Shown here one piece after another: positions 1 to 64,000 of a DNA stretch of 64,000 nt (the stretch's first letter is position 1; every line of letters begins with the position of its first letter). A program made the translations under genes and the position numbers. This DNA comes from Mesostigma viride (lineage: Eukaryota; Streptophyta; Mesostigmatophyceae; Mesostigmatales; Mesostigmataceae): positions 1,589,920-1,653,919 of the forward strand of contig RPFO01000648.1 of assembly GCA_009746045.1 (NCBI GenBank), given 5' to 3'. The notes below the pieces were generated by a model. That model had not been told where the DNA came from. It saw nothing but the letters and a program-made list of their open reading frames with translations, and ran no database searches.

Positions 1-253
1 ACTCCCTGAATCCGACGTCGGCACTTTATGCCAGTCGTGCATATCCTAGACGGGCTTCCCTGTATCGAAATTCAAGAACTCCAGTATTTAGACGATCGTC
101 TCTACCTCGTATTTGCTGTTCTAAACCATCGTCGCATATTAGTCTTAATCTTTACCATTACGGATTGAGCGTCTCCGGCTTTCTCGGCTGTCTCCAGATT
201 TTCACCTTGCCGAGACTCGGTTGTGACCAGATTTTAACCTTGCCGAGACAATC

Positions 254-1147
254 ATGTCCGCAGCCGCGACAGCAGCAGCTACGAAAGCGACAAAAGATCT
301 CAACATTCTACAGGCCTGCAAAAATATTACACAGTTCGACGGCCTCGACCCAGTAAAGTGGGATAACACCAAGATTCCTTTTCTGGCCGTAGTGACAGCA
401 TTCGGGATGCTGTCTGTCCTGCTTGGCACCGAGGTCAATGAGGAACGCGACCTGATTCTTTTTGCGGCCCTTTGTCAGTGCCTCGTTGGACCGGCACTCA
501 AAGTGGCAAACAGTGTTACTCAGAAAACTGGCAGCGTGGCATATCATCGCATCTGTGAAGAATATGAGCATCTCAAGCTGCAGATGAGCAACCGGCGAGC
601 ACTACGCCGCAAGCTAAATCGAATGAAGCTGGAACCCGGCGTTACAATGCGGCAATATATAACCGACGGGGAATTAACTTATAACGACCTGATTGCCACC
701 GGCGCCAAAATGGCACCCGAGGATCTGGCCGAGAATCTGCTCGCCGGCGTGACCGAGGAGTTGCTTCCGTCCCTTGCCCAATTGAACCTTGGGGACGGTA
801 TCACCCTACAGGAAACTAAGGCGGCACTTCTTAAGGCCTGGGACCTTGTGCACGGTAACAAAGATTCCGCGGAGGCCACCGGGGTGTATCATACCTCCCA
901 CTCTGGACGCGGTGGCCGTGGCACCGGCCGTGGCAGGGGGCGTGGCGGTCACAATGGCGGGACCCAGCGGCCCAGCTGCACCCACTGCGGTCGCACCTCT
1001 CATCAGGAGCCCACCTGCTGGTGGAAGTATCCTCACCTACGGAACACTCGCGGCAACACCGGCGGGCCCGCCGCCCACCACACCACCGACACCCCACCGG
1101 CGCCCTCCCACGAGGCCCACGACCTCCCCCCCGGTTTCTGCTTCTAA
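254..1147 (+). CDS. gag: Gag polyprotein, copia type with CCHC zinc knuckle
   Basis: This 297-residue protein should form the virus-like particle and bind element RNA. The N-terminal two thirds is a helical gag core typical of copia-like elements (residues about 15-210). It is followed by a Gly/Arg-rich stretch (about 215-235) and one zinc knuckle, CTHCGRTSHQEPTC (C-x2-C-x4-H-x4-C), near residue 243. The C-terminus is Pro/Thr-rich. The ATG at 254 sits directly after two imperfect copies of a 'ccagattttnaccttgccgaga' unit and is the first good start. The ORF is undamaged although no pol follows, which suggests it is either young or maintained in a gag-only family. Confidence 0.75.
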   Translation: MSAAATAAATKATKDLNILQACKNITQFDGLDPVKWDNTKIPFLAVVTAFGMLSVLLGTEVNEERDLILFAALCQCLVGPALKVANSVTQKTGSVAYHRICEEYEHLKLQMSNRRALRRKLNRMKLEPGVTMRQYITDGELTYNDLIATGAKMAPEDLAENLLAGVTEELLPSLAQLNLGDGITLQETKAALLKAWDLVHGNKDSAEATGVYHTSHSGRGGRGTGRGRGRGGHNGGTQRPSCTHCGRTSHQEPTCWWKYPHLRNTRGNTGGPAAHHTTDTPPAPSHEAHDLPPGFCF

Positions 1148-1714
1148 ACGCCTTATCCAGCTCCCCCGGGACAGGGCACAAGGGGTAGCAGCCAGCTGGG
1201 CCCAGCTAGCACCAGACGTGGGCCCTGGAGCTTTTCAACCTGCACTGCAGCAGGCGACAGCAGCCAGCCCCCCCAACCCGTCCTCTGGCCCTCCTGCATT
1301 GCTAGCGGCTAGTCGCCCACCCTGCCAGACGTGCCAGGTGCAGGTCTTCATGCCAGCAGCCAGCAGTGACCAGTACTGCAGTACCAGCATCAACCAGTCA
1401 ACCTGTGTTCTTTTCTCCTGTGGCGCACTCCCAGGGACACCTGGGGGCCACCGGATGTCTTTCCAGGGTCCCAGCATTTTACCAGCAACAGCAGCCACAA
1501 CCAAGTTTTTTCTAGGGTCACCAGCATTCTCCAAGCGACAGCCACTGTGGCGCACTCCCAGGGACACCTGGGGGCTACAGTCATCAAGTCTCCTCTCAGC
1601 TCCAACCAGATAGCCGTGTAAGGGGGGTGCCATGGGAGTGTACCCGGCTATACCCTCACTAGCTATAGGTTTCTCTGAGCAAGGGGGGAACAGGCACATT
1701 GTATGCAAGGGGGG
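1148..1714 (+). other. Non-coding 3' internal region of the gag-only element
   Basis: No convincing coding frame is present. A segment of about 35 bp containing 'ggcgcactcccagggacacc' occurs twice, near 1421 and 1552. Runs of G preceded by 'caa' or 'taa' occur near 1620, 1680 and 1708. The last abuts the LTR and is the likely polypurine tract. Confidence 0.5.
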
Positions 1715-2278
1715 TGTCAGGATATGCCCCAATATGCCTGACAGTTTTTTTTTTATTGAGTGTGCTAGTTTCGGGTATACCGGAACTTATATGACTACTT
1801 TCTTCTACATTCTACTAAATATATTAGTTAGCTAAATATATTAGCTAGCTGACATCCGTACCCTAGTGGTACTGTACCCAGTGGTACTGTAACCAGTGGT
1901 ACTGTAACCAGTGGTACTGTAGCCAGTGGTACTGTAGCCGTCTGACAAAATTTGCCTGGCTCCGCGCTACGCGCCGACCCTATGTTCACTAAGTGCTGCC
2001 CTGGAGGCGCAATGTCCTTGTACTTGCATACTAGTGATCTGACGCATCATTTTAGTGTTGGTGTAAGCCACCCACTTGTGTGTGGCGGCTGGATGCACTT
2101 TAACTTATACCGTAGATTATTTCCAGATCGACGGATACTGCGACAGTGTGTTTTTCCACTTAATGTTGCCCCTGCAATTGTCATGGCTACCCGTTTGTAC
2201 GCCGACTCAAAGTCAATATATAAAATCAGTAAAGCATTATTCGATCTTTAAGCCTGCCACCTGTCTTACATTCTGACA
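1715..2278 (+). repeat. 3' LTR of the gag-only element (564 bp)
   Basis: It starts TGTCAG and ends CTGACA, a perfect 6-bp inverted terminus with the TG...CA ends expected of an LTR. The start follows a G-rich polypurine tract. It holds a T10-rich tract near 1745 and a 15-bp tandem array. The right boundary is supported by resumption of the LINE-like reading frame at 2279. Confidence 0.75.
1863..1939 (+). repeat. 15-bp tandem repeat, five units, inside the LTR
   Basis: Five consecutive copies of a unit like ccagtggtactgtaa differ only in the last bases. The position within the LTR suggests it could bind a regulator, but that is inference. Confidence 0.85.
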
Positions 2279-5200
2279 CGGCTGTCCAAGCGTACAAGTC
2301 CTCGAAGGACTCCATGACGGCCGCAAACATGCTGGCGCGGGACAGACTGTTGAACGCGTTGTGGCAGTCGACCTTGACGACAGCGTGGGTGGGGTGGGCC
2401 TCGAGGTAGGCCTGCACCGAATGGATGAGGATATCCGCCCCGCCTGGAGTCGTCACCCCCAGCTGGGCCGCCACCGAGGTCTCACCCGCTGCGAGGGGCG
2501 GGCAGAAAAAGGCACGGAGCTCGGGCGCCTTTTGGCGGCAGATCACTTTGCCCACGAGCTTGCGGAGCACCTCACCGCAGGCGATCGGGCGCACCTTGCC
2601 CTCGGGGGGGGGCAAGACACCCTTGAGCAGAGCGAGGAGGCGAGCGCCCGCTAACCACTCGCGCGCAGCGGGAGGAACGCGACCAGCCGCCAGGTCAATG
2701 AGGGTGTCAAAGAGAATGTCCTCGCCCCCATGCCCCACCAGGACCTCCAAGTGCTCGTAGCGCCAGCCCGACGGCCCGGTAGAGGAAGCCCGCGGGACCG
2801 CACGCATCACCTCCAGGAAGCAGTCGCGGTCCAGCCGGAGGGGGGCCGGCAGGGGGTCCGGCACGGGCAGCTGGAATCCGGGCTCCGCAGGGTGAAGAGC
2901 CTCCAAGGCCGCCAGGGTAGCCGCATTGGCGGGGGCGAGCTTGGCCATTTCCAAGCGGGTCATGGCCCGGCTGAGCTGCCCCTCGCGGACGAGGCGGATG
3001 ACGTCGGCGGCCACCCGCTCGAAGTTGACCTCCCCCGACAGCCGGGCCGTGCGCGGGGGCGGCACGCCAAACAGCCCCTCCCAGTCCCCCTGCAGAAAGC
3101 GTCGGCAACGGGCAATAACCGCACCCTGGAGGCCGCGCACACCACGCCCGAGAGGGGTGAGGAGCAGGCGGGGGGTCACCATGTGCAGTTTAAAGCCCAG
3201 CGGGTCGTCCGGAGCGGCGTGCATGCGCCGGAGAGAAACGATTGCACATTGCGCGAAAAGGCTACGCGCGCGGTGGGGGAGGTCGGTCAGGGTAGACGTC
3301 GGGTTGATGGCGCATGCATCCCAGGGAACCGTGTCAAGCCAACGCCAACTGGCCGAGTAGTCGGGCGGCGGGGGCTGGGAGCCGGTGGGAGCCGAGGCGG
3401 GAGGGGGGAGGGGGCCGGGACTGCTGGCCGGTTGAGGGGCCGTTGAGCAACACAGGCGCGCGCGTGCTGAGCGCGCCCGTGAATGGAGTACACCCGCTGG
3501 CAGTGAGCTTCCGGGCACCGGTAACAGCTCATGGCCTGCAGATCCGCCGCGCCGAGATCGGGGTGCACAGCGCGAAGGTGCTGGCAGAGGAGGTTACGGT
3601 TGTGGAACACACCCGCACACGGGGACCCCGTGGGAAGCAGCACGGCACACCGGTGAAGGCCGTCGGCGGGCGCTGAGTGGCGGGGAGCGGCGCCAGCAAA
3701 GGCAGGACGTGGGGCCTGCGGCGTCTCCCCAGCCGGGCCGGCAGGCGCGCGCACCACGACCCGACCAGCGCCCGGCAGGCCCGCCGGGGCCACGGAGGAG
3801 GCAGTGCCCACCGGGGAGACCCCCAGCGGAGGGGGATCGAGAACGCCGGCGCCCCTCCCAGGGGGACTCGCCAGCGCGCCCGCGACCACCCCAGGCCCCG
3901 GCAACGAGGCCGGGGGCGGCGGCCGAGGGGTCGGGGAGGCAGCTGGCCCCGGGGCCCGGTGGGGACCCGGCAGGGGACCCAGCGAGACCGGGGGCGGGCC
4001 GAGAGGAAGCGCAGTCCCAGGGGGCGGCACAACAGCCCGGCACAACGGGCAGCGCGGCACGGAGTGGAGCAAGCTGCGCGCGATGCACGCTTGATGGAAT
4101 GTGTGGCCGCACGCGGGCAGGCGACACAAGCCATCCCCCGGCCGGAAGGGCTCAAGGCAGATGGCACAGGAGCCCGACTCGGGGTCGTCCCCCTCCAGAA
4201 GGGACCGGACATGAGGGGGGGCGGGTCCCAGCCGGCCTCCCAGCAACCCGGGAGAGCGGCAATCTGGGCGCGCGAGAGGATGCCGACCGGTTGGTCAGCC
4301 GCGGGGTGCCATTCGTGCGGGATGCCTGCCAACTCCAGGATGTCGTGGAGGAAGGCAGAAACAGGCGTCCCCGCGGTTAGGGGCTGGGCGCGCCCGGCCG
4401 AGTCCACCAAGATGGCCTGGCCGCCCTGAACCGCGATGGGGGCCCCGAACTCCACACGCAGCATGGCGGCCTGCGCCAGGCTGAGGGAGGTGATGAGAAA
4501 GCCCCCACTGGCAACCGGGCCGGGAGGCGGGGCCTGGGCGTCCAAGAAGAGGCGAAGCTGCCGCGGGGACATGAGGCCCAGGTCGGCGCCGCCCGCGAGG
4601 TAGGCCGCCCGCACCGAGACCTGTGCGTCTCGAGCCACCGCCGTGACGAACTCGACCACCTCCTGACCCACCCGCTCGTCCAGGGAAAGCAGCTCTTCCT
4701 GCCGGGCGGCCGGGAGATGCCACGGCAGCCGGCAGCCGGCGTGATATCCTTCCAAGACATACCCCCAAAGAGTCGAGGCCGTCACCGGGGGGCGGCGGAA
4801 AGAAATGTCGCCCGCACCTGCGCAACTAGGGCCAGGAAGGCCGGGGGCCTAGGGAGCGAGGGGAAGGCGGCCTGGAGCCCGACCGCGTCCAGCAACAAAG
4901 GGCAGTACGCCCAAGAAAAGGTGGCGCGGCCCACCACGCCGACAATGTGCGAGGGCGGCCACGAGGTGAACGCGTGGGCCCGGGGGCCGCCGTCCCACGC
5001 GGCAAGGACGGGGGTGGCGGCTGGGTGGCCAACCGCGGCCGGGGGAAGGGAGGCCAGAGCGTCGGGGAGCGAGGGGCCGGGGGCGGGCGCCGGGGTCGCC
5101 AGGCCCGCCGGGGGTCGGCCGGGCCCAGCCCAGGCGACAGCGCCGCGCCCCCGTCGGCGGGGCCAGGCGACGGGTGGGGCCCCGGGGCCGAGGGCGCCAG

Positions 5201-5608
5201 GGCCCGAGCAACGGCGGCCCCATCGGGCAGGCCACGGCCCGCCCCGAGGGCCTCGGCAGGGGGGCACACGGGGCAGGGGGCCGGAGCACCCAGCGGGGAG
5301 GGCAGCCCGGGGGCCCGCCGGGGGGGACAGCGCGGGCACGTCCAGGAGCCCGGCGGGACCCGGTAGAGCCGGGGAGTAAGACACTGCAAGTGCCACCCGG
5401 AATTGCAAGCATCACAAACTAACATGTGGTGCCCGCGGTGCCCGCTCCGGCAGACCTCGCAGACCAAGGAGGGGGAGACCGGGGCGCCCGAGCCCCCCGC
5501 AGCCGGGTCGCCCACCTCCGCAAGAAGGGCCGCAAGCCGAGAGGACCGCCGAGGCGCCAACCGGGGAGCGGGGGAGCCGTTGGGCGAAGGGGGTCGTGGG
5601 TCGTCCAT
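2279..5608 (-). pseudogene. LINE-like retrotransposon protein with PHD, RING, C2H2 and reverse transcriptase regions, frameshifted and 3'-truncated
   Basis: Read on the minus strand from the ATG at 5608, the product has several recognisable regions. A PHD finger (C4HC3, ending SWTCPRCP) lies at about 5480-5340. A RING-H2 finger (CAICLEP... CGHTFHQAC... CPLC) lies at about 4168-4036. Cys/His clusters resembling C2H2 fingers lie at about 3650-3500. An RT region (GPSGWRYEHL, RPIACGEVLRKLVGKVI, VVKVDCHNAFNSLSR) lies at about 2760-2300. The frame changes about four times (near 5100, 4785, 4220 and 3330), each time in the direction expected for a one-base deletion. RT ends after its first catalytic Asp motif because the gag-only LTR element interrupts it at 2278. 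The region is extremely GC-rich. The clade is not assigned; DNA-binding fingers before RT recall site-specific LINEs. Confidence 0.65.
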
Positions 5609-5715
5609 GAACAATCAGGGCAGGCGTGGCAGCCACCGAGGGGGGGGCGGGGGGTGTGGGGGCGGAGCCCCCCACGCGGGGGGTTTGGGGGGCGGCAGCC
5701 CCCCAACGCGCTGCC

Positions 5716-7310
5716 GGTACCGCCTGCCGTCCGGCACTTTGAAGCCCGCCGGTGCTATAATTCCTATCGTCCACGCATGTTTTCCCCTGCCTCAAACCGC
5801 ACGTTGCATTTAAATCTGGAGCCCAAAATTCACTGAAAACGTGTGCCAGCCGGTAGCAAACTGGGCCAAGCTGCCACGGAATGGTGGTACCGCCTGCCGT
5901 CCGGCACTTTGAAGCCCGCCGGTGCTATAATTCCTATCGTCCACGCATGTTTTCCCCTGCCTCAAACCGCACGTTGCATTTAAATCTGGAGCCCAAAATT
6001 CACTGAAAACGTGTGCCAGCCGGTAGCAAACTGGGCCAAGCTGCCACGGAATGGTGGTACCGCCTGCCGTCCGGCACTTTGAAGCCCGCCGGTGCTATAA
6101 TTCCTATCGTCCACGCATGTTTTCCCCTGCCTCAAACCGCACGTTGCATTTAAATCTGGAGCCCAAAATTCACTGAAAACGTGTGCCAGCCGGTAGCAAA
6201 CTGGGCCAAGCTGCCACGGAATGGTGGTACCGCCTGCCGTCCGGCACTTTGAAGCCCGCCGGTGCTATAATTCCTATCGTCCACGCATGTTTTCCCCTGC
6301 CTCAAACCGCACGTTGCATTTAAATCTGGAGCCCAAAATTCACTGAAAACGTGTGCCAGCCGGTAGCAAACTGGGCCAAGCTGCCACGGAATGGTGGTAC
6401 CGCCTGCCGTCCGGCACTTTGAAGCCCGCCGGTGCTATAATTCCTATCGTCCACGCATGTTTTCCCCTGCCTCAAACCGCACGTTGCATTTAAATCTGGA
6501 GCCCAAAATTCACTGAAAACGTGTGCCAGCCGGTAGCAAACTGGGCCAAGCTGCCACGGAATGGTGGTACCGCCTGCCGTCCGGCACTTTGAAGCCCGCC
6601 GGTGCTATAATTCCTATCGTCCACGCATGTTTTCCCCTGCCTCAAACCGCACGTTGCATTTAAATCTGGAGCCCAAAATTCACTGAAAACGTGTGCCAGC
6701 CGGTAGCAAACTGGGCCAAGCTGCCACGGAATGGTGGTACCGCCTGCCGTCCGGCACTTGGAAGCCCGCCGGTGCTATAATTCCTATCGTCCACGCATGT
6801 TTTCCCCTGCCTCAAACCGCACGTTGCATTTAAATCTGGAGCCCAAAATTCACTGAAAACGTGTGCCAGCCGGTAGCAAACTGGGCCAAGCTGCCACGGA
6901 ATGGTGGTACCGCCTGCCGTCCGGCACTTGGAAGCCCGCCGGTGCTATAATTCCTATCGTCCACGCATGTTTTCCCCTGCCTCAAACCGCACGTTGCATT
7001 TAAATCTGGAGCCCAAAATGCACTGAAAACGTGTGCCAGCCGGTAGCAAACTGGGCCAAGCTGCCACGGAATGGTGGTACCGCCTGCCGTCCGGCACTTT
7101 GAAGCCCGCCGGTGCTATAATTCCTATCGTCCACGCATGTTTCCCCTGCCTCAAACCGCACGTTGCATTTAAATCTGGAGCCCAAAATGCACTGAAAACG
7201 TGTGCCAGCCGGTAGCAAACTGGGCCAAGCTGCCACGGAATGGTGGTACCGCCTGCCGTCCGGCACTTTGAAGCCCGCCGGTGCTATAATTCCTATCGTC
7301 CACGCATGTT
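5716..7310 (+). repeat. 170-bp satellite array, nine full units and a partial tenth
   Basis: Units start with ggtaccgcctgccgtccggc at 5716, 5886, 6056, 6226, 6396, 6566, 6736, 6906, 7076 and 7245. The period is exactly 170 bp except for one 169-bp unit at 7076 (one T lost). The last copy stops after 66 bp. Copies are nearly identical: two at 6736 and 6906 share a T-to-G change, and neighbouring units share another variant (attcactg to atgcactg). This pattern indicates recent local amplification by unequal exchange. Each unit contains the palindrome atttaaat. No conserved long ORF runs through it. Confidence 0.95.
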
Positions 7311-8934
7311 TTTAAAATCGAGTCTCATATATATGTTTCCCTAGATAGGTACGTTGTTGGTACTTAATTGGGTATTTGGGTAGTGGGGTACGTGACAGAT
7401 GTCAGTACCCAATGTACGTAGAGTCCCGTCAGTGGACGGTAAGTAGAGTACTATCCTAGATACTAAGGGAACGTACACTGATCTCGTGGAATGATCTGTG
7501 GTCACAGGATGTGGCGAGACTACTACATGTCATCGTGCGGCCTCGGGGCAACCGTCTGCACCCAACGATCACTGGCGGCCAGCCATGGAGCTGCAGTCAG
7601 TGCAGTGGAATGAACGTGTTGAGAAGGGTACGAATTCCATTGAGTCACTAAGGAAATCATCATGACCCCTTGCACTCCGACGGTGTCTCGTTGATTCATT
7701 CATACGTTATGTGCTCAGTCAAGCATCATACGGCGTCCTGGCAGCGTCCTTTCCATAACATGACTACTATCGGGTAGCTGTCAAGCTGAAGCTGCCGGGC
7801 CAGGACGCGGACACCTCAAAAACGTGCTGCTCCGGCGTTCCCATGCTGAGCACCCGATTTTTACTTGTCCGCCAGCTAGTCAAGGATGGCCACAACGTCG
7901 ACCTCGTCAACTTAGCGTTGGACAGCAAGCTCTAGCTGCAGCATCGGGATGAGGAACAACACCTACTTTTTGCCCGCGCACGGTGCGGACGCAGCGGTGG
8001 ACGCCATCCCAGAGCTGAAATCTTCGGTGACGAGCTGCTCGAAAATGGCGAGCAGCGAGCACAGCATCTCACGTGCCTCGGGACACGCGGCAGAGTGGCT
8101 GGCCCGTAGCCGTGGGCCTAACGGTCATACTGGCCATACTTGCCCGTGACATTGTTGTTTGTTGTTGTCAGTGTACGTTGCCCACGCTGCACGTACATCA
8201 GCTTGCCCGTTTATGCGGGATCGCGGGGGTGGCCTACTGGGCATTACTCGCACACAGCGCGGCCATTTATACTCTGCGCCGGCCCATGCAGTGTAAGTTC
8301 ACGCCAATTCGAGGCCGGAGTTTCCAGCGCAACGGAGAATTCCGTGTCAGACGCTGAAGTACTTTCAGAAACCGCAATCCATGCAGACCAGCCCAGTGCA
8401 GGCGGAGCGCATTGTCGCCGCCAGCATACCAAGTGACACTGGGGCTGGTAACCCAAGCGATCCGGCGACCAGAACACATGCATGGGCGGCGCTCGAGCGC
8501 TGCCAGCCTAACTGTCAGACTAAAGGGGACGGATTCGTGGCGCGAGGGCGAAATCGACCACTTAGCCGCAAAAATTTTCCCAAGTCCCGGACTGCCTGAA
8601 GCCCGGTGCTGGCGCGAGGCTTCGAGCGAGCCGACCACGACGTGGACAGCGACCTGTCGGCCACTGTGCTGTCAAGCGCCAACGGTCAAGTGGACTGCAA
8701 AATGCTGCAACTTAGGCATCAGGCGGTCGGCCAGTTTTCGGTGTTCGGCCAGGCCATGGCTTAATTGCAATTGCACTAGCTGCAACGACCCTTGGAAATT
8801 GTCGCCCAGGATGCATAGACGGCCCACTCTCAAGGTTGCCCTAATGTTTTGCCGGTGGGAACTTAACTTGTACATCAAGTTTTGTGTCGTGTTTGCCGGA
8901 ATTTGTGAGGCGCTGTAAGCATGCGTTTTCTGGT
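7311..8934. other. Unassigned non-coding DNA
   Basis: I see no gene, RNA or repeat structure I can support. Open frames up to 168 codons exist but have no recognisable motif and look random. Confidence 0.5.
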
Positions 8935-9162
8935 CAGTGTGAGCTAGTACGGCAATACGGCAATATGGCCCAAACTCGGTGTATTGCATGCCGTATTGCG
9001 TATTATACGCGTATTATACACGTATTATACACGTATTATACACGTATTATACACGTATTATATCGCGTATTATACGTAATACGGCAATACGCCAACTCCC
9101 CCCCCCCCGTATTGTATAATACGGCGTATTTACCGTATAATATGGCGTACTAGCTCACACTG
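8935..9162. mobile_element. Small hAT-like MITE (228 bp)
   Basis: The element begins CAGTGTGAGCTAGTACG and ends with the exact reverse complement, a 17-bp terminal inverted repeat. The 8 bp on each side, tttctggt (8927-8934) and tttctcgt (9163-9170), match at 7 of 8 positions. An 8-bp duplication is the hallmark of hAT elements. The interior is a foldback-prone array of an 11-bp unit like cgtattataca (about 9010-9075) and a C11 run near 9108. There is no transposase. Confidence 0.65.
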
Positions 9163-10777
9163 TTTCTCGTTCTTTCTTTGTGTTCTTCCAGCAATTACGT
9201 GTTTATTTTGCCGTGACTGCCAATGGCAATGGCCCATGCCAGCGTGTTGGCATTGTTCCCACGAGTTGTTTTCTACGTACCTTGAGTATATACATCCATC
9301 ATGCCAGATAATTTTGCACACCGTTTTGGTGGCACTAGTTTGCGGTGTAGCGAAGCGCAGTTATATCGTTGCTTACGACTCGCTTTCGCCGTGAGTTAAT
9401 TAAGTGCCTGTGACACATGTCTTATTTTGTTTTGTGCTGAGCAATGTTGCTTGTATGCAAGTGTTTACGTCGGACCTTTGAGTCGAATTCGGCTGTGCAT
9501 TTCGGCATTAATAGCCTGTAATGTCGGATGTCATGTTTACTCTCGGGCACTGCCTGATTTGTGAATCGTGACGAAGTTATCGTCACGTGACAGTGTTCGC
9601 CTGTGTGGCGGTGATGTTTTGCACGTCCTTCTTCTTTGCTATGCAGCGTGTTATCTGTCATGGCCACTATGTTTTGTGTTGAAGGTTGCATTGCACCTTG
9701 TTTGTGTGGCATTTGTTGCCATGTTTCAATGTTTGCTCACCCCGTTTAATTGGCGTAAAACGTTATGTTGGTGTCATTCAGTTTTTGGTGATCGAGATGG
9801 TGTATGTTATGTTGCTCCATATGTGTGTACACTGTACAGCATGTATTGTTGCCGTTACCCTACCTCTATACCGTATGGGTCAGCTCATTAGTATATATAG
9901 GGACCTTCGTTGTTGGCAACTTGGCATGTGTTGCCTTATTATATGTGTGGGACTGTGTGCCCCTAATGTGTCCATGGGAAGCCGCTTTGAGTGTCAAGGG
10001 GGAATGTAGGGCTAGAGCACTTTTTCCAACTATAAGGGTTGGGTTTTAGCCATTCAGGGTGGGCAGCCAGTGCGTTGCTGCTATGGCAGGGCACTCATAT
10101 TCGCGTTGCCGGGGGGGATCGATCAGTGGCGGTTGTGCGGCTCATGACCGCATGTTGGAGCTTCAAGCGTTTCATGAGGTCGGCATCTTCATTTTTCAGT
10201 TGCACCATGGTAGATTCAATTAATGGTACATTGTAGTGACTGCGTGGCATGCTATATGTACGAGCATGGGGGGTGTTGAGATTCCACCTACCCTGGCAGA
10301 CATCTTTTGCATAATTTGTGCCCTGCATACATGTGCCTAAGGGGGGTGTTAGGGATATTATATCCACCACCTGCCCACAATGCATCCCAGCCTCAGTGAT
10401 TTGTTTCTTGCTGGATTTATTACACAAAGACTGGGAATTTGATAGCTTTGAGAAGCTAGATGAGCTGGGCTCAATGAGCTGCATGGTCAATATTCATGTG
10501 CCATAGCCCTATACTAGTAGTGGACATGGATGACTTGTAGCCTGCTCAAGGTAGCCTAGTAGCATCACATTGCTTGACAAGTGGTACATGCACTTGTTTG
10601 ATTGACAAGTGGTGCTTTGGCATAGTGGACAAGTGTTTGGTCCATGAGGTCAGTGACAAGTGTTGGCAGCTTGACATGATGACACATGTCATGGCAATTA
10701 CATGATGACAAGTGAATAGTCTCATATGGCATGACACTTGTCACTCCAAGGAGAAGAGATGTGCCACTTTAGTAATC
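9163..10777. other. Unassigned region, possible LTR-element remnant at its right end
   Basis: No coding region is convincing. The stretch 10325-10345 reads 'cctaaggggggtgttaggg', a purine tract followed by TG, the same layout as the PPT/LTR junctions at 1705-1720 and, on the other strand, at 40920-40935. It may be the start of a 3' LTR into which gypsy-1 inserted at 10782, but no matching LTR copy is in the window. Confidence 0.3.
10574..10742. repeat. Cluster of dispersed TGACAAGTG-type motifs
   Basis: Six near-copies of a (T/G)GACAAGTG core occur in about 170 bp (near 10575, 10603, 10627, 10652, 10704 and, inverted, 10733). Spacing is irregular, so this is not a simple tandem array. Confidence 0.6.
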
Positions 10778-10782
10778 ACGTT
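10778..10782. repeat. Left target-site duplication of gypsy-1 (ACGTT)
   Basis: ACGTT abuts the LTR end here and again at 61176-61180, 50 kb away. This shows that the two gypsy fragments are the ends of one insertion. Confidence 0.9.
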
Positions 10783-11354
10783 TGTTACGCCGCGGATATC
10801 TACCTCCACCTCTACCTCTAATGGGCCTGATACTACCTAAACTGGTCAGGCCTCCTCTACTCAACCCTCTGGCGAAAGACGAACGTGACGGAGCTGATCT
10901 CAATGCATTAACGTATGTGTTACTATAATACGCCATACAACCATTATCAAAACCCGTTTACTCCAGGAATAGAGGAAGGAAACACAACTACACTGCCGTG
11001 ACCCAAGCCTAAATGTGTCAATTCATTTAACACACGCCGAGTGCACACACAAGGGGTAGAACGCGCATAAATGGTCACCAACGGTCCAACACGCTCGGGC
11101 CGACATGGCCCTCGCCTACAGATGCACGCTGGTCCACTACATCTACTGATGCACGCTGGTCCACTACATTCTACCACAGGATCAGGACCACTAGTAAAGT
11201 ACGCGGCGCGGCGCCCAACGGCACCCAATGTACCACAGTACTGTTACGAGGACAATAATGTCCCGGTAGGAGCCTAAACGTAAACCTAGGGACAACCGAG
11301 GCAAAAGACCTAATTTACGTCCGTAACTACAACGAATTGTTACGCGACGTAACA
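10783..11354 (-). repeat. 3' LTR of gypsy-1 (572 bp)
   Basis: It has TG...CA ends (on the minus strand TGTTACGTCGCG ... CGCGGCGTAACA, a 12-bp near-perfect inverted terminus). By eye it is identical to the 5' LTR at 60604-61175, implying recent insertion. It contains a repeated segment 'tagtggaccagcgtgca' and a short Arg/Gly-rich open frame that runs out of the LTR in the 5' copy. Confidence 0.93.
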
Positions 11355-11722
11355 CCTCCCCCCCCACAAAGGTAGGGAGCCCTCTCCCTACGCACAGGGA
11401 GGAAAACAAGGGGTAGGAAACCTAATGCACCCAGCACACACTAACACAGTCGGCAGGCCATCCAAGATACAAGCACCAATAGTTCACACGGTCTCCACCA
11501 CCACGCCTGGAGGTGTAGGGTTAGCCAGCACCAAGCCTGGTGGTAGGTTCCCCTAACTGCCTGGAACAAAGTCCTTGCCGGGGGGAACGGCACTGGGCAG
11601 GACACACAGAGTAAACCAATCAGCACCAAGGACCAAGAACGACCAGTCAACTGGCCAGAACATGAGGGCGACTCTACATACCGGAGGGACAACACCCTCA
11701 GGTCGGGCCTAAGGCCCTCTAT
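11355..11722 (-). other. 3' untranslated region and polypurine tract of gypsy-1
   Basis: On the minus strand this lies between the stop of ORF3 (11723) and the LTR. It ends in a G-rich purine tract directly before the LTR (11355-11370 as a C run on the plus strand), the primer for plus-strand DNA synthesis. No further gene is seen. Confidence 0.7.
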
Positions 11723-14009
11723 CTAATGGCCATCCGTCTGGTAGGTACCACGGGAGGCCAGCAGGACATCCAGGTAAGCCTGGTAGTGAGACACATCCTC
11801 AGCATTGTCGTGCCTATCTACAGTGAGGAAAACATCGGCCCACACGCCGTCAGGGAAAAGTCCCAGGAAGGCCCAGTAGTACCTATGCTGTGTAAGAACG
11901 ACCTGGCCCCGGGCCCAGTCCAGGAAACCGCAGGCAAAGAGGCGTAGGAAAGGCTCTACCGCGATCAGGCAGAGAGCCCGAAGGAGCAGGCGATGATACC
12001 GGATCCGAGGGCGCATACCCGTCGGGAAAAACAGATCTACCAGGGGCTCCACGTTGGACGGCCACAACCGGATGTGCCGAATCTCGCGGGAGCGCCACCG
12101 GCGGGCACACTGTCGCGACCCGAACGTCTCGAGGTAGTCGCTAGCCCGGGGAGGAGGATGACCCCGAGAGTCCAAACCCTGGCCCGGGATGGGCGCTGGA
12201 CGACGGGCATCCCACTCTAGGATGGGCTGAAGGACGGTGCTGTACGTGGCACCCGGCACCGCAGGAAAATCTACCGTAAGAGCATCTGAGGCCATAATGC
12301 CCAGAGGCGGAGGGTAAGCCCACTGGAACCCGCCGTAGGTGTCCAAGTCATTGTGGCGCCGCGCCCAGCGGTACAGGACGCGCCGAACCAGGATCTCACC
12401 CTGGAACACCGGATCAGCCAAAATAACCATGTCGAAAGGAGGCCGATCAGTCTCAACTGGTAGGTTACGGTCCCGCGGCGCCCGACACACCTGGGAGAAC
12501 CCGTAGGACATGGGCGAAATGGCCAGCTCGGCGGAGGCGCGCGGCAGGTCACACTGGCGGCAAGCGAGCGCAGACATACCATACCCAAGACAGGCGTGTC
12601 GCGCGACTCCGGAGTCGCATGCACCACAGAAGGGGCCCGATCCCGATCGCCCTCTGACAACTCCCGAAGGGAATCGGCAGCGCGGGTGGCGCGCGGGTCA
12701 GAGCCACTGGACCGAACAACCGCAGCCAAAGACCGCGGGGCCGAAGGGGCAGGGGCCGACGAAGGGGTAGGAACCGGCACAGGCGCAGAAGGTGCCGGTA
12801 CAACAGGGGGCCGCGTCGGACCCGATGCCGCAGGGGGTCGCGACGGACCCGCCTCCGCAACTGGCGCGCCGGTCTCTGGGGGTGGAGCACCACCAGGCCA
12901 CATGTTGAAAATAGGACCCGTGGGGACAGGCAATCCGGCATACGACTGGTTACCGTCCAAGCTCCAGTCAGGCACCGGGATCCTCTGCGGAGGACCGCCC
13001 TCCCAAAGCCTGGGAAGACCGCCCGGGTCGCTGAAGAAACCCCGCGAGGGCGGCGCTGACGTGGTGGGCGGCTCGGACGCGGCGGCGGCGGGCGCTGCCA
13101 CTGGGACGGCGGACTCGCGCCGAGGCGCAGGTACGTCAGTAGCAGGCGCAGCGGTAGCCGAAGGCGTAGGAGCTGCAGCACCAGAGGGAACCGTAGACGC
13201 CGAGGCGACCGAAGGGGAAGGGGGCACAGCTGCAACAGACACCCCACCTGGCGTGGCTGGAGCGTGCGCCTGGGCCGCCATGAAGGCCCCGAAGGCCGCC
13301 GTCAGGGACTGGATCTGCGCCTGCATCGCAGAAACTGTCGCCGCAAGAGGATCAGGCTCACGACCAGAGCCCGAAGGGGTAGGCTCCACCGATGCGCACA
13401 GGACCGACCTCGGTGAAGACGGGACAGGGGAAGGCGCCGACACTGAAGAGGAGGACGCCGCAGGGGAGGCCGAATACTCAGGGGAATACTGCGCCTCTAC
13501 CGGCGCGTCCGTAGGGGTAGGGTCGCCCAATCCTACGCCCGCGTTCTGGTCTGCTATCTCCATGAACTCTACGGCCCGTAAAGGTCGCAGGGGTTCTCAT
13601 CCATTTCCGCATCACCCTCGGCCGGAAGCCAGGGGAACACATCCCGTAGGCAGGAGCGGCCCACAGGGGTAGAAAGGTAGGAAAACACCCTGGGGCACTG
13701 GAGAATCGCAGCTATCTGTCCCAGGGCTGGACAGCTGGAGCCACATTCTAGCAAACAGTGGCCGGCATCGTCGAACCCGTGCAAAACAAGCTGATGCGGT
13801 TCAGCAGGGGAAGGACCGTACCACGTGACCCCGAAGAGAGCCGCCCTGACTAGGCCCGCATGCTGGGCCTGGAGGGCCGGATGCACGACGCCACCCGGGA
13901 AACTAGACCGTGACACCCAACGGCCCGGAAGGGCCTCGAAGTACAGCTCAGGGTCCGGTAGGGGCAGGGACGGCAGCGGGCTCTCAGCCGGAGGGGTAGG
14001 CTCTGACAT
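11723..14009 (-). pseudogene. ORF3 of gypsy-1, extra protein downstream of pol, frameshifted
   Basis: The ATG at 14009 starts MSEPTPPAESPLPSLPLPDPE. A first folded-looking region (about 180 residues with several Cys and Trp) is followed by a long Pro/Ser/Ala-rich linker, then a conserved C-terminal region of about 285 residues (starting MSALACRQCDLP at 12577). That region is rich in aromatic and Arg residues and ends at 11723. Compared with gypsy-2, one T is missing near 13576, and the frame changes again in the linker near 12580. The C-terminal part is almost identical between copies. I recognise no family: no membrane segment, no envelope features, and it is not protease or RNase H. Its position is where retroviral env or plant 'additional ORFs' lie. 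Confidence 0.7.
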
Positions 14010-14085
14010 GACGGCTGCGGAGGGGAGGGGACAACCAACCACCCGTCGACAGCAGACATAACATAAGAGAGGAGAAGGCCTACAA

Positions 14086-17000
14086 CTAGAGCTTGTGCAG
14101 GGTTTTATATTCCTGCAGCAGGCGACTACACCCATCTAGCTCACTCTCCGTATACCAAACCTTATCTACTTCACTACGAGCATACATCCACTTCACTTTA
14201 TACTGACGCTGGGTACCGCGGCCCTTTTTGATATCTCTATGGGCCACGATGCTTTCTACTTCGTCTTCTACTTCCCCAGTGTCAGGGTTATGCTCTAAAG
14301 GGGCAGGCGCTAACTCCCTGCCAGCGAACGTACTAGGATGGTACAGTTTAAGCTGGCTCCTATGGAAGGTGTTTGAATGCGTTTGCCAGGAGGTAGGGAT
14401 ATCGACTTTATATAAGAAATTTCCTACCCTAGACAACACATGGAAGGGTCCTAAGAAGGCGGGCCTAAGTTTGACCTTCAGTTCTGCTTCAAACTTATGA
14501 GCAAAACGGCCAACACGGGGGCCTTCTACTAATACTAGATCTCCTATTTCTATCTCAGGTGCTCGTCTATCTAAGGAGGCACGCAACCTAGCAAGGTACT
14601 TAGCCTGAGCTTTTTGGTACCCTGAGATCGCGTGGTCATGAGCAGTTTTCATTCTATCTAGTAAGGACTGTACACCTTCTACAGTATCTCGGGACACATC
14701 ATCCTTGTCCCGTAGAGGACTAGCTAAGAGAGAGGTAGGGGTAAGGGGCTGTCTACCAGTATCTAAGAAGAAGGGCGTATATCCATGCGCAGCTTGGGGA
14801 CAATTGTTGAGGGAGAACTCTACCAAACATAAATAATCCTCCCAATCACTACCCGAGCCATTAACATAGTGCCTAAGCGCTTCTTCTACTACCCTATTAA
14901 GACGCTCTACTAAATGAGAGGAGGAGGAGTGGTAGGCAGTACCGTAGGTAACCTTGGTACCGATGGCAGCGAAAAACTGCTGCCAAAAATCTGAGGTAAA
15001 TAATTTATCCTTATCACTAATAAACTGCCTACTCAATCCATGATATCTATATACATTATTGAGGTATAGGCGTGCGCAATCACGTGCGGTGAGTTCTAAA
15101 GGACACGGCACAAGATGGCACATACGAGTAAAACGATCTATGAACACAAGGATTTGGGCATTGCCCCTATCATTCTTTCTAAAAGGTCCTACAAAATCCA
15201 TCATGATAGAATCCCAAGGCATGATGGGGTCAGGCAAGGTCCTAGGTTCTGCTATCTGTCCTACATTATTGGGTTTCATTTCCTGGCAAGATTGACAAGT
15301 TCTAACATACTCATCTACATCCTTATAAAGGGAAGGCCAGTAATAAGAGCGGGCTACTAGGTCCCGTACCCGTTTACCACCCTGATGAGCAGCTAAGTCA
15401 TGCAACTCAAAGAGCAAGGAGGAGCGACAGATAGGAGGGACATACAGGCGCCATTGAGGGGGAGAATCTGCTATCTGCACATATAAAAACCCACCTACAA
15501 ATTTACAAGGGTGCTTGCCTAATTGTTGGGGATGTGCAGCAATGGCAGCTAATGCTTCCGGCTCAGTGGCCGTAAATCTACTAATAAGGCGTTCAAGATC
15601 AGAGGTAGGCATCGCTACAGAAGTATCCAGAACAGGTTTAAAGAGATCTCCTACCGCCTTGCCAAAGAGAAGGGGAGGTCCTAGAGGGACTACGTTTTCA
15701 TAAGACTTTCCTGACCTAGTCGCTATATGGCTAAGCGGTATAGAAATTTTATTTTTCCCCTCCCCCCCCACCGAGGCCACGGGAAGGGCCTCACACGGGA
15801 GAGAGAGTCCTACGTGAGAAAGGAGATCAGGCATGCGAACAGCTGTATGAAAGAGGTAGGCATAGGATTCATCATCAGGTAGTTCACCATAAGGGGTTAC
15901 ACCCATAGTAGTAGGAACTAGAGTAGTATTGAGAACATCAAGGTCCTCGAAGAAGGAATAGTCTGCACGACGAGAGAGTGCATCTGGTACTATGTTATCT
16001 ACACCCTTGACATACTGAAGTTTAAAAGGGGAAAACTGTGCTAAAAATTCCATCCAGCGCGCTTGCCGAGGGGTAAGGTTGGGTTGGGAGAGAAGATGGG
16101 TAAGGGGACGATGATCCGTTTGGATAACTAACCTATAAGGATCTAGCTCACAGGGTTCATTCAGGCAGACATCAAATTGAGCACCTTTAAGGAAGTGCTG
16201 CCACGCGTGGCAACAATACACCACAGCTAAGAGTTCCTGCTGGTGTACGGGATAGTTACGCTCCGCAGGGAGCATTGTCCTAGAGATATACTCAATTGGC
16301 TGTAAGCCCTGACCCTGATCCTGGAGAAGGACACCACCTATAGCTACTTTACTAGCATCTGTAGCCACAACAAAGGGTTTAGTAGTATCCGGTAGGATGA
16401 GTACAGGAGGGGAAAGGAGTAGGGATTTTAGGCACTGAAAAGCCGACTGACATTCACTACTCCAAACAAAGGGGATATCCTTCTTTAATAAATGATTAAT
16501 AGGGGCTGCTATAGTTGCGAAACGCGGGATAAAACGCCTATAGTAAGAAGCAATTCCTAGGAAACTACGTACACCTTTAACGTCGGTAGGAGTAGGCCAT
16601 TCCTGAATTGACTTAGTTTTATCCGGGTCGGTAGCGACCCCGGCATCTGACAGAACGTGCCCTAAAAATGGGACACTCCTACCCGAACGCACTTTAGCAC
16701 GGCGCGCCCACAAAGAATTTTCAGCCATTATTTCTAATACTTTCTTTAAATCACGTAGGTGCGTTTCAAAATCAGGAGAGTAAATAAGAATATCATCTAA
16801 GTAAGCTTGAGCACAAGAACGGTCATGCTCAGATAAAGAAACAGAGGAGAAGGAAGGATCCTTTAAATCAGAGGACACCTGAGGAAGATGAGAATTTCCC
16901 ATAACAGGTCTAAGCACTTCATTCATTAACATTTGAAAAGAGGCAGGCGAGTTACAGAGTCCCATAGCCGCTACTCTAAACTGGTAATGACCAAAAGGGG

Positions 17001-17487
17001 TAGCAAAGGCGGTTTTATGGCAATCCTCAGGAGCTATCCGCAACTGCCAAAAACCATCCGCACAATCCAGTACTGTGAAACAAGTGGAACCTTTAACCTT
17101 ATTAAATATATCATCAATACGAGGTAGAGGGTATTTAGACTTCACAGTAATATCATTCAACTTCCTATAATCAGTAACTAGGCGAAACTTGCCATTTGGC
17201 TTAGGGACTAACAGGACACCAGCTGAGTAGGGGGAGTTACTAGGCTCTATCAATCCTGCTTCTAATAGTGACACTAAAATCTGTTTTAGTTCCTTTAACT
17301 CGGTAGGGCCCATTCTATACATCGGAGAGTGCGTAGGAACTGCACCGTCCTTGATAACTACACGGTGTAAAACAGAACGAGGAGGAGGATAAGAAGGAGT
17401 CTTTTCTTCAAAAACCTTTGAGGAATCTATCACAGCCATGTATCTTACTATTTCATTTTCAGTAAATCCCACTCCTATTGTATCCAC
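14086..17487 (-). CDS. pol: Gypsy-1 pol: RT, RNase H, integrase, chromodomain (1133 residues, protease part displaced)
   Basis: This frame is open from the PLV junction to the stop. RT carries LVTDYRKLND, LDCADGFWQL and the catalytic YLDDILIYS (about residue 230). RNase H has VATDASKVAIGG (about 375). Integrase has an HHCC finger (ending CQSCQEMKP) and the DDE residues in MMDFVGP, ISDKDKLF and SHLVERLNR. A C-terminal chromodomain (about 1075-1125, VESIVAHRDIKK ... YKVKWMYA ... VWYTESEL) marks it as a chromovirus, whose integrase is usually guided to modified histones. The first Met is only the first in-frame ATG after the PLV. The native protein continues into the protease at 57126-57845. No internal frameshift occurs, unlike the gypsy-2 copy. 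Confidence 0.95.
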   Translation of the reverse strand: MDTIGVGFTENEIVRYMAVIDSSKVFEEKTPSYPPPRSVLHRVVIKDGAVPTHSPMYRMGPTELKELKQILVSLLEAGLIEPSNSPYSAGVLLVPKPNGKFRLVTDYRKLNDITVKSKYPLPRIDDIFNKVKGSTCFTVLDCADGFWQLRIAPEDCHKTAFATPFGHYQFRVAAMGLCNSPASFQMLMNEVLRPVMGNSHLPQVSSDLKDPSFSSVSLSEHDRSCAQAYLDDILIYSPDFETHLRDLKKVLEIMAENSLWARRAKVRSGRSVPFLGHVLSDAGVATDPDKTKSIQEWPTPTDVKGVRSFLGIASYYRRFIPRFATIAAPINHLLKKDIPFVWSSECQSAFQCLKSLLLSPPVLILPDTTKPFVVATDASKVAIGGVLLQDQGQGLQPIEYISRTMLPAERNYPVHQQELLAVVYCCHAWQHFLKGAQFDVCLNEPCELDPYRLVIQTDHRPLTHLLSQPNLTPRQARWMEFLAQFSPFKLQYVKGVDNIVPDALSRRADYSFFEDLDVLNTTLVPTTMGVTPYGELPDDESYAYLFHTAVRMPDLLSHVGLSLPCEALPVASVGGEGKNKISIPLSHIATRSGKSYENVVPLGPPLLFGKAVGDLFKPVLDTSVAMPTSDLERLISRFTATEPEALAAIAAHPQQLGKHPCKFVGGFLYVQIADSPPQWRLYVPPICRSSLLFELHDLAAHQGGKRVRDLVARSYYWPSLYKDVDEYVRTCQSCQEMKPNNVGQIAEPRTLPDPIMPWDSIMMDFVGPFRKNDRGNAQILVFIDRFTRMCHLVPCPLELTARDCARLYLNNVYRYHGLSRQFISDKDKLFTSDFWQQFFAAIGTKVTYGTAYHSSSSHLVERLNRVVEEALRHYVNGSGSDWEDYLCLVEFSLNNCPQAAHGYTPFFLDTGRQPLTPTSLLASPLRDKDDVSRDTVEGVQSLLDRMKTAHDHAISGYQKAQAKYLARLRASLDRRAPEIEIGDLVLVEGPRVGRFAHKFEAELKVKLRPAFLGPFHVLSRVGNFLYKVDIPTSWQTHSNTFHRSQLKLYHPSTFAGRELAPAPLEHNPDTGEVEDEVESIVAHRDIKKGRGTQRQYKVKWMYARSEVDKVWYTESELDGCSRLLQEYKTLHKL

Positions 17488-17506
17488 TGTGTTTATATAT
17501 ATATAA

Positions 17507-17585
17507 CCCCTATTGAGTGATAGGGGCTTGTGGGGTACCGGGGAGCTATTATTGAGTGATGATGATTGAGTGATAATTGAGTGAT
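17507..17585. repeat. PLV left terminus: small palindrome and four ATTGAGTGAT repeats
   Basis: CCCCTAT-tgagtg-ATAGGGG forms a 7-bp stem at the very end (17507-17526). ATTGAGTGAT occurs four times between 17512 and 17585, and the mirror set lies at 57040-57120. Such subterminal repeats could bind the recombinase or a replication initiator; this is inference. Confidence 0.8.
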
Positions 17586-17870
17586 GAAATATTGGAGTTT
17601 TTTGACTTTTTTACTGACACCCGTCACGGGCTTACTGGCCCTTCTCAACCCCCGCCAACCTTGGCTCAAGGATCGCCGGGCTTTAGAGGTGCTTTATAAT
17701 GCTGGCATCCGTCACCACCAGCCGTGGGTCTGCCGCCTACCGATCCCCTCCTACTCCCGAGCCTGGGGGTGCGATGGTTCGTGACGGGCGTGAAAAGTGT
17801 GACTTCCGTTTTGCTCAACCATGACCGACCGCGGACAGCGGGGTGGGTGAAAACTGTGGGAGAGGGTGTA

Positions 17871-17921
17871 GCGTTCTGCTCAACTTTTATAACAAAAGCA
17901 TTCAAAAGTTGAGCAGAACGC
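17871..17921. repeat. Long perfect hairpin in left TIR, copy 1
   Basis: GCGTTCTGCTCAACTTTT and its exact reverse complement flank a 15-nt loop, giving an 18-bp perfect stem. Identical hairpins lie at 18060-18110, 56516-56566 and 56705-56755. Confidence 0.93.
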
Positions 17922-18059
17922 GGGACCTCGAAAAGTCAAGCTCACCGCCCAGCGCGCACCCGGGTCGATGGGCGGCGTGAAAAAATGTGACTTCCGTTTT
18001 GCTCAACCATGACCGACCGCGGACAGCGGGGGTGTGTGAGAACAGCGGGAGAAGGTTCA

Positions 18060-18110
18060 GCGTTCTGCTCAACTTTTATAACAAAAGCATTCAAAAGTTG
18101 AGCAGAACGC
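18060..18110. repeat. Long perfect hairpin in left TIR, copy 2
   Basis: Same 18-bp stem and loop as at 17871, within the second 188-bp unit. Confidence 0.93.
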
Positions 18111-18390
18111 GGGACCTCGAAAAGTCAAGCTCACCGCCCAGCGCGCACCCGGGTCGCTGGAAAACCCAGCCCTGGTCGGGAAATTCGCGGAACTTTCGTG
18201 CAGGGGTCTGCGTCCTCGCGGTACTCGGGAAGGGCGGGAGAGGGGGTGGCGGGGTTTAGGGTCTTTTTTTTCAAAAAGGATGCGCCACTTTCAAAAAATG
18301 TCTAAGCGTATTTGTGGGTGTTAACCGGCAAGGGATTTCTATTTGGAGCCCTGGTCAGGCATAGTCATCGCTGCCGTTTTTGCCCCTGAT

Positions 18391-21300
18391 TTAACGAAAC
18401 GCAAACTGATAGTCACTAGGCATCTTGAACTCCCTTACTTTCCTGATATCTTCCGCTATCTCTGCCTGCTTCCCCCACCATTCTGGCTTATACTTCTCAA
18501 AGAATTCGATCATGCACTCTTTAGAGACGTAGGCGTCGCTTGCCTTCTCGTGCTCCTCGCGCCAAGTTCTCGTATTAATGCCCAACGTGGACGCGAGGAT
18601 GGACTCGAGGACCCCCACACACTGCTCGAAACTTAGACACCCAGGTCCGTTCTTGCTCCTCCTTTGATACCCAAACACCGACCGGAACTTCCCCTGGTAA
18701 GTGTACATCCAATCCCGGTCGAGTTTGTTCACCGCCTCAGTCAGCCTCTCGCGGCTGATAGCCGTCGACGATGCACTCTTGCCGTCTAAGCAGAACTCCA
18801 TGATCCCACTGCCAGCCAGCAGTTTTCTGGCCATCGTGAGGCGGTAGGCGTGATCGATCTTCTTGTTCTTGACGAGCCCGAAGACGTTCTCACTCTTCCT
18901 CGCGCGGTCGTCGACGATGCCCTCGCCAATCGCCGCCTCCCATCCGAGCTCTGTCACGCGAGAGTACTGCTCCCTGGCATGGTACGTCTCGCGAGCCTTT
19001 TCATCGGCCAGCTCCTTGATGAGGCCCTCGTCTATGAGGTCCTCTGATATCTTGTACCGGTCATGACACAGTTCGTACATCTCGACGAGCTTGCACTCGG
19101 CGTCTGTCAATATCGCGTCACGGTCACCTGCCCTCGCCGTGAGTTCGCGGTACTCCTCGGCGCTGATCATCCGCGGCTCAAACTCTCCCTTCTCTATTTT
19201 CTTCAGCTTTGGTGCCTCTTCCGACCTGCCCGCCTGGACTTCTCCTGCTATCTTGTAACCATACCGCTCCCTCAGCGTCCTTATCATAAGTTCGTCGTAA
19301 TGGCTCCTTGACGCCCCTAATGCTTCTAGGTTGCGGCACAGTAAATTGTACGCTGGGGATGTGTCGCCAAAAAGGCGCTCCCCGTCCTCGCCCCATGAAC
19401 TAATGACGCTAGATTTCAACCCTTTCATCATCATGAACATCTCGTCGACTTGTTGGCGAGTGTGGCTCTTGATCAGCTTGAAATCCGCAAGCGGTCTGGT
19501 TGCGGGCGTGGTCGAGTCGAGGTAGAAAACGTGCACGTCGCCCTCTCGCAGCTGCCTTACGCGGTGCATTTGTTGGAGTGTAGTGGTGTATGGGGCGTGC
19601 TTGTCACTGTTCCGAGCCATGACGATCATCGAGTCGAACGTGGGAAGGGTGTACGAAACGCCAACGGATATGGTCGGACTGTACTCGAGGTATTGGACAT
19701 CTTTCCACGCCTCGTTCGCTCCCAGGTCGAGGTCGCCCTTCGGCGTCTTGCTGGTGTATCGGCGCGTGTTGACACCGTTGAGAGAGTCTCCGAGCTGTTC
19801 GCGGACCCTGTCGAGCGTGCCGCCTGCCTCAGAACTGACCAGCACGAACGTCTTGCCAGCGTCCAGAAACTTCTTTGCCTGCTTCGACGCCTGGTATATC
19901 CACTCCTTCTCGCACCCCCTCCCTGGCTTGATGCGTGTAAAATGTAACACCCTGTTAGTAGGTCTAACGTACTCGTTGTTGATGACGCGAAAGTCCGTGG
20001 CTGGTCTGTGGGACCTGATGAAGTTAACAGCCCCTGCCGTGATGTTGGCATCCGATGCTATCAATACTTTGGCGTTCGTGATGATGTCCATGAGTGCCTT
20101 GAAAACGTTCTCTCGGTCCCTCATGACGGCATTAGACAAGGCGTTAAAAATGCTGTCGACCTCGTCCAAGATAACGACGTCGAATCTGCGGTCCTGTAGG
20201 CGCAGGATGCTGTTGAGGACTACCAGCACGCGTGGGTGGGTGATCCAATAGTCATTGGCGCCTTCCTCCTTGCGAGAGTTCTTGAGATAGTTGAGGAAGT
20301 ATCTGTAATCAGCCAGCAGTTCAGCACGCGTTCTCGTTTTGCCGCCGTTCAGGGCTGGATCAATGACATCTTTGTTGAGGTTGTACTCTTCCTGCCTGGA
20401 TAGGGAGATGTTGGCGAACATCAGCAACACTCGCGCATCTTTGTAGAGATTGAGGACCGCCGCGATCATGGCGCGGTTTGCCTCTGATTTCCCAGTGCCC
20501 ATGCTCGACTGGGTGATGTACGTGAGCTTCTCGGTGCTGCCTGGATGGAGGGAGTGCACGATCGGCGCCAGGTCGAAGTGGCGCACCTTCCCCTCGCTGT
20601 ACACCTCGGTGAACTCGACCTTGTCGGAGATGTACTCGAACCGGTCGGCGATCTTGATGTGCGTCTTGCACGGTTTGGGCTTCTCGGCCCAACAGGTGTA
20701 CGCCACCTCACCGTCGCTATACTCCTCGACCCTTGGCCCGTGACCTGGACTGTTGTGGCTCTCCTTGCATATCAGACACTTGGTGCCTGGGTCCAATGTA
20801 AAGCGAGAGACTTTGACGGCGCCCCCGCGCATAACAGAAAACTGTTCCTGTGTATTCATGTACCTGGACCCTGGCGACACCTTCGCGATGGCCTCGACTG
20901 ATCTGGCGACTTTCGAAGCGTCCACAAACGTCCCAGAAACGGTTTTCCACATAGAGATGGACGCACTGGGAGCCCTCCTTCCAGCGTTTCCGGATTTCTT
21001 CATGTAGTGCTCCTTCCACCCCTCGGGCATCTCGACGGTCTGGACGCCTGTCTGGTCGGTTGTGGGGTAAATGTTGACTAGATGGTCCTTGATGTCGTCC
21101 GACCCGCTGATGATGCGCAATACCGCGTTGGGGTCGTGCTGGCCAAACTTGTGGTGGCCCACCATCCGAAAACATCTGTTTTTCGTGTAAATCGACTCAT
21201 CGATAACCAGCTTGATGTTTCCATCCGTCGCGCAGTCCTTGGGGATGTCCGCAAACGTCTCCCATTTTTTCTGGATGTACGGCCAACCCTTCTCTCGGTT

Positions 21301-21863
21301 GATGAGGAGCGCCGCGTCTTTGTGAAATGTCGAGTCGGGGTCGAGGAAGTGGCTGCGGACATAATAGCCAAATTCGTTGATGATGTAGTGTCTCGCGGCC
21401 AGGTCGGTGGTTTTTAGGTATTTGACCACTATGTGAAATGACACCTTCATGCCGTCTCCTTTCTCTCTCGGTGAGCCTGAGATGAGATACTTGAAGCCGT
21501 CTGGGTTTTTTCCAGCACATCGAAGCAGAAGGCCTCAAAAATGCGTATGAAGTGGTGGAGCACGTCTGGGATGTCCTCTCCTTTTGGGTAGATGTCATCG
21601 AGGTCGAAGTGCATCCAGGAGGGGTGATCCTCCTTGACCATCTCGTAAAGGCAGTGCATGTCGATGTGTGGATGGTCGATACACTCCTTGTGAATTTCCA
21701 TAAGGTGTTCGACATCCCTGACGCTCGTGTACTTTTTGGCTGTTTTCTCGTCCTTGTCGAGGGCTGCCAAGAAAGGATGGCCTAGTTTCTCTCCATTGTC
21801 GATTGCCATCTGTTGGGCTGGGAGCCAGCGCGGGTTGTACTTCAGGTAAACTTTGGTCGTCAT
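18391..21863 (-). CDS. Primase (AEP type) fused to SF2 helicase of origin-binding type; one-base frameshift
   Basis: This is the probable replication protein of the PLV. The start chosen is the ATG at 21863 (MTTKVYLKYNP), with a GTATAC element 12-17 bases upstream. The N-terminal primase has the metal-binding HFDLDD, a second motif VSFHIVV and the third motif IDESIYTKNRCFRM. A Cys/His cluster (CLICKESH ... CWAEKPKPCKTH) follows. The helicase has Walker A SSMGTGKS, Walker B VILDEVDS, ASDAN, TISVGVSYTLP and the arginine motif QQMHRVRQ, resembling herpesvirus-type origin-binding helicases. A one-base loss in an A run (21508-21513, T6 on the plus strand) splits primase from helicase into 21447-21983 and 18391-21450 frames. 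The remaining sequence is well preserved. A C-terminal region of about 300 residues is unassigned. Confidence 0.85.
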
Positions 21864-22056
21864 GATGAATGTGTGTATACCTCTATGCTTAGATTTTTTT
21901 TTCTGGCTGGACTCGGGTTGGAATTTTCTGGGTTGGACAAAAACTTGGATTTTATTAATCAATAAAAGAATAGACTTTCTCAATGGTCGAAAAAACCCGG
22001 GACTTTTATAACTACGTTATAAAAGGGTGACAATCAATTTTCAACAAGTGAGCGAA

Positions 22057-23334
22057 TCAATCATTCCTCATTCTTTCGTATTGGATCTGGACGTTGACCG
22101 AGTGCGCCATCATTTTCGCAAACCGCTTCCTCGCCGCCATGCCTGCAATGACAAATTGGGTCACGAAAGCCTGGCGAGCGTTGTCGACGCCGTGGAAATG
22201 TTTGCGGAGGATCGCGCCGAATGTTTCGACTGACATTGGGGCTTTTTTGCCTCGAGAAGGCATGAACAAGTAAGGCCTGTCTTTCCGCATGTCGAGCGCT
22301 TCTCGCAACGTTTTCAGATTCTTGGGGACTACAAAATCTATCGCCCCGAGGACCGGCGCGGTCTTGTGGGCGTTGATGATGAACCTGTACTCTTTTGGGA
22401 TGTAGCCGTTCTCGGTCTTTCCCAATTCTTTCGCCGATTTCACAATCCGGGCGTCGTGGTAGTCGAGCCTGACAGGTGGCAGTTCTTCGCCGGAAAAGTA
22501 GAGGAGGCCGATGAGCGCCTTGTCGCTCTCCAAGCCCTCTTTGACGGCCTTATCTCGCAACTCGACGAGCTCGGGCCATGGGTGGGCTGGTGGCTTGTTT
22601 TCGCTCACGAATTCCGCGTTGGCCTCGAGACCTTCCTGGGACGTCGCCATGTCCTCCACGTAGGCCTCGCGCACGTCTTGCGGGATCCTTTTGCCGGCAT
22701 CCATCTGGTTATCGATCGAGTTGATCGATGAGAAAAGGTCCTTGGCGTTCGTCTTCTTGGTGATGGCGCGGTCCTTCTTGCCGCCCCTCTCGGAAGGCTC
22801 AGACAGGGCGTCTACGGCCTCGCGCACTTTCTTGGTGTCGAGGAGGGGCGTCACAGGTTTGGCACCGTCTTTGTCTGGTTCGTATCCTAGATGCCTGAGG
22901 ATCTTTGTCAACCGCGCGAGGTATGTCTTCCCAGAACCCCTCGAAATCTGCCCCTTGGCCCTCTGCGCCCTCTTCCTTCCCGCCCCCTCAGCGGGGCTTA
23001 GCGTCTCCGGCAAATTCGCGACCATGTTCTTGGCGTCGTCCAAGGACCAAAGGGCGGGGTGTGCCAATGTCTTCTTAGGCGGCGCGGGCTTTGAAGGTGC
23101 TTCCTGGGGTTTGCACTCCTTTTCTGGGAGGCCGACGACTGCTCGCACCTCGTTGACCTCTTCGCAATCTGTCCCGTGTTTCTCCAACCACTTCTCGGTG
23201 GGTGTCCACTGGTCCTTCTTGGCCATCGCTCTCATTCGCTGTAGGGCGGCCTTCTCTGGGTGTTTGAGCCGATAGCGGGCCTGCGCTTCCCGGCGTTGGC
23301 GGAGTTCTTCCTCGGACCTGACGACTTTGACCAT
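22057..23334 (-). CDS. Tyrosine recombinase / integrase of the PLV (425 residues)
   Basis: Probably integrates the virus by cutting and rejoining DNA through a tyrosine. The N-terminal 130 residues are basic and helical (DNA binding). The core-binding region lies at about 130-250. The catalytic half has the first arginine in ELPPVRLDYHD, a candidate lysine in NAHKTAPVLG, the second arginine in NARQAFVT, a histidine in MMAHS, and the nucleophile in IQYERM near the C-terminus. The His of the usual HxxR motif is replaced (DNAR). It lies between the primase-helicase and AT-hook genes on the same strand. A TATA-like sequence (GTATAAG) lies 11-17 bases upstream. Its TATA-rich insertion site and near-random 6-bp duplication fit no strict attachment sequence that I can define. 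Confidence 0.8.
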   Translation of the reverse strand: MVKVVRSEEELRQRREAQARYRLKHPEKAALQRMRAMAKKDQWTPTEKWLEKHGTDCEEVNEVRAVVGLPEKECKPQEAPSKPAPPKKTLAHPALWSLDDAKNMVANLPETLSPAEGAGRKRAQRAKGQISRGSGKTYLARLTKILRHLGYEPDKDGAKPVTPLLDTKKVREAVDALSEPSERGGKKDRAITKKTNAKDLFSSINSIDNQMDAGKRIPQDVREAYVEDMATSQEGLEANAEFVSENKPPAHPWPELVELRDKAVKEGLESDKALIGLLYFSGEELPPVRLDYHDARIVKSAKELGKTENGYIPKEYRFIINAHKTAPVLGAIDFVVPKNLKTLREALDMRKDRPYLFMPSRGKKAPMSVETFGAILRKHFHGVDNARQAFVTQFVIAGMAARKRFAKMMAHSVNVQIQYERMRND

Positions 23335-23784
23335 GGCGGGTACTTATACCTATACATTAGAAAAAAATTTGGGATTTTTGAACGCACTGTTGATTTTTGT
23401 TTCGATTCTTGGGCATCGAGCTAATATTTTTAGGGTATGAAAACTTGCAGCCAAGGGTTGATGAATTTCGAGCCAACTTTTTTAAAATTTCACAAGTCCC
23501 AAAACACTGGCACCCCTTGACAAGAAGTTTTCAAGGCCCGGGAACTTTCTCTCGATGCCTGCCAAAAAAATCGGAATGGTCGAAAATGTCGGAAATCATT
23601 CCGCGCGCTTCGCGCAGACCTCTGTCACCGGCCGCCGCCCCCTTCCCACACCCTCTCGCGCCAAGTGGCGTAACTTTCTCGTTTGTAGTCCGTTTTCGAC
23701 GTTCTTGGTGTCCCCGGAAAGCTCTACTCAAGGCGCACACAATGGTGCAAATAGATATCAAATCGAATAAAGAAAACGTGAGTT

Positions 23785-24314
23785 TTAGGTTCTTTTGTCA
23801 TCGCCACCCGACTTCCCTTTCTTAGGCCTCCCCCAAGGCTTGGGAAGACCTGTTTCGGGGTCGATATTATGAGTCCTCGGCTTTGTGTCCTTCGACCCCG
23901 CGGGCCTACCACGCTTCTTGGGGCTCCGAGGGATGACTTCCTTTTTGATTTTCGGGGGGCGAGGGGCCTTTGGCGGAGGGGGGGGTTGCGGGGTTTGCGT
24001 TTCATGGCGATGATGTGCATCAACTTTTGGCGGCACTCGTGGCCTATCCCGGTATGCGTGGGGGGCAGCTCGCCGTCGTACCCGCACTCTCGCACAAACG
24101 CCGCCATCCTCTCGTGGACCTTTGGTGCTATTCTGGCGCCGGTCAGGTAGCGCACGAGTGTGGCCAGGTTGAGCACCAGATCTCGGCGGTCGGAACTGCC
24201 ACGGTAGGAGTTGTTATTCACCTTGAGCCCCGCGCAATTGTGAGTGGCTGGGTCTGGGAGGCTATATTGTGGGGAGGGCGTCGTGGGCTGAGAAAATGCC
24301 TGCTTCAAGTCCAT
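23785..24314 (-). CDS. Basic AT-hook protein, frameshifted in a C run
   Basis: The ATG at 24314 (MDLKQAFSQP) is preceded by an ACTATACA element. Residues 30-100 look folded (LVLNLATLVRYLTGARIAPKVHERM). The tail is very basic and contains AT-hook cores, KKRGRPAGSK and WGRPKKGKSG, expected to bind the minor groove of AT-rich DNA. The tail lies in another frame than the head. The switch occurs at a C8 run near 23977-23985, where one more C would restore a continuous Pro-rich linker. It may condense or organise viral DNA; the function is inferred only from the hooks. Confidence 0.65.
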
Positions 24315-24342
24315 CGCAAGTGTATAGTAATAAGAATAGATT

Positions 24343-25227
24343 TTATTTTTTCAGGACCAAGTAGGTATCAAAGTTTTTCCTATAGCGTTTCGAGTCGTCT
24401 GGTTCGTCGTTGTCGACCGCGAGGAAGTCGTGTGGGCTGTTTTGGGTGGCGTACTCCCACAGTGCCAGGAAGTCCTCTGGTGACGTGTGACCCGCCGATT
24501 CTTCTGCGATCTGTCGCGAGGCCCGCCGGTCCTTGGTGCGGAAGAGCACGAGGAACGAGACGTTGGCGCGGACGGACCTCGGAACTCCCGCGCTCGTGAA
24601 TGACTGGTTGACGAAGACCATGGACGTTAACAGGTGCCGGTGTTTGAATGCAAAGGACGACACGGGACCTTTCGAGTCCGCCCGGTAGAGCTTTGACCCC
24701 GCCATGTCGTCGATGAGGATGATCGAGGAGGGAGGCCCGTACTGGAACCGCGTCTCGGGCTCTTTGAACTGAAGCCTGTCGAGGGTCAAAAACATGTTGA
24801 GGTCCATGTCTTCTTCGGTCTTCTGGCCGTCTAAGAACTCCTTCTTGAACTTTTCCCACACCTTCAAGTCCCGCTGGTACTCCTCGTATTCCGTGAGGTC
24901 TTTCTTGATGTCCGCCACCATCTGGTTGAAGCTGTCGTCCGTGTACGTCTCCATACTCATGGCGGGCGTCGGAAGGAGCTTGTACTTCGGCTCGGTCGTG
25001 GCGGACCCCGAGATCAGGTACAGTTTGTCGAAAGAGTGCGCGTCGAAGTACGCCTTGACCATGTTGATGGCCGCCGTCGTCTTCCCGGTCCCTCGCATGC
25101 CCACAAAAGAGGCGATAAAGTGCAGCCTTGGCGCGTTGGATGGGACCTGGCGGGTCTTGGCGTATTTCAGCTTGAGGTCCTTGTTGGCGAGCGGCGTCTC
25201 GATGTGGATGCTCTCGATTTCTGGCAT
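24343..25227 (-). CDS. DNA-packaging ATPase, FtsK/HerA family (A32-like)
   Basis: Drives viral DNA into the capsid. Over 294 residues it has Walker A VGMRGTGKTT (about residue 43), Walker B SIILIDDMAGS (about 170), and a sensor-like stretch SMVFVNQSFTSAGVPRSVRANV typical of A32-like ATPases of PLVs, virophages and giant viruses. Length is normal for the family and the frame is intact. It is followed on the same strand by the AT-hook gene after 28 bases and preceded by the coiled-coil gene after 20 bases. Confidence 0.93.
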   Translation of the reverse strand: MPEIESIHIETPLANKDLKLKYAKTRQVPSNAPRLHFIASFVGMRGTGKTTAAINMVKAYFDAHSFDKLYLISGSATTEPKYKLLPTPAMSMETYTDDSFNQMVADIKKDLTEYEEYQRDLKVWEKFKKEFLDGQKTEEDMDLNMFLTLDRLQFKEPETRFQYGPPSSIILIDDMAGSKLYRADSKGPVSSFAFKHRHLLTSMVFVNQSFTSAGVPRSVRANVSFLVLFRTKDRRASRQIAEESAGHTSPEDFLALWEYATQNSPHDFLAVDNDEPDDSKRYRKNFDTYLVLKK

Positions 25228-25247
25228 TTATTAGAAGGCAGAGATTT

Positions 25248-25805
25248 TTAGTCGTCGTTGAGCGAGGCCAGCAGGGATGCCCGGATAGCCAGCATCCTTT
25301 GCTCGTAAGGCGTGAGAGTCGGCGCGGTCTTCACGGCAGGCGGAGGGGCTTTCGGTTTGGCGGCCTGTTCGCGCTCCTCCTGCTCGACCTCGTACTTTGG
25401 CTTCTTCCCGCGGCGGGGTCGAGGGGTGTCCGTCGGAGTCTCGGCGACCTCCTCGGCGGCCAACAGTCGTTCTATCCGGAACTTGTTTCGCTTCTCCTCC
25501 AGCTCGAGCTCGACCAGTCTCTGCCGCTGGAGTTCGAGTTCCTTCTCAAGGACCTTGCGCTTGGTGATCTCGGCCTCGCGCTCCTCCTGGCGCTTCTTGG
25601 CGCGCTCCTCGTTCCTCTTCTGGTGGTACGGCCGCATCTTGTCCCTGAGGGCCTGCTTCTGCTCCTCGGAGAGTTGTGCGCCCTTCTTGTACTTCACGGC
25701 CTTGCTAACCTCCTCGGTCTTTACGGGCTCCTGGGGTGCTGTCGATTCCACGTCGGCGGCGGCGGGGCTCGTTGGCGAATCTGGGGCGTCTGGGACTGGG
25801 TTCAT
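25248..25805 (-). CDS. Coiled-coil protein of unknown function (186 residues)
   Basis: The ATG at 25805 (MNPVPDAPDSPTSP) lies next to the divergent promoter, and longer upstream Met codons would overlap the opposite gene. Residues about 45-125 are almost all charged and Gln/Leu-rich (RKVLEKELELQRQRLVELEL), predicting a long coiled coil. A Lys/Pro-rich segment follows, then a conserved-looking tail YEQRMLAIRASLLASLNDD. It may be structural or a scaffold; no family is recognised. Confidence 0.75.
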   Translation of the reverse strand: MNPVPDAPDSPTSPAAADVESTAPQEPVKTEEVSKAVKYKKGAQLSEEQKQALRDKMRPYHQKRNEERAKKRQEEREAEITKRKVLEKELELQRQRLVELELEEKRNKFRIERLLAAEEVAETPTDTPRPRRGKKPKYEVEQEEREQAAKPKAPPPAVKTAPTLTPYEQRMLAIRASLLASLNDD

Positions 25806-25844
25806 TGGCGCTATAGTTAATGTCTTAGATAATATTAGAACAAC
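25806..25844. promoter_or_regulatory. Divergent promoter region of the PLV
   Basis: Only 39 bases separate the start codons of the leftward coiled-coil gene (25805) and the rightward fibre gene (25845). CTATAG (palindromic, 25811-25816) sits 6-11 bases from the leftward ATG, and an AT-rich 'gataatatt' lies before the rightward ATG. Confidence 0.6.
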
Positions 25845-26630
25845 ATGGTCGTGGTTAGCGGGAATCCTGCCAATTATAACCTGAGCACAGGGCTCGGAGA
25901 GGACACGGTGGACGAGCGAATTGCGGACCTCGAGAGCGATCTCCAGTCCCTTCAGCTGCAGGTCCATCCCTTCGACTCGCACATCACCGTTAACGGGGTC
26001 CGCTACGTATACCCGAGCGCCCCGACGCGAGTGAGACTGGGCGACAACTACAGCGAATGGACGGCCGTCACGACAGGCGAGACAAGCGGGATGTTAGAGG
26101 TCGACGGGGGCATCGTCGCAGATTGGATTCGGATTTCCTCTTTGCGACTGCTCGACCAATACGCGACAATTTCCGAGATCGTCGCAGACCGAATATTGAC
26201 GCGCGATCAGATCGACTGGCTATTTGATAGGCACAGTGTTGGATACACCACATTGCCCAGCCCTAGCGCCATGTTCACGATCCAATACGAGAACGGCACC
26301 TTGTCTGCCCCTGGAACTACGTTCACGATCACAAACAATCAGGATATCCGCATACTTCTTCCCTACACGGTCACGGGAGGAGACAGCGACGGGAAATGCA
26401 CGTACCAAGTCCAGGTTCTTGGGGCTTTGGATCCGATCAACGCAAGCCAGACTGTAGACGGTCCTCACATGGACGAAATCCATTTTGGAAGCACCGGTCA
26501 TGCGTATTTTGGAAAACTGATGAGTTTCTCTCAGGTCGGGTTTGCGACGACTAGGGACCTGAATAGGATGCAGAGACTCTCTAACGGCCTCCACATCACG
26601 CGCACATACGCCCCTCTAACGGCCTGGGAC

Positions 26631-26635
26631 ATAGG
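26631..26635. repeat. Left target-site duplication of gypsy-2 (ATAGG)
   Basis: ATAGG precedes the 5' LTR here and follows the 3' LTR at 39360-39364. It belongs to the fibre gene. Confidence 0.93.
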
Positions 26636-27209
26636 TGTTACGTCGCGTAACAATTCGTTGTAGTTACGGACGTAAATTAGGTCCTTTGCCTCGGTTGTCC
26701 CTAGGTTTACGTTTAGGCTCCTACCGGGACATTATTGTCCTCGTAACAGTACCGTGGTACATTGGGTGCCGTTGGGCGCCGCGCCGCGTACTTTACTAGT
26801 GGTCCTGATCCTGTGGTAGAATGTAGTGGACCAGCGTGCATCAGTAGATTTAGTGGACCAGCGTGCACCTGTAGGCGAGGGCCATGTCGGCCCGAGCGTG
26901 TTGGACCGTTGGTGACCATTTATGCGCGTTCTACCCCTTTGTGTGTGCACTCGGCGTGTGTTAAGTGAATTGACACATTTAGGCTTGGGTCACGGCAGTG
27001 TAGTTGTGTTTCCTTCCTCTATTCCTGGAGTAAACGGGTTTTAATAAATGGTTGTATGGCGTATTATAGCAACACTTACGTTAATGCATTGAGATCAGCT
27101 CCGTCACGTTCGTCTTTCGCCAGAGGGTTAAGTAGAGGAGGCCTGACCAGTTTAGGTAGTATCAGGCCCATTAGAGGTAGAGGTGGAGGTAGATATCCGC
27201 GGCGTAACA
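26636..27209 (+). repeat. 5' LTR of gypsy-2 (574 bp)
   Basis: TGTTACGTCGCG ... CGCGGCGTAACA. It has AATAAA at 27042-27047 and differs from the 3' LTR at one base that I noticed (g at 27187, a at 39337 by alignment). TGG begins one base downstream (27211) as expected for a tRNA primer site, followed by a self-complementary ttccggaggaa. Confidence 0.93.
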
Positions 27210-27415
27210 ATGGTTCCGGAGGAACTTCAGTAGGTAGTGAACGAGACGACTATCCCTTGCCACATACACCTTTTCAAGACCCCTTCCGCGTCCAGGAACA
27301 AGAAGTCGACACTTCCTTGATAGGTAATGGGCGGGTCGCCTTCAAGCTAGGAGCGTCGTGCTGCCCGTTTCGGGACACGCTTTACCTAGAAGCTAGACCT
27401 GCTCACAGCGGATAA
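27056..27415 (+). CDS. Arg/Gly-rich short protein starting inside the LTR of gypsy-2
   Basis: The frame (119 residues, MAYYSNTYVNALRSAPSRSS) begins in the LTR, crosses the LTR end and primer site, and continues into the leader. It has an RGG-like basic segment (LSRGGLTSLGSIRPIRGRGG). The gypsy-1 counterpart is at 60455-60757. In the 3' LTR the same frame runs into flanking DNA. Conservation could simply reflect LTR identity, so it may be leader RNA rather than a gene. Confidence 0.4.
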   Translation: MAYYSNTYVNALRSAPSRSSFARGLSRGGLTSLGSIRPIRGRGGGRYPRRNNGSGGTSVGSERDDYPLPHTPFQDPFRVQEQEVDTSLIGNGRVAFKLGASCCPFRDTLYLEARPAHSG

Positions 27416-27742
27416 ATCCTTTCGTAGTTAGCCTGTCCTTCGCCTTGTTTTCCTGCTTACGGTTGTTTCCTGCCTTAGATCGGGGAGTATTACTGTTCGG
27501 AGACGATTAGCGTCGCCGTACCTACACCTTTTTCCTTGTGCTGCTGCTTTATTAGACGGCCGCACCCGCAGAGTTACGGGGCGCTGTGTTAGGACGAGCG
27601 CTGGGATATCCGGCCGCTGACTTAGGACGAGAGCTGGAAACTCCCGCCCTCCTTCTTCTTTCGGTGATCCAGATCGTCAAGCTAAGTCGCCTACCCCTAC
27701 CTCGTCTAGCTTGACATCACAAGACACGCCAGGTGAGTTATC
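27416..27742 (+). other. Gypsy-2 leader region
   Basis: Untranslated leader between the LTR-borne frame and ORF2; probably packaging signal territory. Nothing else is seen. Confidence 0.5.
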
Positions 27743-28135
27743 ATGAGTCAACGTCGTGTTTTTACTGCGCCTTCCCATTCATCTAGTGATAATAGTTTAG
27801 CTAAGTATTACGTAGTTATTACCCCTCAATGGTCAGCCATTTTCCTCTCTTGGTCAGATGCTAGGAAGATAGTGCAAAACCGTACATATAATGTAATTAG
27901 GTATAAGAAATTTGTTACCTTCGAGGAAGCTCAACAATTCCTTATAGACCATAGCGTATCAGATCTAGGCCTACACGTACGTTCTACTCCTCATGGTCGC
28001 CCTCCTGTAGAAGCTCTAGATTTTGCTACCCCTCCTTCGTCTCCCCCTAAGAGGGCTGCATCCTCATCTAGCTTAGATACTCCTCTCACCTTGGAATTCG
28101 GTTCCCTATCCATTACTGTTGTTAAAAAGGACTGA
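27743..28135 (+). CDS. ORF2 of gypsy-2: RNase H1 N-terminal / viroplasmin-like hybrid-binding domain
   Basis: In this 130-residue protein, residues about 22-72 (YYVVITPQWSAIFLSWSDAR ... YKKFVTFEEAQQFLIDH) show the YYVV-x-G/x-P-x-I-x-x-x-W ... KKF-x-T-x-x-E-A-x-x-F pattern of the hybrid-binding domain found at the N-terminus of RNase H1 and in caulimovirus viroplasmin. The domain binds RNA/DNA hybrids or RNA. The C-terminal half is Ser/Pro-rich. It stands as its own ORF before gag, and the gypsy-1 copy (59711-60103) differs by a single residue that I noticed, so it is conserved. It may coat reverse-transcription intermediates; that role is inferred. Confidence 0.75.
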   Translation: MSQRRVFTAPSHSSSDNSLAKYYVVITPQWSAIFLSWSDARKIVQNRTYNVIRYKKFVTFEEAQQFLIDHSVSDLGLHVRSTPHGRPPVEALDFATPPSSPPKRAASSSSLDTPLTLEFGSLSITVVKKD

Positions 28136-28259
28136 TTTAAATTGTTCCTTTCTTTTAAGCCATTAAAATCTTTTCCTTTTCTTTCCTTGCCTTATATTAG
28201 GCCTTGTCCTTTATCCTTGTTGCTTTCAGTTAGATTTTTGATCATTTACTTAAACAAAA

Positions 28260-28311
28260 ATGGATCCAGTGGGTGGTAACCTGTCGCCTATACCTACCAA
28301 TACTCCTACTA

Positions 28312-28348
<37 letters not shown>

Positions 28349-30003
28349 CCATAACAACAATCGGGTAACCGACGGGACTCACTTGAAACGGTACACCATC
28401 TCACTCCTCAAGGTAATCTTCGTGCCTCACCTCCTTCTCCGCTTGCTGATGGTCGCCGTCGTCCCTCACTTACCCCTCCTACCTATGAACAACGTCAACG
28501 TATGCAAGTCAGATTTAGTGATGACCCTTCCCTTACCCTGAACCAGGCCCCTGCCCCTCCTGCAACCTTGGCTCAACCCTCCAGCAGGTCCTCACTAACT
28601 AACAATGTTTTTAGGCCTCCTTCCCACCCTGTTCCTTCCATGCCTGCTCTTAACACGGGTCGTGCCTCTGCCCCTGTCGGTCCTTCTGGGCGCCCTAGTG
28701 CAGTTCCCTTTTACCCACCTGCTTCCTGGTCCTACCCTGAGACGGCCTATGAGGCAGCCCAGGTCCCTACCCGTGTGGCTGATTTAGAAGTTAATAATGA
28801 TTTCAGTACCATGCCCTAGATGATAGAAATTATGATCATTTTGCCTATTCCTCTCTTCGTGAGCAATATACTGTCCCCTTCTCTATGGGCACCAGCCTGA
28901 AACGGTGGCCCCTCTAGACCCCTACCCAAGACTTTTCCTATCCTTCCTTCTATCCCGCTTATGTAGCAGTGGAAGATAGTGGCCCTATGGGAAAAACTGA
29001 TTCTTCTAATCCCCCTAAGCCTCCTGCTCTTCCCCTCTTTGCTAACCTTCCCAAGCTGGATGTCAAGTCTACCCCTCAACAGTTTTTCACCTTTATTATG
29101 TTGCTTACCCAGAATACGGAGTCGTGGCAGAATCATAATAGATGGCGTCTCTCTGATGCTGTATTAGTTCCTCATTATCTTACAACCTGCATTACTCCTG
29201 AGCTTGCTAACCTCATTCAGTGTGAGTCTTTGGCCTCTCACGCCTACCCTAACTCTGTAGCAGAACTGTTTAAGCGTTTAGAGAACCATTTAGTCCCTCC
29301 TGATTCAGATTGGCAGGATAGATTAGCCTTTGGTACCTTGCAGCAGGGTACTAAATCCTTTAAAGAATATATGAAAGAGTTTGATGCTCAGATGGTACGA
29401 ATTAGGGATTTGTCGGGTGCAGAAGTACGTGCTCGCTTCCTTCAGGGCCTCAGTAGACCCTTATTGCGTGAAGTCAAGCGCCAGTTCTCTGCCTACCGTT
29501 TTACTGACCTGCCCCTCAAGCATGTGCGCCAGCATCTTTTACGAGTAGCAGATTTCTTCTCCACACCTTCTCTTCCTACCCGTTCCCGTATTAATAATAT
29601 TAGCCTTACCCCTGAGGAGGAGAACTCCTATGTAGAAGAATTAGATATCTGTGTGACTGACCTTTCAGCTCTGGATGTCTCTCATATTACCTGCTATCAT
29701 TGTAAGGAAGTAGGTCATCTTAAACGTGAGTGCCCCAAGTTCCTTTCGGGTGCTCCCCCTCATCCCGACGCTCGCCCTCCTCGTACCCCTCAGCGTGCTC
29801 CTATTCGTCCCACTTCAGGACGCATTCCTTCAGCTACCCCTAGTAGGCTGAATGCTGTGCAGACAGGATCCCCAGGGTTCCCCTATGATAATCAGGCTCC
29901 CGCACCCTCTTCAATCCCTCGTGACCCTCCAGCAGTGGCTTTTCCGCCAGGGTCTTCTTCGGGGTTCGTTCCTATGGATTTGGGGGGGGAGGGGGAACAG
30001 TAG
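28260..30003 (+). pseudogene. gag: Gag of gypsy-2 with CCHC zinc knuckle, frameshifted
   Basis: The ATG at 28260 (MDPVGGNLSPIPTNTPT) is followed by a poly-Asn run encoded by an aat/aac microsatellite, then Pro-rich sequence. The gag core (LFANLPKLDVKSTPQQFFTF ... ENHLVPPDSDWQDRLAFGTL) and a zinc knuckle CYHCKEVGHLKREC at about 29695 follow. Relative to gypsy-1, single bases are missing near 28354, 28814 and 28887, so the reading frame is broken three times. The gag frame ends TAG at 30001-30003 just after a G8 run. Confidence 0.85.
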
Positions 30004-33000
30004 GCCTGTCAGCCGGGGGTAACCTGGACAGGTCCTTAGATAGTACCCCAGATAATAATTTTTGCTTGCCTGTTTTTATAACCTCTGTAGGAGCTGAATC
30101 ATCCCTACCACTACGTGTGCGTCCTCTTATGTTCTTGAATGGTGGTTTAACCGTCCCTCACACTGTTGTAGACCCCTTCTTGCATGCTGATGAACTCTTG
30201 AATGTCTCTGTGTTGGTAGATAGCGGTGCGGCTAGCTCCTTTGTGAGCGAGGCCCTAGTTAGACGTTTAGGACTAGTCCCTACCCCTCACACCAAACCCG
30301 TTACTGTTCATTATGCTGATGGTCGCACCAGTCATTCCCCGGGTACGGTGTCCCTTCCCATGGTTATACAAGGACGTACTGTCAACCTGACGGCCACTAT
30401 AGGCCCTATCACTACCGCTGATGTATTACTAGGATTAGATTGGCACCAGGATAATAAGATTACTATTAATTATGATACCATGGTCATTTGGTTTCCAGAT
30501 AGCTCTTACTGGGTACCTGAACGTCATTATAGATTGGAAAATTTATCCTTGGTAGATATTACTCCTCCTACACCTGTTGATCCTCCTGTAAGACCTATAC
30601 CTGAAGTATTAATGTCAAATGACGAATTACGTTCTGAATTAAAGCAAAATGGATACCTATTATGTATGTTCCTTCAGTTAGAAGTACAAGAGATACCTAT
30701 CACTAATAATAGTGTGGATATAGATGTAAATACAGTGGATACAATAGGAGTAGGATTTACTGAAAATGAAATAGTAAGATACATGGCTGTGATAGATTCC
30801 TCAAAAGTATTTGAAGAAAAGACTCCTTCTTATCCTCCTCCTCGTTCTGTTTTACACCGTGTAGTTATCAAGGACGGTGCAGTTCCTACGCACTCTCCGA
30901 TGTATAGAATGGGCCCTACCGAGTTAAAGGAACTAAAACAGATTTTAGTGTCATTATTAGAAGCAGGATTGATAGAGCCTAGTAACTCCCCCTACTCAGC
31001 TGGTGTCCTGTTAGTTCCTAAGCCAAATGGCAAGTTTCGCCTAGTTACTGATTATAGGAAGTTGAATGATATTACTGTGAAATCTAAATACCCTCTACCT
31101 CGTATTGACGATATATTTAATAAGGTTAAAGGTTCCACTTGTTTCACAGTACTGGATTGTGCGGATGGTTTTTGGCAGTTGCGGATAGCTCCTGAGGATT
31201 GCCATAAAACCGCCTTTGCTACCCCTTTTGGTCATTACCAGTTTAGAGTAGCGGCTATGGGACTCTGTAACTCGCCTGCCTCTTTTCAAATGTTAATGAA
31301 TGAAGTGCTTAGACCTGTTATGGGAAATTCTCATCTTCCTCAGGTGTCCTCTGATCTAAAGGATCCTCCTTCTCCTCTGTTTCTTTATCTGAGCATGACC
31401 GTTCTTGTGCTCAAGCTTACTTAGATGATATTCTTATTTACTCTCCTGATTTTGAAACGCACCTACGTGATTTAAAGAAAGTATTAGAAATAATGGCTGA
31501 AAATTCTTTGTGGGCGCGCCGTGCTAAAGTGCGTTCGGGTAGGAGTGTCCCATTTTTAGGGCACGTTCTGTCAGATGCCGGGGTCGCTACCGACCCGGAT
31601 AAAACTAAGTCAATTCAGGAATGGCCTACTCCTACCGACGTTAAAGGTGTACGTAGTTTCCTAGGAATTGCTTCTTACTATAGGCGTTTTATCCCGCGTT
31701 TCGCACTATAGCAGCCCCTATTAATCATTTATTAAAGAAGGATATCCCCTTTGTTTGGAGTAGTGAGTGTCAGTCTGCTTTTCAGTGCCTAAAATCCCTA
31801 CTCCTTTCCCCTCCTGTACTCATCCTACCGGATACTACTAAACCCTTTGTTGTGGCTACAGATGCTAGTAAAGTAGCTATAGGTGGTGTCCTTCTCCAGG
31901 ATCAGGGTCAGGGCTTACAGCCAATTGAATATATCTCTAGGACAATGCTCCCTGCGGAGCGTAACTATCCCGTCCACCAGCAGGAACTCTTAGCTGTGGT
32001 GTATTGTTGCCACGCGTGGCAGCACTTCCTTAAAGGTGCTCAATTTGATGTCTGCCTGAATGAACCCTGTGAGCTAGATCCTTATAGGTTAGTTATCCAA
32101 ACGGATCATCGTCCCCTTACCCATCTTCTCTCCCAACCCAACCTTACCCCTCGGCAAGCGCGCTGGATGGAATTTTTAGCACAGTTTTCCCCTTTTAAAC
32201 TTCAGTATGTCAAGGGTGTAGATAACATAGTACCAGATGCACTCTCTCGTCGTGCAGACTATTCCTTCTTCGAGGACCTTGATGTTCTCAATATTACTCT
32301 AGTTCCTACTACTATGGGTGTAACCCCTTATGGTGAACTACCTGATGATGATTCCTATGCCTACCTCTTTCATACAGCTGTTCGCATGCCTGATCTCCTT
32401 TCTCACGTAGGACTCTCTCTCCCGTGTGAGGCCCTTCCTGTGGCCTCGGTGGGGGGGAGGGGAAAAATAAAATTTCTATACCGCTTAGCCATATAGCGAC
32501 TAGGTCAGGAAAGTCTTATGAAAACGTAGTCCCTAGGACCTCCCCTTCTCTTCGGCAAGGCGGTAGGAGATCTCTTTAAACCTGTTCTGGATACTTCTGT
32601 AGCGATGCCTACCTCTGATCTTGAACGCCTTATTAGTAGATTTACGGCCACTGAGCCGGAAGCATTAGCTGCCATTGCTGCACATCCCCAACAATTAGGC
32701 AAGCACCCTTGTAAATTTGTAGGTGGGTTTTTATATGTGCAGATAGCAGATTCTCCCCCTCAATGGCGCCTGTATGTCCCTCCTATCTGTCGCTCCTCCT
32801 TGCTCTTTGAGTTGCATGACTTAGCTGCTCACCAGGGTGGTAAACGGGTACGGGACCTAGTAGCCCGCTCTTATTACTGGCCTTCCCTTTATAAGGATGT
32901 GGATGAGTATGTTAGAACTTGTCAATCTTGCCAGGAAATGAAACCCAATAATGTAGGACAGATAGCAGAACCTAGGACCTTGCCTGACCCTATCATGCCT

Positions 33001-34131
33001 TGGGATTCTATCATGATGGATTTTGTAGGACCTTTTAGAAAGAATGATAGGGGCAATGCCCAAATCCTTGTGTTCATAGATCGTTTTACTCGTATGTGCC
33101 ATCTTGTGCCGTGTCCTTTAGAACTCACCGCACGTGATTGCGCACGCCTATACCTCAATAATGTATATAGATATCATGGATTGAGTAGGCAGTTTATTAG
33201 TGATAAGGATAAATTATTTACCTCAGATTTTTGGCAGCAGTTTTTCGCTGCCATCGGTACCAAGGTTACCTACGGTACTGCCTACCACTCCTCCTCCTCT
33301 CATTTAGTAGAGCGTCTTAATAGAGTAGTAGAAGAAGCGCTTAGGCACTATGTTAATGGCTCGGGTAGTGATTGGGAGGATTATTTATGTTTGGTAGAGT
33401 TCTCCCTCAACAATTGTCCCCAAGCTGCGCATGGATATACGCCCTTCTTCTTAGATACTGGGAGACAGCCCCTTACCCCTACCTCTCTCTTAGCTAGTCC
33501 TCTACGGGACAAGGATGATGTGTCCCGAGATACTGTAGAAGGTGTACAGTCCTTACTAGATAGAATGAAAACTGCTCATGACCACGCGATCTCAGGGTAT
33601 CAAAAAGCTCAGGCTAAGTACCTTGCTAGGTTGCGTGCCTCCTTAGATAGACGAGCACCTGAGATAGAAGTAGGAGATCTAGTATTAGTAGAAGGCCCCC
33701 GTGTTGGCCGTTTTGCTCATAAGTTTGAAGCAGAACTGAAGGTCAAACTTAGGCCTGCCTTCTTAGGACCCTTCCATGTGTTGTCTAGGGTAGGAAATTT
33801 CTTGTATAAAGTCGATATCCCTACCTCTTGGCAAACGCATTCAAACACCTTCCATAGGAGCCAGCTTAAACTGTACCACCCTAGTACGTTCGCTGGCAGG
33901 GAGTTAGCGCCTGCCCCTTTAGAGCATAATCCTGACACTGGGGAAGTAGAAGACGAAGTAGAAAGCATCGTGGCCCATCGAGATATCAAAAAGGGCCGCG
34001 GTACCCAGCGTCAGTATAAAGTGAAGTGGATGTATGCTCGTAGTGAAGTAGATAAGGTTTGGTATACGGAGAGTGAGCTAGATGGGTGTAGTCGCCTGCT
34101 GCAGGAATATAAAACCCTGCACAAGCTCTAG
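30000..34131 (+). pseudogene. pol: Pol of gypsy-2: protease, RT, RNase H, integrase, chromodomain; four small deletions
   Basis: The frame is one base back from gag, fitting -1 frameshifting on the G8 run at 29980-29990. Protease has LVDSGAASSFVSEALV (about 30216). RT, RNase H, integrase and chromodomain motifs are as in gypsy-1 pol. Relative to gypsy-1 one base is missing near 31368 (before the YLDD box), near 31707 and in the G7 run near 32452, and two bases near 32536. The protein is therefore interrupted between protease/RT, RNase H and integrase segments. Confidence 0.93.
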
Positions 34132-34207
34132 TCGTAGGCCTTCTCCTCTCTTATGTTATGTCTGCTGTCGACGGGTGGTTGGTTGTCCCCTCCCCTCCGC
34201 AGCCGTC

Positions 34208-36516
34208 ATGACAGAGCCTACCCCTCCGGCTGAGAGCCCGCTGCCGTCCCTGCCCCTACCGGACCCTGAGCTGTATTTCGAGGCCCTTCCGGGCCGTTGG
34301 GTGTCGCGATCATGTTACCGGGGTGGCGTTGTGCAGCCGGCCCTTCAGGCCCAACATGCGAGCTTAGTCAGGGCGGCCCTCTTCGGGGTCACGTGGTATG
34401 GTCCTTCCCCTGATGAGCCGCACCAGCTTGTCCTGCACGGGTTCGATGATGCCGGACACTGTTTGTTGGGGTGTGGTTCCAGCTGTCCCGCCTTGGGGCA
34501 GATAGATGCGGTTCTCCGGTGTTGCCGTGTGTTCTCCTACCTCTCCACTCCTGTGGGCCGTACCTGCCTACGGGAGGTGTTCCCGTGGCTTCCAGCTGAG
34601 GGTGATGCTGAGGTAGACGAGAACCCCTGCGACCTTTTACGGGCCGTAGAGTTCATGGAGATAGCTGATCAGTCGGCGGGACTAGCGGTTAGTGGTCCTA
34701 CCCCTTCGGGCGCCCCAGCCGAGGTACATTATACTCCAGATTATTCTGCCTCGAGCGCTGCGTCCGCCTCCTCGGCGTCTGTTCCTCCCTCTCCGGTCCC
34801 GTCGTCCCCTCGGTCGACCCGGGATGTCGCAGTGGAGCCTACCCCTTCGGGTTTGCCTGATCCTCTTTCGGCGACGGTCTCGGCTATGCAGGCTCAGATC
34901 CAGTCTTTGACCACGGCGTTTGGGGCCTTCCTTGCGGCCCAGGCGCAGGTCCCGGCCACGCCGGCTGGATCCGCGCCCCTACCCCTTCTGTCGCCCCGGC
35001 GACTACGGCTTCGCCCGCGCCCCCGCCTGCGCCCGCGGTCGCTGTGGTTCCGGCGGCTCCTGCGACTCCTGCTGCCTCTGCGCCTGTACCGCTGTACCTG
35101 CGCCTACGCGGGAGTCTCCTGCCCCTGTTAGCTCGCCCTCCGTCGCTGCTTCCGAGCCTCCTCCCGCTCAGGCGCAGACGTCGCGGGGTTTCTTTGGCGA
35201 TACTAGCGGCTTCCCAGACTTTGGGAGGGTGGTCCTCCGCAGAGGATTCCGGTTCCTGACTGGGGCCTGGATGGTAGTCAATCTTATGCAGGACTGCCTG
35301 TCCCTACGGGCCCCATTTTTAACATGTGGCCTGAGGGTGCACCGGCAACGGAGACCGGCGCGCCTGCGTCGTTGGCGGGTCCGTCACGGCCCTCTCTGGC
35401 TTCAGGTCCGGCGCGACCTCCTGTTTTACCAGTGCCCCCTGCGTCGGTGTCGGCTCCTGCCCCTGCGTCAGCCCCTGCTCCGGTCCCTCCTCCTTCGGCC
35501 TCGCGGTCTTGGCCGCGGTTGTTCGGTCCACCGGTCAGGATCCTCGCGCCACCCGCGCTGCCGATTCCCTCAGGGAGTTGTCCCAGGGTGATCGGGACAG
35601 GGCTCCTTCTGTGGTGCACGCGACGCCGGAGTCGCGTGACACGCCCATTCCGGGGTATGGTATGTCCGCACTCGCCTGCCGACAGTGTGACCTGCCGCGC
35701 GCCTCTGCTGAGCTTGCCATCTCTCCCATGTCCTATGGGTTCTCCCAGGTGTGTCGGGCGCCCCGGGATCGTGGCCTACCCATTGAGACTGATCGGCCTC
35801 CGTTCGACATGGTTATTTTAGCTGATCCGGTGTTCGAGGGTGAGATCCTGGTCCGGCGCGTCCTGTATCGCTGGGCGAGGCGCCACAACGACTTGGACAC
35901 CTACGGTGGGTTTCAGTGGGCTTACCCTCCCCCTCTGGGCATTATGGCTTCGGATGCCCTTACAGTAGAGTTTCCTGCGGTGCCGGGTGCGGCGTACACT
36001 ACGGTCCTCCAGCCCATCCTTGAGTGGGATGCCCGCCGCCCGGCGCCTATCCCGGGCCAGGGTCTAGACTCCCGCGGTCACCCTCCTCCTCGTGCCAGCG
36101 ACTACCTAGAGACATTCGGGTCGCGACAGTGTGTTCGTCGGTGGCGCTCCCGCGAGGTTCGGCACATCCGGTTGTGGCCGTCCAACGTGGAGCCCCTGGT
36201 GGACCTGTTCTTCCCGACGGGTATGCGCCCTCGGATTCGGTATCATCGCCTCCTCCTGCGGGCCCTTTGCCTGATCGCGGTAGAGCCTTTCCTTCGCCTC
36301 TTTGCCTGTGGCTTCCTGGACTGGGCCCGTGGCCAGGTCGTTCTTACTCAGCATAGGTATTACTGGGCCTTTCTGGGCCTTTTTCCTGACGGCGTGTGGG
36401 CCGATGTTTTCCTCACCGTAGATAGGCATGACAATGTTGAGGATGTGGCCCATTACCAGGCCTACCTGGATGTCCTGCTGGCCTCCCGTGGTACCTACCA
36501 GACGGATGGCCATTAG
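34208..36516 (+). pseudogene. ORF3 of gypsy-2, unknown protein downstream of pol, frameshifted in its linker
   Basis: It begins MTEPTPPAESPLPSLPLPDP and overlaps nothing of pol, whose stop lies 77 bases upstream. The N-terminal region matches gypsy-1 ORF3. The frame is lost in the GC-rich Pro/Ala linker near 34970 and is regained by 35509. The C-terminal region (MSALACRQCDLP at 35661 to YQTDGH at 36516) is intact. Both copies keep N- and C-terminal regions closely similar while the linker varies, which argues for a real protein. No family is recognised. Confidence 0.7.
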
Positions 36517-36888
36517 ATAGAGGGCCTTAGGCCCGACCTGAGGGTGTTGTCCCTCCGGTATGTAGAGTCGCCTTCATATTCTGGCCAGTTGGTTGGCTGT
36601 TCTTGGTCCTTGGCGCTGATGTGTTTACTCTGTGTGTCCTGCCCAGTGCCGTCCCCCCCCGGCCAGGACTCCGTTCCAGGCAGTTAGGGGAACCTACCAC
36701 CAGGCTTGGTGCTGGCTAACCCTACACCACCCGGCGTGGTGGTGGAGACCGTGTGAACTATTGGTGCTTTGTATCTGGGATGGTCTATCGATTGTGTTGG
36801 TGTGTGCTGGGTGCATTAGGTTTTTCCTACCCCTTCGTTTCCTCCCTGTGCGTAGGGAGAGGGCTCCCTACCTTTGTGGGGGGGGAGG
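36517..36888 (+). other. 3' untranslated region and polypurine tract of gypsy-2
   Basis: Non-coding. It ends in a G-rich tract (about 36877-36888) immediately before the 3' LTR. Confidence 0.75.
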
Positions 36889-39359
36889 TGTTACGTCGCG
36901 TAACAATTCGTTGTAGTTACGGACGTAAATTAGGTCCTTTGCCTCGGTTGTCCCTAGGTTTACGTTTAGGCTCCTACCGGGACATTATTGTCCTCGTAAC
37001 AGTACCGTGGTACATTGGGTGCCGTTGGGCGCCGCGCCGCGTACTTTACTAGTGGTCCTGATCCTGTGGTAGAATGTAGTGGACCAGCGTGCATCAGTAG
37101 ATTTAGTGGACCAGCGTGCACCTGTAGGCGAGGGCCATGTCGGCCCGAGCGTGTTGGACCGTTGGTGACCATTTATGCGCGTTCTACCCCTTTGTGTGTG
37201 CACTCGGCGTGTGTTAAGGGGAGGGTCCCATAGAAATATATCAAAACTTACCCCCCCTAATAACTACAGAAATGCAACTGACAACCACTGAATGATGTTT
37301 GGGGACCATAAACATGATGTTTGGGCATGCATACCACCACTTGTTGGGGGTACTACCCCCAGCCATACACCGGCTATGAGCTAAAAATAGAAAAAAACGC
37401 TGTCCGGGGCACATCTTGCCCAGAACAGTGGGAGAACCAGTTGCATGAAAAAAGCACACCCCATATAAAAATGTCATGGGACATTGTTTCTACCTAATTG
37501 GATCAACAAAATCAGCACATCCCTTTGAGTTATTAATTTTTGGGCCAAAAATACGCTTTTTTAGGCGGGGCGTCCCCATACACACTCATAACACATCAAT
37601 TAGGCCTGAAAAGCACAAGTCAAATTCTGTCATGACCATAGAAGCCACTGTCAAAGTTTGGTGGCATTCTGAGCTCAGCTGTAGCAGTTATTAATTTTGG
37701 CAGTTGGCCACCTGTGCAGACGCTAAGGAAGGCATTAGTGAGTATTAAGGCACACTAACACTTCCTACGCCATCCAAAAGGCTCCTGACCATGCCCAATT
37801 CGACCACCATGTACAAGGAGGTGGCTGGGCACGTCATGTGCCCTTGCCTTACCTCGACACGGGCAACCTGTTGCGTGTGTGCACAACAATGAGGCAGGTA
37901 GCTCTACATGCCTAGCCAACACTTCTAAAGCATATTCCAGGTTTATGGTGTGGGCATCATCCCAAAACCAAGCTCAAACACACCCTAGAAAGCCATATCC
38001 ACTAATTGCCCAACAAGGGTAACAACAGACAGTCCACAGAGAAAGCAGAATTATCATACATGCTGCTTGCCAAGGCTTCTTACCATCGTTACCTTGGCTT
38101 GCTAGCAGATGAATTAGGGCTCTCCCATTTTAGTGGGAGAAAGGCCAACAAGACAACGATGACCCCTACCTACGTGCAGTTCCACCCATGCAGTATGCCC
38201 CTCAGAAAAACCACTGCCACCTTTCTTTCCAGCGCAATTGTTTGCCAAGAAACAAACTCAAGCTTGTGAGCCTCTAACCACAATGAAGCCTCTGCTAAGA
38301 AAGGCCGCGTCAAGATTCACACAAAACTGAGTGCTGTTAGCAATCTCCTTCCAAGAAACCACTCAGCGAATCCCTGACAACTTGACGATATGCCACGGTC
38401 ACGCTTTGACACATCCCAGCCATGCAACGTACATAAAAACCACTGAAAGGTGCCAGGAATCTGGCGATGCGCAGCACGGAATGGCATTATACCTGGCGCT
38501 AACTGCATGGAAAGAAGCCGAAAAATTGCGTTGATAACCCATAAAGGAAGCGAAACATTCATAGGGTCACGTTGATCACATGATCGTACCATTACCGGAA
38601 TTGTCCTTCGCCCAGCGGCGCAAGAAAGAACAACCTTCCATGGAATAATAAGACGCGCATCCCGCGAGCCTGGAGAGTGTCTTACCGATCATGACGGAAA
38701 TCTTGCCGAAACCCAGCAAATTTTTTAAAGCTTTACCAATAACGATTTAAACGCATCCTTGACGCTAGGTAAAGCCCATAAAACCTGACAATCACCGCCG
38801 CCAGCGTGCATTCTAATTTATTCCTCTCGACGAAAACATCAGATTGGACCCCCGTGGCGATGGTCATCAATAAAATCATCGACACTGCAAAAAACGCGAA
38901 CTCCGCTACGAAGTAGTATCATTTACTCATCGTCTTTGAGATTCGCTCAGTTTCTCTGCATTCCGCGAGCTATCTTTTTCTACTCTGCCTGAAAGCACGT
39001 CGCCATGGCCAGCTCCGGTAGGGGTGCGCGCCCCGTGCACCACTTTTTCACGGTACGGACGGGTACCGCGAATTTTTCGGCGCCAAAATATTCGCGCCGG
39101 GACCGTCCCCTTAAGTGAATTGACACATTTAGGCTTGGGTCACGGCAGTGTAGTTGTGTTTCCTTCCTCTATTCCTGGAGTAAACGGGTTTTAATAAATG
39201 GTTGTATGGCGTATTATAGCAACACTTACGTTAATGCATTGAGATCAGCTCCGTCACGTTCGTCTTTCGCCAGAGGGTTAAGTAGAGGAGGCCTGACCAG
39301 TTTAGGTAGTATCAGGCCCATTAGAGGTAGAGGTGGAAGTAGATATCCGCGGCGTAACA
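36889..39359 (+). repeat. 3' LTR of gypsy-2, interrupted by a TTAA element
   Basis: LTR halves 36889-37217 and 39115-39359 rejoin at TTAA to give the same sequence as the 5' LTR. Confidence 0.93.
37218..39110. mobile_element. Non-autonomous DNA element flanked by TTAA (1893 bp)
   Basis: TTAA at 37214-37217 and 39111-39114 flanks it, while the 5' LTR has a single TTAA at that place. Ends are GGGGAGGGTCCC and, inverted, GGGGACGGTCCC, a 12-bp TIR with one mismatch. TTAA targeting with G/C-rich short TIRs is characteristic of piggyBac-type elements. It contains no transposase frame and no other feature that I can support. Confidence 0.75.
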
Positions 39360-39364
39360 ATAGG
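39360..39364. repeat. Right target-site duplication of gypsy-2 (ATAGG)
   Basis: Matches 26631-26635. The fibre gene resumes in frame. Confidence 0.93.
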
Positions 39365-40280
39365 GCGGATCGACCAGCCGACCGAGAGTTACTGGAGAAC
39401 GACCGCGCCTTACCAGACGTGGGTAGTCGTTGGCGACGGCGGTGTGCCGCCTCTAAAGATAGGGATCAAGAACACAACGCCGTGGGCTTATCAACGGAAA
39501 CTGCCCATCTCGTGGAAAGTCGACGATGTCGCGTTAACCGACGCCGCGGGTAGTTTCCAGCTTGACGTGGACGGGGGACTGCGCGGAGAGGACGCGGTTA
39601 CGTGCGCGTTGACGTCGGCGGATCATGGGAAACTCGTGTCGGCCGATGTGACGATCTACAATGACGCGACGATGACGACGTCTACTACCCAGCGAAAAAT
39701 GGCTGTTGTGGGCTTAGTGAAGACAGACCCGCTCGTCCCAGCGATTCGAACACCCAGCCATTACTTCACGACGACAAGACCGGCGAGGATCGGCGTGCAG
39801 ATGTACGCAGACCATTCCACGGGATGGGGCGACGGCGCGCAGACGCCCGCAAATTACGAGATCGTCGCGGACGGGTCCGTGATCGGATCCGTGACCGGCG
39901 CCGGGTTTTTGGACTATCTTCTGCCACACTCGTCGCAGGAGACGGTCCAAATCACGCCTCGTTTCTCGTGTCCTCGCGACGCCCCGCACTTGACCGGAGA
40001 GACCGTGACGGTAAGCGGACCGTCCAAGACGTTCCATAGCCTCCTGCATTTCTCGCGAGATCCCGCTACGACTTTGCAGCCGACACACGACAAGTACGAG
40101 TTCACGCCCGATCCCGCGAGTTTTTACGGGCTGGCCGCGAACGATGTCACACCTCCTGAGAAGTGCGTCGTGTTCAGCGACCAGGAAATCGACGGTCCGT
40201 TTGTCCTGTGTTTCGAAATGATCGTCCCGTCCGGCACCGCATTCGTCTCGCTCTCGGATCACAACGACATAACGGGAAAG

Positions 40281-40925
40281 TGTTAGAAATTTGGTTGATT
40301 CCTTGGTCGTCAAGACTGCTTGAGACAATTGATAGACGATTTATTCATTTCATATTTAGGTTACGGACTGCCACCGTTTGACCGCCAAAGCCATGGTGCG
40401 GTTCCCGGGTGGGGACCATTATCGTCCATAGCTGACAGCTAGGACAGGTAAGGTGAAGGCATCGAGCACAAACATCGTGCCTATATCCACCAAAGGTGGC
40501 GGCTATGCGCAAGACAATAACTTAACGACTTAACTTCAGAGTCGTACATTCTAGAAGTCTTGCTAACATGCCAGCGCATTAAGTACGGGGCATCTAGTAA
40601 CTCGTGTCGGTAGAAATATCCAACACGGAATAGTGGGCCGAGGATGGTACCGTCGGCACCTACAGTGCGTTAAGTCTTGTGCCGGAAATAGTACAACTTC
40701 GGCATACAATAACTTTCGCTGTACGGCACTATTTCTAGTGCTATAAACTGTGCCGTAATTATCACGGCAAGCCCTTCCTAACCTATTTAATTATCGGCCT
40801 GAAATACGGTAGGCGGGTGCGATTAATAATGACGCAACCCTAATTAGTCCTCCGTTTACAACATGACGGCCAGAATTAAATATAAACAGGTAGTTGGGCA
40901 CATAGGGTAAAATATACCCTTGACA
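40281..40925 (-). repeat. Left LTR (3' LTR in element orientation) of the short element
   Basis: 645 bp, TGTTAGAAAT ... CCCTTGACA on the plus strand. By eye identical to 41704-42348. Confidence 0.9.
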
Positions 40926-41703
40926 CCCCCCTTGCTCAACTAGCCAGTACTATGGTATAATCCAATGGTTGTAACTTTCCCTTCAGCTTAGGTAGGGTGT
41001 ATAGCCCCCCTTACTTGGGATAACATTCCATGGTGAACCATTGCAACAAAAACTGGAGCTTAGGCGAGGTTAACACTTGTGCTTTTGGACATGGGGATTA
41101 GCAACAAAAAACCCGAATGTGTGCTTTTGAATACAGGGCTTAGCATCAGAACCCGATGACATGAACCGGAACAAAAAATCCCGATTTCCTTAACTCGTGG
41201 ATGGCACTGGCTTCTCGGCTCTGGGCTCCTGCGCACTTGGCTTCTCGGCTCTGCGGCACTTGGCTTCTCGGCAGCTGGGCTCCTGCGCACTTGGCTTCTC
41301 GGCCTTCACAAAAATTCGAGTCATAGAATGCAGGCGGATACCGCGCCTGGCCGACATGATCACCCAGCAAAAAATGAAATTTCACAAAGAGGGCTGCGAA
41401 TTCGCCTCCGCCGCGATTTGAACTTGAGCTCGTGTATGGCTCTAGCTTCAGCAGCATTTGGCATGAGTGCCGCGGCCACACTCTGGAATCTGGGGAAAAT
41501 TTCCTGGAATCTGGCAATATAAGGCCTGCGGTTGATCAGGCCGCGGCACTGGGCCAGTTCCTGGAATTACAATGCGGCTTGACGACAGCAACGCCGCGAA
41601 CCTCCGGACCATAATAATGCATGAAAATACATTACGTCTCTCGCCATTTTCAGGCGGGTCTCGCTAATTGACGTCCATAGGGTGAATTTGTGTAATGGCT
41701 TTG
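40926..41703. other. Interior of the short LTR element, with a Cys/Ser-type microrepeat
   Basis: No gene. Between about 41205 and 41310 the phrase 'gcacttggcttctcggc' recurs three to four times with 'ctgggctcctgc' between copies. Confidence 0.6.
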
Positions 41704-42348
41704 TGTTAGAAATTTGGTTGATTCCTTGGTCGTCAAGACTGCTTGAGACAATTGATAGACGATTTATTCATTTCATATTTAGGTTACGGACTGCCACCGT
41801 TTGACCGCCAAAGCCATGGTGCGGTTCCCGGGTGGGGACCATTATCGTCCATAGCTGACAGCTAGGACAGGTAAGGTGAAGGCATCGAGCACAAACATCG
41901 TGCCTATATCCACCAAAGGTGGCGGCTATGCGCAAGACAATAACTTAACGACTTAACTTCAGAGTCGTACATTCTAGAAGTCTTGCTAACATGCCAGCGC
42001 ATTAAGTACGGGGCATCTAGTAACTCGTGTCGGTAGAAATATCCAACACGGAATAGTGGGCCGAGGATGGTACCGTCGGCACCTACAGTGCGTTAAGTCT
42101 TGTGCCGGAAATAGTACAACTTCGGCATACAATAACTTTCGCTGTACGGCACTATTTCTAGTGCTATAAACTGTGCCGTAATTATCACGGCAAGCCCTTC
42201 CTAACCTATTTAATTATCGGCCTGAAATACGGTAGGCGGGTGCGATTAATAATGACGCAACCCTAATTAGTCCTCCGTTTACAACATGACGGCCAGAATT
42301 AAATATAAACAGGTAGTTGGGCACATAGGGTAAAATATACCCTTGACA
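41704..42348 (-). repeat. Right LTR (5' LTR in element orientation) of the short element
   Basis: 645 bp direct repeat of 40281-40925. The TG...CA ends are visible on both strands. Confidence 0.9.
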
Positions 42349-42638
42349 TGTACCACCCCGCTTTCACGGACGGTCACAACTGCTGGAGGAATCAAGGAGC
42401 AGCCGACAACTGGTGGTCGGTTTGTGGGATCAATATCGACAAGACGAACGGGAAGATCGGGCTATATCAAAACCGGAAGATCGCCACTGAGTATACACTC
42501 GACGCGACGTGGGCAAGTAAGACGATCTTCTGGATAGCGTTTAGGAGACGGTCCGATGGTTTAATTGATCGATACATCTCCTATTCCGCTCCCACTGGTC
42601 TGAGCAGTATGACTAAGCTAGCGAATTCCGTGACAGGC

Positions 42639-42643
42639 ATTTT
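42639..42643. repeat. Left target-site duplication of the copia element (ATTTT)
   Basis: ATTTT recurs at 48798-48802. The fibre frame is continuous when one copy and the element are removed. Confidence 0.9.
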
Positions 42644-42988
42644 AGTTAAAGCCCGACCGGCTCAGCTATGGCGGTCGGTCACGTTGAGCTTGGGATAAGG
42701 TGAACACAGAGAACTACCGTCGGAGCTGGCCCACCACTGGTTTATGTCTTAGCCAGCAAACCCTATCCGGTTAGCCGTAACCGTGGGACAAGCTAGCCGT
42801 CCGTACTGACCCGGATAAGGCCCCGGACTGGGGCCTAGGTGGCGCCGGCCCTAGGCGCCGCCCTTAGACCGGTCGCCCGCGTCGGACCGCCGGATTATAG
42901 CCGGCGGCTTAGCGGACGCTAGCGGGAGGCGTGCGGACGGACATGGGGAACTTAGAGCCAGATCCTAGGGCTCTAGAGTTACTCAACT
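42644..42988 (-). repeat. 3' LTR of the copia element (345 bp, in element orientation)
   Basis: Direct repeat of 48453-48797. One difference seen: ctagccg here against ctaaccg at 48602-48608. Confidence 0.93.
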
Positions 42989-43365
42989 CCGACATACTCT
43001 TTTGTTCTTTGATTAATTATCAAAATAATTACATCAAATGCAGACCATACAAAACCCTCTAAGGTAGGGAACTCAAGGGGGCCTCAAGGCCGTCAAAATC
43101 ACCACGGTATCGACCCGCGCCCTTGTGATCACACATGAATAGTGATGTAATAAGTATCGAGAAAAAAACAACTATGCCACCAGACAAAAGGTGACCCATT
43201 TATTAGGACCAGTGACCCGCCGACGGGCCCAAGGCACCGTCCAACGTGGCTAGGGTATGGTCAGGACAAGCAAAAAAACTACCACCATGATATTCGTGAA
43301 TGCTAGCAACACAGGGTGAGTTATGGCTGTATTCATAAAGCGCCCGAGCCGTAACCCTGTGTGGC
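42989..43365 (-). other. 3' untranslated region of the copia element
   Basis: Non-coding, between the RNase H stop and the 3' LTR. No strong purine tract directly adjoins the LTR. Confidence 0.6.
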
Positions 43366-45684
43366 TCACGGGTGTTGCATCGTCATGCGCTTGCGCAACA
43401 CTGCGTACTGCGGGGCAGCCTCCCGCGCCTCCTTGGTGAGTGCATCCGCGGGATTGAGTTCATCCGCGATGTGCTGGAGACGCGTGACGCAGGAGGCCGC
43501 CTCAGCGAGTACGAGGTAATCAACGTCCTGTGACCGCGCATAGGGATTGTCAAGGAAGGCCAAACAACTTTGTGAGTCAGTGTGCACCGTGCTAGTCCAG
43601 TGAAGAGTGAACCCACACGAGCCAAATACCCAACCCAGCAAGTACCGCAGCCACATGCCATGTGAGATAGCTGAAACAATGCCCCGGCATTCAGCCGTGT
43701 TGGGGCTAGTGGCAATGCGGCTGTGCAAGCGCGAGTACCAATCTAACAACATGCCAGGCTGTCCCTCATTGCTAATAAAGAACAGTGCCCCCATGCGGGC
43801 CCGCACTTGGCTGACTGTGCGCGTCTCTAGATTAGCATCCGTCACTATCTCGAGGTGCACCGGCTGTGAGCAATCGAGCCCACGAAGCACAATGCCGGGC
43901 GTCATGGCCAGCTGCCGCCGAACATGAATGGACCCTAGTCCTTCCAGCACATCATCGGGCAGGCGAGCGAGCACCGCCAAATCAGGTGCCACCGTGTCCG
44001 CCAACCACCCGAGCTTGCCCTTAACCGAGGGCCCATGGGTTGCCAACAGCGGGGACGGGAGGTCGGCCAGCAGGTCAACCACATAGTTGCGGCTATCCTG
44101 CATGTGCATGACCCATTCGCCAGAACGCGAATCCCGCTGCAACGTAGACTGCACGCCGCAAAACACCACGGGTTTACCCTCCTCATGATCCACCGCCCTG
44201 CCCAGGGGAAACTTAGCCGCCACTGCAGCAAGAAACTGGGTAGCAAAGGTGCGAGGTGCCACCAGCTTGAAGTCATCGCCATGCCACACGAAGAGGGCTG
44301 GCTCGCCAGGGACGCCGGTGGGGACCACAAAGAAGTTAGGATCCGCGCGATGGTACGTGGCCCCTAAGCTCTGCAAGACCTCCTCCGCGGAAATGCGGAA
44401 GATGATGGGAGAGCTCTGCAGCCCCTCCACCCCTGTCAACAGCTCGATATACTCGCTGCCAATGGTGCCATCCTGCCAGACCACCGGGACCTTCACCACG
44501 TAGCGGGTGCCTTGCCATGTTTGCTGCGCGACCCCAGCGTCGCTGTGGAGGAATGCCCGCTGAAAGTCACCGCACCACATCCCGTAGTCCTTGCCCGCGT
44601 TCCGCTTGCCCAAGTAGATGACCGTCAGTAGCCGATGCGAAACATGGTTGAGCCCAGGGGTATAAAGATCCTTGGCGTCCAGCGGGGAGGACCCCTTCGT
44701 CTCCGTGACCACGGGCCTTACCCGGAACACCACCGAAGAGTTGGTCTCGTCCGGCTTGTAGGTGAGCACGAACTTCAACCGCAACCGCGTGGCCCCGGCT
44801 GGCACACTCTCCAATCCTCGGTAGACCTCGCGCTCTCGCCACTGCTCCTTGGCTCGAATGAACGCGTCGCGCCACAAAGCAAACTTGAGAGGATCTTGAC
44901 AGTCCAGGACAAGTTGCTCCCACGTCACAGGGCTATCCGCCGCCAGTGAGTGTGAGTGGAGGCCGAAGCTGCGCGGGTGCCAATCCTGAGGCTGAATGAT
45001 GGACTGGACGAGCGGCGGTGTGGAAAACGCCGCCATCGGTAAGCGCCGCACGACGCCGGGCTGCCCGACCACCACCCCCAATGGAGCGTGGTACTCGCGA
45101 AGCGGGATGCTGCCCACCCCCGCGACTGACAGCAAGTCAGCGGACACTGAGAACCCCGGGTATGATACGAAAGGTTCGCCCAGCAAGGCCACATCCTCGT
45201 AGCCATCCACGACGTGAAACGGCGTGTCAATGCCCAACACCGGCAGCACCACCATCCCGGTAACTTGATATGCCGAAGTGCCTGCAAAGTCGGTCACCGA
45301 TTTGTACGGCGACTCTAGCACTGGATACAGGGTGGCTGCCCGACGAGAGATAATAGACACGGATGCTTGCGTGTCCACAGCCACCAGCTGCCACGGTCTA
45401 CACGTAGGAAACAAGGCTGACTTAACCGGCCTGACCCCCTGTGAGAGAGTTTTGACCTGAGCCACCCCTGATGCAGCTTTCGCTTTAAGCGCCTGAGCAC
45501 GCCACAAGGCCGTGACCGTTGAAGCCAGGTCCCTAGGTGGGCGAGGCGCATGGGCAGGACCCTGACCCTCCGGCGAGGCCACGCTAGGCGGGCCTCCCAC
45601 ATTATCCGTGGCTAGCACAGGAGGTGAGTCACTACGTGCACTAGGTCCCGTCAAACCCACCCCATCCTCATCCCACCCATCCAC
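43366..45684 (-). CDS. pol: Copia protease, reverse transcriptase and RNase H (about 772 residues)
   Basis: A retropepsin-like region has LVAVDTQASVSIISRRAATL (the usual D-T/S-G reads D-T-Q here) and a downstream VALLGEPF. RT begins around residue 250 (KFVLTYKPDE), with motif A CGDFQRAFLHSD and the catalytic box FVWHGDDFKLVA, where copia elements usually have YVDD. RNase H has EIVTDANLET, NTAECRGIVSAI and VHTDSQSCLAFL, and it ends with the copia signature NPADALTK. The frame is open throughout. It starts by overlapping the integrase frame next to a G8 run (plus strand, 45708-45716), a possible -1 slippage or sequencing site. Confidence 0.9.
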   Translation of the reverse strand: MDGWDEDGVGLTGPSARSDSPPVLATDNVGGPPSVASPEGQGPAHAPRPPRDLASTVTALWRAQALKAKAASGVAQVKTLSQGVRPVKSALFPTCRPWQLVAVDTQASVSIISRRAATLYPVLESPYKSVTDFAGTSAYQVTGMVVLPVLGIDTPFHVVDGYEDVALLGEPFVSYPGFSVSADLLSVAGVGSIPLREYHAPLGVVVGQPGVVRRLPMAAFSTPPLVQSIIQPQDWHPRSFGLHSHSLAADSPVTWEQLVLDCQDPLKFALWRDAFIRAKEQWREREVYRGLESVPAGATRLRLKFVLTYKPDETNSSVVFRVRPVVTETKGSSPLDAKDLYTPGLNHVSHRLLTVIYLGKRNAGKDYGMWCGDFQRAFLHSDAGVAQQTWQGTRYVVKVPVVWQDGTIGSEYIELLTGVEGLQSSPIIFRISAEEVLQSLGATYHRADPNFFVVPTGVPGEPALFVWHGDDFKLVAPRTFATQFLAAVAAKFPLGRAVDHEEGKPVVFCGVQSTLQRDSRSGEWVMHMQDSRNYVVDLLADLPSPLLATHGPSVKGKLGWLADTVAPDLAVLARLPDDVLEGLGSIHVRRQLAMTPGIVLRGLDCSQPVHLEIVTDANLETRTVSQVRARMGALFFISNEGQPGMLLDWYSRLHSRIATSPNTAECRGIVSAISHGMWLRYLLGWVFGSCGFTLHWTSTVHTDSQSCLAFLDNPYARSQDVDYLVLAEAASCVTRLQHIADELNPADALTKEAREAAPQYAVLRKRMTMQHP

Positions 45685-46680
45685 GGGGTCATATTGGGGC
45701 CCAGGGGAGGGGGGGGTGTAGCTGTGTCTGCCCCTGGGAGCGACCCGTGGGGTACCACCTCAGATGCTACGACAGGCGCATTATCCTTCACTACCCACCC
45801 CAGTGCCCTGTTGGCTGCCAGCTCACTCTCCATGCTATCCCCTTGCTTATAGCCTGCCACCGATGCCCATGGTACCCTATACACCCGATCATTCCACTCT
45901 ATGTCTATGACCCGCAGCGGCCAGTCTAACTTTGTGATGGCCCCAGGCCCCTGCATGGTGCCCCGTTTGCCGCTGGGCGAGCTCTCCTTGTGGAACATGA
46001 CCAACTGCCCGACCTCAAAAGCGCTAGACAAATCAGGCAGCGTGGCATCCTTGAGCCGCAGCTTGGCGGCGGTATCCTGTAGATGCTGTTGGTATGCCTC
46101 TACTACCTCGGGTGAGTAGGTGCCCGCTGACAGCCCCCGAGGCGTGACTAGCCCAAAGCCCTTGACATCAAGCACGTGCCTATGGTTGCACACATGCATG
46201 AGCTCCTTGCACCACGCCGTCTTGACCGCGTAGGATTTGCCATGTGGGTTATCCTGTCGCTTGGCTGCCACAGTCTTGACATAGCTTACAGTGCGATCTA
46301 TCATGCCCATATTGCCGTGATCCTCACGCCCCACGATGACCACGGCCTCCATCCCCGGCAAACCTTGCACACAGCGGAACTGCTGGTCTAGCATGAGCTC
46401 CACTACGGGATGAAAGAAAGCCAGGCTGATCTTGATAGCCCTGTGCAGGTCAGCCTCAAACATGTGAGGCAGCGGCTCAATGTAGGTGGCCTTGCTGAAC
46501 CTATCCTTGACTATGAAATAGGTGTCCCCCCCTTCCATGTGCATGACATCCCCCACAAGGTACCCTCGCTCCAAGGGTGGAGTCTTGGCATGCCGCCTAC
46601 GCGACTTCTTCCTGATCTTGATGCAGGCAGGACACTGAGCACGCACATTCTTCAGCTCGTTGTATAAAGGTGCCCCAACA
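45651..46680 (-). CDS. int: Copia integrase, encoded between gag and protease-RT
   Basis: The HHCC zinc finger straddles the gag end (HRAYGHEAQ) and this frame (CPACIKIRKK). The core starts GDVMHMEGGDTYFIVKDRFS (first Asp). The second Asp is probably in ELMLDQQF. The position of the third acid reads MGMIDRTVSYVK, with Asp where Glu is usual. A C-terminal SH3-like segment (VGQLVMFHKESSPSGKRGTM) follows. The visible frame has its first Met at 46646, but translation is expected by frameshift from gag. If the E-to-D change is real the enzyme may be weak. Confidence 0.8.
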
Positions 46681-48433
46681 TGTGTGCCCCCTCTACCTCG
46701 GCTTGGGCCTCATGCCCGTATGCACGGTGCATCTGGTATGCTAACAGTTTCAGGGTGACAGCCTGAGGTGCAGTGGCATTGTCAGGATTCTCAACAGGTG
46801 GGGTGACTACTGGGGTAGTGACATTGGCTAACTGGGCAGCTTCAGAGGCTGCACGAAAGGCCGCCCGTGTGAGCACCTTGCCAATGTGAAGATCCACACT
46901 AGGGTGGTGTGTACCGAGAACATCTGCCCGCCCAGCATTCTCTTGCACTGTCACAACATTCCTCATAGGCCCAACCGCCCCAGTATCTAGCTGGGGTGCT
47001 GCAGTAGTGCTTGGTCGCTCGGCGTTGTACACACCCGACCTAGAAGACACCACATTGCTTAGGTCACGCATTGTAGACCCGTGCTCAGGAAGCACGTGAT
47101 CCTGGCGCGACAGAGCCAGAGCAGCATCAACGGATTGCGTGAGCACATCACGGAATGAGACAGAGGATGCAGTCACGTTGCTTTTAGGAACGACGTCAGG
47201 CTCTACGACGGCCCGGTTCAGCGTGACGCATTGAGCAAAAGAAGGGGTATCGAGCGTGCTCTCACCTGACTTTCGTGCTGCCCGTCGCTCTGCCCACTCC
47301 TCGCGTGTGCCGTGGACGACGATGCGCTTGGCCTTGCACGCCTCCACGCTGTGACCACGCAGAACGTCGTGGCACTTGCGGCAAAGGTTGTCCTCGAGCT
47401 CCAGGTCCGGGCGAACTCGGCAGTCATCCCGGACATGGCGACGTCCGAAGCAGCGCTCACAGCGTTGCTTGCGGTCAGTAGACGCCCCCTGCTGCCGCTT
47501 GGCCGGGGGATGATCACCCTGCTTGGCGTCGCCACCATGCCCGCGCTTGCGCCCTCGCTGGCCCCCGTTGTTGCCGTGGCCGACGACCTTTTTCAGGATG
47601 GCCGTAAGCTCCGACCGCGTAATTGGAGCCTCTGCGCCTGAAGAAGAAGACGCGCCGGCATCCACCTTGCGCAGGGATGGCAGAGCAGCCGAGGCAGCCG
47701 GCTTGGACTGCGCACTCTTGAAGCATGAAATCAAATACAGCATGCCCTCGTCGAAACTGACGGCACTCTTCTTTTTGAGTTCCGTCGCTATGGTCAGATG
47801 CACATCCGACGACAGGTCGCATTTCTTGAGAAAGCGATTGCACAGGAAAATGGGCTTGAGAGTATCTAGCAGCTTGTGCTTGTGCACGAAGACCTGGAAA
47901 TCACGTGCAGCCCCGGGCAAATTTGCCTTATTAACTGCATAGCCCTCGAAGTCGTTGAAGGCTTGCTCGTCGGCCTCTTCCTTAGACCGCGACAAGTGGG
48001 CATCTAGACCGTTGTAAAAAACTTCCCAGGTTTGTTTGTTGTCGTCCGCAATGCGAACTAGATTGGCAATGTTTGGGTGCTTTGTTGTACTGCAGAATAC
48101 TGCACGGAACTTGCCAATCAGCTCCGAATCTTTGTCTGCGCGTCCATCGCGCAGACGCTTGAGAGCAGCTAGAAAATCTGCTGCGTCGTCCGCCGTATAG
48201 TCGGCCGGTAGATCTGCGGGCACCTCCGTTTGCTTGAGAGGGCCGCGATTTAGTGCATCGTCAGCAGCCAGCATGAGATGCTTGAACTGCTTGGCCAGTT
48301 CCGGTTGCGCCACGAGGGTTTGCATCAACCTCGTGGCCTCGTCCGCACTAAAGCGTGGCAGGACGGACCCTGCGGCCTCGCCACTTGGCGTATCTGTGTG
48401 TTCGCCCGTGCGGCTCCGTGTACCGGAAGCCAT
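46652..48433 (-). CDS. gag: Copia Gag with two zinc knuckle-like motifs (593 residues)
   Basis: It starts MASGTRSRTGEHTDTPSG near the 5' LTR. A helical capsid region spans about residues 60-260, followed by a basic segment (GQRGRKRGHGG) and zinc motifs CERCFGRRHVRDDC and CRKCHDVLRGHSVEAC (about 325-365). The C-terminal 200 residues run to the first half of the integrase zinc finger and stop, so the natural product is likely a gag plus a frameshifted gag-pol. Confidence 0.88.
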   Translation of the reverse strand: MASGTRSRTGEHTDTPSGEAAGSVLPRFSADEATRLMQTLVAQPELAKQFKHLMLAADDALNRGPLKQTEVPADLPADYTADDAADFLAALKRLRDGRADKDSELIGKFRAVFCSTTKHPNIANLVRIADDNKQTWEVFYNGLDAHLSRSKEEADEQAFNDFEGYAVNKANLPGAARDFQVFVHKHKLLDTLKPIFLCNRFLKKCDLSSDVHLTIATELKKKSAVSFDEGMLYLISCFKSAQSKPAASAALPSLRKVDAGASSSSGAEAPITRSELTAILKKVVGHGNNGGQRGRKRGHGGDAKQGDHPPAKRQQGASTDRKQRCERCFGRRHVRDDCRVRPDLELEDNLCRKCHDVLRGHSVEACKAKRIVVHGTREEWAERRAARKSGESTLDTPSFAQCVTLNRAVVEPDVVPKSNVTASSVSFRDVLTQSVDAALALSRQDHVLPEHGSTMRDLSNVVSSRSGVYNAERPSTTAAPQLDTGAVGPMRNVVTVQENAGRADVLGTHHPSVDLHIGKVLTRAAFRAASEAAQLANVTTPVVTPPVENPDNATAPQAVTLKLLAYQMHRAYGHEAQAEVEGAHMLGHLYTTS

Positions 48434-48452
48434 CGGGATTTTTATGAATACA

Positions 48453-48797
48453 AGTTAAAGCCCGACCGGCTCAGCTATGGCGGTCGGTCACGTTGAGCTT
48501 GGGATAAGGTGAACACAGAGAACTACCGTCGGAGCTGGCCCACCACTGGTTTATGTCTTAGCCAGCAAACCCTATCCGGTTAGCCGTAACCGTGGGACAA
48601 GCTAACCGTCCGTACTGACCCGGATAAGGCCCCGGACTGGGGCCTAGGTGGCGCCGGCCCTAGGCGCCGCCCTTAGACCGGTCGCCCGCGTCGGACCGCC
48701 GGATTATAGCCGGCGGCTTAGCGGACGCTAGCGGGAGGCGTGCGGACGGACATGGGGAACTTAGAGCCAGATCCTAGGGCTCTAGAGTTACTCAACT
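48453..48797 (-). repeat. 5' LTR of the copia element (345 bp, in element orientation)
   Basis: Matches 42644-42988. It is followed (on the minus strand) by TTGTATTCATAAA, with no obvious TGG primer site. Confidence 0.93.
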
Positions 48798-48802
48798 ATT
48801 TT
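48798..48802. repeat. Right target-site duplication of the copia element (ATTTT)
   Basis: Matches 42639-42643. Confidence 0.9.
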
Positions 48803-50065
48803 CACAGCCTCTCCGACCGGGATCATAGCTCCGTATGCGCCTGGTCAGGTGAGGTTAGTTTTTCATCTGGACAGCGCCCACCAGACGATTATCAACGCGT
48901 GCGAAATAATCAACAATACGAACAATGTCGAGTTCATCTCGCTTACGACCACGAACTCAACAGGCCTTTACTCAACATCTGGAAACACTCTGCGGCTCAC
49001 TCACCGCGGCACACAATCGCTAATTTGTTCGATCATGGGCCGTAACTACTTCTCCTCTCCTGTTCCAGGGGTGGCGAATCTTTATTACATAGAACTCCTG
49101 ACAACGAAAGATAACCTCATCCACGCCGTCGCAAAGTTGCCGCCATACGATTATGGGAATACGCCCATGACGTACCCAGTTGCTGTCTACGGGGTACTAC
49201 CAGACCTCCCACACATAAAAAAATTCACAGTTGATTTGTACTATAACTCCACGTCTCTAAGTAATATTAACCCCGTAAGCACCATTATAAAGGGCGCAGA
49301 TTGGGAGGGAGGCACGCTTTCCGCGGCAAATTGGATAAGTGGATCGACTAGATGGATCGTTGTATCCATCGAATTACCGACGCCATTCTCTCCTTCTCTA
49401 GGAGGTCTAACGCACTTGTTCACTGTGACGTTCACGCCAACGGCTTCTTTTAATCCACATTCCACCCTCATCATTACGTCCTCATCGACGGCAAAGTTTT
49501 ATGGGGACGGGGGTTTTCAAGTAGGCACGACATCATACCTCAATGAGGCTGTCTACACAGACGAGCGCGAGGCCCATAGAATCCCATTCTCGATAACCGG
49601 GATGCGAACGGTGGCCTATGACTACATGCAGCCAGAGCTCTGGGAACTCGGACCAAAGGGAACTCTGAGCTTTCGAGATCAAAACGGGGCTGTCATATCG
49701 CCCCCGACCACACTTAGCGCGTTCTATCTCCGTGTCCATTTCACGCAAGGTGCGCCCGCCCTTCTGGACATCGGCCACCCCTACAGACTTCTGCCAGATG
49801 CCGTGAATTTCATTTATGGGCCTGGCACAACCGGCAGGCTCCTTGTCGGTCCATCTTGGCGAGTCGCGCCTGGTTATGACGAGGCTGACGGGGTGTATGA
49901 GATACTCTTGAGGGTGGATAAGCCGCTGGGTTCTGGTAGTGCTGTGGTGTATCTCGACCCGCCCCTCAAATGCAGGTCCAAGTCAGGATTGCCGGCAAGT
50001 GGGGAGATATTTGGCCCAATCACGTGGACTGTTTAAAATCTTAGTACAGTGTTATAAAGCACATG

Positions 50066-50446
50066 ATGCCTCGGAAGACGTCAAAACGCCCAAGTAAGAA
50101 AGCACACAAGCCTCGCCGCAAGGTCCGCACCACTGCCCAAATGCCCACGACGAGCACGATGACCAACTCCATCATCATCCACTCGACCCCAGTGCGCCGA
50201 CCCGCCAAGAAAGGCAAAGTCGCCGAGACCCGCGGGTTCAGGGACGCGATGTTGATGTCCGCCATCATGGCAAACGCTAAACCTGTCGCGTACCCTCCCT
50301 TGTCCGCCTATGACCAAAAACCTGAAGCGGCCGCTCCAGTGTCTGTCCCAGTAGCACCACCAGTAGCTGCCTCGCCAGAACCAGCGAGACTTGAAGGCGG
50401 GTCGCGATTTTCTAGTATCGACTATGAATGTGCGATTGCGGGTTAA
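50066..50446 (+). CDS. Small basic PLV protein of unknown function
   Basis: About 126 residues. The first 60 are strongly basic (MPRKTSKRPSKKAHKPRRKV), like a DNA-binding or core protein. The second half is Pro/Ala/Val-rich. The start could equally be the ATG at 50063. TTATAA lies 9-14 bases before the start. It sits between the fibre and minor-capsid genes. Confidence 0.6.
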   Translation: MPRKTSKRPSKKAHKPRRKVRTTAQMPTTSTMTNSIIIHSTPVRRPAKKGKVAETRGFRDAMLMSAIMANAKPVAYPPLSAYDQKPEAAAPVSVPVAPPVAASPEPARLEGGSRFSSIDYECAIAG

Positions 50447-50615
50447 AGCCAAAATCAAATACACAACAAGGACTGAACCAGCATCTGAGAGCAATGATCA
50501 AGAAGAAGGAACCGAAGCACGTATCCGGGGCCCTTAGACGGGGGGAGCTTACTGGTATTAGTGGGTCTCGTGAATCTCCCCTGTAAAAATTTCGAATGCT
50601 ATATTGCAAAGGTCT

Positions 50616-50927
50616 ATGAATATGGACAACCTCTTTTCCGACGCCGAGATGCTGCAGATCGCCCAGTGGATGACACTCTACCCCGACACCCCTCGCGAGT
50701 TCATCGAGGCAGCCATGCTGTACTGTAGGAGCAAGCCGCTCACCGGGAAGGAGAGGAGGGTCCTAAAGAGGAAATCGCGTGGGCTTGCGGGAGAGAGTGG
50801 CAAGGTCGTGATCCACGGCAAGAACGAAATAACTTCTGAAGTCATTGTAGAGAATGAAGGAGTACGTTCAGGAGTGCAGGACGTTGACGCTGAGGACCGA
50901 GAACAGGACCAGGGGCGGTCTACATGA
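50616..50927 (+). CDS. Small PLV protein overlapping the minor capsid gene
   Basis: The ATG at 50616 or 50622 (MDNLFSDAEMLQIAQWMTLY) has CTATAT 12-17 bases upstream. The first 45 residues look helical, then it is Lys/Arg-rich (RRVLKRKSRG). It overlaps the minor capsid start by 74 bases in another frame, so its last 25 residues (DVDAEDREQDQGRST) may be fortuitous. The family is unknown. Confidence 0.5.
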   Translation: MNMDNLFSDAEMLQIAQWMTLYPDTPREFIEAAMLYCRSKPLTGKERRVLKRKSRGLAGESGKVVIHGKNEITSEVIVENEGVRSGVQDVDAEDREQDQGRST

Positions 50928-51711
50928 TCCAATTTGGGACATCCCTGCTGGCCTGCTAGAGGATTACCACGACGTGGGGCTGACCTTGCTGACGATTCCC
51001 TACGAGCAGACACACATCAACAGCAATAACAACACCTTTGAGGTCACGATGGCGACGGCGCACACGGTCTCACTGCCGGTCGGGTCGTGGACCACCATCG
51101 AGAACCGCCAGAACATCGAGACGACTTTATTGACAATCGACAGCAGCTTCACAGTCACCTATGATCGGGCCAATAGTCGGTACACGTTCGTTGCAGAGAG
51201 TCCGTTCCAGTTCCTGGTTGGCGAGTCGGTCGGGCGGGTCCTCGGGCTAACACCCGGCATTCATCAGTCGAATGACCAGTTCGTCGTTTACAGCAACCGA
51301 CCAGCCACGAACGGGCGGCTGCGGGCCGTGTATGTTTACTCGGACATCGTGCGCGGGAATGTGGTTTCGGCGACCCACGGGACGGTCTACGGCGGTCTGT
51401 TGGCGTGTTGTCCGAACCTGTCCAAATTTCTCGAGCCCATCATATGGCAGGCGCAGAGTCCACTGTGGCAGCACGTACGAGACTCACCTAGGTCGATCAG
51501 CCTGCGCCTGTTAGACGAGGACGACGCACCGATCCAGCTGTACAGCGACTGGGTGGTTCAGCTGACTTTCCGGATATCCCCGCAAAAGGCCATGGGGGTC
51601 GAGGCGCGGAAGATCGGGGGTATTCTCAAGTACATGGCGCTCGACAAGGACGTTCTGCCTGCGAGAAGATTATCTAACCAGGTAGGTATAAACGAAGAGG
51701 ATGAAGCTTGA
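50854..51711 (+). CDS. Minor capsid (penton-like) protein
   Basis: This 285-residue beta-rich protein lies directly upstream of the major capsid gene, as in PLVs and virophages. The C-terminal strand pattern SISLRLLDEDDAPIQLYSDWVVQLTFRI matches the single jelly-roll minor capsid proteins that occupy fivefold vertices. The frame is intact. The next gene starts within its last 11 bases (ATG at 51701), a compact viral arrangement. Confidence 0.78.
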   Translation: MKEYVQECRTLTLRTENRTRGGLHDPIWDIPAGLLEDYHDVGLTLLTIPYEQTHINSNNNTFEVTMATAHTVSLPVGSWTTIENRQNIETTLLTIDSSFTVTYDRANSRYTFVAESPFQFLVGESVGRVLGLTPGIHQSNDQFVVYSNRPATNGRLRAVYVYSDIVRGNVVSATHGTVYGGLLACCPNLSKFLEPIIWQAQSPLWQHVRDSPRSISLRLLDEDDAPIQLYSDWVVQLTFRISPQKAMGVEARKIGGILKYMALDKDVLPARRLSNQVGINEEDEA

Positions 51712-51985
51712 TTTCGGCAAAGTCGTGAGCACCGCGCGTAAAATCGGACACATGGCGGGGGACGCGATCAGGAAAGTCGGCGAGGGCGCGCGGTTCATCA
51801 AGGGTGCCGCCGGTGCCGCGGACGCAGCTCTCGGGCACGTTCCCAGCAAACTCCTCGAAAGCTCCCCAGTCTTGGGAACGGTCTACAAGGCCGCGAAGAC
51901 CGGACTCGACGCCCTTTCGCACATCGAGAGGAAGGTGGACGCGCACAGGGCGTCCAACCCGCTGCTTGGTAAGTTCCTAAGCTAG
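51701..51985 (+). CDS. Small amphipathic PLV protein between minor and major capsid genes
   Basis: 94 residues, with alternating Gly/Ala and Lys/Arg (VVSTARKIGHMAGDAIRKVG, GAAGAADAALG), predicting amphipathic helices. It overlaps the minor capsid stop by 11 bases. Size, position and composition would suit an internal capsid or membrane-active protein, but this is inference. Confidence 0.65.
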   Translation: MKLDFGKVVSTARKIGHMAGDAIRKVGEGARFIKGAAGAADAALGHVPSKLLESSPVLGTVYKAAKTGLDALSHIERKVDAHRASNPLLGKFLS

Positions 51986-52025
51986 CCGGATTTTTATCTA
52001 AGGTAGAAGGTATACAACACACACC

Positions 52026-53268
52026 ATGTCTTCTGACGGTTCTTGGTACAATCGCGCGATCCCGAAGTCCATGCAGTACCTCATTAAGACGCTCGGTCAG
52101 CACTCCACGTCCCGCGTACAGCTCTCCACGCTCTCCGCCAACTCCGGCATCAAGCAGGGGTCGGTGGTGGCGGTCCGGCTGCCTACCCATGGGTTTGCCG
52201 ACCTTCACTCGTTCGCCATGTTCTTTGAAGCGACACCGACTACGACGGCTGGTTTTTGCAAGTTTCCACCGTACACGTCTTCGCTCATCAGGCGGCTCGA
52301 GGTGCTGGTTGGTGGCCAGTCTGTGGACTCGATCAACGATTACGCCCAGCTCTTCAACACTTTGTTGACGGTCCATGGAGGACAGGGATTTATCAACTCT
52401 CAGGGGCCTGCCGGTTGGTCTCTCAACGACGCGGCTAACGTAACCCTTACAGCGAACACAGCACAAAAGGTATTATTGACAACTGGCTCGGGTTCTTGTC
52501 CGGCGACCCTCGAATCATCGACCTCAGTCTCTTTCCACCGATCGAGATCCGCATCACGCTCATGGACGGCGGGGTGATGATCCCAGGAGCTGCTGCTGGT
52601 GCTGGTTTGCGGCTGGGGCTGGTCTCGGGTTTGAGCTGAAGGACATCCATTTCTCGATCGACACGTACAGGTTCCAAGAGGATGTGGTCTCTCAGATCTT
52701 CGCGTCTCGGCTGGCTGAGGGTGGCACCTTGCCGTTCAGGTGGAAGACCTGGCAATCGACCAAACAGACGATTCCCGGCGACACCTACAGCATCAAGGCT
52801 ACCCTCTCGTCAGCATCCGCGTCAAAGTTGTTGGCCGTCCAGGTAGCAGCCGCAGCTGATGTGGCAAACGCGCGATACAACACCATGTTCGCGCACACCG
52901 CCGACGGCCTCACCGGATTCCAGTTCGACATCAACGGCAGCAATCAGACACCAGCGTACAGGATGGGCATCACAGAGGCATGGGTGAACCTGGTTAGCGC
53001 CTTCAATGACCAGGGGAACAGTCTGTCGTGCGCAAGGGCAGACATCAATCCCGAGACATGGGCTGGTAGCGATTTCGTCATGGCTTGTCACCTCAACATG
53101 CCATGTGCTGGCGCCGAGTACCAGAGCGGTCTCGATCTACGGGGCACTGCATCGGTAGTGACTCTGCGCGTCGACAGCGCGGGTGCGGGTCATGTCTCGT
53201 ACATCTTCGTAGAGATGGAGGCGAAGATGGACGTCGGCGCAGGGCGGCAGGCGGCCGTGTACCTGTAA
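52026..53268 (+). CDS. Major capsid protein (double jelly-roll), with two one-base deletions
   Basis: The start MSSDGSWYNRAIPKSMQYL has GTATAC 11-16 bases upstream. N-terminal features (VVAVRLPTHGFADLHSFAMFF, SSLIRRLEVLVGGQSVDSIN) and the C-terminal half (VSQIFASRLAEGG ... FVEMEAKMDVG) fit PLV/virophage double jelly-roll capsid proteins, total about 415 residues. Two frame changes, in the runs ggttc near 52490 and ggtttg near 52630, each need one extra base to restore the frame, with a well-preserved strand-rich segment between them. Nothing else is degraded, so these may be sequence errors. Confidence 0.83.
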
Positions 53269-53298
53269 AAATGTCTGATGGTTAGTGTATAGCATTCG

Positions 53299-53424
53299 AT
53301 GGATTATCTCAAGGACCCGCGATACACCGCGAATCCTCTCAACAGAGTCACGCTGGTCTTCGACACCCCTGAGCTGGCCGATAATGGCACGGCGACTAAC
53401 TTGCCGCCAAGAAGGGCCCGCTGA
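53299..53424 (+). CDS. Very short PLV ORF (41 residues)
   Basis: The ATG at 53299 (MDYLKDPRYTANPLNRVTLV) has TATAG 7-11 bases upstream, the same context as other PLV genes. The promoter-like spacing and the position between capsid and adhesin genes are the only support; it may be a fragment. Confidence 0.4.
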   Translation: MDYLKDPRYTANPLNRVTLVFDTPELADNGTATNLPPRRAR

Positions 53425-53488
53425 TGGAACCCAAGTTCCAGTATCCTCTGCCAAAAAAATAGTGTCATTGTGGTAGTATACTAGCTCC

Positions 53489-55182
53489 ATGTCGTTTGAG
53501 TATGGTGTTTGTCCTGCTTTGATGCGGAAGAAGCGTAAACCGGTAAGAATAGCGCCGTCAATCACATTAACAACTACAGGAGGATCATATCCCAGCGCCT
53601 CCCCGATTGCAGTAACAGCAACATTCAGCCAACCAGTCACCGGTTTCGCCTTGGGTGATATCGCTGTCATAAATGGTACTGCATCCGGTTTAACGGGTAG
53701 CGACACCTCCTACACGTTCACGGTGACTCCGGCAGTCGCTTATTCACTGACAACCGTCAGCGTTGGAGCAAATGCAGCAATCAACACGCTAGGAATCGGC
53801 AACACGGCCTCCTCCACCCTCTCCTTCACGTACTCGCCCCCTCCGACGGTGACTCTCGCGACGACCGCGGGCTCGACGCCATCATCGACTCCAGTGGAAG
53901 TGACCGCCACATTCAGCAGGTCCGTCACGGGGTTCGCGTTGGGCGACATCACCGTGACCAACGGGACCGCCGCCAACCTGACCGGCAGCGGGGCGTCGTA
54001 CGCCTTCCAGGTGACGCCAACGACCGCCAATTCTTCAACGAACGTCAGCGTGGGCGCGGGCGCTGTTGTGACGCATCGACAGGGAACGCCAACGCGGCAT
54101 CTAACACACTGTCGTTCACGTACTCGGCAAATCCGTCGGTGACTCTTGTGTCCGGAACCCCGACGGGTGCCGTTTACCCAGTCACGGCCACTTTTAGCAC
54201 GTCGGTCACCGGGTTCGCGTTAGGCGACATCAGCGTAACCAACGGAACCGCGTCCAACTTGGTGCGGGTAAACGCGGCATTTTATTTGTTCGACGTGACC
54301 CCTACCATGTCGGACTTTGTGACGACGGTAAGCGTGGGCGCGGGCACCGTGACGAGCGCAACGTCAGGGCTTGGAAACACAGCATCCAACACACTGTCAT
54401 TCACGTACAATTACAACCCGGCAACGGACCCCGCACTGTTTGCGTGGTACGATCCGTCCGACAGCGCCACGATGTTCAGCGACACGTCCGGCACGACCCA
54501 GCAAAACACGGCTGGCGGGAACGTAATGCGCGTGAACGACAAGGGGCCGAACGGGTACCACGTGACGCAGGCAAATTCCGCCAAGTGTCCGACACTGGAT
54601 ACGGCGGAGCTGAACTCGAAACGGTCCCTCCGTTTTATTAACTCGCGGTCTGGCTTGTTGGAGTCCGTGAACAATTTCTGGAACGCGGTCGGGGTAAGTG
54701 CGAGTGTTTTTATAGTCGCCAAACAGCTAACGACTGCAACGTATCCACTATTAGGGGGTGCTACGGGTATCCGAGGATATATGCTTGGATCGTCGAACGG
54801 CAATTGTTATCTCATGTCTTATCAGTCAGAGAGCCAGGTCGTTCTCTTCTTCACTCCCAATAGTGTACGCGAAACCGTGAGCACCAGGGCTCAGTTCTTT
54901 GACAACAAGGCACACGTCCTGGCGCTTTCATGCAACAGCAGTACAAACGCATTTCTCACCCGCTTCGACGGACGACCCGGTTATGACAGAGTGGGATCGG
55001 ACCCTACAACTGGTTCGGGAAATCTCGCTATTGGAGGAGACACGTCCAACGCGAGTTGTGCTTTTGATGGGTGGATTGGCGAGATCCTTATCTACAACAC
55101 CGCCAAAACGTCAGCGGAGCTTGAGCTGATACGCGGCTACCTCGCAGCCAAGTGGGGAACTCCCGCCGCCATACCAGCGTAG
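53489..55182 (+). CDS. PLV adhesin: three bacterial-type Ig-like repeats and a LamG/concanavalin-like domain; one frameshift
   Basis: After MSFEYGVCPALMRKKRKPVR come three repeats of about 90 residues with the core VTATFS-x2-VTGFALGDI-x-V-x-NGTAS (about 53560-54400). They resemble Ig-like modules of bacterial surface proteins. The C-terminal 250 residues (FAWYDPSDSATMFSDTSGT ... DGWIGEILIYNTAKTSAELE ... YLAAKWG) have the LamG-like lectin fold signature. One base is missing near 54072 between repeats 2 and 3. TAGTATAC lies 8-15 bases before the ATG. It is likely a receptor-binding decoration; the domains may have come from bacteria. Confidence 0.8.
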
Positions 55183-55228
55183 AGTTAAGACTAGAACTAT
55201 TATCTCTTATAAGTTGTAATAAAGTATC

Positions 55229-55723
55229 ATGGATTATCCCACTTTTTACCAAATCGCTTTAGATTCTGTCGCGTCACAGAACACAATCGACGAATACAAT
55301 GGAATCTATTCTTTCGATATCAAGCCAGACCCAAGAGCGCCTATCATAGACAGCACATGGCGCGGAGGGGTCCATTTCGCATATCTCAAGGACGTGGAAA
55401 ACCAAGAAAATTACTCGCTTGTCGGACTAGTTTCTTCAAGTTTTTCTGGAGGAGAGCATAACCCACAAGACAGTGTCGTGCTATGTACCGAAGAATGCAA
55501 AGATGTTGCCGCCTCGTACACCGTGATAAACGACCATGCATTTTTCAACCTAAAAAACGATCACTTGTTTAGGAATGGCGGGAAACTCGAGATCGGTTTA
55601 GTGCACATTGACAGAGGAGTTGATGACAAACAATTCATCCCACTAACCCACGAGTCGTTTCTTTGCATCTTGCGTTTTGAGAAAATTCGCGGGTTCGACA
55701 AGTGCAAGTGCCATCACAAGTAG
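55229..55723 (+). CDS. PLV protein of unknown function (164 residues)
   Basis: The start MDYPTFYQIALDSVASQNTI has TTATAA about 16 bases upstream. It is a balanced, globular-looking sequence with beta-rich centre and a Cys/Lys tail (GFDKCKCHHK). The intact frame and its own promoter-like element support a real gene. No family is recognised. Confidence 0.65.
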   Translation: MDYPTFYQIALDSVASQNTIDEYNGIYSFDIKPDPRAPIIDSTWRGGVHFAYLKDVENQENYSLVGLVSSSFSGGEHNPQDSVVLCTEECKDVAASYTVINDHAFFNLKNDHLFRNGGKLEIGLVHIDRGVDDKQFIPLTHESFLCILRFEKIRGFDKCKCHHK

Positions 55724-55757
55724 GTTAAAAAAGCTCATCATAGGTTGAAACACTTCT

Positions 55758-55949
55758 ATGGGCAACTGTTTAAAGCTTGGTTACGAGTACTCAGAAATTC
55801 TGGAGGAGTCAATAAGGAGGATGAGAAGGAGCCCGACGTACCGACGCGCCTATGAGAGCGTGTATGTTCCTAAATGGATTTTAGAGATCGCGCCAGACTC
55901 CGAGGGCACTCCGACTCCCGCCCCATCACCTGATAATAAACATAACTAA
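55758..55949 (+). CDS. Small PLV protein with acylation-type N-terminus
   Basis: 63 residues beginning MGNCLKLGYEYSEIL. Gly2 is a candidate for N-myristoylation and Cys4 for palmitoylation, which would bring it to a membrane. A basic helix (RRMRRSPTYRRAYESV) and a Pro/Thr tail follow. It lies 34 bases after the preceding gene. Membrane targeting is inferred from the N-terminus only. Confidence 0.55.
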   Translation: MGNCLKLGYEYSEILEESIRRMRRSPTYRRAYESVYVPKWILEIAPDSEGTPTPAPSPDNKHN

Positions 55950-55990
55950 TCAATAAAATTCTCTTTGCATGAATCTATACAGCTCCCAAC

Positions 55991-56371
55991 ATGTTCGTGA
56001 CCATGAACGACATTCTGAACTGCATCGAGGCCTGCAAGCCGGGTAGTGGCGGGTACATCCAGGACGGCACTGAACGGGCCCGCAACGCCGCAGAGGTGGC
56101 GCGCATATCCTGCATCATCGCCCGAAAGCCTGACCCGTACGATGACAACTACCGTTTAGAGTTAGAACAGCTCGACAATCCTTTGACCCTCCTAGCCGCC
56201 GCCTCACGCGCACTAGGTAGCGAGGCGACCCCGGACGACGTTCACAAGGTGTGCGAGGACCTCGCGGTTCTCTCCATCATGGCCGGTTGCGTCACGGGCA
56301 GGCAGTCCATCTCTTCGCCGACATTCGCGAAGGTGAAGGAGCAACTGCAACTCTGGAGAGACATTCGCTAA
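55991..56371 (+). CDS. PLV protein of unknown function at the right TIR (126 residues)
   Basis: MFVTMNDILNCIEACKPGSG is preceded by CTATAC 10-15 bases upstream. It is mostly helical (ARNAAEVARISCIIARKP, VCEDLAVLSIMAGCV). The TAA stop at 56369-56371 lies at the inner edge of the TIR, so the TIR ends where coding begins. Family unknown. Confidence 0.65.
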   Translation: MFVTMNDILNCIEACKPGSGGYIQDGTERARNAAEVARISCIIARKPDPYDDNYRLELEQLDNPLTLLAAASRALGSEATPDDVHKVCEDLAVLSIMAGCVTGRQSISSPTFAKVKEQLQLWRDIR

Positions 56372-56515
56372 CCCCGCCACCCCCTCTCCCGCCCTTCCCG
56401 AGTACCGCGAGGACGCAGACCCCTGCACGAAAGTTCCGCGAATTTCCCGACCAGGGCTGGGTTTTCCAGCGACCCGGGTGCGCGCTGGGCGGTGAGCTTG
56501 ACTTTTCGAGGTCCC

Positions 56516-56566
56516 GCGTTCTGCTCAACTTTTGAATGCTTTTGTTATAAAAGTTGAGCAGAACGC
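56516..56566. repeat. Long perfect hairpin in right TIR, copy 1
   Basis: 18-bp perfect stem and 15-nt loop, same as in the left TIR. Confidence 0.93.
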
Positions 56567-56704
56567 TGAACCTTCTCCCGCTGTTCTCACACACCCCCGC
56601 TGTCCGCGGTCGGTCATGGTTGAGCAAAACGGAAGTCACATTTTTTCACGCCGCCCATCGACCCGGGTGCGCGCTGGGCGGTGAGCTTGACTTTTCGAGG
56701 TCCC

Positions 56705-56755
56705 GCGTTCTGCTCAACTTTTGAATGCTTTTGTTATAAAAGTTGAGCAGAACGC
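56705..56755. repeat. Long perfect hairpin in right TIR, copy 2
   Basis: 18-bp perfect stem and 15-nt loop. Confidence 0.93.
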
Positions 56756-57125
56756 TACACCCTCTCCCACAGTTTTCACCCACCCCCGCTGTCCGCGGTC
56801 GGTCATGGTTGAGCAAAACGGAAGTCACACTTTTCACGCCCGTCACGAACCATCGCACCCCCAGGCTCGGGAGTAGGAGGGGATCGGTAGGCGGCAGACC
56901 CACGGCTGGTGGTGACGGATGCCAGCATTATAAAGCACCTCTAAAGCCCGGCGATCCTTGAGCCAAGGTTGGCGGGGGTTGAGAAGGGCCAGTAAGCCCG
57001 TGACGGGTGTCAGTAAAAAAGTCAAAAAACTCCAATATTTTATCACTCAATTATCACTCAATCATCATCACTCAATAATAGCTCCCCGGTACCCCACAAG
57101 CCCCTATCACTCAATAGGGGTTATA

Positions 57126-57845
57126 TAGATATCCACACTATTATTAGTGATAGGTATCTCCTGTACTTCTAACTGAAGGAACATACATAATAAATATCCA
57201 TATTCCTTTAGTTCAGAACGCAACTCATCATTGGACATTAATACTTCAGGTATAGGTCTCACAGGAGGATCAACAGGTGTAGGAGGAGTAATATCTACCA
57301 AGGATAAATTTTCCAATCTATAATGACGTTCCGGTACCCAGTAAGAGCTATCTGGAAACCAGATGACCATGGTATCGTAATTAATAGTAATCTTATTATC
57401 CTGGTGCCAATCTAATCCTAGTAATACATCAGCGGTAGTGATAGGGCCTATAGTGGCCGTCAGGTTGACAGTACGTCCTTGTATAACCATGGGAAGGGAC
57501 ACCGTACCCGGGGAATGACTGGTGCGACCATCAGCATAATGAACAGTAACGGGTTTGGTGTGAGGGGTAGGGACTAGTCCTAAACGCCTAACTAGGGCTT
57601 CGCTCACAAAGGAGCTAGCCGCACCGCTATCTACCAACACAGAGACATTCAAAAGTTCATCAGCATGCAAGAAGGGGTCTACAACAGTGTGAGGGACGGT
57701 TAAACCACCATTCAAGAACATAAGAGGACGCACACGTAGTGGTAGGGAAGATTCAGCTCCTACAGAAGTTATAAAAACAGGCAGGCAAAAATTTTCATCT
57801 GGGGTACTATCTAAGGACCTGTCCAGGTTACCCCCGGCTGACAGG
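57126..57845 (-). pseudogene. pol: Gypsy-1 pol, N-terminal protease fragment cut by the PLV
   Basis: It contains the aspartic protease motif LVDSGAASSFVSEALVRRLG and downstream TADVLLGLDWHQDN. It continues in gypsy-2 into RT, but here it ends in PLV sequence, adding a few foreign residues before a stop at 57107. It is separated from its RT by 39.6 kb. Confidence 0.92.
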
Positions 57846-59586
57846 CCTACTGTTCCCCCTCCCCCCCAAATCCATAGGAACTAACCCCGAAGAAGACCCT
57901 GGCGAAAAAGCCACTGCTGGAGGGTCACGAGGGAGCGAAGAGGGTGCGGGAGCCTGATTATCATAGGGGAACCCTGGGGGCCCTGCCTGCACAGCATTCA
58001 GCCTACTAGGGGTAGCTGAGGGAATGCGTCCTGAAGTAGGACGAATAGGAGCACGCTGAGGGGTACGAGGAGGGCGAGCGTCGGGATGAGGGGGAGCACC
58101 CGAAAGGAACTTGGGGCACTCACGTTTAAGATGACCTACTTCCTTACAATGATAGCATGTGATATGAGAGACATCAAGGGCTGAAAGGTCAGTAACACAG
58201 ATATCTAATTCTTCTACATAGGAGTTCTCCTCCTCAGGGGTAAGGATAATATTATTAATACGGGAACGGGTAGGAAGAGAAGGGGTGGTGAAGAAATCTG
58301 CTACACGCAAGAGATGCTGGCGCACATGCTTGAGGGGCAGATCAGTAAAACGGTAGGCAGAGAACTGGCGCTTGACTTCACGTAATAAGGGTCTACTGAG
58401 GCCTTGGAGGAAGCGAGCACGTACTTCTGCACCCGACAAATCCCTAATTCGTACCATCTGAGCATCAAACTCTTTCATATACTCCTTAAATGATTTGGTA
58501 CCCTGCTGCAAGGTACCAAAGGCTAATCTATCCTGCCAATCTGAATCAGGAGGGACTAAATGGTTCTCTAAACGCTTAAACAATTCTGCTACAGAGTTAG
58601 GGTAGGCATGAGAGGCCAAAGACTCACACTGAATGAGGTTAGCAAGCTCAGGAGTAATACAGGTTGTAAGATAGTGAGGAACTAATACAGCATCAGAAAG
58701 GCGCCATCTATTATGATTCTGCCACGACTCTGTGTTCTGGGTAAGCAACATAATAAAGGTGAAAAACTGTTGAGGGGTAGACTTGACATCCAGCTTGGGA
58801 AGGTTAGCAAAGAGGGGAAGAGCAGGGGGCTTAGGGGGATTAGAAGAGTCAGTTTTTCCCGTAGGGCCACTATCTTCCACTGCTACATAAGCGGGATAGA
58901 AGGAAGGAAGAGGAAAAGTCTTGGGTAGGGGTCTAGAAGGGGCCACCGTTTCAGGCTGGTGCCCATACGAGAAGGGGACAGTATATTGCTCACGAAGAGA
59001 GGAATAGGCAAAATGATCATAATTTCTATCATCTAGGGGCATGGTGCTGAAATCACTATTAACTTCTAAATCAGCCACACGGGTAGGGACCTGGGCTGCC
59101 TCATAGGCCGTCTCAGGGTAGGACCAGGAAGCAGGTGGGTAAAAGGGAACTGCACTAGGGCGCCCAGAAGGACCGACAGGGGCAGGGGCGCGACCCGTGT
59201 TAAGAGCAGGCATGGAAGGCACAGGGTGGGAAGGAGGCCTAAAAACATTGTTAGTTAGTGAGGACCTGCTGGAGGGTTGAGCCAAGGTTGCAGGAGGGGC
59301 AGGGGCCTGGTTCAGGGTAAGGGAAGGGTCATCACTAAATCTGACTTGCATACGTTGACGTTGTTCATAGGTAGGGGGGGGTAAGTGAGGGACGACGGCG
59401 ACCATCAGCAATAGGAGAAGGAGGTGAGGCACGAAGGTTACCTTGAGGAGTGAGATGGTGCACCGTTTCAAGTGAGTCCCGTCGGTTACCACGATTGTTG
59501 TTATGGTTGTTATTATTATTATTATTATTACTCATAGTAGGAGTATTGGTAGGTATAGGCGACATGTTACCACCCACTGGATCCAT
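57828..59586 (-). pseudogene. gag: Gypsy-1 gag, one frame change near the N-terminus
   Basis: It starts MDPVGGNMSPIPTNTPTMSN at 59586 with a shorter poly-Asn run than gypsy-2. The frame changes in a C8 run near 59373-59380, where gypsy-2 has ccccctcc-like sequence. The main part runs to the zinc knuckle CYHCKEVGHLKREC and ends in a different frame than gypsy-2 because the terminal G run is 7, not 8. Confidence 0.88.
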
Positions 59587-59710
59587 TTTTATTTAAGTAA
59601 ATGATCAGAATTCTAACTGAAAGCAACAAGGATAAAGGACAAGGCCTAGTTTAAGGCAAGGAAAGAAAAGAAAAAGCTTTTAATGGCTTAAAAGAAGGAA
59701 ACAATTTAAA

Positions 59711-60103
59711 TCAATCCTTTTTAACAACAGTAATGGATAGGGAACCGAATTCTAAGGTGAGAGGAGTATCTAAGCTAGATGAGGATGCAGCCCTCTTAGG
59801 GGGAGACGAAGGAGGGGTAACAAAATCTAGAGCTTCTACAGGAGGGCGACCATGAGGAGTAGAACGTACGTGTAGGCCTAGATCTGATACACTATGGTCT
59901 ATAAGGAATTGTTGAGCTTCCTCGAAGGTAACAAATTTCTTATACCTAATTACATTATATGTACGATTTTGCACTATCTTCCTAGCATCTGACCAAGAGA
60001 GGAAAATGGCTGACCATTGAGGGGTAATAACTACGTAATACTTAGCTAAGCTATTATCACTAGATGAATGGGAAGGCGCAGTAAAAACACGACGTTGACT
60101 CAT
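59711..60103 (-). CDS. ORF2 of gypsy-1: RNase H1/viroplasmin-like hybrid-binding domain
   Basis: 130 residues, intact, matching the gypsy-2 protein at 27743-28135 except Val for Ala near residue 94. It has the same YYVV ... W ... KKFVTFEEAQQFL pattern. Its maintenance in both copies supports a real product. Confidence 0.75.
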   Translation of the reverse strand: MSQRRVFTAPSHSSSDNSLAKYYVVITPQWSAIFLSWSDARKIVQNRTYNVIRYKKFVTFEEAQQFLIDHSVSDLGLHVRSTPHGRPPVEALDFVTPPSSPPKRAASSSSLDTPLTLEFGSLSITVVKKD

Positions 60104-60454
60104 GATAACTCACCTGATGGGTCTTGTGACGTCAAGCTAGACGGGGTAGGGGTAGGCAACTTAGCTGGACGATCTGGATCACCGAAAGAAGAAGGAGGGC
60201 GGAATTGTCCAGCTCTCGTCCTAAGTCAGCGACCCGTAACTCTGCGGGTGCGGCCGTCTAATAAAGCAGCAGCACAAGGAAAAAGGTGTAGGTACTGCGA
60301 CGCTAATCGTCTCCGAACAGTAATACTCCCCTATCTAAGACAGGAAACAACCGTAAGCAGGAAAACAAGGCGAAGGACAGGCTAACTACGAAAGGGTTTA
60401 TCCGCTGCGAGCAGGTCTAGCATCTAGGTAGAGCGTGTCCCGAAACGGGCAGCA

Positions 60455-60757
60455 CTACCCTCCTAGCTTGAAGGCGACCCGCCCATTACCTATCAAGGAA
60501 GTGTCGGCTTCTTGTTCCTGGACGCGGAAGGGGTCTTGAACAGGTGTATGTGGCAAGGGATAGTCGTCTCGTTCACTACCTACTGAAGTTCCTCCGGAAC
60601 CATTGTTACGCCGCGGATATCTACCTCCACCTCTACCTCTAATGGGCCTGATACTACCTAAACTGGTCAGGCCTCCTCTACTCAACCCTCTGGCGAAAGA
60701 CGAACGTGACGGAGCTGATCTCAATGCATTAACGTATGTGTTACTATAATACGCCAT
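60455..60757 (-). CDS. Arg/Gly-rich short frame beginning in the gypsy-1 5' LTR
   Basis: The first ~85 residues are equal to those of the gypsy-2 frame at 27056, then it ends GRVAFKLGG because of a small length difference. It may be leader RNA rather than a gene. Confidence 0.4.
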   Translation of the reverse strand: MAYYSNTYVNALRSAPSRSSFARGLSRGGLTSLGSIRPIRGRGGGRYPRRNNGSGGTSVGSERDDYPLPHTPVQDPFRVQEQEADTSLIGNGRVAFKLGG

Positions 60758-61175
60758 ACAACCATTATCAAAACCCGTTTACTCCAGGAATAGAGGAAGG
60801 AAACACAACTACACTGCCGTGACCCAAGCCTAAATGTGTCAATTCATTTAACACACGCCGAGTGCACACACAAGGGGTAGAACGCGCATAAATGGTCACC
60901 AACGGTCCAACACGCTCGGGCCGACATGGCCCTCGCCTACAGATGCACGCTGGTCCACTACATCTACTGATGCACGCTGGTCCACTACATTCTACCACAG
61001 GATCAGGACCACTAGTAAAGTACGCGGCGCGGCGCCCAACGGCACCCAATGTACCACAGTACTGTTACGAGGACAATAATGTCCCGGTAGGAGCCTAAAC
61101 GTAAACCTAGGGACAACCGAGGCAAAAGACCTAATTTACGTCCGTAACTACAACGAATTGTTACGCGACGTAACA
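60604..61175 (-). repeat. 5' LTR of gypsy-1 (572 bp)
   Basis: By eye identical to 10783-11354. Confidence 0.93.
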
Positions 61176-61180
61176 ACGTT
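61176..61180. repeat. Right target-site duplication of gypsy-1 (ACGTT)
   Basis: Matches 10778-10782, so sequence left of 10778 and right of 61180 was once continuous. Confidence 0.9.
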
Positions 61181-61349
61181 ACTGTTAATCATGTGGCACA
61201 CTATTATTACGTAGAGACTTGGCATCTAGCAATTATGCCAGCTCATTGGATCTGACATGTTTAGAATGACAGTTCAGTCCTGAATGTTCTAAGAATATTA
61301 TGGGAATAAAGAGTATTCCCGGAATATTCTGGGAATAGTATGCTAGGTC

Positions 61350-61735
61350 TCGAAATCAGCCGGCCCCAAGACAGAGGCCATGGCCCTCGGCCTGGCCGCC
61401 CCCCCCCTGAGCTCTGCCGATTCAATAGACCACACCCCAGTTCCCTTCCCCGCTTCCAGTCGCTTCAAGCTGCTCGGCAGCTGGCTCCCCGACTGCGAGG
61501 ACGACATGACGACCCGGATTGGTATGGCCTGGGCACACTGCTCCACGAGCACCGTCGCTTGTGGAGCACTGAACCCGGGCGCCCTGCCCCGGACTGTCAA
61601 ACGCGACCTCTTCAAGGTCGTCATCCTGATGATCCTGACCTATGCGGAGCCGAGACGTGGACGCTGACGCAGGAGCTGGAGCAGCAACTCGATGGCGCGG
61701 TCACCAACACATCAAAACGCTACGTAGTGCGCTCA
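61350..61735 (+). pseudogene. LINE reverse transcriptase, C-terminal remnant
   Basis: KTEAMALGLAAPP, SSRFKLLGSWLPDCEDDMTT, RIGMAWAHCSTS and, after a one-base loss near 61650, GAETWTLTQELEQQLDG match the RT thumb region of LINEs (the usual KTE-x-M, F-K-YLGS and YGAETW signatures). Catalytic parts upstream are missing, and there is no endonuclease. Confidence 0.7.
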
Positions 61736-62202
61736 AATTTCCATTAAGCATGCACATATGCCGGGCATGCCACGGAGTACTATGCTAATCTGAGTGGCTG
61801 ACACACCGGATGACGAAAATGGCTGACGGCGGTATGGCTGACGGCGGAGCTCAGATCTTTTGCGTCTGAGCCCCAAATTCGGCCAGACCACTTGCATTCG
61901 GTACGCCTTTTTAAGACGCACTCGCCAGTATAATCGGTTACGGCTGAAACGCAGTATCGAAAAAGTTACACACGTGACAAGCAGCTATGACGACCCCAAA
62001 AGCCAAACGAGGTTTGGAAAAGGAGCTTTCCGGCTCCCAGCCCAACCCACTCGCCAACGTCCTTTCCTAGCAGCCTGGGCTCGCAAACCCATCGCCAGCA
62101 AACCCATCGCCAAGTGCCTCACCAGAGCCCAAGAAACCCTGCCACGATCGCAAAGGGAGCCATTACCTCCCAAGCGACACATCATTTTCTTTCTTTTCAT
62201 TA
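61736..62202. other. Unassigned non-coding DNA
   Basis: I see nothing that I can support here. A short duplication, 'atggctgacggcgg', occurs near 61820. Confidence 0.5.
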
Positions 62203-64000
62203 ATGGCTGTCCCTGACGAAGGAAGAATGCGCCGAAATCATCAGGCTCTTAGCCCAGGAACGCAAGCTCTTGGGGCCCAACGGGCCCATCCCCGACGCCC
62301 ACGTGGAGGCGTTCATCGCCAGGCCAGACCACCGCCTCGCTATCCTGTGCAGCTTCTTCCAGCTAACTATTCCGGACATCGTCGACAAGCTCCGCAACCG
62401 CCCAGCCCGGCGGCTGCGCAGCCGGCAGCCATGTCGGCTCCCTCCATCTGCAAGGATGATATCCAAGCAGTGCTGGAGAAGCACGTGACCTGGCCGTTGG
62501 CCGAGAAGCTGACCTCGCTACACACGACGCTCAACACGGTGGAGGCCCCGGTCTCCAATGTGGAAACCAAGGTCGCCCACAAGCTCCAACCACAGTTCAC
62601 GGCGCTGCACACCGCGGCGCCACCGCCCACACCGAGGCCATGGCCTCACAGGTCCCAAAGATAGCGGAGCAGACGGCCACCATCGCAACCCAGCCACCCC
62701 GGCAGGATGCTGGCGACCTCCCGCCCCTCTCCTGTGCGGACCTGGTGGACAGCGACCGCCTCCACCACCGACGTCATCGCTACGAAACTCCAGGAGCTTG
62801 AAGACCTTCACCAGGCACAACAATTAACGGGAGGCCACCGACCGCGCCCGCCGCGAGTGCCGGGTGGTGCTGCGTCGCTTCCCCCAGAAGCCAGGTGAGA
62901 CGTCAACCACCCTTGCCGACGAGCTCAAGGGTACCAGCTCCTTACCCTCATGGGCCTGGTAGGTGAGGTAGCCGGAACTGCGTGGGTGCCACCGCCTTCC
63001 CCACTCACGGGACAAGGCGGCTCCCCCACCAGTCCTGCTCACATTACAATTCGTTCAAGTGGCCCGCCGGAGCGGCTGTACAATTTTTCCCAGTGAGCGC
63101 GCTGCCAAGTGTACTTGTGGGCAAATTTTTAGGTGCCCCGTCACTTCGAGGTACTAAAAATTAGGCTACGGTACGAATTCAGCGAATTTCAGCGAATTTT
63201 CAGTCGAACCAAAGGAAGTGACGCCAACTACCAAAAAGTTTCCGTTACGAATTTTCAGCCCAACACTCGCGCAAAATGAAGTGACGGCAACTACCAAAAA
63301 GTTTCCGTTACGAATTTTCACTCCCACACGTTTGCACACGTTTGCACAAAAGGAAGTGACGGCAACTACCAAAAAGTTTCCGTTACGAATTTTCAGTCCC
63401 ACACTTCGCGCAAATTTTAGTAGGGGTGCACGCAAGCTACCTTTCAAAATTTTGCGCTAGTATGGAACGCATTTCATTCGTCTGGAGGAACGCTGCCCGC
63501 CAACTACCCCCGTTCAGAAAGTTCCGCCGACATTTACCCGAGATTTGGAAATCTGAACGTCCGCGCAAATTTTAGTAGGGCTGCACGCAAGCTACCTTTC
63601 AAAATTTTGCGCAAGTATGGAACGCAATTCATTCGTCCGGAGGAATGCTGCTCGTCAACTGCCCCCGTTCAGAAAGTTGCGCCGAACTTTACTTGAGATT
63701 TGGAAATCTGAACGTGCGGTTGGAGTTTCGCGGGGAAACCCAAGTTCCCAAGTAATTCACCAATGACGCGCTTCGAACACTTGTCCGCTAAAACCTAAGC
63801 AGCCGCTCCGGCTGGCCACTTAAACGAAACTTGATGCCTTCCCCTCCCGTGAGGACAAGCAGTGGTTCCTTTCTCGTCGCAAGAGGTTGCACGACCTCAC
63901 CTGGACGCTGGACGACGACCTGACCCCCGCTCAGCAGCAGCAGCGATGCGACCTGTGGCCGGAATACCTCCGCCACAAGCAAGACCCCCAGAAGCCCAAG
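62203..64000 (+). pseudogene. LINE ORF1-like protein, frameshifted and interrupted
   Basis: The segments LTKEECAEIIRLLAQERKLL (62213), AMSAPSICKDDIQAVLEKHV (about 62428), ATDRARRECRVVLRRFPQKP (about 62832) and, past about 870 bp of repeats, KQWFLSRRKRLHDLTWTLDDDLTPAQQQQR (about 63855) resemble a LINE ORF1 coiled-coil plus RRM-like/C-terminal domain. Frame changes between segments are again in the one-base-deletion direction. The gene continues past the window. It may belong to the same LINE family as the RT remnant at 61350, in tandem. Assignment is tentative. Confidence 0.5.
62960..63825. repeat. Repeat-rich insertion within the LINE ORF1-like gene
   Basis: A unit containing 'ccaaaaagtttccgttacga' occurs three times (near 63230, 63293 and 63367). 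A 155-bp unit starting cgcgcaaattttagtagg occurs twice (63407 and 63562). No gene is present. The outer boundaries of the insertion are not resolved. Confidence 0.7.

Follow-up and report, generated by a model that had tools for sequence, protein, structure and literature searches.

A probable Polinton-like provirus family with proposed exchange of fiber and Ig/LamG genes in the streptophyte alga Mesostigma viride

Viruses of the group comprising PgVV (Gezel-14T), TsV and Tetraselmis viridis virus S1 combine a double-jelly-roll (DJR) capsid, an A32-type ATPase, terminal inverted repeats (TIRs) and a protist host, all of which are shared by the element described here, and Bellas 2023 (PMC10120064) places Streptophyta among the hosts of the PgVV capsid group. 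A second set of relatives comes from cryptophytes. According to PMC12220804, a Prim-S2H replicase occurs in 20 R. lacustris Polinton-like viruses (PLVs) of cluster C2 and in one MELD virus, tyrosine recombinase integrases are common in cryptophyte PLVs, mostly without a clean target site duplication (TSD), fibers of these PLVs contain laminin (LamG) domains, and nested retrotransposons are found. In Cafeteria, the endogenous mavirus-like elements (EMALEs) are integrated virophages interrupted by retrotransposons, and one EMALE lies within a retrotransposon that in turn contains other retrotransposons (PMC8547959).

We analysed a stretch of 64,000 nt from the Mesostigma viride genome (the window). 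An integrated element occupies positions 17500-57127, inside paired inverted repeats, and belongs to a family of elements, ~18.7 kb long when uninterrupted, that carry TIRs, an Ig/LamG gene and genes for a capsid protein of predicted DJR fold, an A32-type ATPase and an AEP-UL9-like replication protein. We put the probability at roughly 80% that it is a proviral PLV of this alga, with exchanged fiber and Ig/LamG cassettes and later damage to the window copy. It shares with the cryptophyte C1/C2 PLVs of PMC12220804 a primase-SF2 helicase fusion, LamG, nested retrotransposons and a putative tyrosine recombinase, but its helicase matches Herpes_ori_bp, its AEP matches a C962R-type model and its Big_12 repeats are fused to LamG; the consulted part of that article makes no mention of fiber alleles being swapped among otherwise near-identical copies, as proposed for Mesostigma. 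Whereas the Cafeteria EMALEs carry Ngaro (DIRS) insertions, the Mesostigma PLV carries gypsy and other LTR elements. The gene content is thus mostly precedented, including the traits that, in a preliminary description, were suggested as possibly defining a new lineage, and the element therefore joins the known PLVs. Scans of IMG/VR with three proteins (ATPase, capsid and recombinase) revealed no relative, and in INPHARED neither the ATPase nor a capsid relative gave a useful match. The features of the window, with the evidence for each, are as follows.

10783-17499, minus strand: gypsy (chromodomain) retrotransposon, part split by the PLV, LTR 10783-11354 (Pfam; aligns with one half of a sister element)
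17500-18254, plus strand: left TIR of the PLV, with two 187-189-bp tandem units (sequence comparison)
18391-21450, minus strand: replication protein, helicase part, UL9-like SF2 (Herpes_ori_bp 2e-19)
21450-21863, minus strand: replication protein, N-terminal AEP part, in a different frame from the helicase in the window (continuous 1,157 aa in two siblings)
22057-23334, minus strand: probable tyrosine recombinase, 425 aa (motif only)
23724-24314, minus strand: 196-aa ORF conserved in siblings (ORF scan, sibling comparison)
24343-25227, minus strand: A32-like packaging ATPase, 294 aa (Pox_A32)
25248-25967, minus strand: 239-aa charged ORF (ORF scan)
25845-26635, plus strand: fiber gene, piece 1 of 4 (continuous ORF in siblings)
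26636-39359, plus strand: gypsy retrotransposon in the fiber gene, 5-bp TSD (Pfam, LTRs; siblings with empty site)
37218-39110, unstranded: 1.9-kb element that has inverted ends, is flanked on each side by TTAA and lies within the 3' LTR of the preceding gypsy (sequence comparison)
39365-40279, plus strand: fiber gene, piece 2 of 4 (sibling comparison)
40280-42348, unstranded: short element between identical 646-bp repeats, in the fiber gene (site continuous in C1746)
42349-42643, plus strand: fiber gene, piece 3 of 4 (sibling comparison)
42644-48797, minus strand: LTR retroelement in the fiber gene, 5-bp TSD (repeat comparison)
48803-50036, plus strand: fiber gene, piece 4 of 4 (sibling comparison)
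50854-51711, plus strand: 285-aa ORF, candidate minor capsid (penton) protein (size and place)
52026-53268, plus strand: major capsid protein, broken across two or more frames, 414 aa continuous in siblings (structure search on sibling protein)
53477-55182, plus strand: Ig-like (Big_12)/LamG gene, two frames in the window, 560-564 aa continuous in siblings (domain scan)
55229-55723, plus strand: 164-aa ORF conserved in siblings (ORF scan, sibling comparison)
56372-57127, minus strand: right TIR of the PLV (sequence comparison)
57128-61175, minus strand: second part of the PLV-bearing gypsy element, LTR about 60604-61175 (alignment with sister element, Pfam, LTRs)

The two TIRs of the window (~755 bp) differ by one mismatch and one gap across 750 bp, and the ~756-bp pair of the preliminary description is real, with boundaries that had been off by at most 2 bases. 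Chance pairing is excluded because ten other two-ended copies share these TIRs, five of them, at 18,669-18,682 bp, being the insertion-free ~18.6-kb copies that had been proposed as a search of the host assembly; an origin of the TIRs from unrelated elements is ruled out, as the same pair bounds all ten. The TIR trait of PLVs is thereby present at both ends. TA repeats adjoin all 26 element ends read (of 27 full-length ends found), the alternating TA running to at least 6 nt in 22 and exactly 4 nt in 4, and TATATA occurs 14 times across the whole window. These repeats mask any TSD of the PLV.

The capsid assignment comes from structure. A sibling 414-aa protein gave an AF2 model of medium confidence (pLDDT 59.4, pTM 0.62), for which Foldseek against the PDB found capsids of PBCV-1, SGIV, Faustovirus, PM2 and PRD1 (best 1.2e-14); of 145 matches at E <= 0.001, the best 50 all bear titles that we read as those of DJR capsids. 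BFVD matches of this model include capsid proteins of NCLDVs, a MELD virus, mavirus and adintovirus. A first, weak model (pLDDT 37.7) had Tetraselmis viridis virus S1 as its best BFVD match, a virus absent among the best 50 BFVD matches listed for the better model. The sequence profile signal is weak, with Capsid_N at E 0.035 in one of four relatives and no profile match for the sibling protein itself. PDB sequence searches returned only weak matches, to unrelated proteins, and an NCBIfam search led to no useful match. The better model points to a DJR fold for the major capsid protein. The 285-aa ORF 5' of the capsid gene has no profile match; its label as the single-jelly-roll minor capsid (penton) protein is putative, from size and place. 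All five family ATPases match Pox_A32 (Pfam) at E <= 0.1, the strongest at 3.2e-10; taken by itself, the window protein reaches 1.8e-4, below the curated cut-off.

The 1,157-aa continuous frame of the sibling L037 carries both parts of the replication protein, Herpes_ori_bp at 1.3e-19 and AEP_C962R at 8.2e-4, the latter sub-threshold, with 20 bits where the cut-off is 23. The 425-aa candidate recombinase carries an R..H..Y-like motif, which we take to be a tyrosine recombinase signature, and matched no recombinase among PDB sequences or in Pfam, PHROGs and NCBIfam. The scanned PLV ORFs contain neither a polB nor an rve domain, whereas protein-primed polB and an rve integrase mark Polintons/Mavericks proper; rve was found only in retrotransposon ORFs of the window. 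The window was also scanned for tRNAs and against Rfam, with no match.

Most of the preliminary description holds against these data. The integrated PLV hidden among retrotransposons is borne out by TIRs, capsid fold, ATPase and replication protein; the FtsK/HerA (A32-like) packaging ATPase, the AEP-SF2 helicase and, among the ORFs scanned, the lack of polB were correctly recognized. The capsid protein was rightly named, from a gene that in the window lies in broken frames, and the recombinase keeps its motif and lacks a profile match. To speak of a near-complete gene set passes over the broken frames of the capsid, replication and Ig/LamG genes in this copy, and beside the Ig/LamG gene a larger fiber gene (~1,078 aa) had been overlooked. 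The expectation that annotation would likely report only transposons does not quite hold, since the EukProt Mesvir1 set has gene models for several PLV genes.

Eleven two-ended copies, the window included, are present in the genome, as inferred from the facing orientation and distance of their ends, one end of C1746 being truncated. Mismatches between a copy's own two TIRs number at most one in 8 of the 11 and 4, 11 and 23 in the others. Capsid genes were scored at 103 places, 102 of them without an internal stop, under a scoring that keeps the best of 515 candidates and so favours intact ones; the capsid frame is open in 6 of the 8 family copies read. The replication modules of C2133, C335, C1402 and C887 show 0 substitutions at unrelated sites, and modules recombine between copies. 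Flanks recur in C2205 with C335:5956k and in C1688 with C1507, and some contigs sharing flanks may be duplicates. The window element is one of a large, recently spread PLV family at TA-rich sites.

From copy to copy, the fiber and Ig/LamG genes are much more variable than the remaining genes. The fiber protein has no profile match, and its name therefore rests on position, size and analogy. The capsid and 164-aa genes of C2022 are identical to those of C2133 (capsid dS 0 over 414 codons, a near-identity shown for the capsid half), yet the fibers of the two copies share 71% amino acid identity with dS 1.36 and dN/dS 0.15. Fibers of the C2022 type are also present, at 100% (rounded), in C887 and C2205, and those of the C2133 type likewise in C180 and C335; in all, three types each occur in three copies with differing flanks, and the types are internally mosaic. 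Purifying selection acts on the three types compared (dN/dS 0.15, 0.20 and 0.27, in a table of pairs differing by no more than 10% in length). The Ig/LamG proteins of C1746 and C2133 share 65% identity (dS 0.70) against 99.6% for the 285-aa protein; the out-of-frame C2022 Ig/LamG gene was left out of the dN/dS comparison. The fiber is a single open frame over the part fetched in 10 of 13 copies and broken in C1507, C1657 and C1568. A long ORF in L046 was dropped for an N gap, and the C1480 fiber was left out of the comparison. Fiber hypermutation is ruled out by the high synonymous divergence and by types recurring at 100%. The pattern is consistent with viruses that are co-resident or co-infecting exchanging these genes as cassettes, with selection acting on host recognition, and it suggests recent trading of elements as real viruses, beyond jumping-gene copying.

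Gene conversion between genomic copies could also be the source of fiber exchange, without infection. A rival reading makes the element purely a genomic transposon now, spreading within the nucleus with passenger capsid genes, a fiber mosaic converted among diverged copies and no infectious phase. We regard this rival as unlikely. Although many copies in one genome, nested insertions, substitution-free replication modules at unrelated sites and recombination of modules between copies favour it, the capsid genes are largely open, the fibers are under purifying selection though a transposon needs no fiber, and fiber dS of 1.36 beside capsid dS of 0 needs a distant donor pool.

The window copy is visibly damaged. 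The PLV sits within a young gypsy (chromodomain) element, whose LTRs are identical at 573 of 573 positions and which has a 5-bp TSD, and it later took three insertions itself, all interrupting the fiber gene. The three insertions counted previously are thus present, but the count misses a fourth, nested in the first. They explain, as proposed, the separation of capsid and replication genes, siblings without them being ~18.7 kb. Around the short element (40280-42348) no TSD was seen, and the type of the LTR retroelement (42644-48797) was not confirmed by Pfam. The split fiber, the broken capsid, replication and Ig/LamG frames, and a capsid gene whose frame is disrupted by 2-3 indels relative to each of four siblings would suit a decayed viral fossil, a reading we find quite improbable: the LTR identity rules out an ancient fossil, the TIRs are nearly identical, the indel that breaks the replication frame is common to copies which otherwise show no substitution relative to copies free of it, and C1657 combines six short indels with a small number of substitutions. 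Both indel patterns are of the kind that assembly error or recurrent slippage typically leaves, and the broken frames of the window may partly be assembly errors.

Very improbable is a fiber and Ig/LamG mosaic made by chimeric contigs of repeat copies, for although the genome is repeat-rich, two flanks recur and 3 of 13 fibers read out of frame, three fiber types each lie in three copies with different flanks, most fibers read are single open frames, the types compared are under purifying selection, and chimeras would not restrict marked divergence to just the fiber and Ig/LamG genes.

On the proviral PLV reading, an element-coded putative tyrosine recombinase would insert the PLV at TA tracts, an integration chemistry that we infer because the protein matched no recombinase profile. 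The ATPase would package PLV DNA into capsids, and the fiber and Ig/LamG proteins would bind the algal surface. The variable genes may swap as cassettes through homologous recombination in conserved flanks, between PLVs sharing a cell, with selection for host recognition keeping several fiber alleles in circulation; insertions in the fiber gene would later have damaged the window copy.

The fibers offer a sequence-readable test of virus against transposon: selection on fiber genes is expected if there is an extracellular stage that binds cells, and is not expected under a purely genomic life. With this finding, a PLV family that is large and has recently been active is recorded in an alga on the branch toward land plants, and the retrotransposon LTRs place its spread in time. 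More tentatively, the genome could be a living archive of the PLV population, a near-clonal virus with two exchangeable host-recognition cassettes, traded as phages trade tail fibers, in an ongoing arms race with an alga at the base of the plant lineage.

The PLV lies between terminal inverted repeats (TIRs) that differ by 1 mismatch and 1 gap across 750 bp, bearing out the ~756-bp inverted repeats first read from the sequence.

Features of the PLV in the window
17500-18254, left TIR
26636-39359, gypsy element, 5-bp TSD, repeats 333/333 and 250/251 identical
37218-39110, 1.9-kb element nested in the gypsy 3' LTR, TTAA on both sides, short inverted ends
40280-42348, element between 646-bp direct repeats (646/646 identical), no visible TSD
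42644-48797, LTR element, 5-bp TSD, repeats 344/345 identical
56372-57127, right TIR

Alignment revealed that the sequences outside both TIRs are the adjoining halves of a single gypsy element (LTRs 573/573 identical, 5-bp TSD), a sister copy of which is located within the PLV. Because the PLV flanks are halves of one element, the gypsy inserted first, the PLV second and the inner elements last; judged by LTR identity, all of these events are young. The three inner insertions interrupt a single gene, the ~1,078-aa fiber (so named by position, size and analogy), and are structural damage to the window copy. Their sites are uninterrupted in sibling copies, as expected of the three later insertions originally described, to which a fourth must be added, the TTAA-flanked element nested in the gypsy, which we take to be piggyBac-like. 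The ORFs of the 42644-48797 LTR element matched no Pfam family. Each TIR also contains two tandem units of ~187-189 bp (17787-18160 and 56466-56840), and a satellite-like tandem array, in which a 170-bp unit recurs ~9.4 times at 99% similarity, occupies 5716-7312.

A TIR search of the 440 Mb genome (2,243 contigs, the window lying within C1879) gave 42 matches, with 40 of 147 candidates scored. When TIRs were paired by facing orientation and distance, two-ended copies numbered eleven, window included. Five, on contigs C1507, C1657, C2022, C2133 and C2205, measure 18,669-18,682 bp and are thus the insertion-free ~18.6-kb copies that the preliminary description envisaged; others are about 18.5 (one TIR truncated), 20.4, 20.8, 24.2 and 36.2 kb. 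Within copies the TIRs show 0 or 1 mismatch in eight of eleven cases (at most 3 gap positions) and otherwise 4, 11 (the truncated TIR) and 23. The C2133 and C335 replication halves (loci L037 and L038) are nearly identical to that of the window, and their TIRs are ~4% different; the two TIRs of each copy match, as if one had been templated from its partner. Besides several single ends, the search recovered TIR pieces of 523 bp, eleven in number and of equal score. This outer piece is embedded in another repeat at loci L039-L042 (on C1468 twice, C47 and C1107) and at these 11 places; at the four loci read, ORFs of ~247 and 185-254 aa lie beside it. It was apparently co-amplified with that repeat, and locus L043 carries a longer version.

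The ends share a sequence context. Among 26 of the 27 full-length ends (C1 left out; two of those read have a flank that another end also has), 22 adjoin alternating TA of at least 6 nt, and at the other 4, the two ends of C1568 and the two of C2133, the tract is 4 nt; by comparison, TATATA occurs 14 times across the 64,000-base window. One host repeat was struck at two points, by C335 and C1568, an indication that the TA tract belongs to the target. Such ends would fit a tyrosine recombinase with a TA core, and clean TSDs are reported as mostly missing in cryptophyte PLVs with tyrosine recombinases (PMC12220804). The candidate recombinase here is supported by its motif, the extent to which that earlier assignment holds.

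The remaining genes are supported to different degrees. The ATPase matched Pox_A32 in five of five family members. The proposed AEP-SF2 helicase is split over two frames in the window and forms one 1,157-aa frame in C2133 and C335 (two of seven copies read); the C2133 protein matched Herpes_ori_bp (1.3e-19) and, under the curated cut-off, AEP_C962R (8.2e-4). The 1,019-aa helicase ORF matches EukProt Mesvir1/23753, possibly the same locus, end to end at 100% identity, and Mesvir1 relatives exist for further PLV proteins, which points to the streptophyte alga Mesostigma viride as host. The capsid gene is open (413-414 aa) in six of eight copies read and broken in the window and C1746. A model of the C2133 capsid protein (pLDDT 59.4, pTM 0.62) matched PBCV-1, SGIV, Faustovirus, PM2 and PRD1 capsids in a PDB structure search and, among the BFVD matches listed, NCLDV, MELD, mavirus and adintovirus capsid proteins, the best being an unnamed entry (6.9e-25). 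Tetraselmis viridis virus S1, the best match of an earlier, poor model, was absent among the best 50 of the better one. From its size and place, we guess that a 285-aa ORF encodes a minor capsid protein. The Ig/LamG gene matched Big_12, and LamG slightly under the cut-off; the Mesvir1 gene model P0010 fuses it with the capsid, and a second subfamily has the capsid and Ig/LamG genes in this order at two of three loci examined (L056 and L064, not L059) of ten available. A capsid search with the protein P0008 scored 103 of 515 candidate places, 102 without an internal stop, a count that includes partial matches and possible duplicate contigs and, as the best candidates were scored, is biased to intact genes; the window's broken capsid is missing from it.

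The window shares its replication frame break with C1507, C1402 and C887, and C1402 and C887 show 0 substitutions over 3,472 positions against the unbroken C2133 and C335. C1657 carries six short indels within ~430 columns near the 3' end and differs from every other copy by just 3-10 substitutions. Since indels without substitutions resemble the outcome of assembly error or recurrent slippage, the break is insufficient to call the window copy a pseudogene. The window capsid gene differs from each of four siblings by 6-9 substitutions and 2-3 frame-breaking indels. The fiber is one full open frame in C887, C335 and C1746; over the parts fetched it is open in 10 of 13 copies, among them C1402, whose N terminus differs, and broken in C1507, C1657 and C1568.

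Relative to the window, over the parts fetched for each copy, the ATPase has no substitution in six of six copies, the recombinase 0 to 2, and the capsid (seven copies) and TIRs are 99.3-99.5% and 96.3-99.5% identical. By contrast, identity of the fiber pieces spans 71.5 to 100%, varying along the gene inside a single copy, and Ig/LamG from 84.8% (over 59% of the gene) to 95.6%. Across the capsid halves of C2022 and C2133, the capsid and 164-aa genes are identical (dS 0) and the 285-aa gene has dS 0.005, whereas the fiber, compared over 870 codons, has dS 1.36, dN 0.205 and 71.0% aa identity. Scanned in windows of 250 columns, the two are 55.6-87.1% identical across fiber columns 251-3000 and 98.8-100% from column 3001 onward, including the right TIR.

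Fiber types recur. One is common to C887, C2022 and C2205 and a second to C2133, C180 and C335 (both 100%, rounded); C1746, C1402 and C1775 resemble a third. C1507 and C1688 have a flank in common and are treated as a single locus; they join pieces of these types to a divergent N-terminal part (the last segment of C1507, with its low value, is out of frame). Between C887 and C2133 the replication modules show no substitution, although the fibers differ. Fiber alleles thus move between backbones. Fast mutation is ruled out by the high dS, which points to import from a diverged pool, and the low dN/dS between types (0.15, 0.20 and 0.27) indicates alleles kept working. The exchange could possibly arise through gene conversion among genomic copies.

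LTR elements are abundant in the Mesostigma viride NIES-296 genome (PMC6947507), in whose paper's main text "viral" is absent and "virus" appears twice, both for a contamination filter. By title and abstract, in one open library of main texts, we found no prior report of Mesostigma polinton, virophage, endogenous viral or giant-virus elements; supplementary lists may include this PLV. Bellas and co-workers (2023; PMC10120064) described large-scale PLV invasion of protist genomes, with streptophytes among the hosts. In cryptophyte PLVs, nested retrotransposons and fibers with laminin domains are reported, as are Prim-S2H replicases and tyrosine recombinases (PMC12220804). Hackl and co-workers (2021; PMC8547959) reported a virophage within a retrotransposon and itself holding retrotransposons, a nesting like that of a PLV inside a gypsy with LTR elements inside the PLV. 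Given these precedents, the window PLV, once considered a possibly undescribed lineage, belongs to an already known kind of element, and the fiber exchange may be its new aspect. As a fiber serves no evident purpose for a transposon, we take the movement of these functional fiber alleles between backbones to be the signature of an infectious stage, current or recent.
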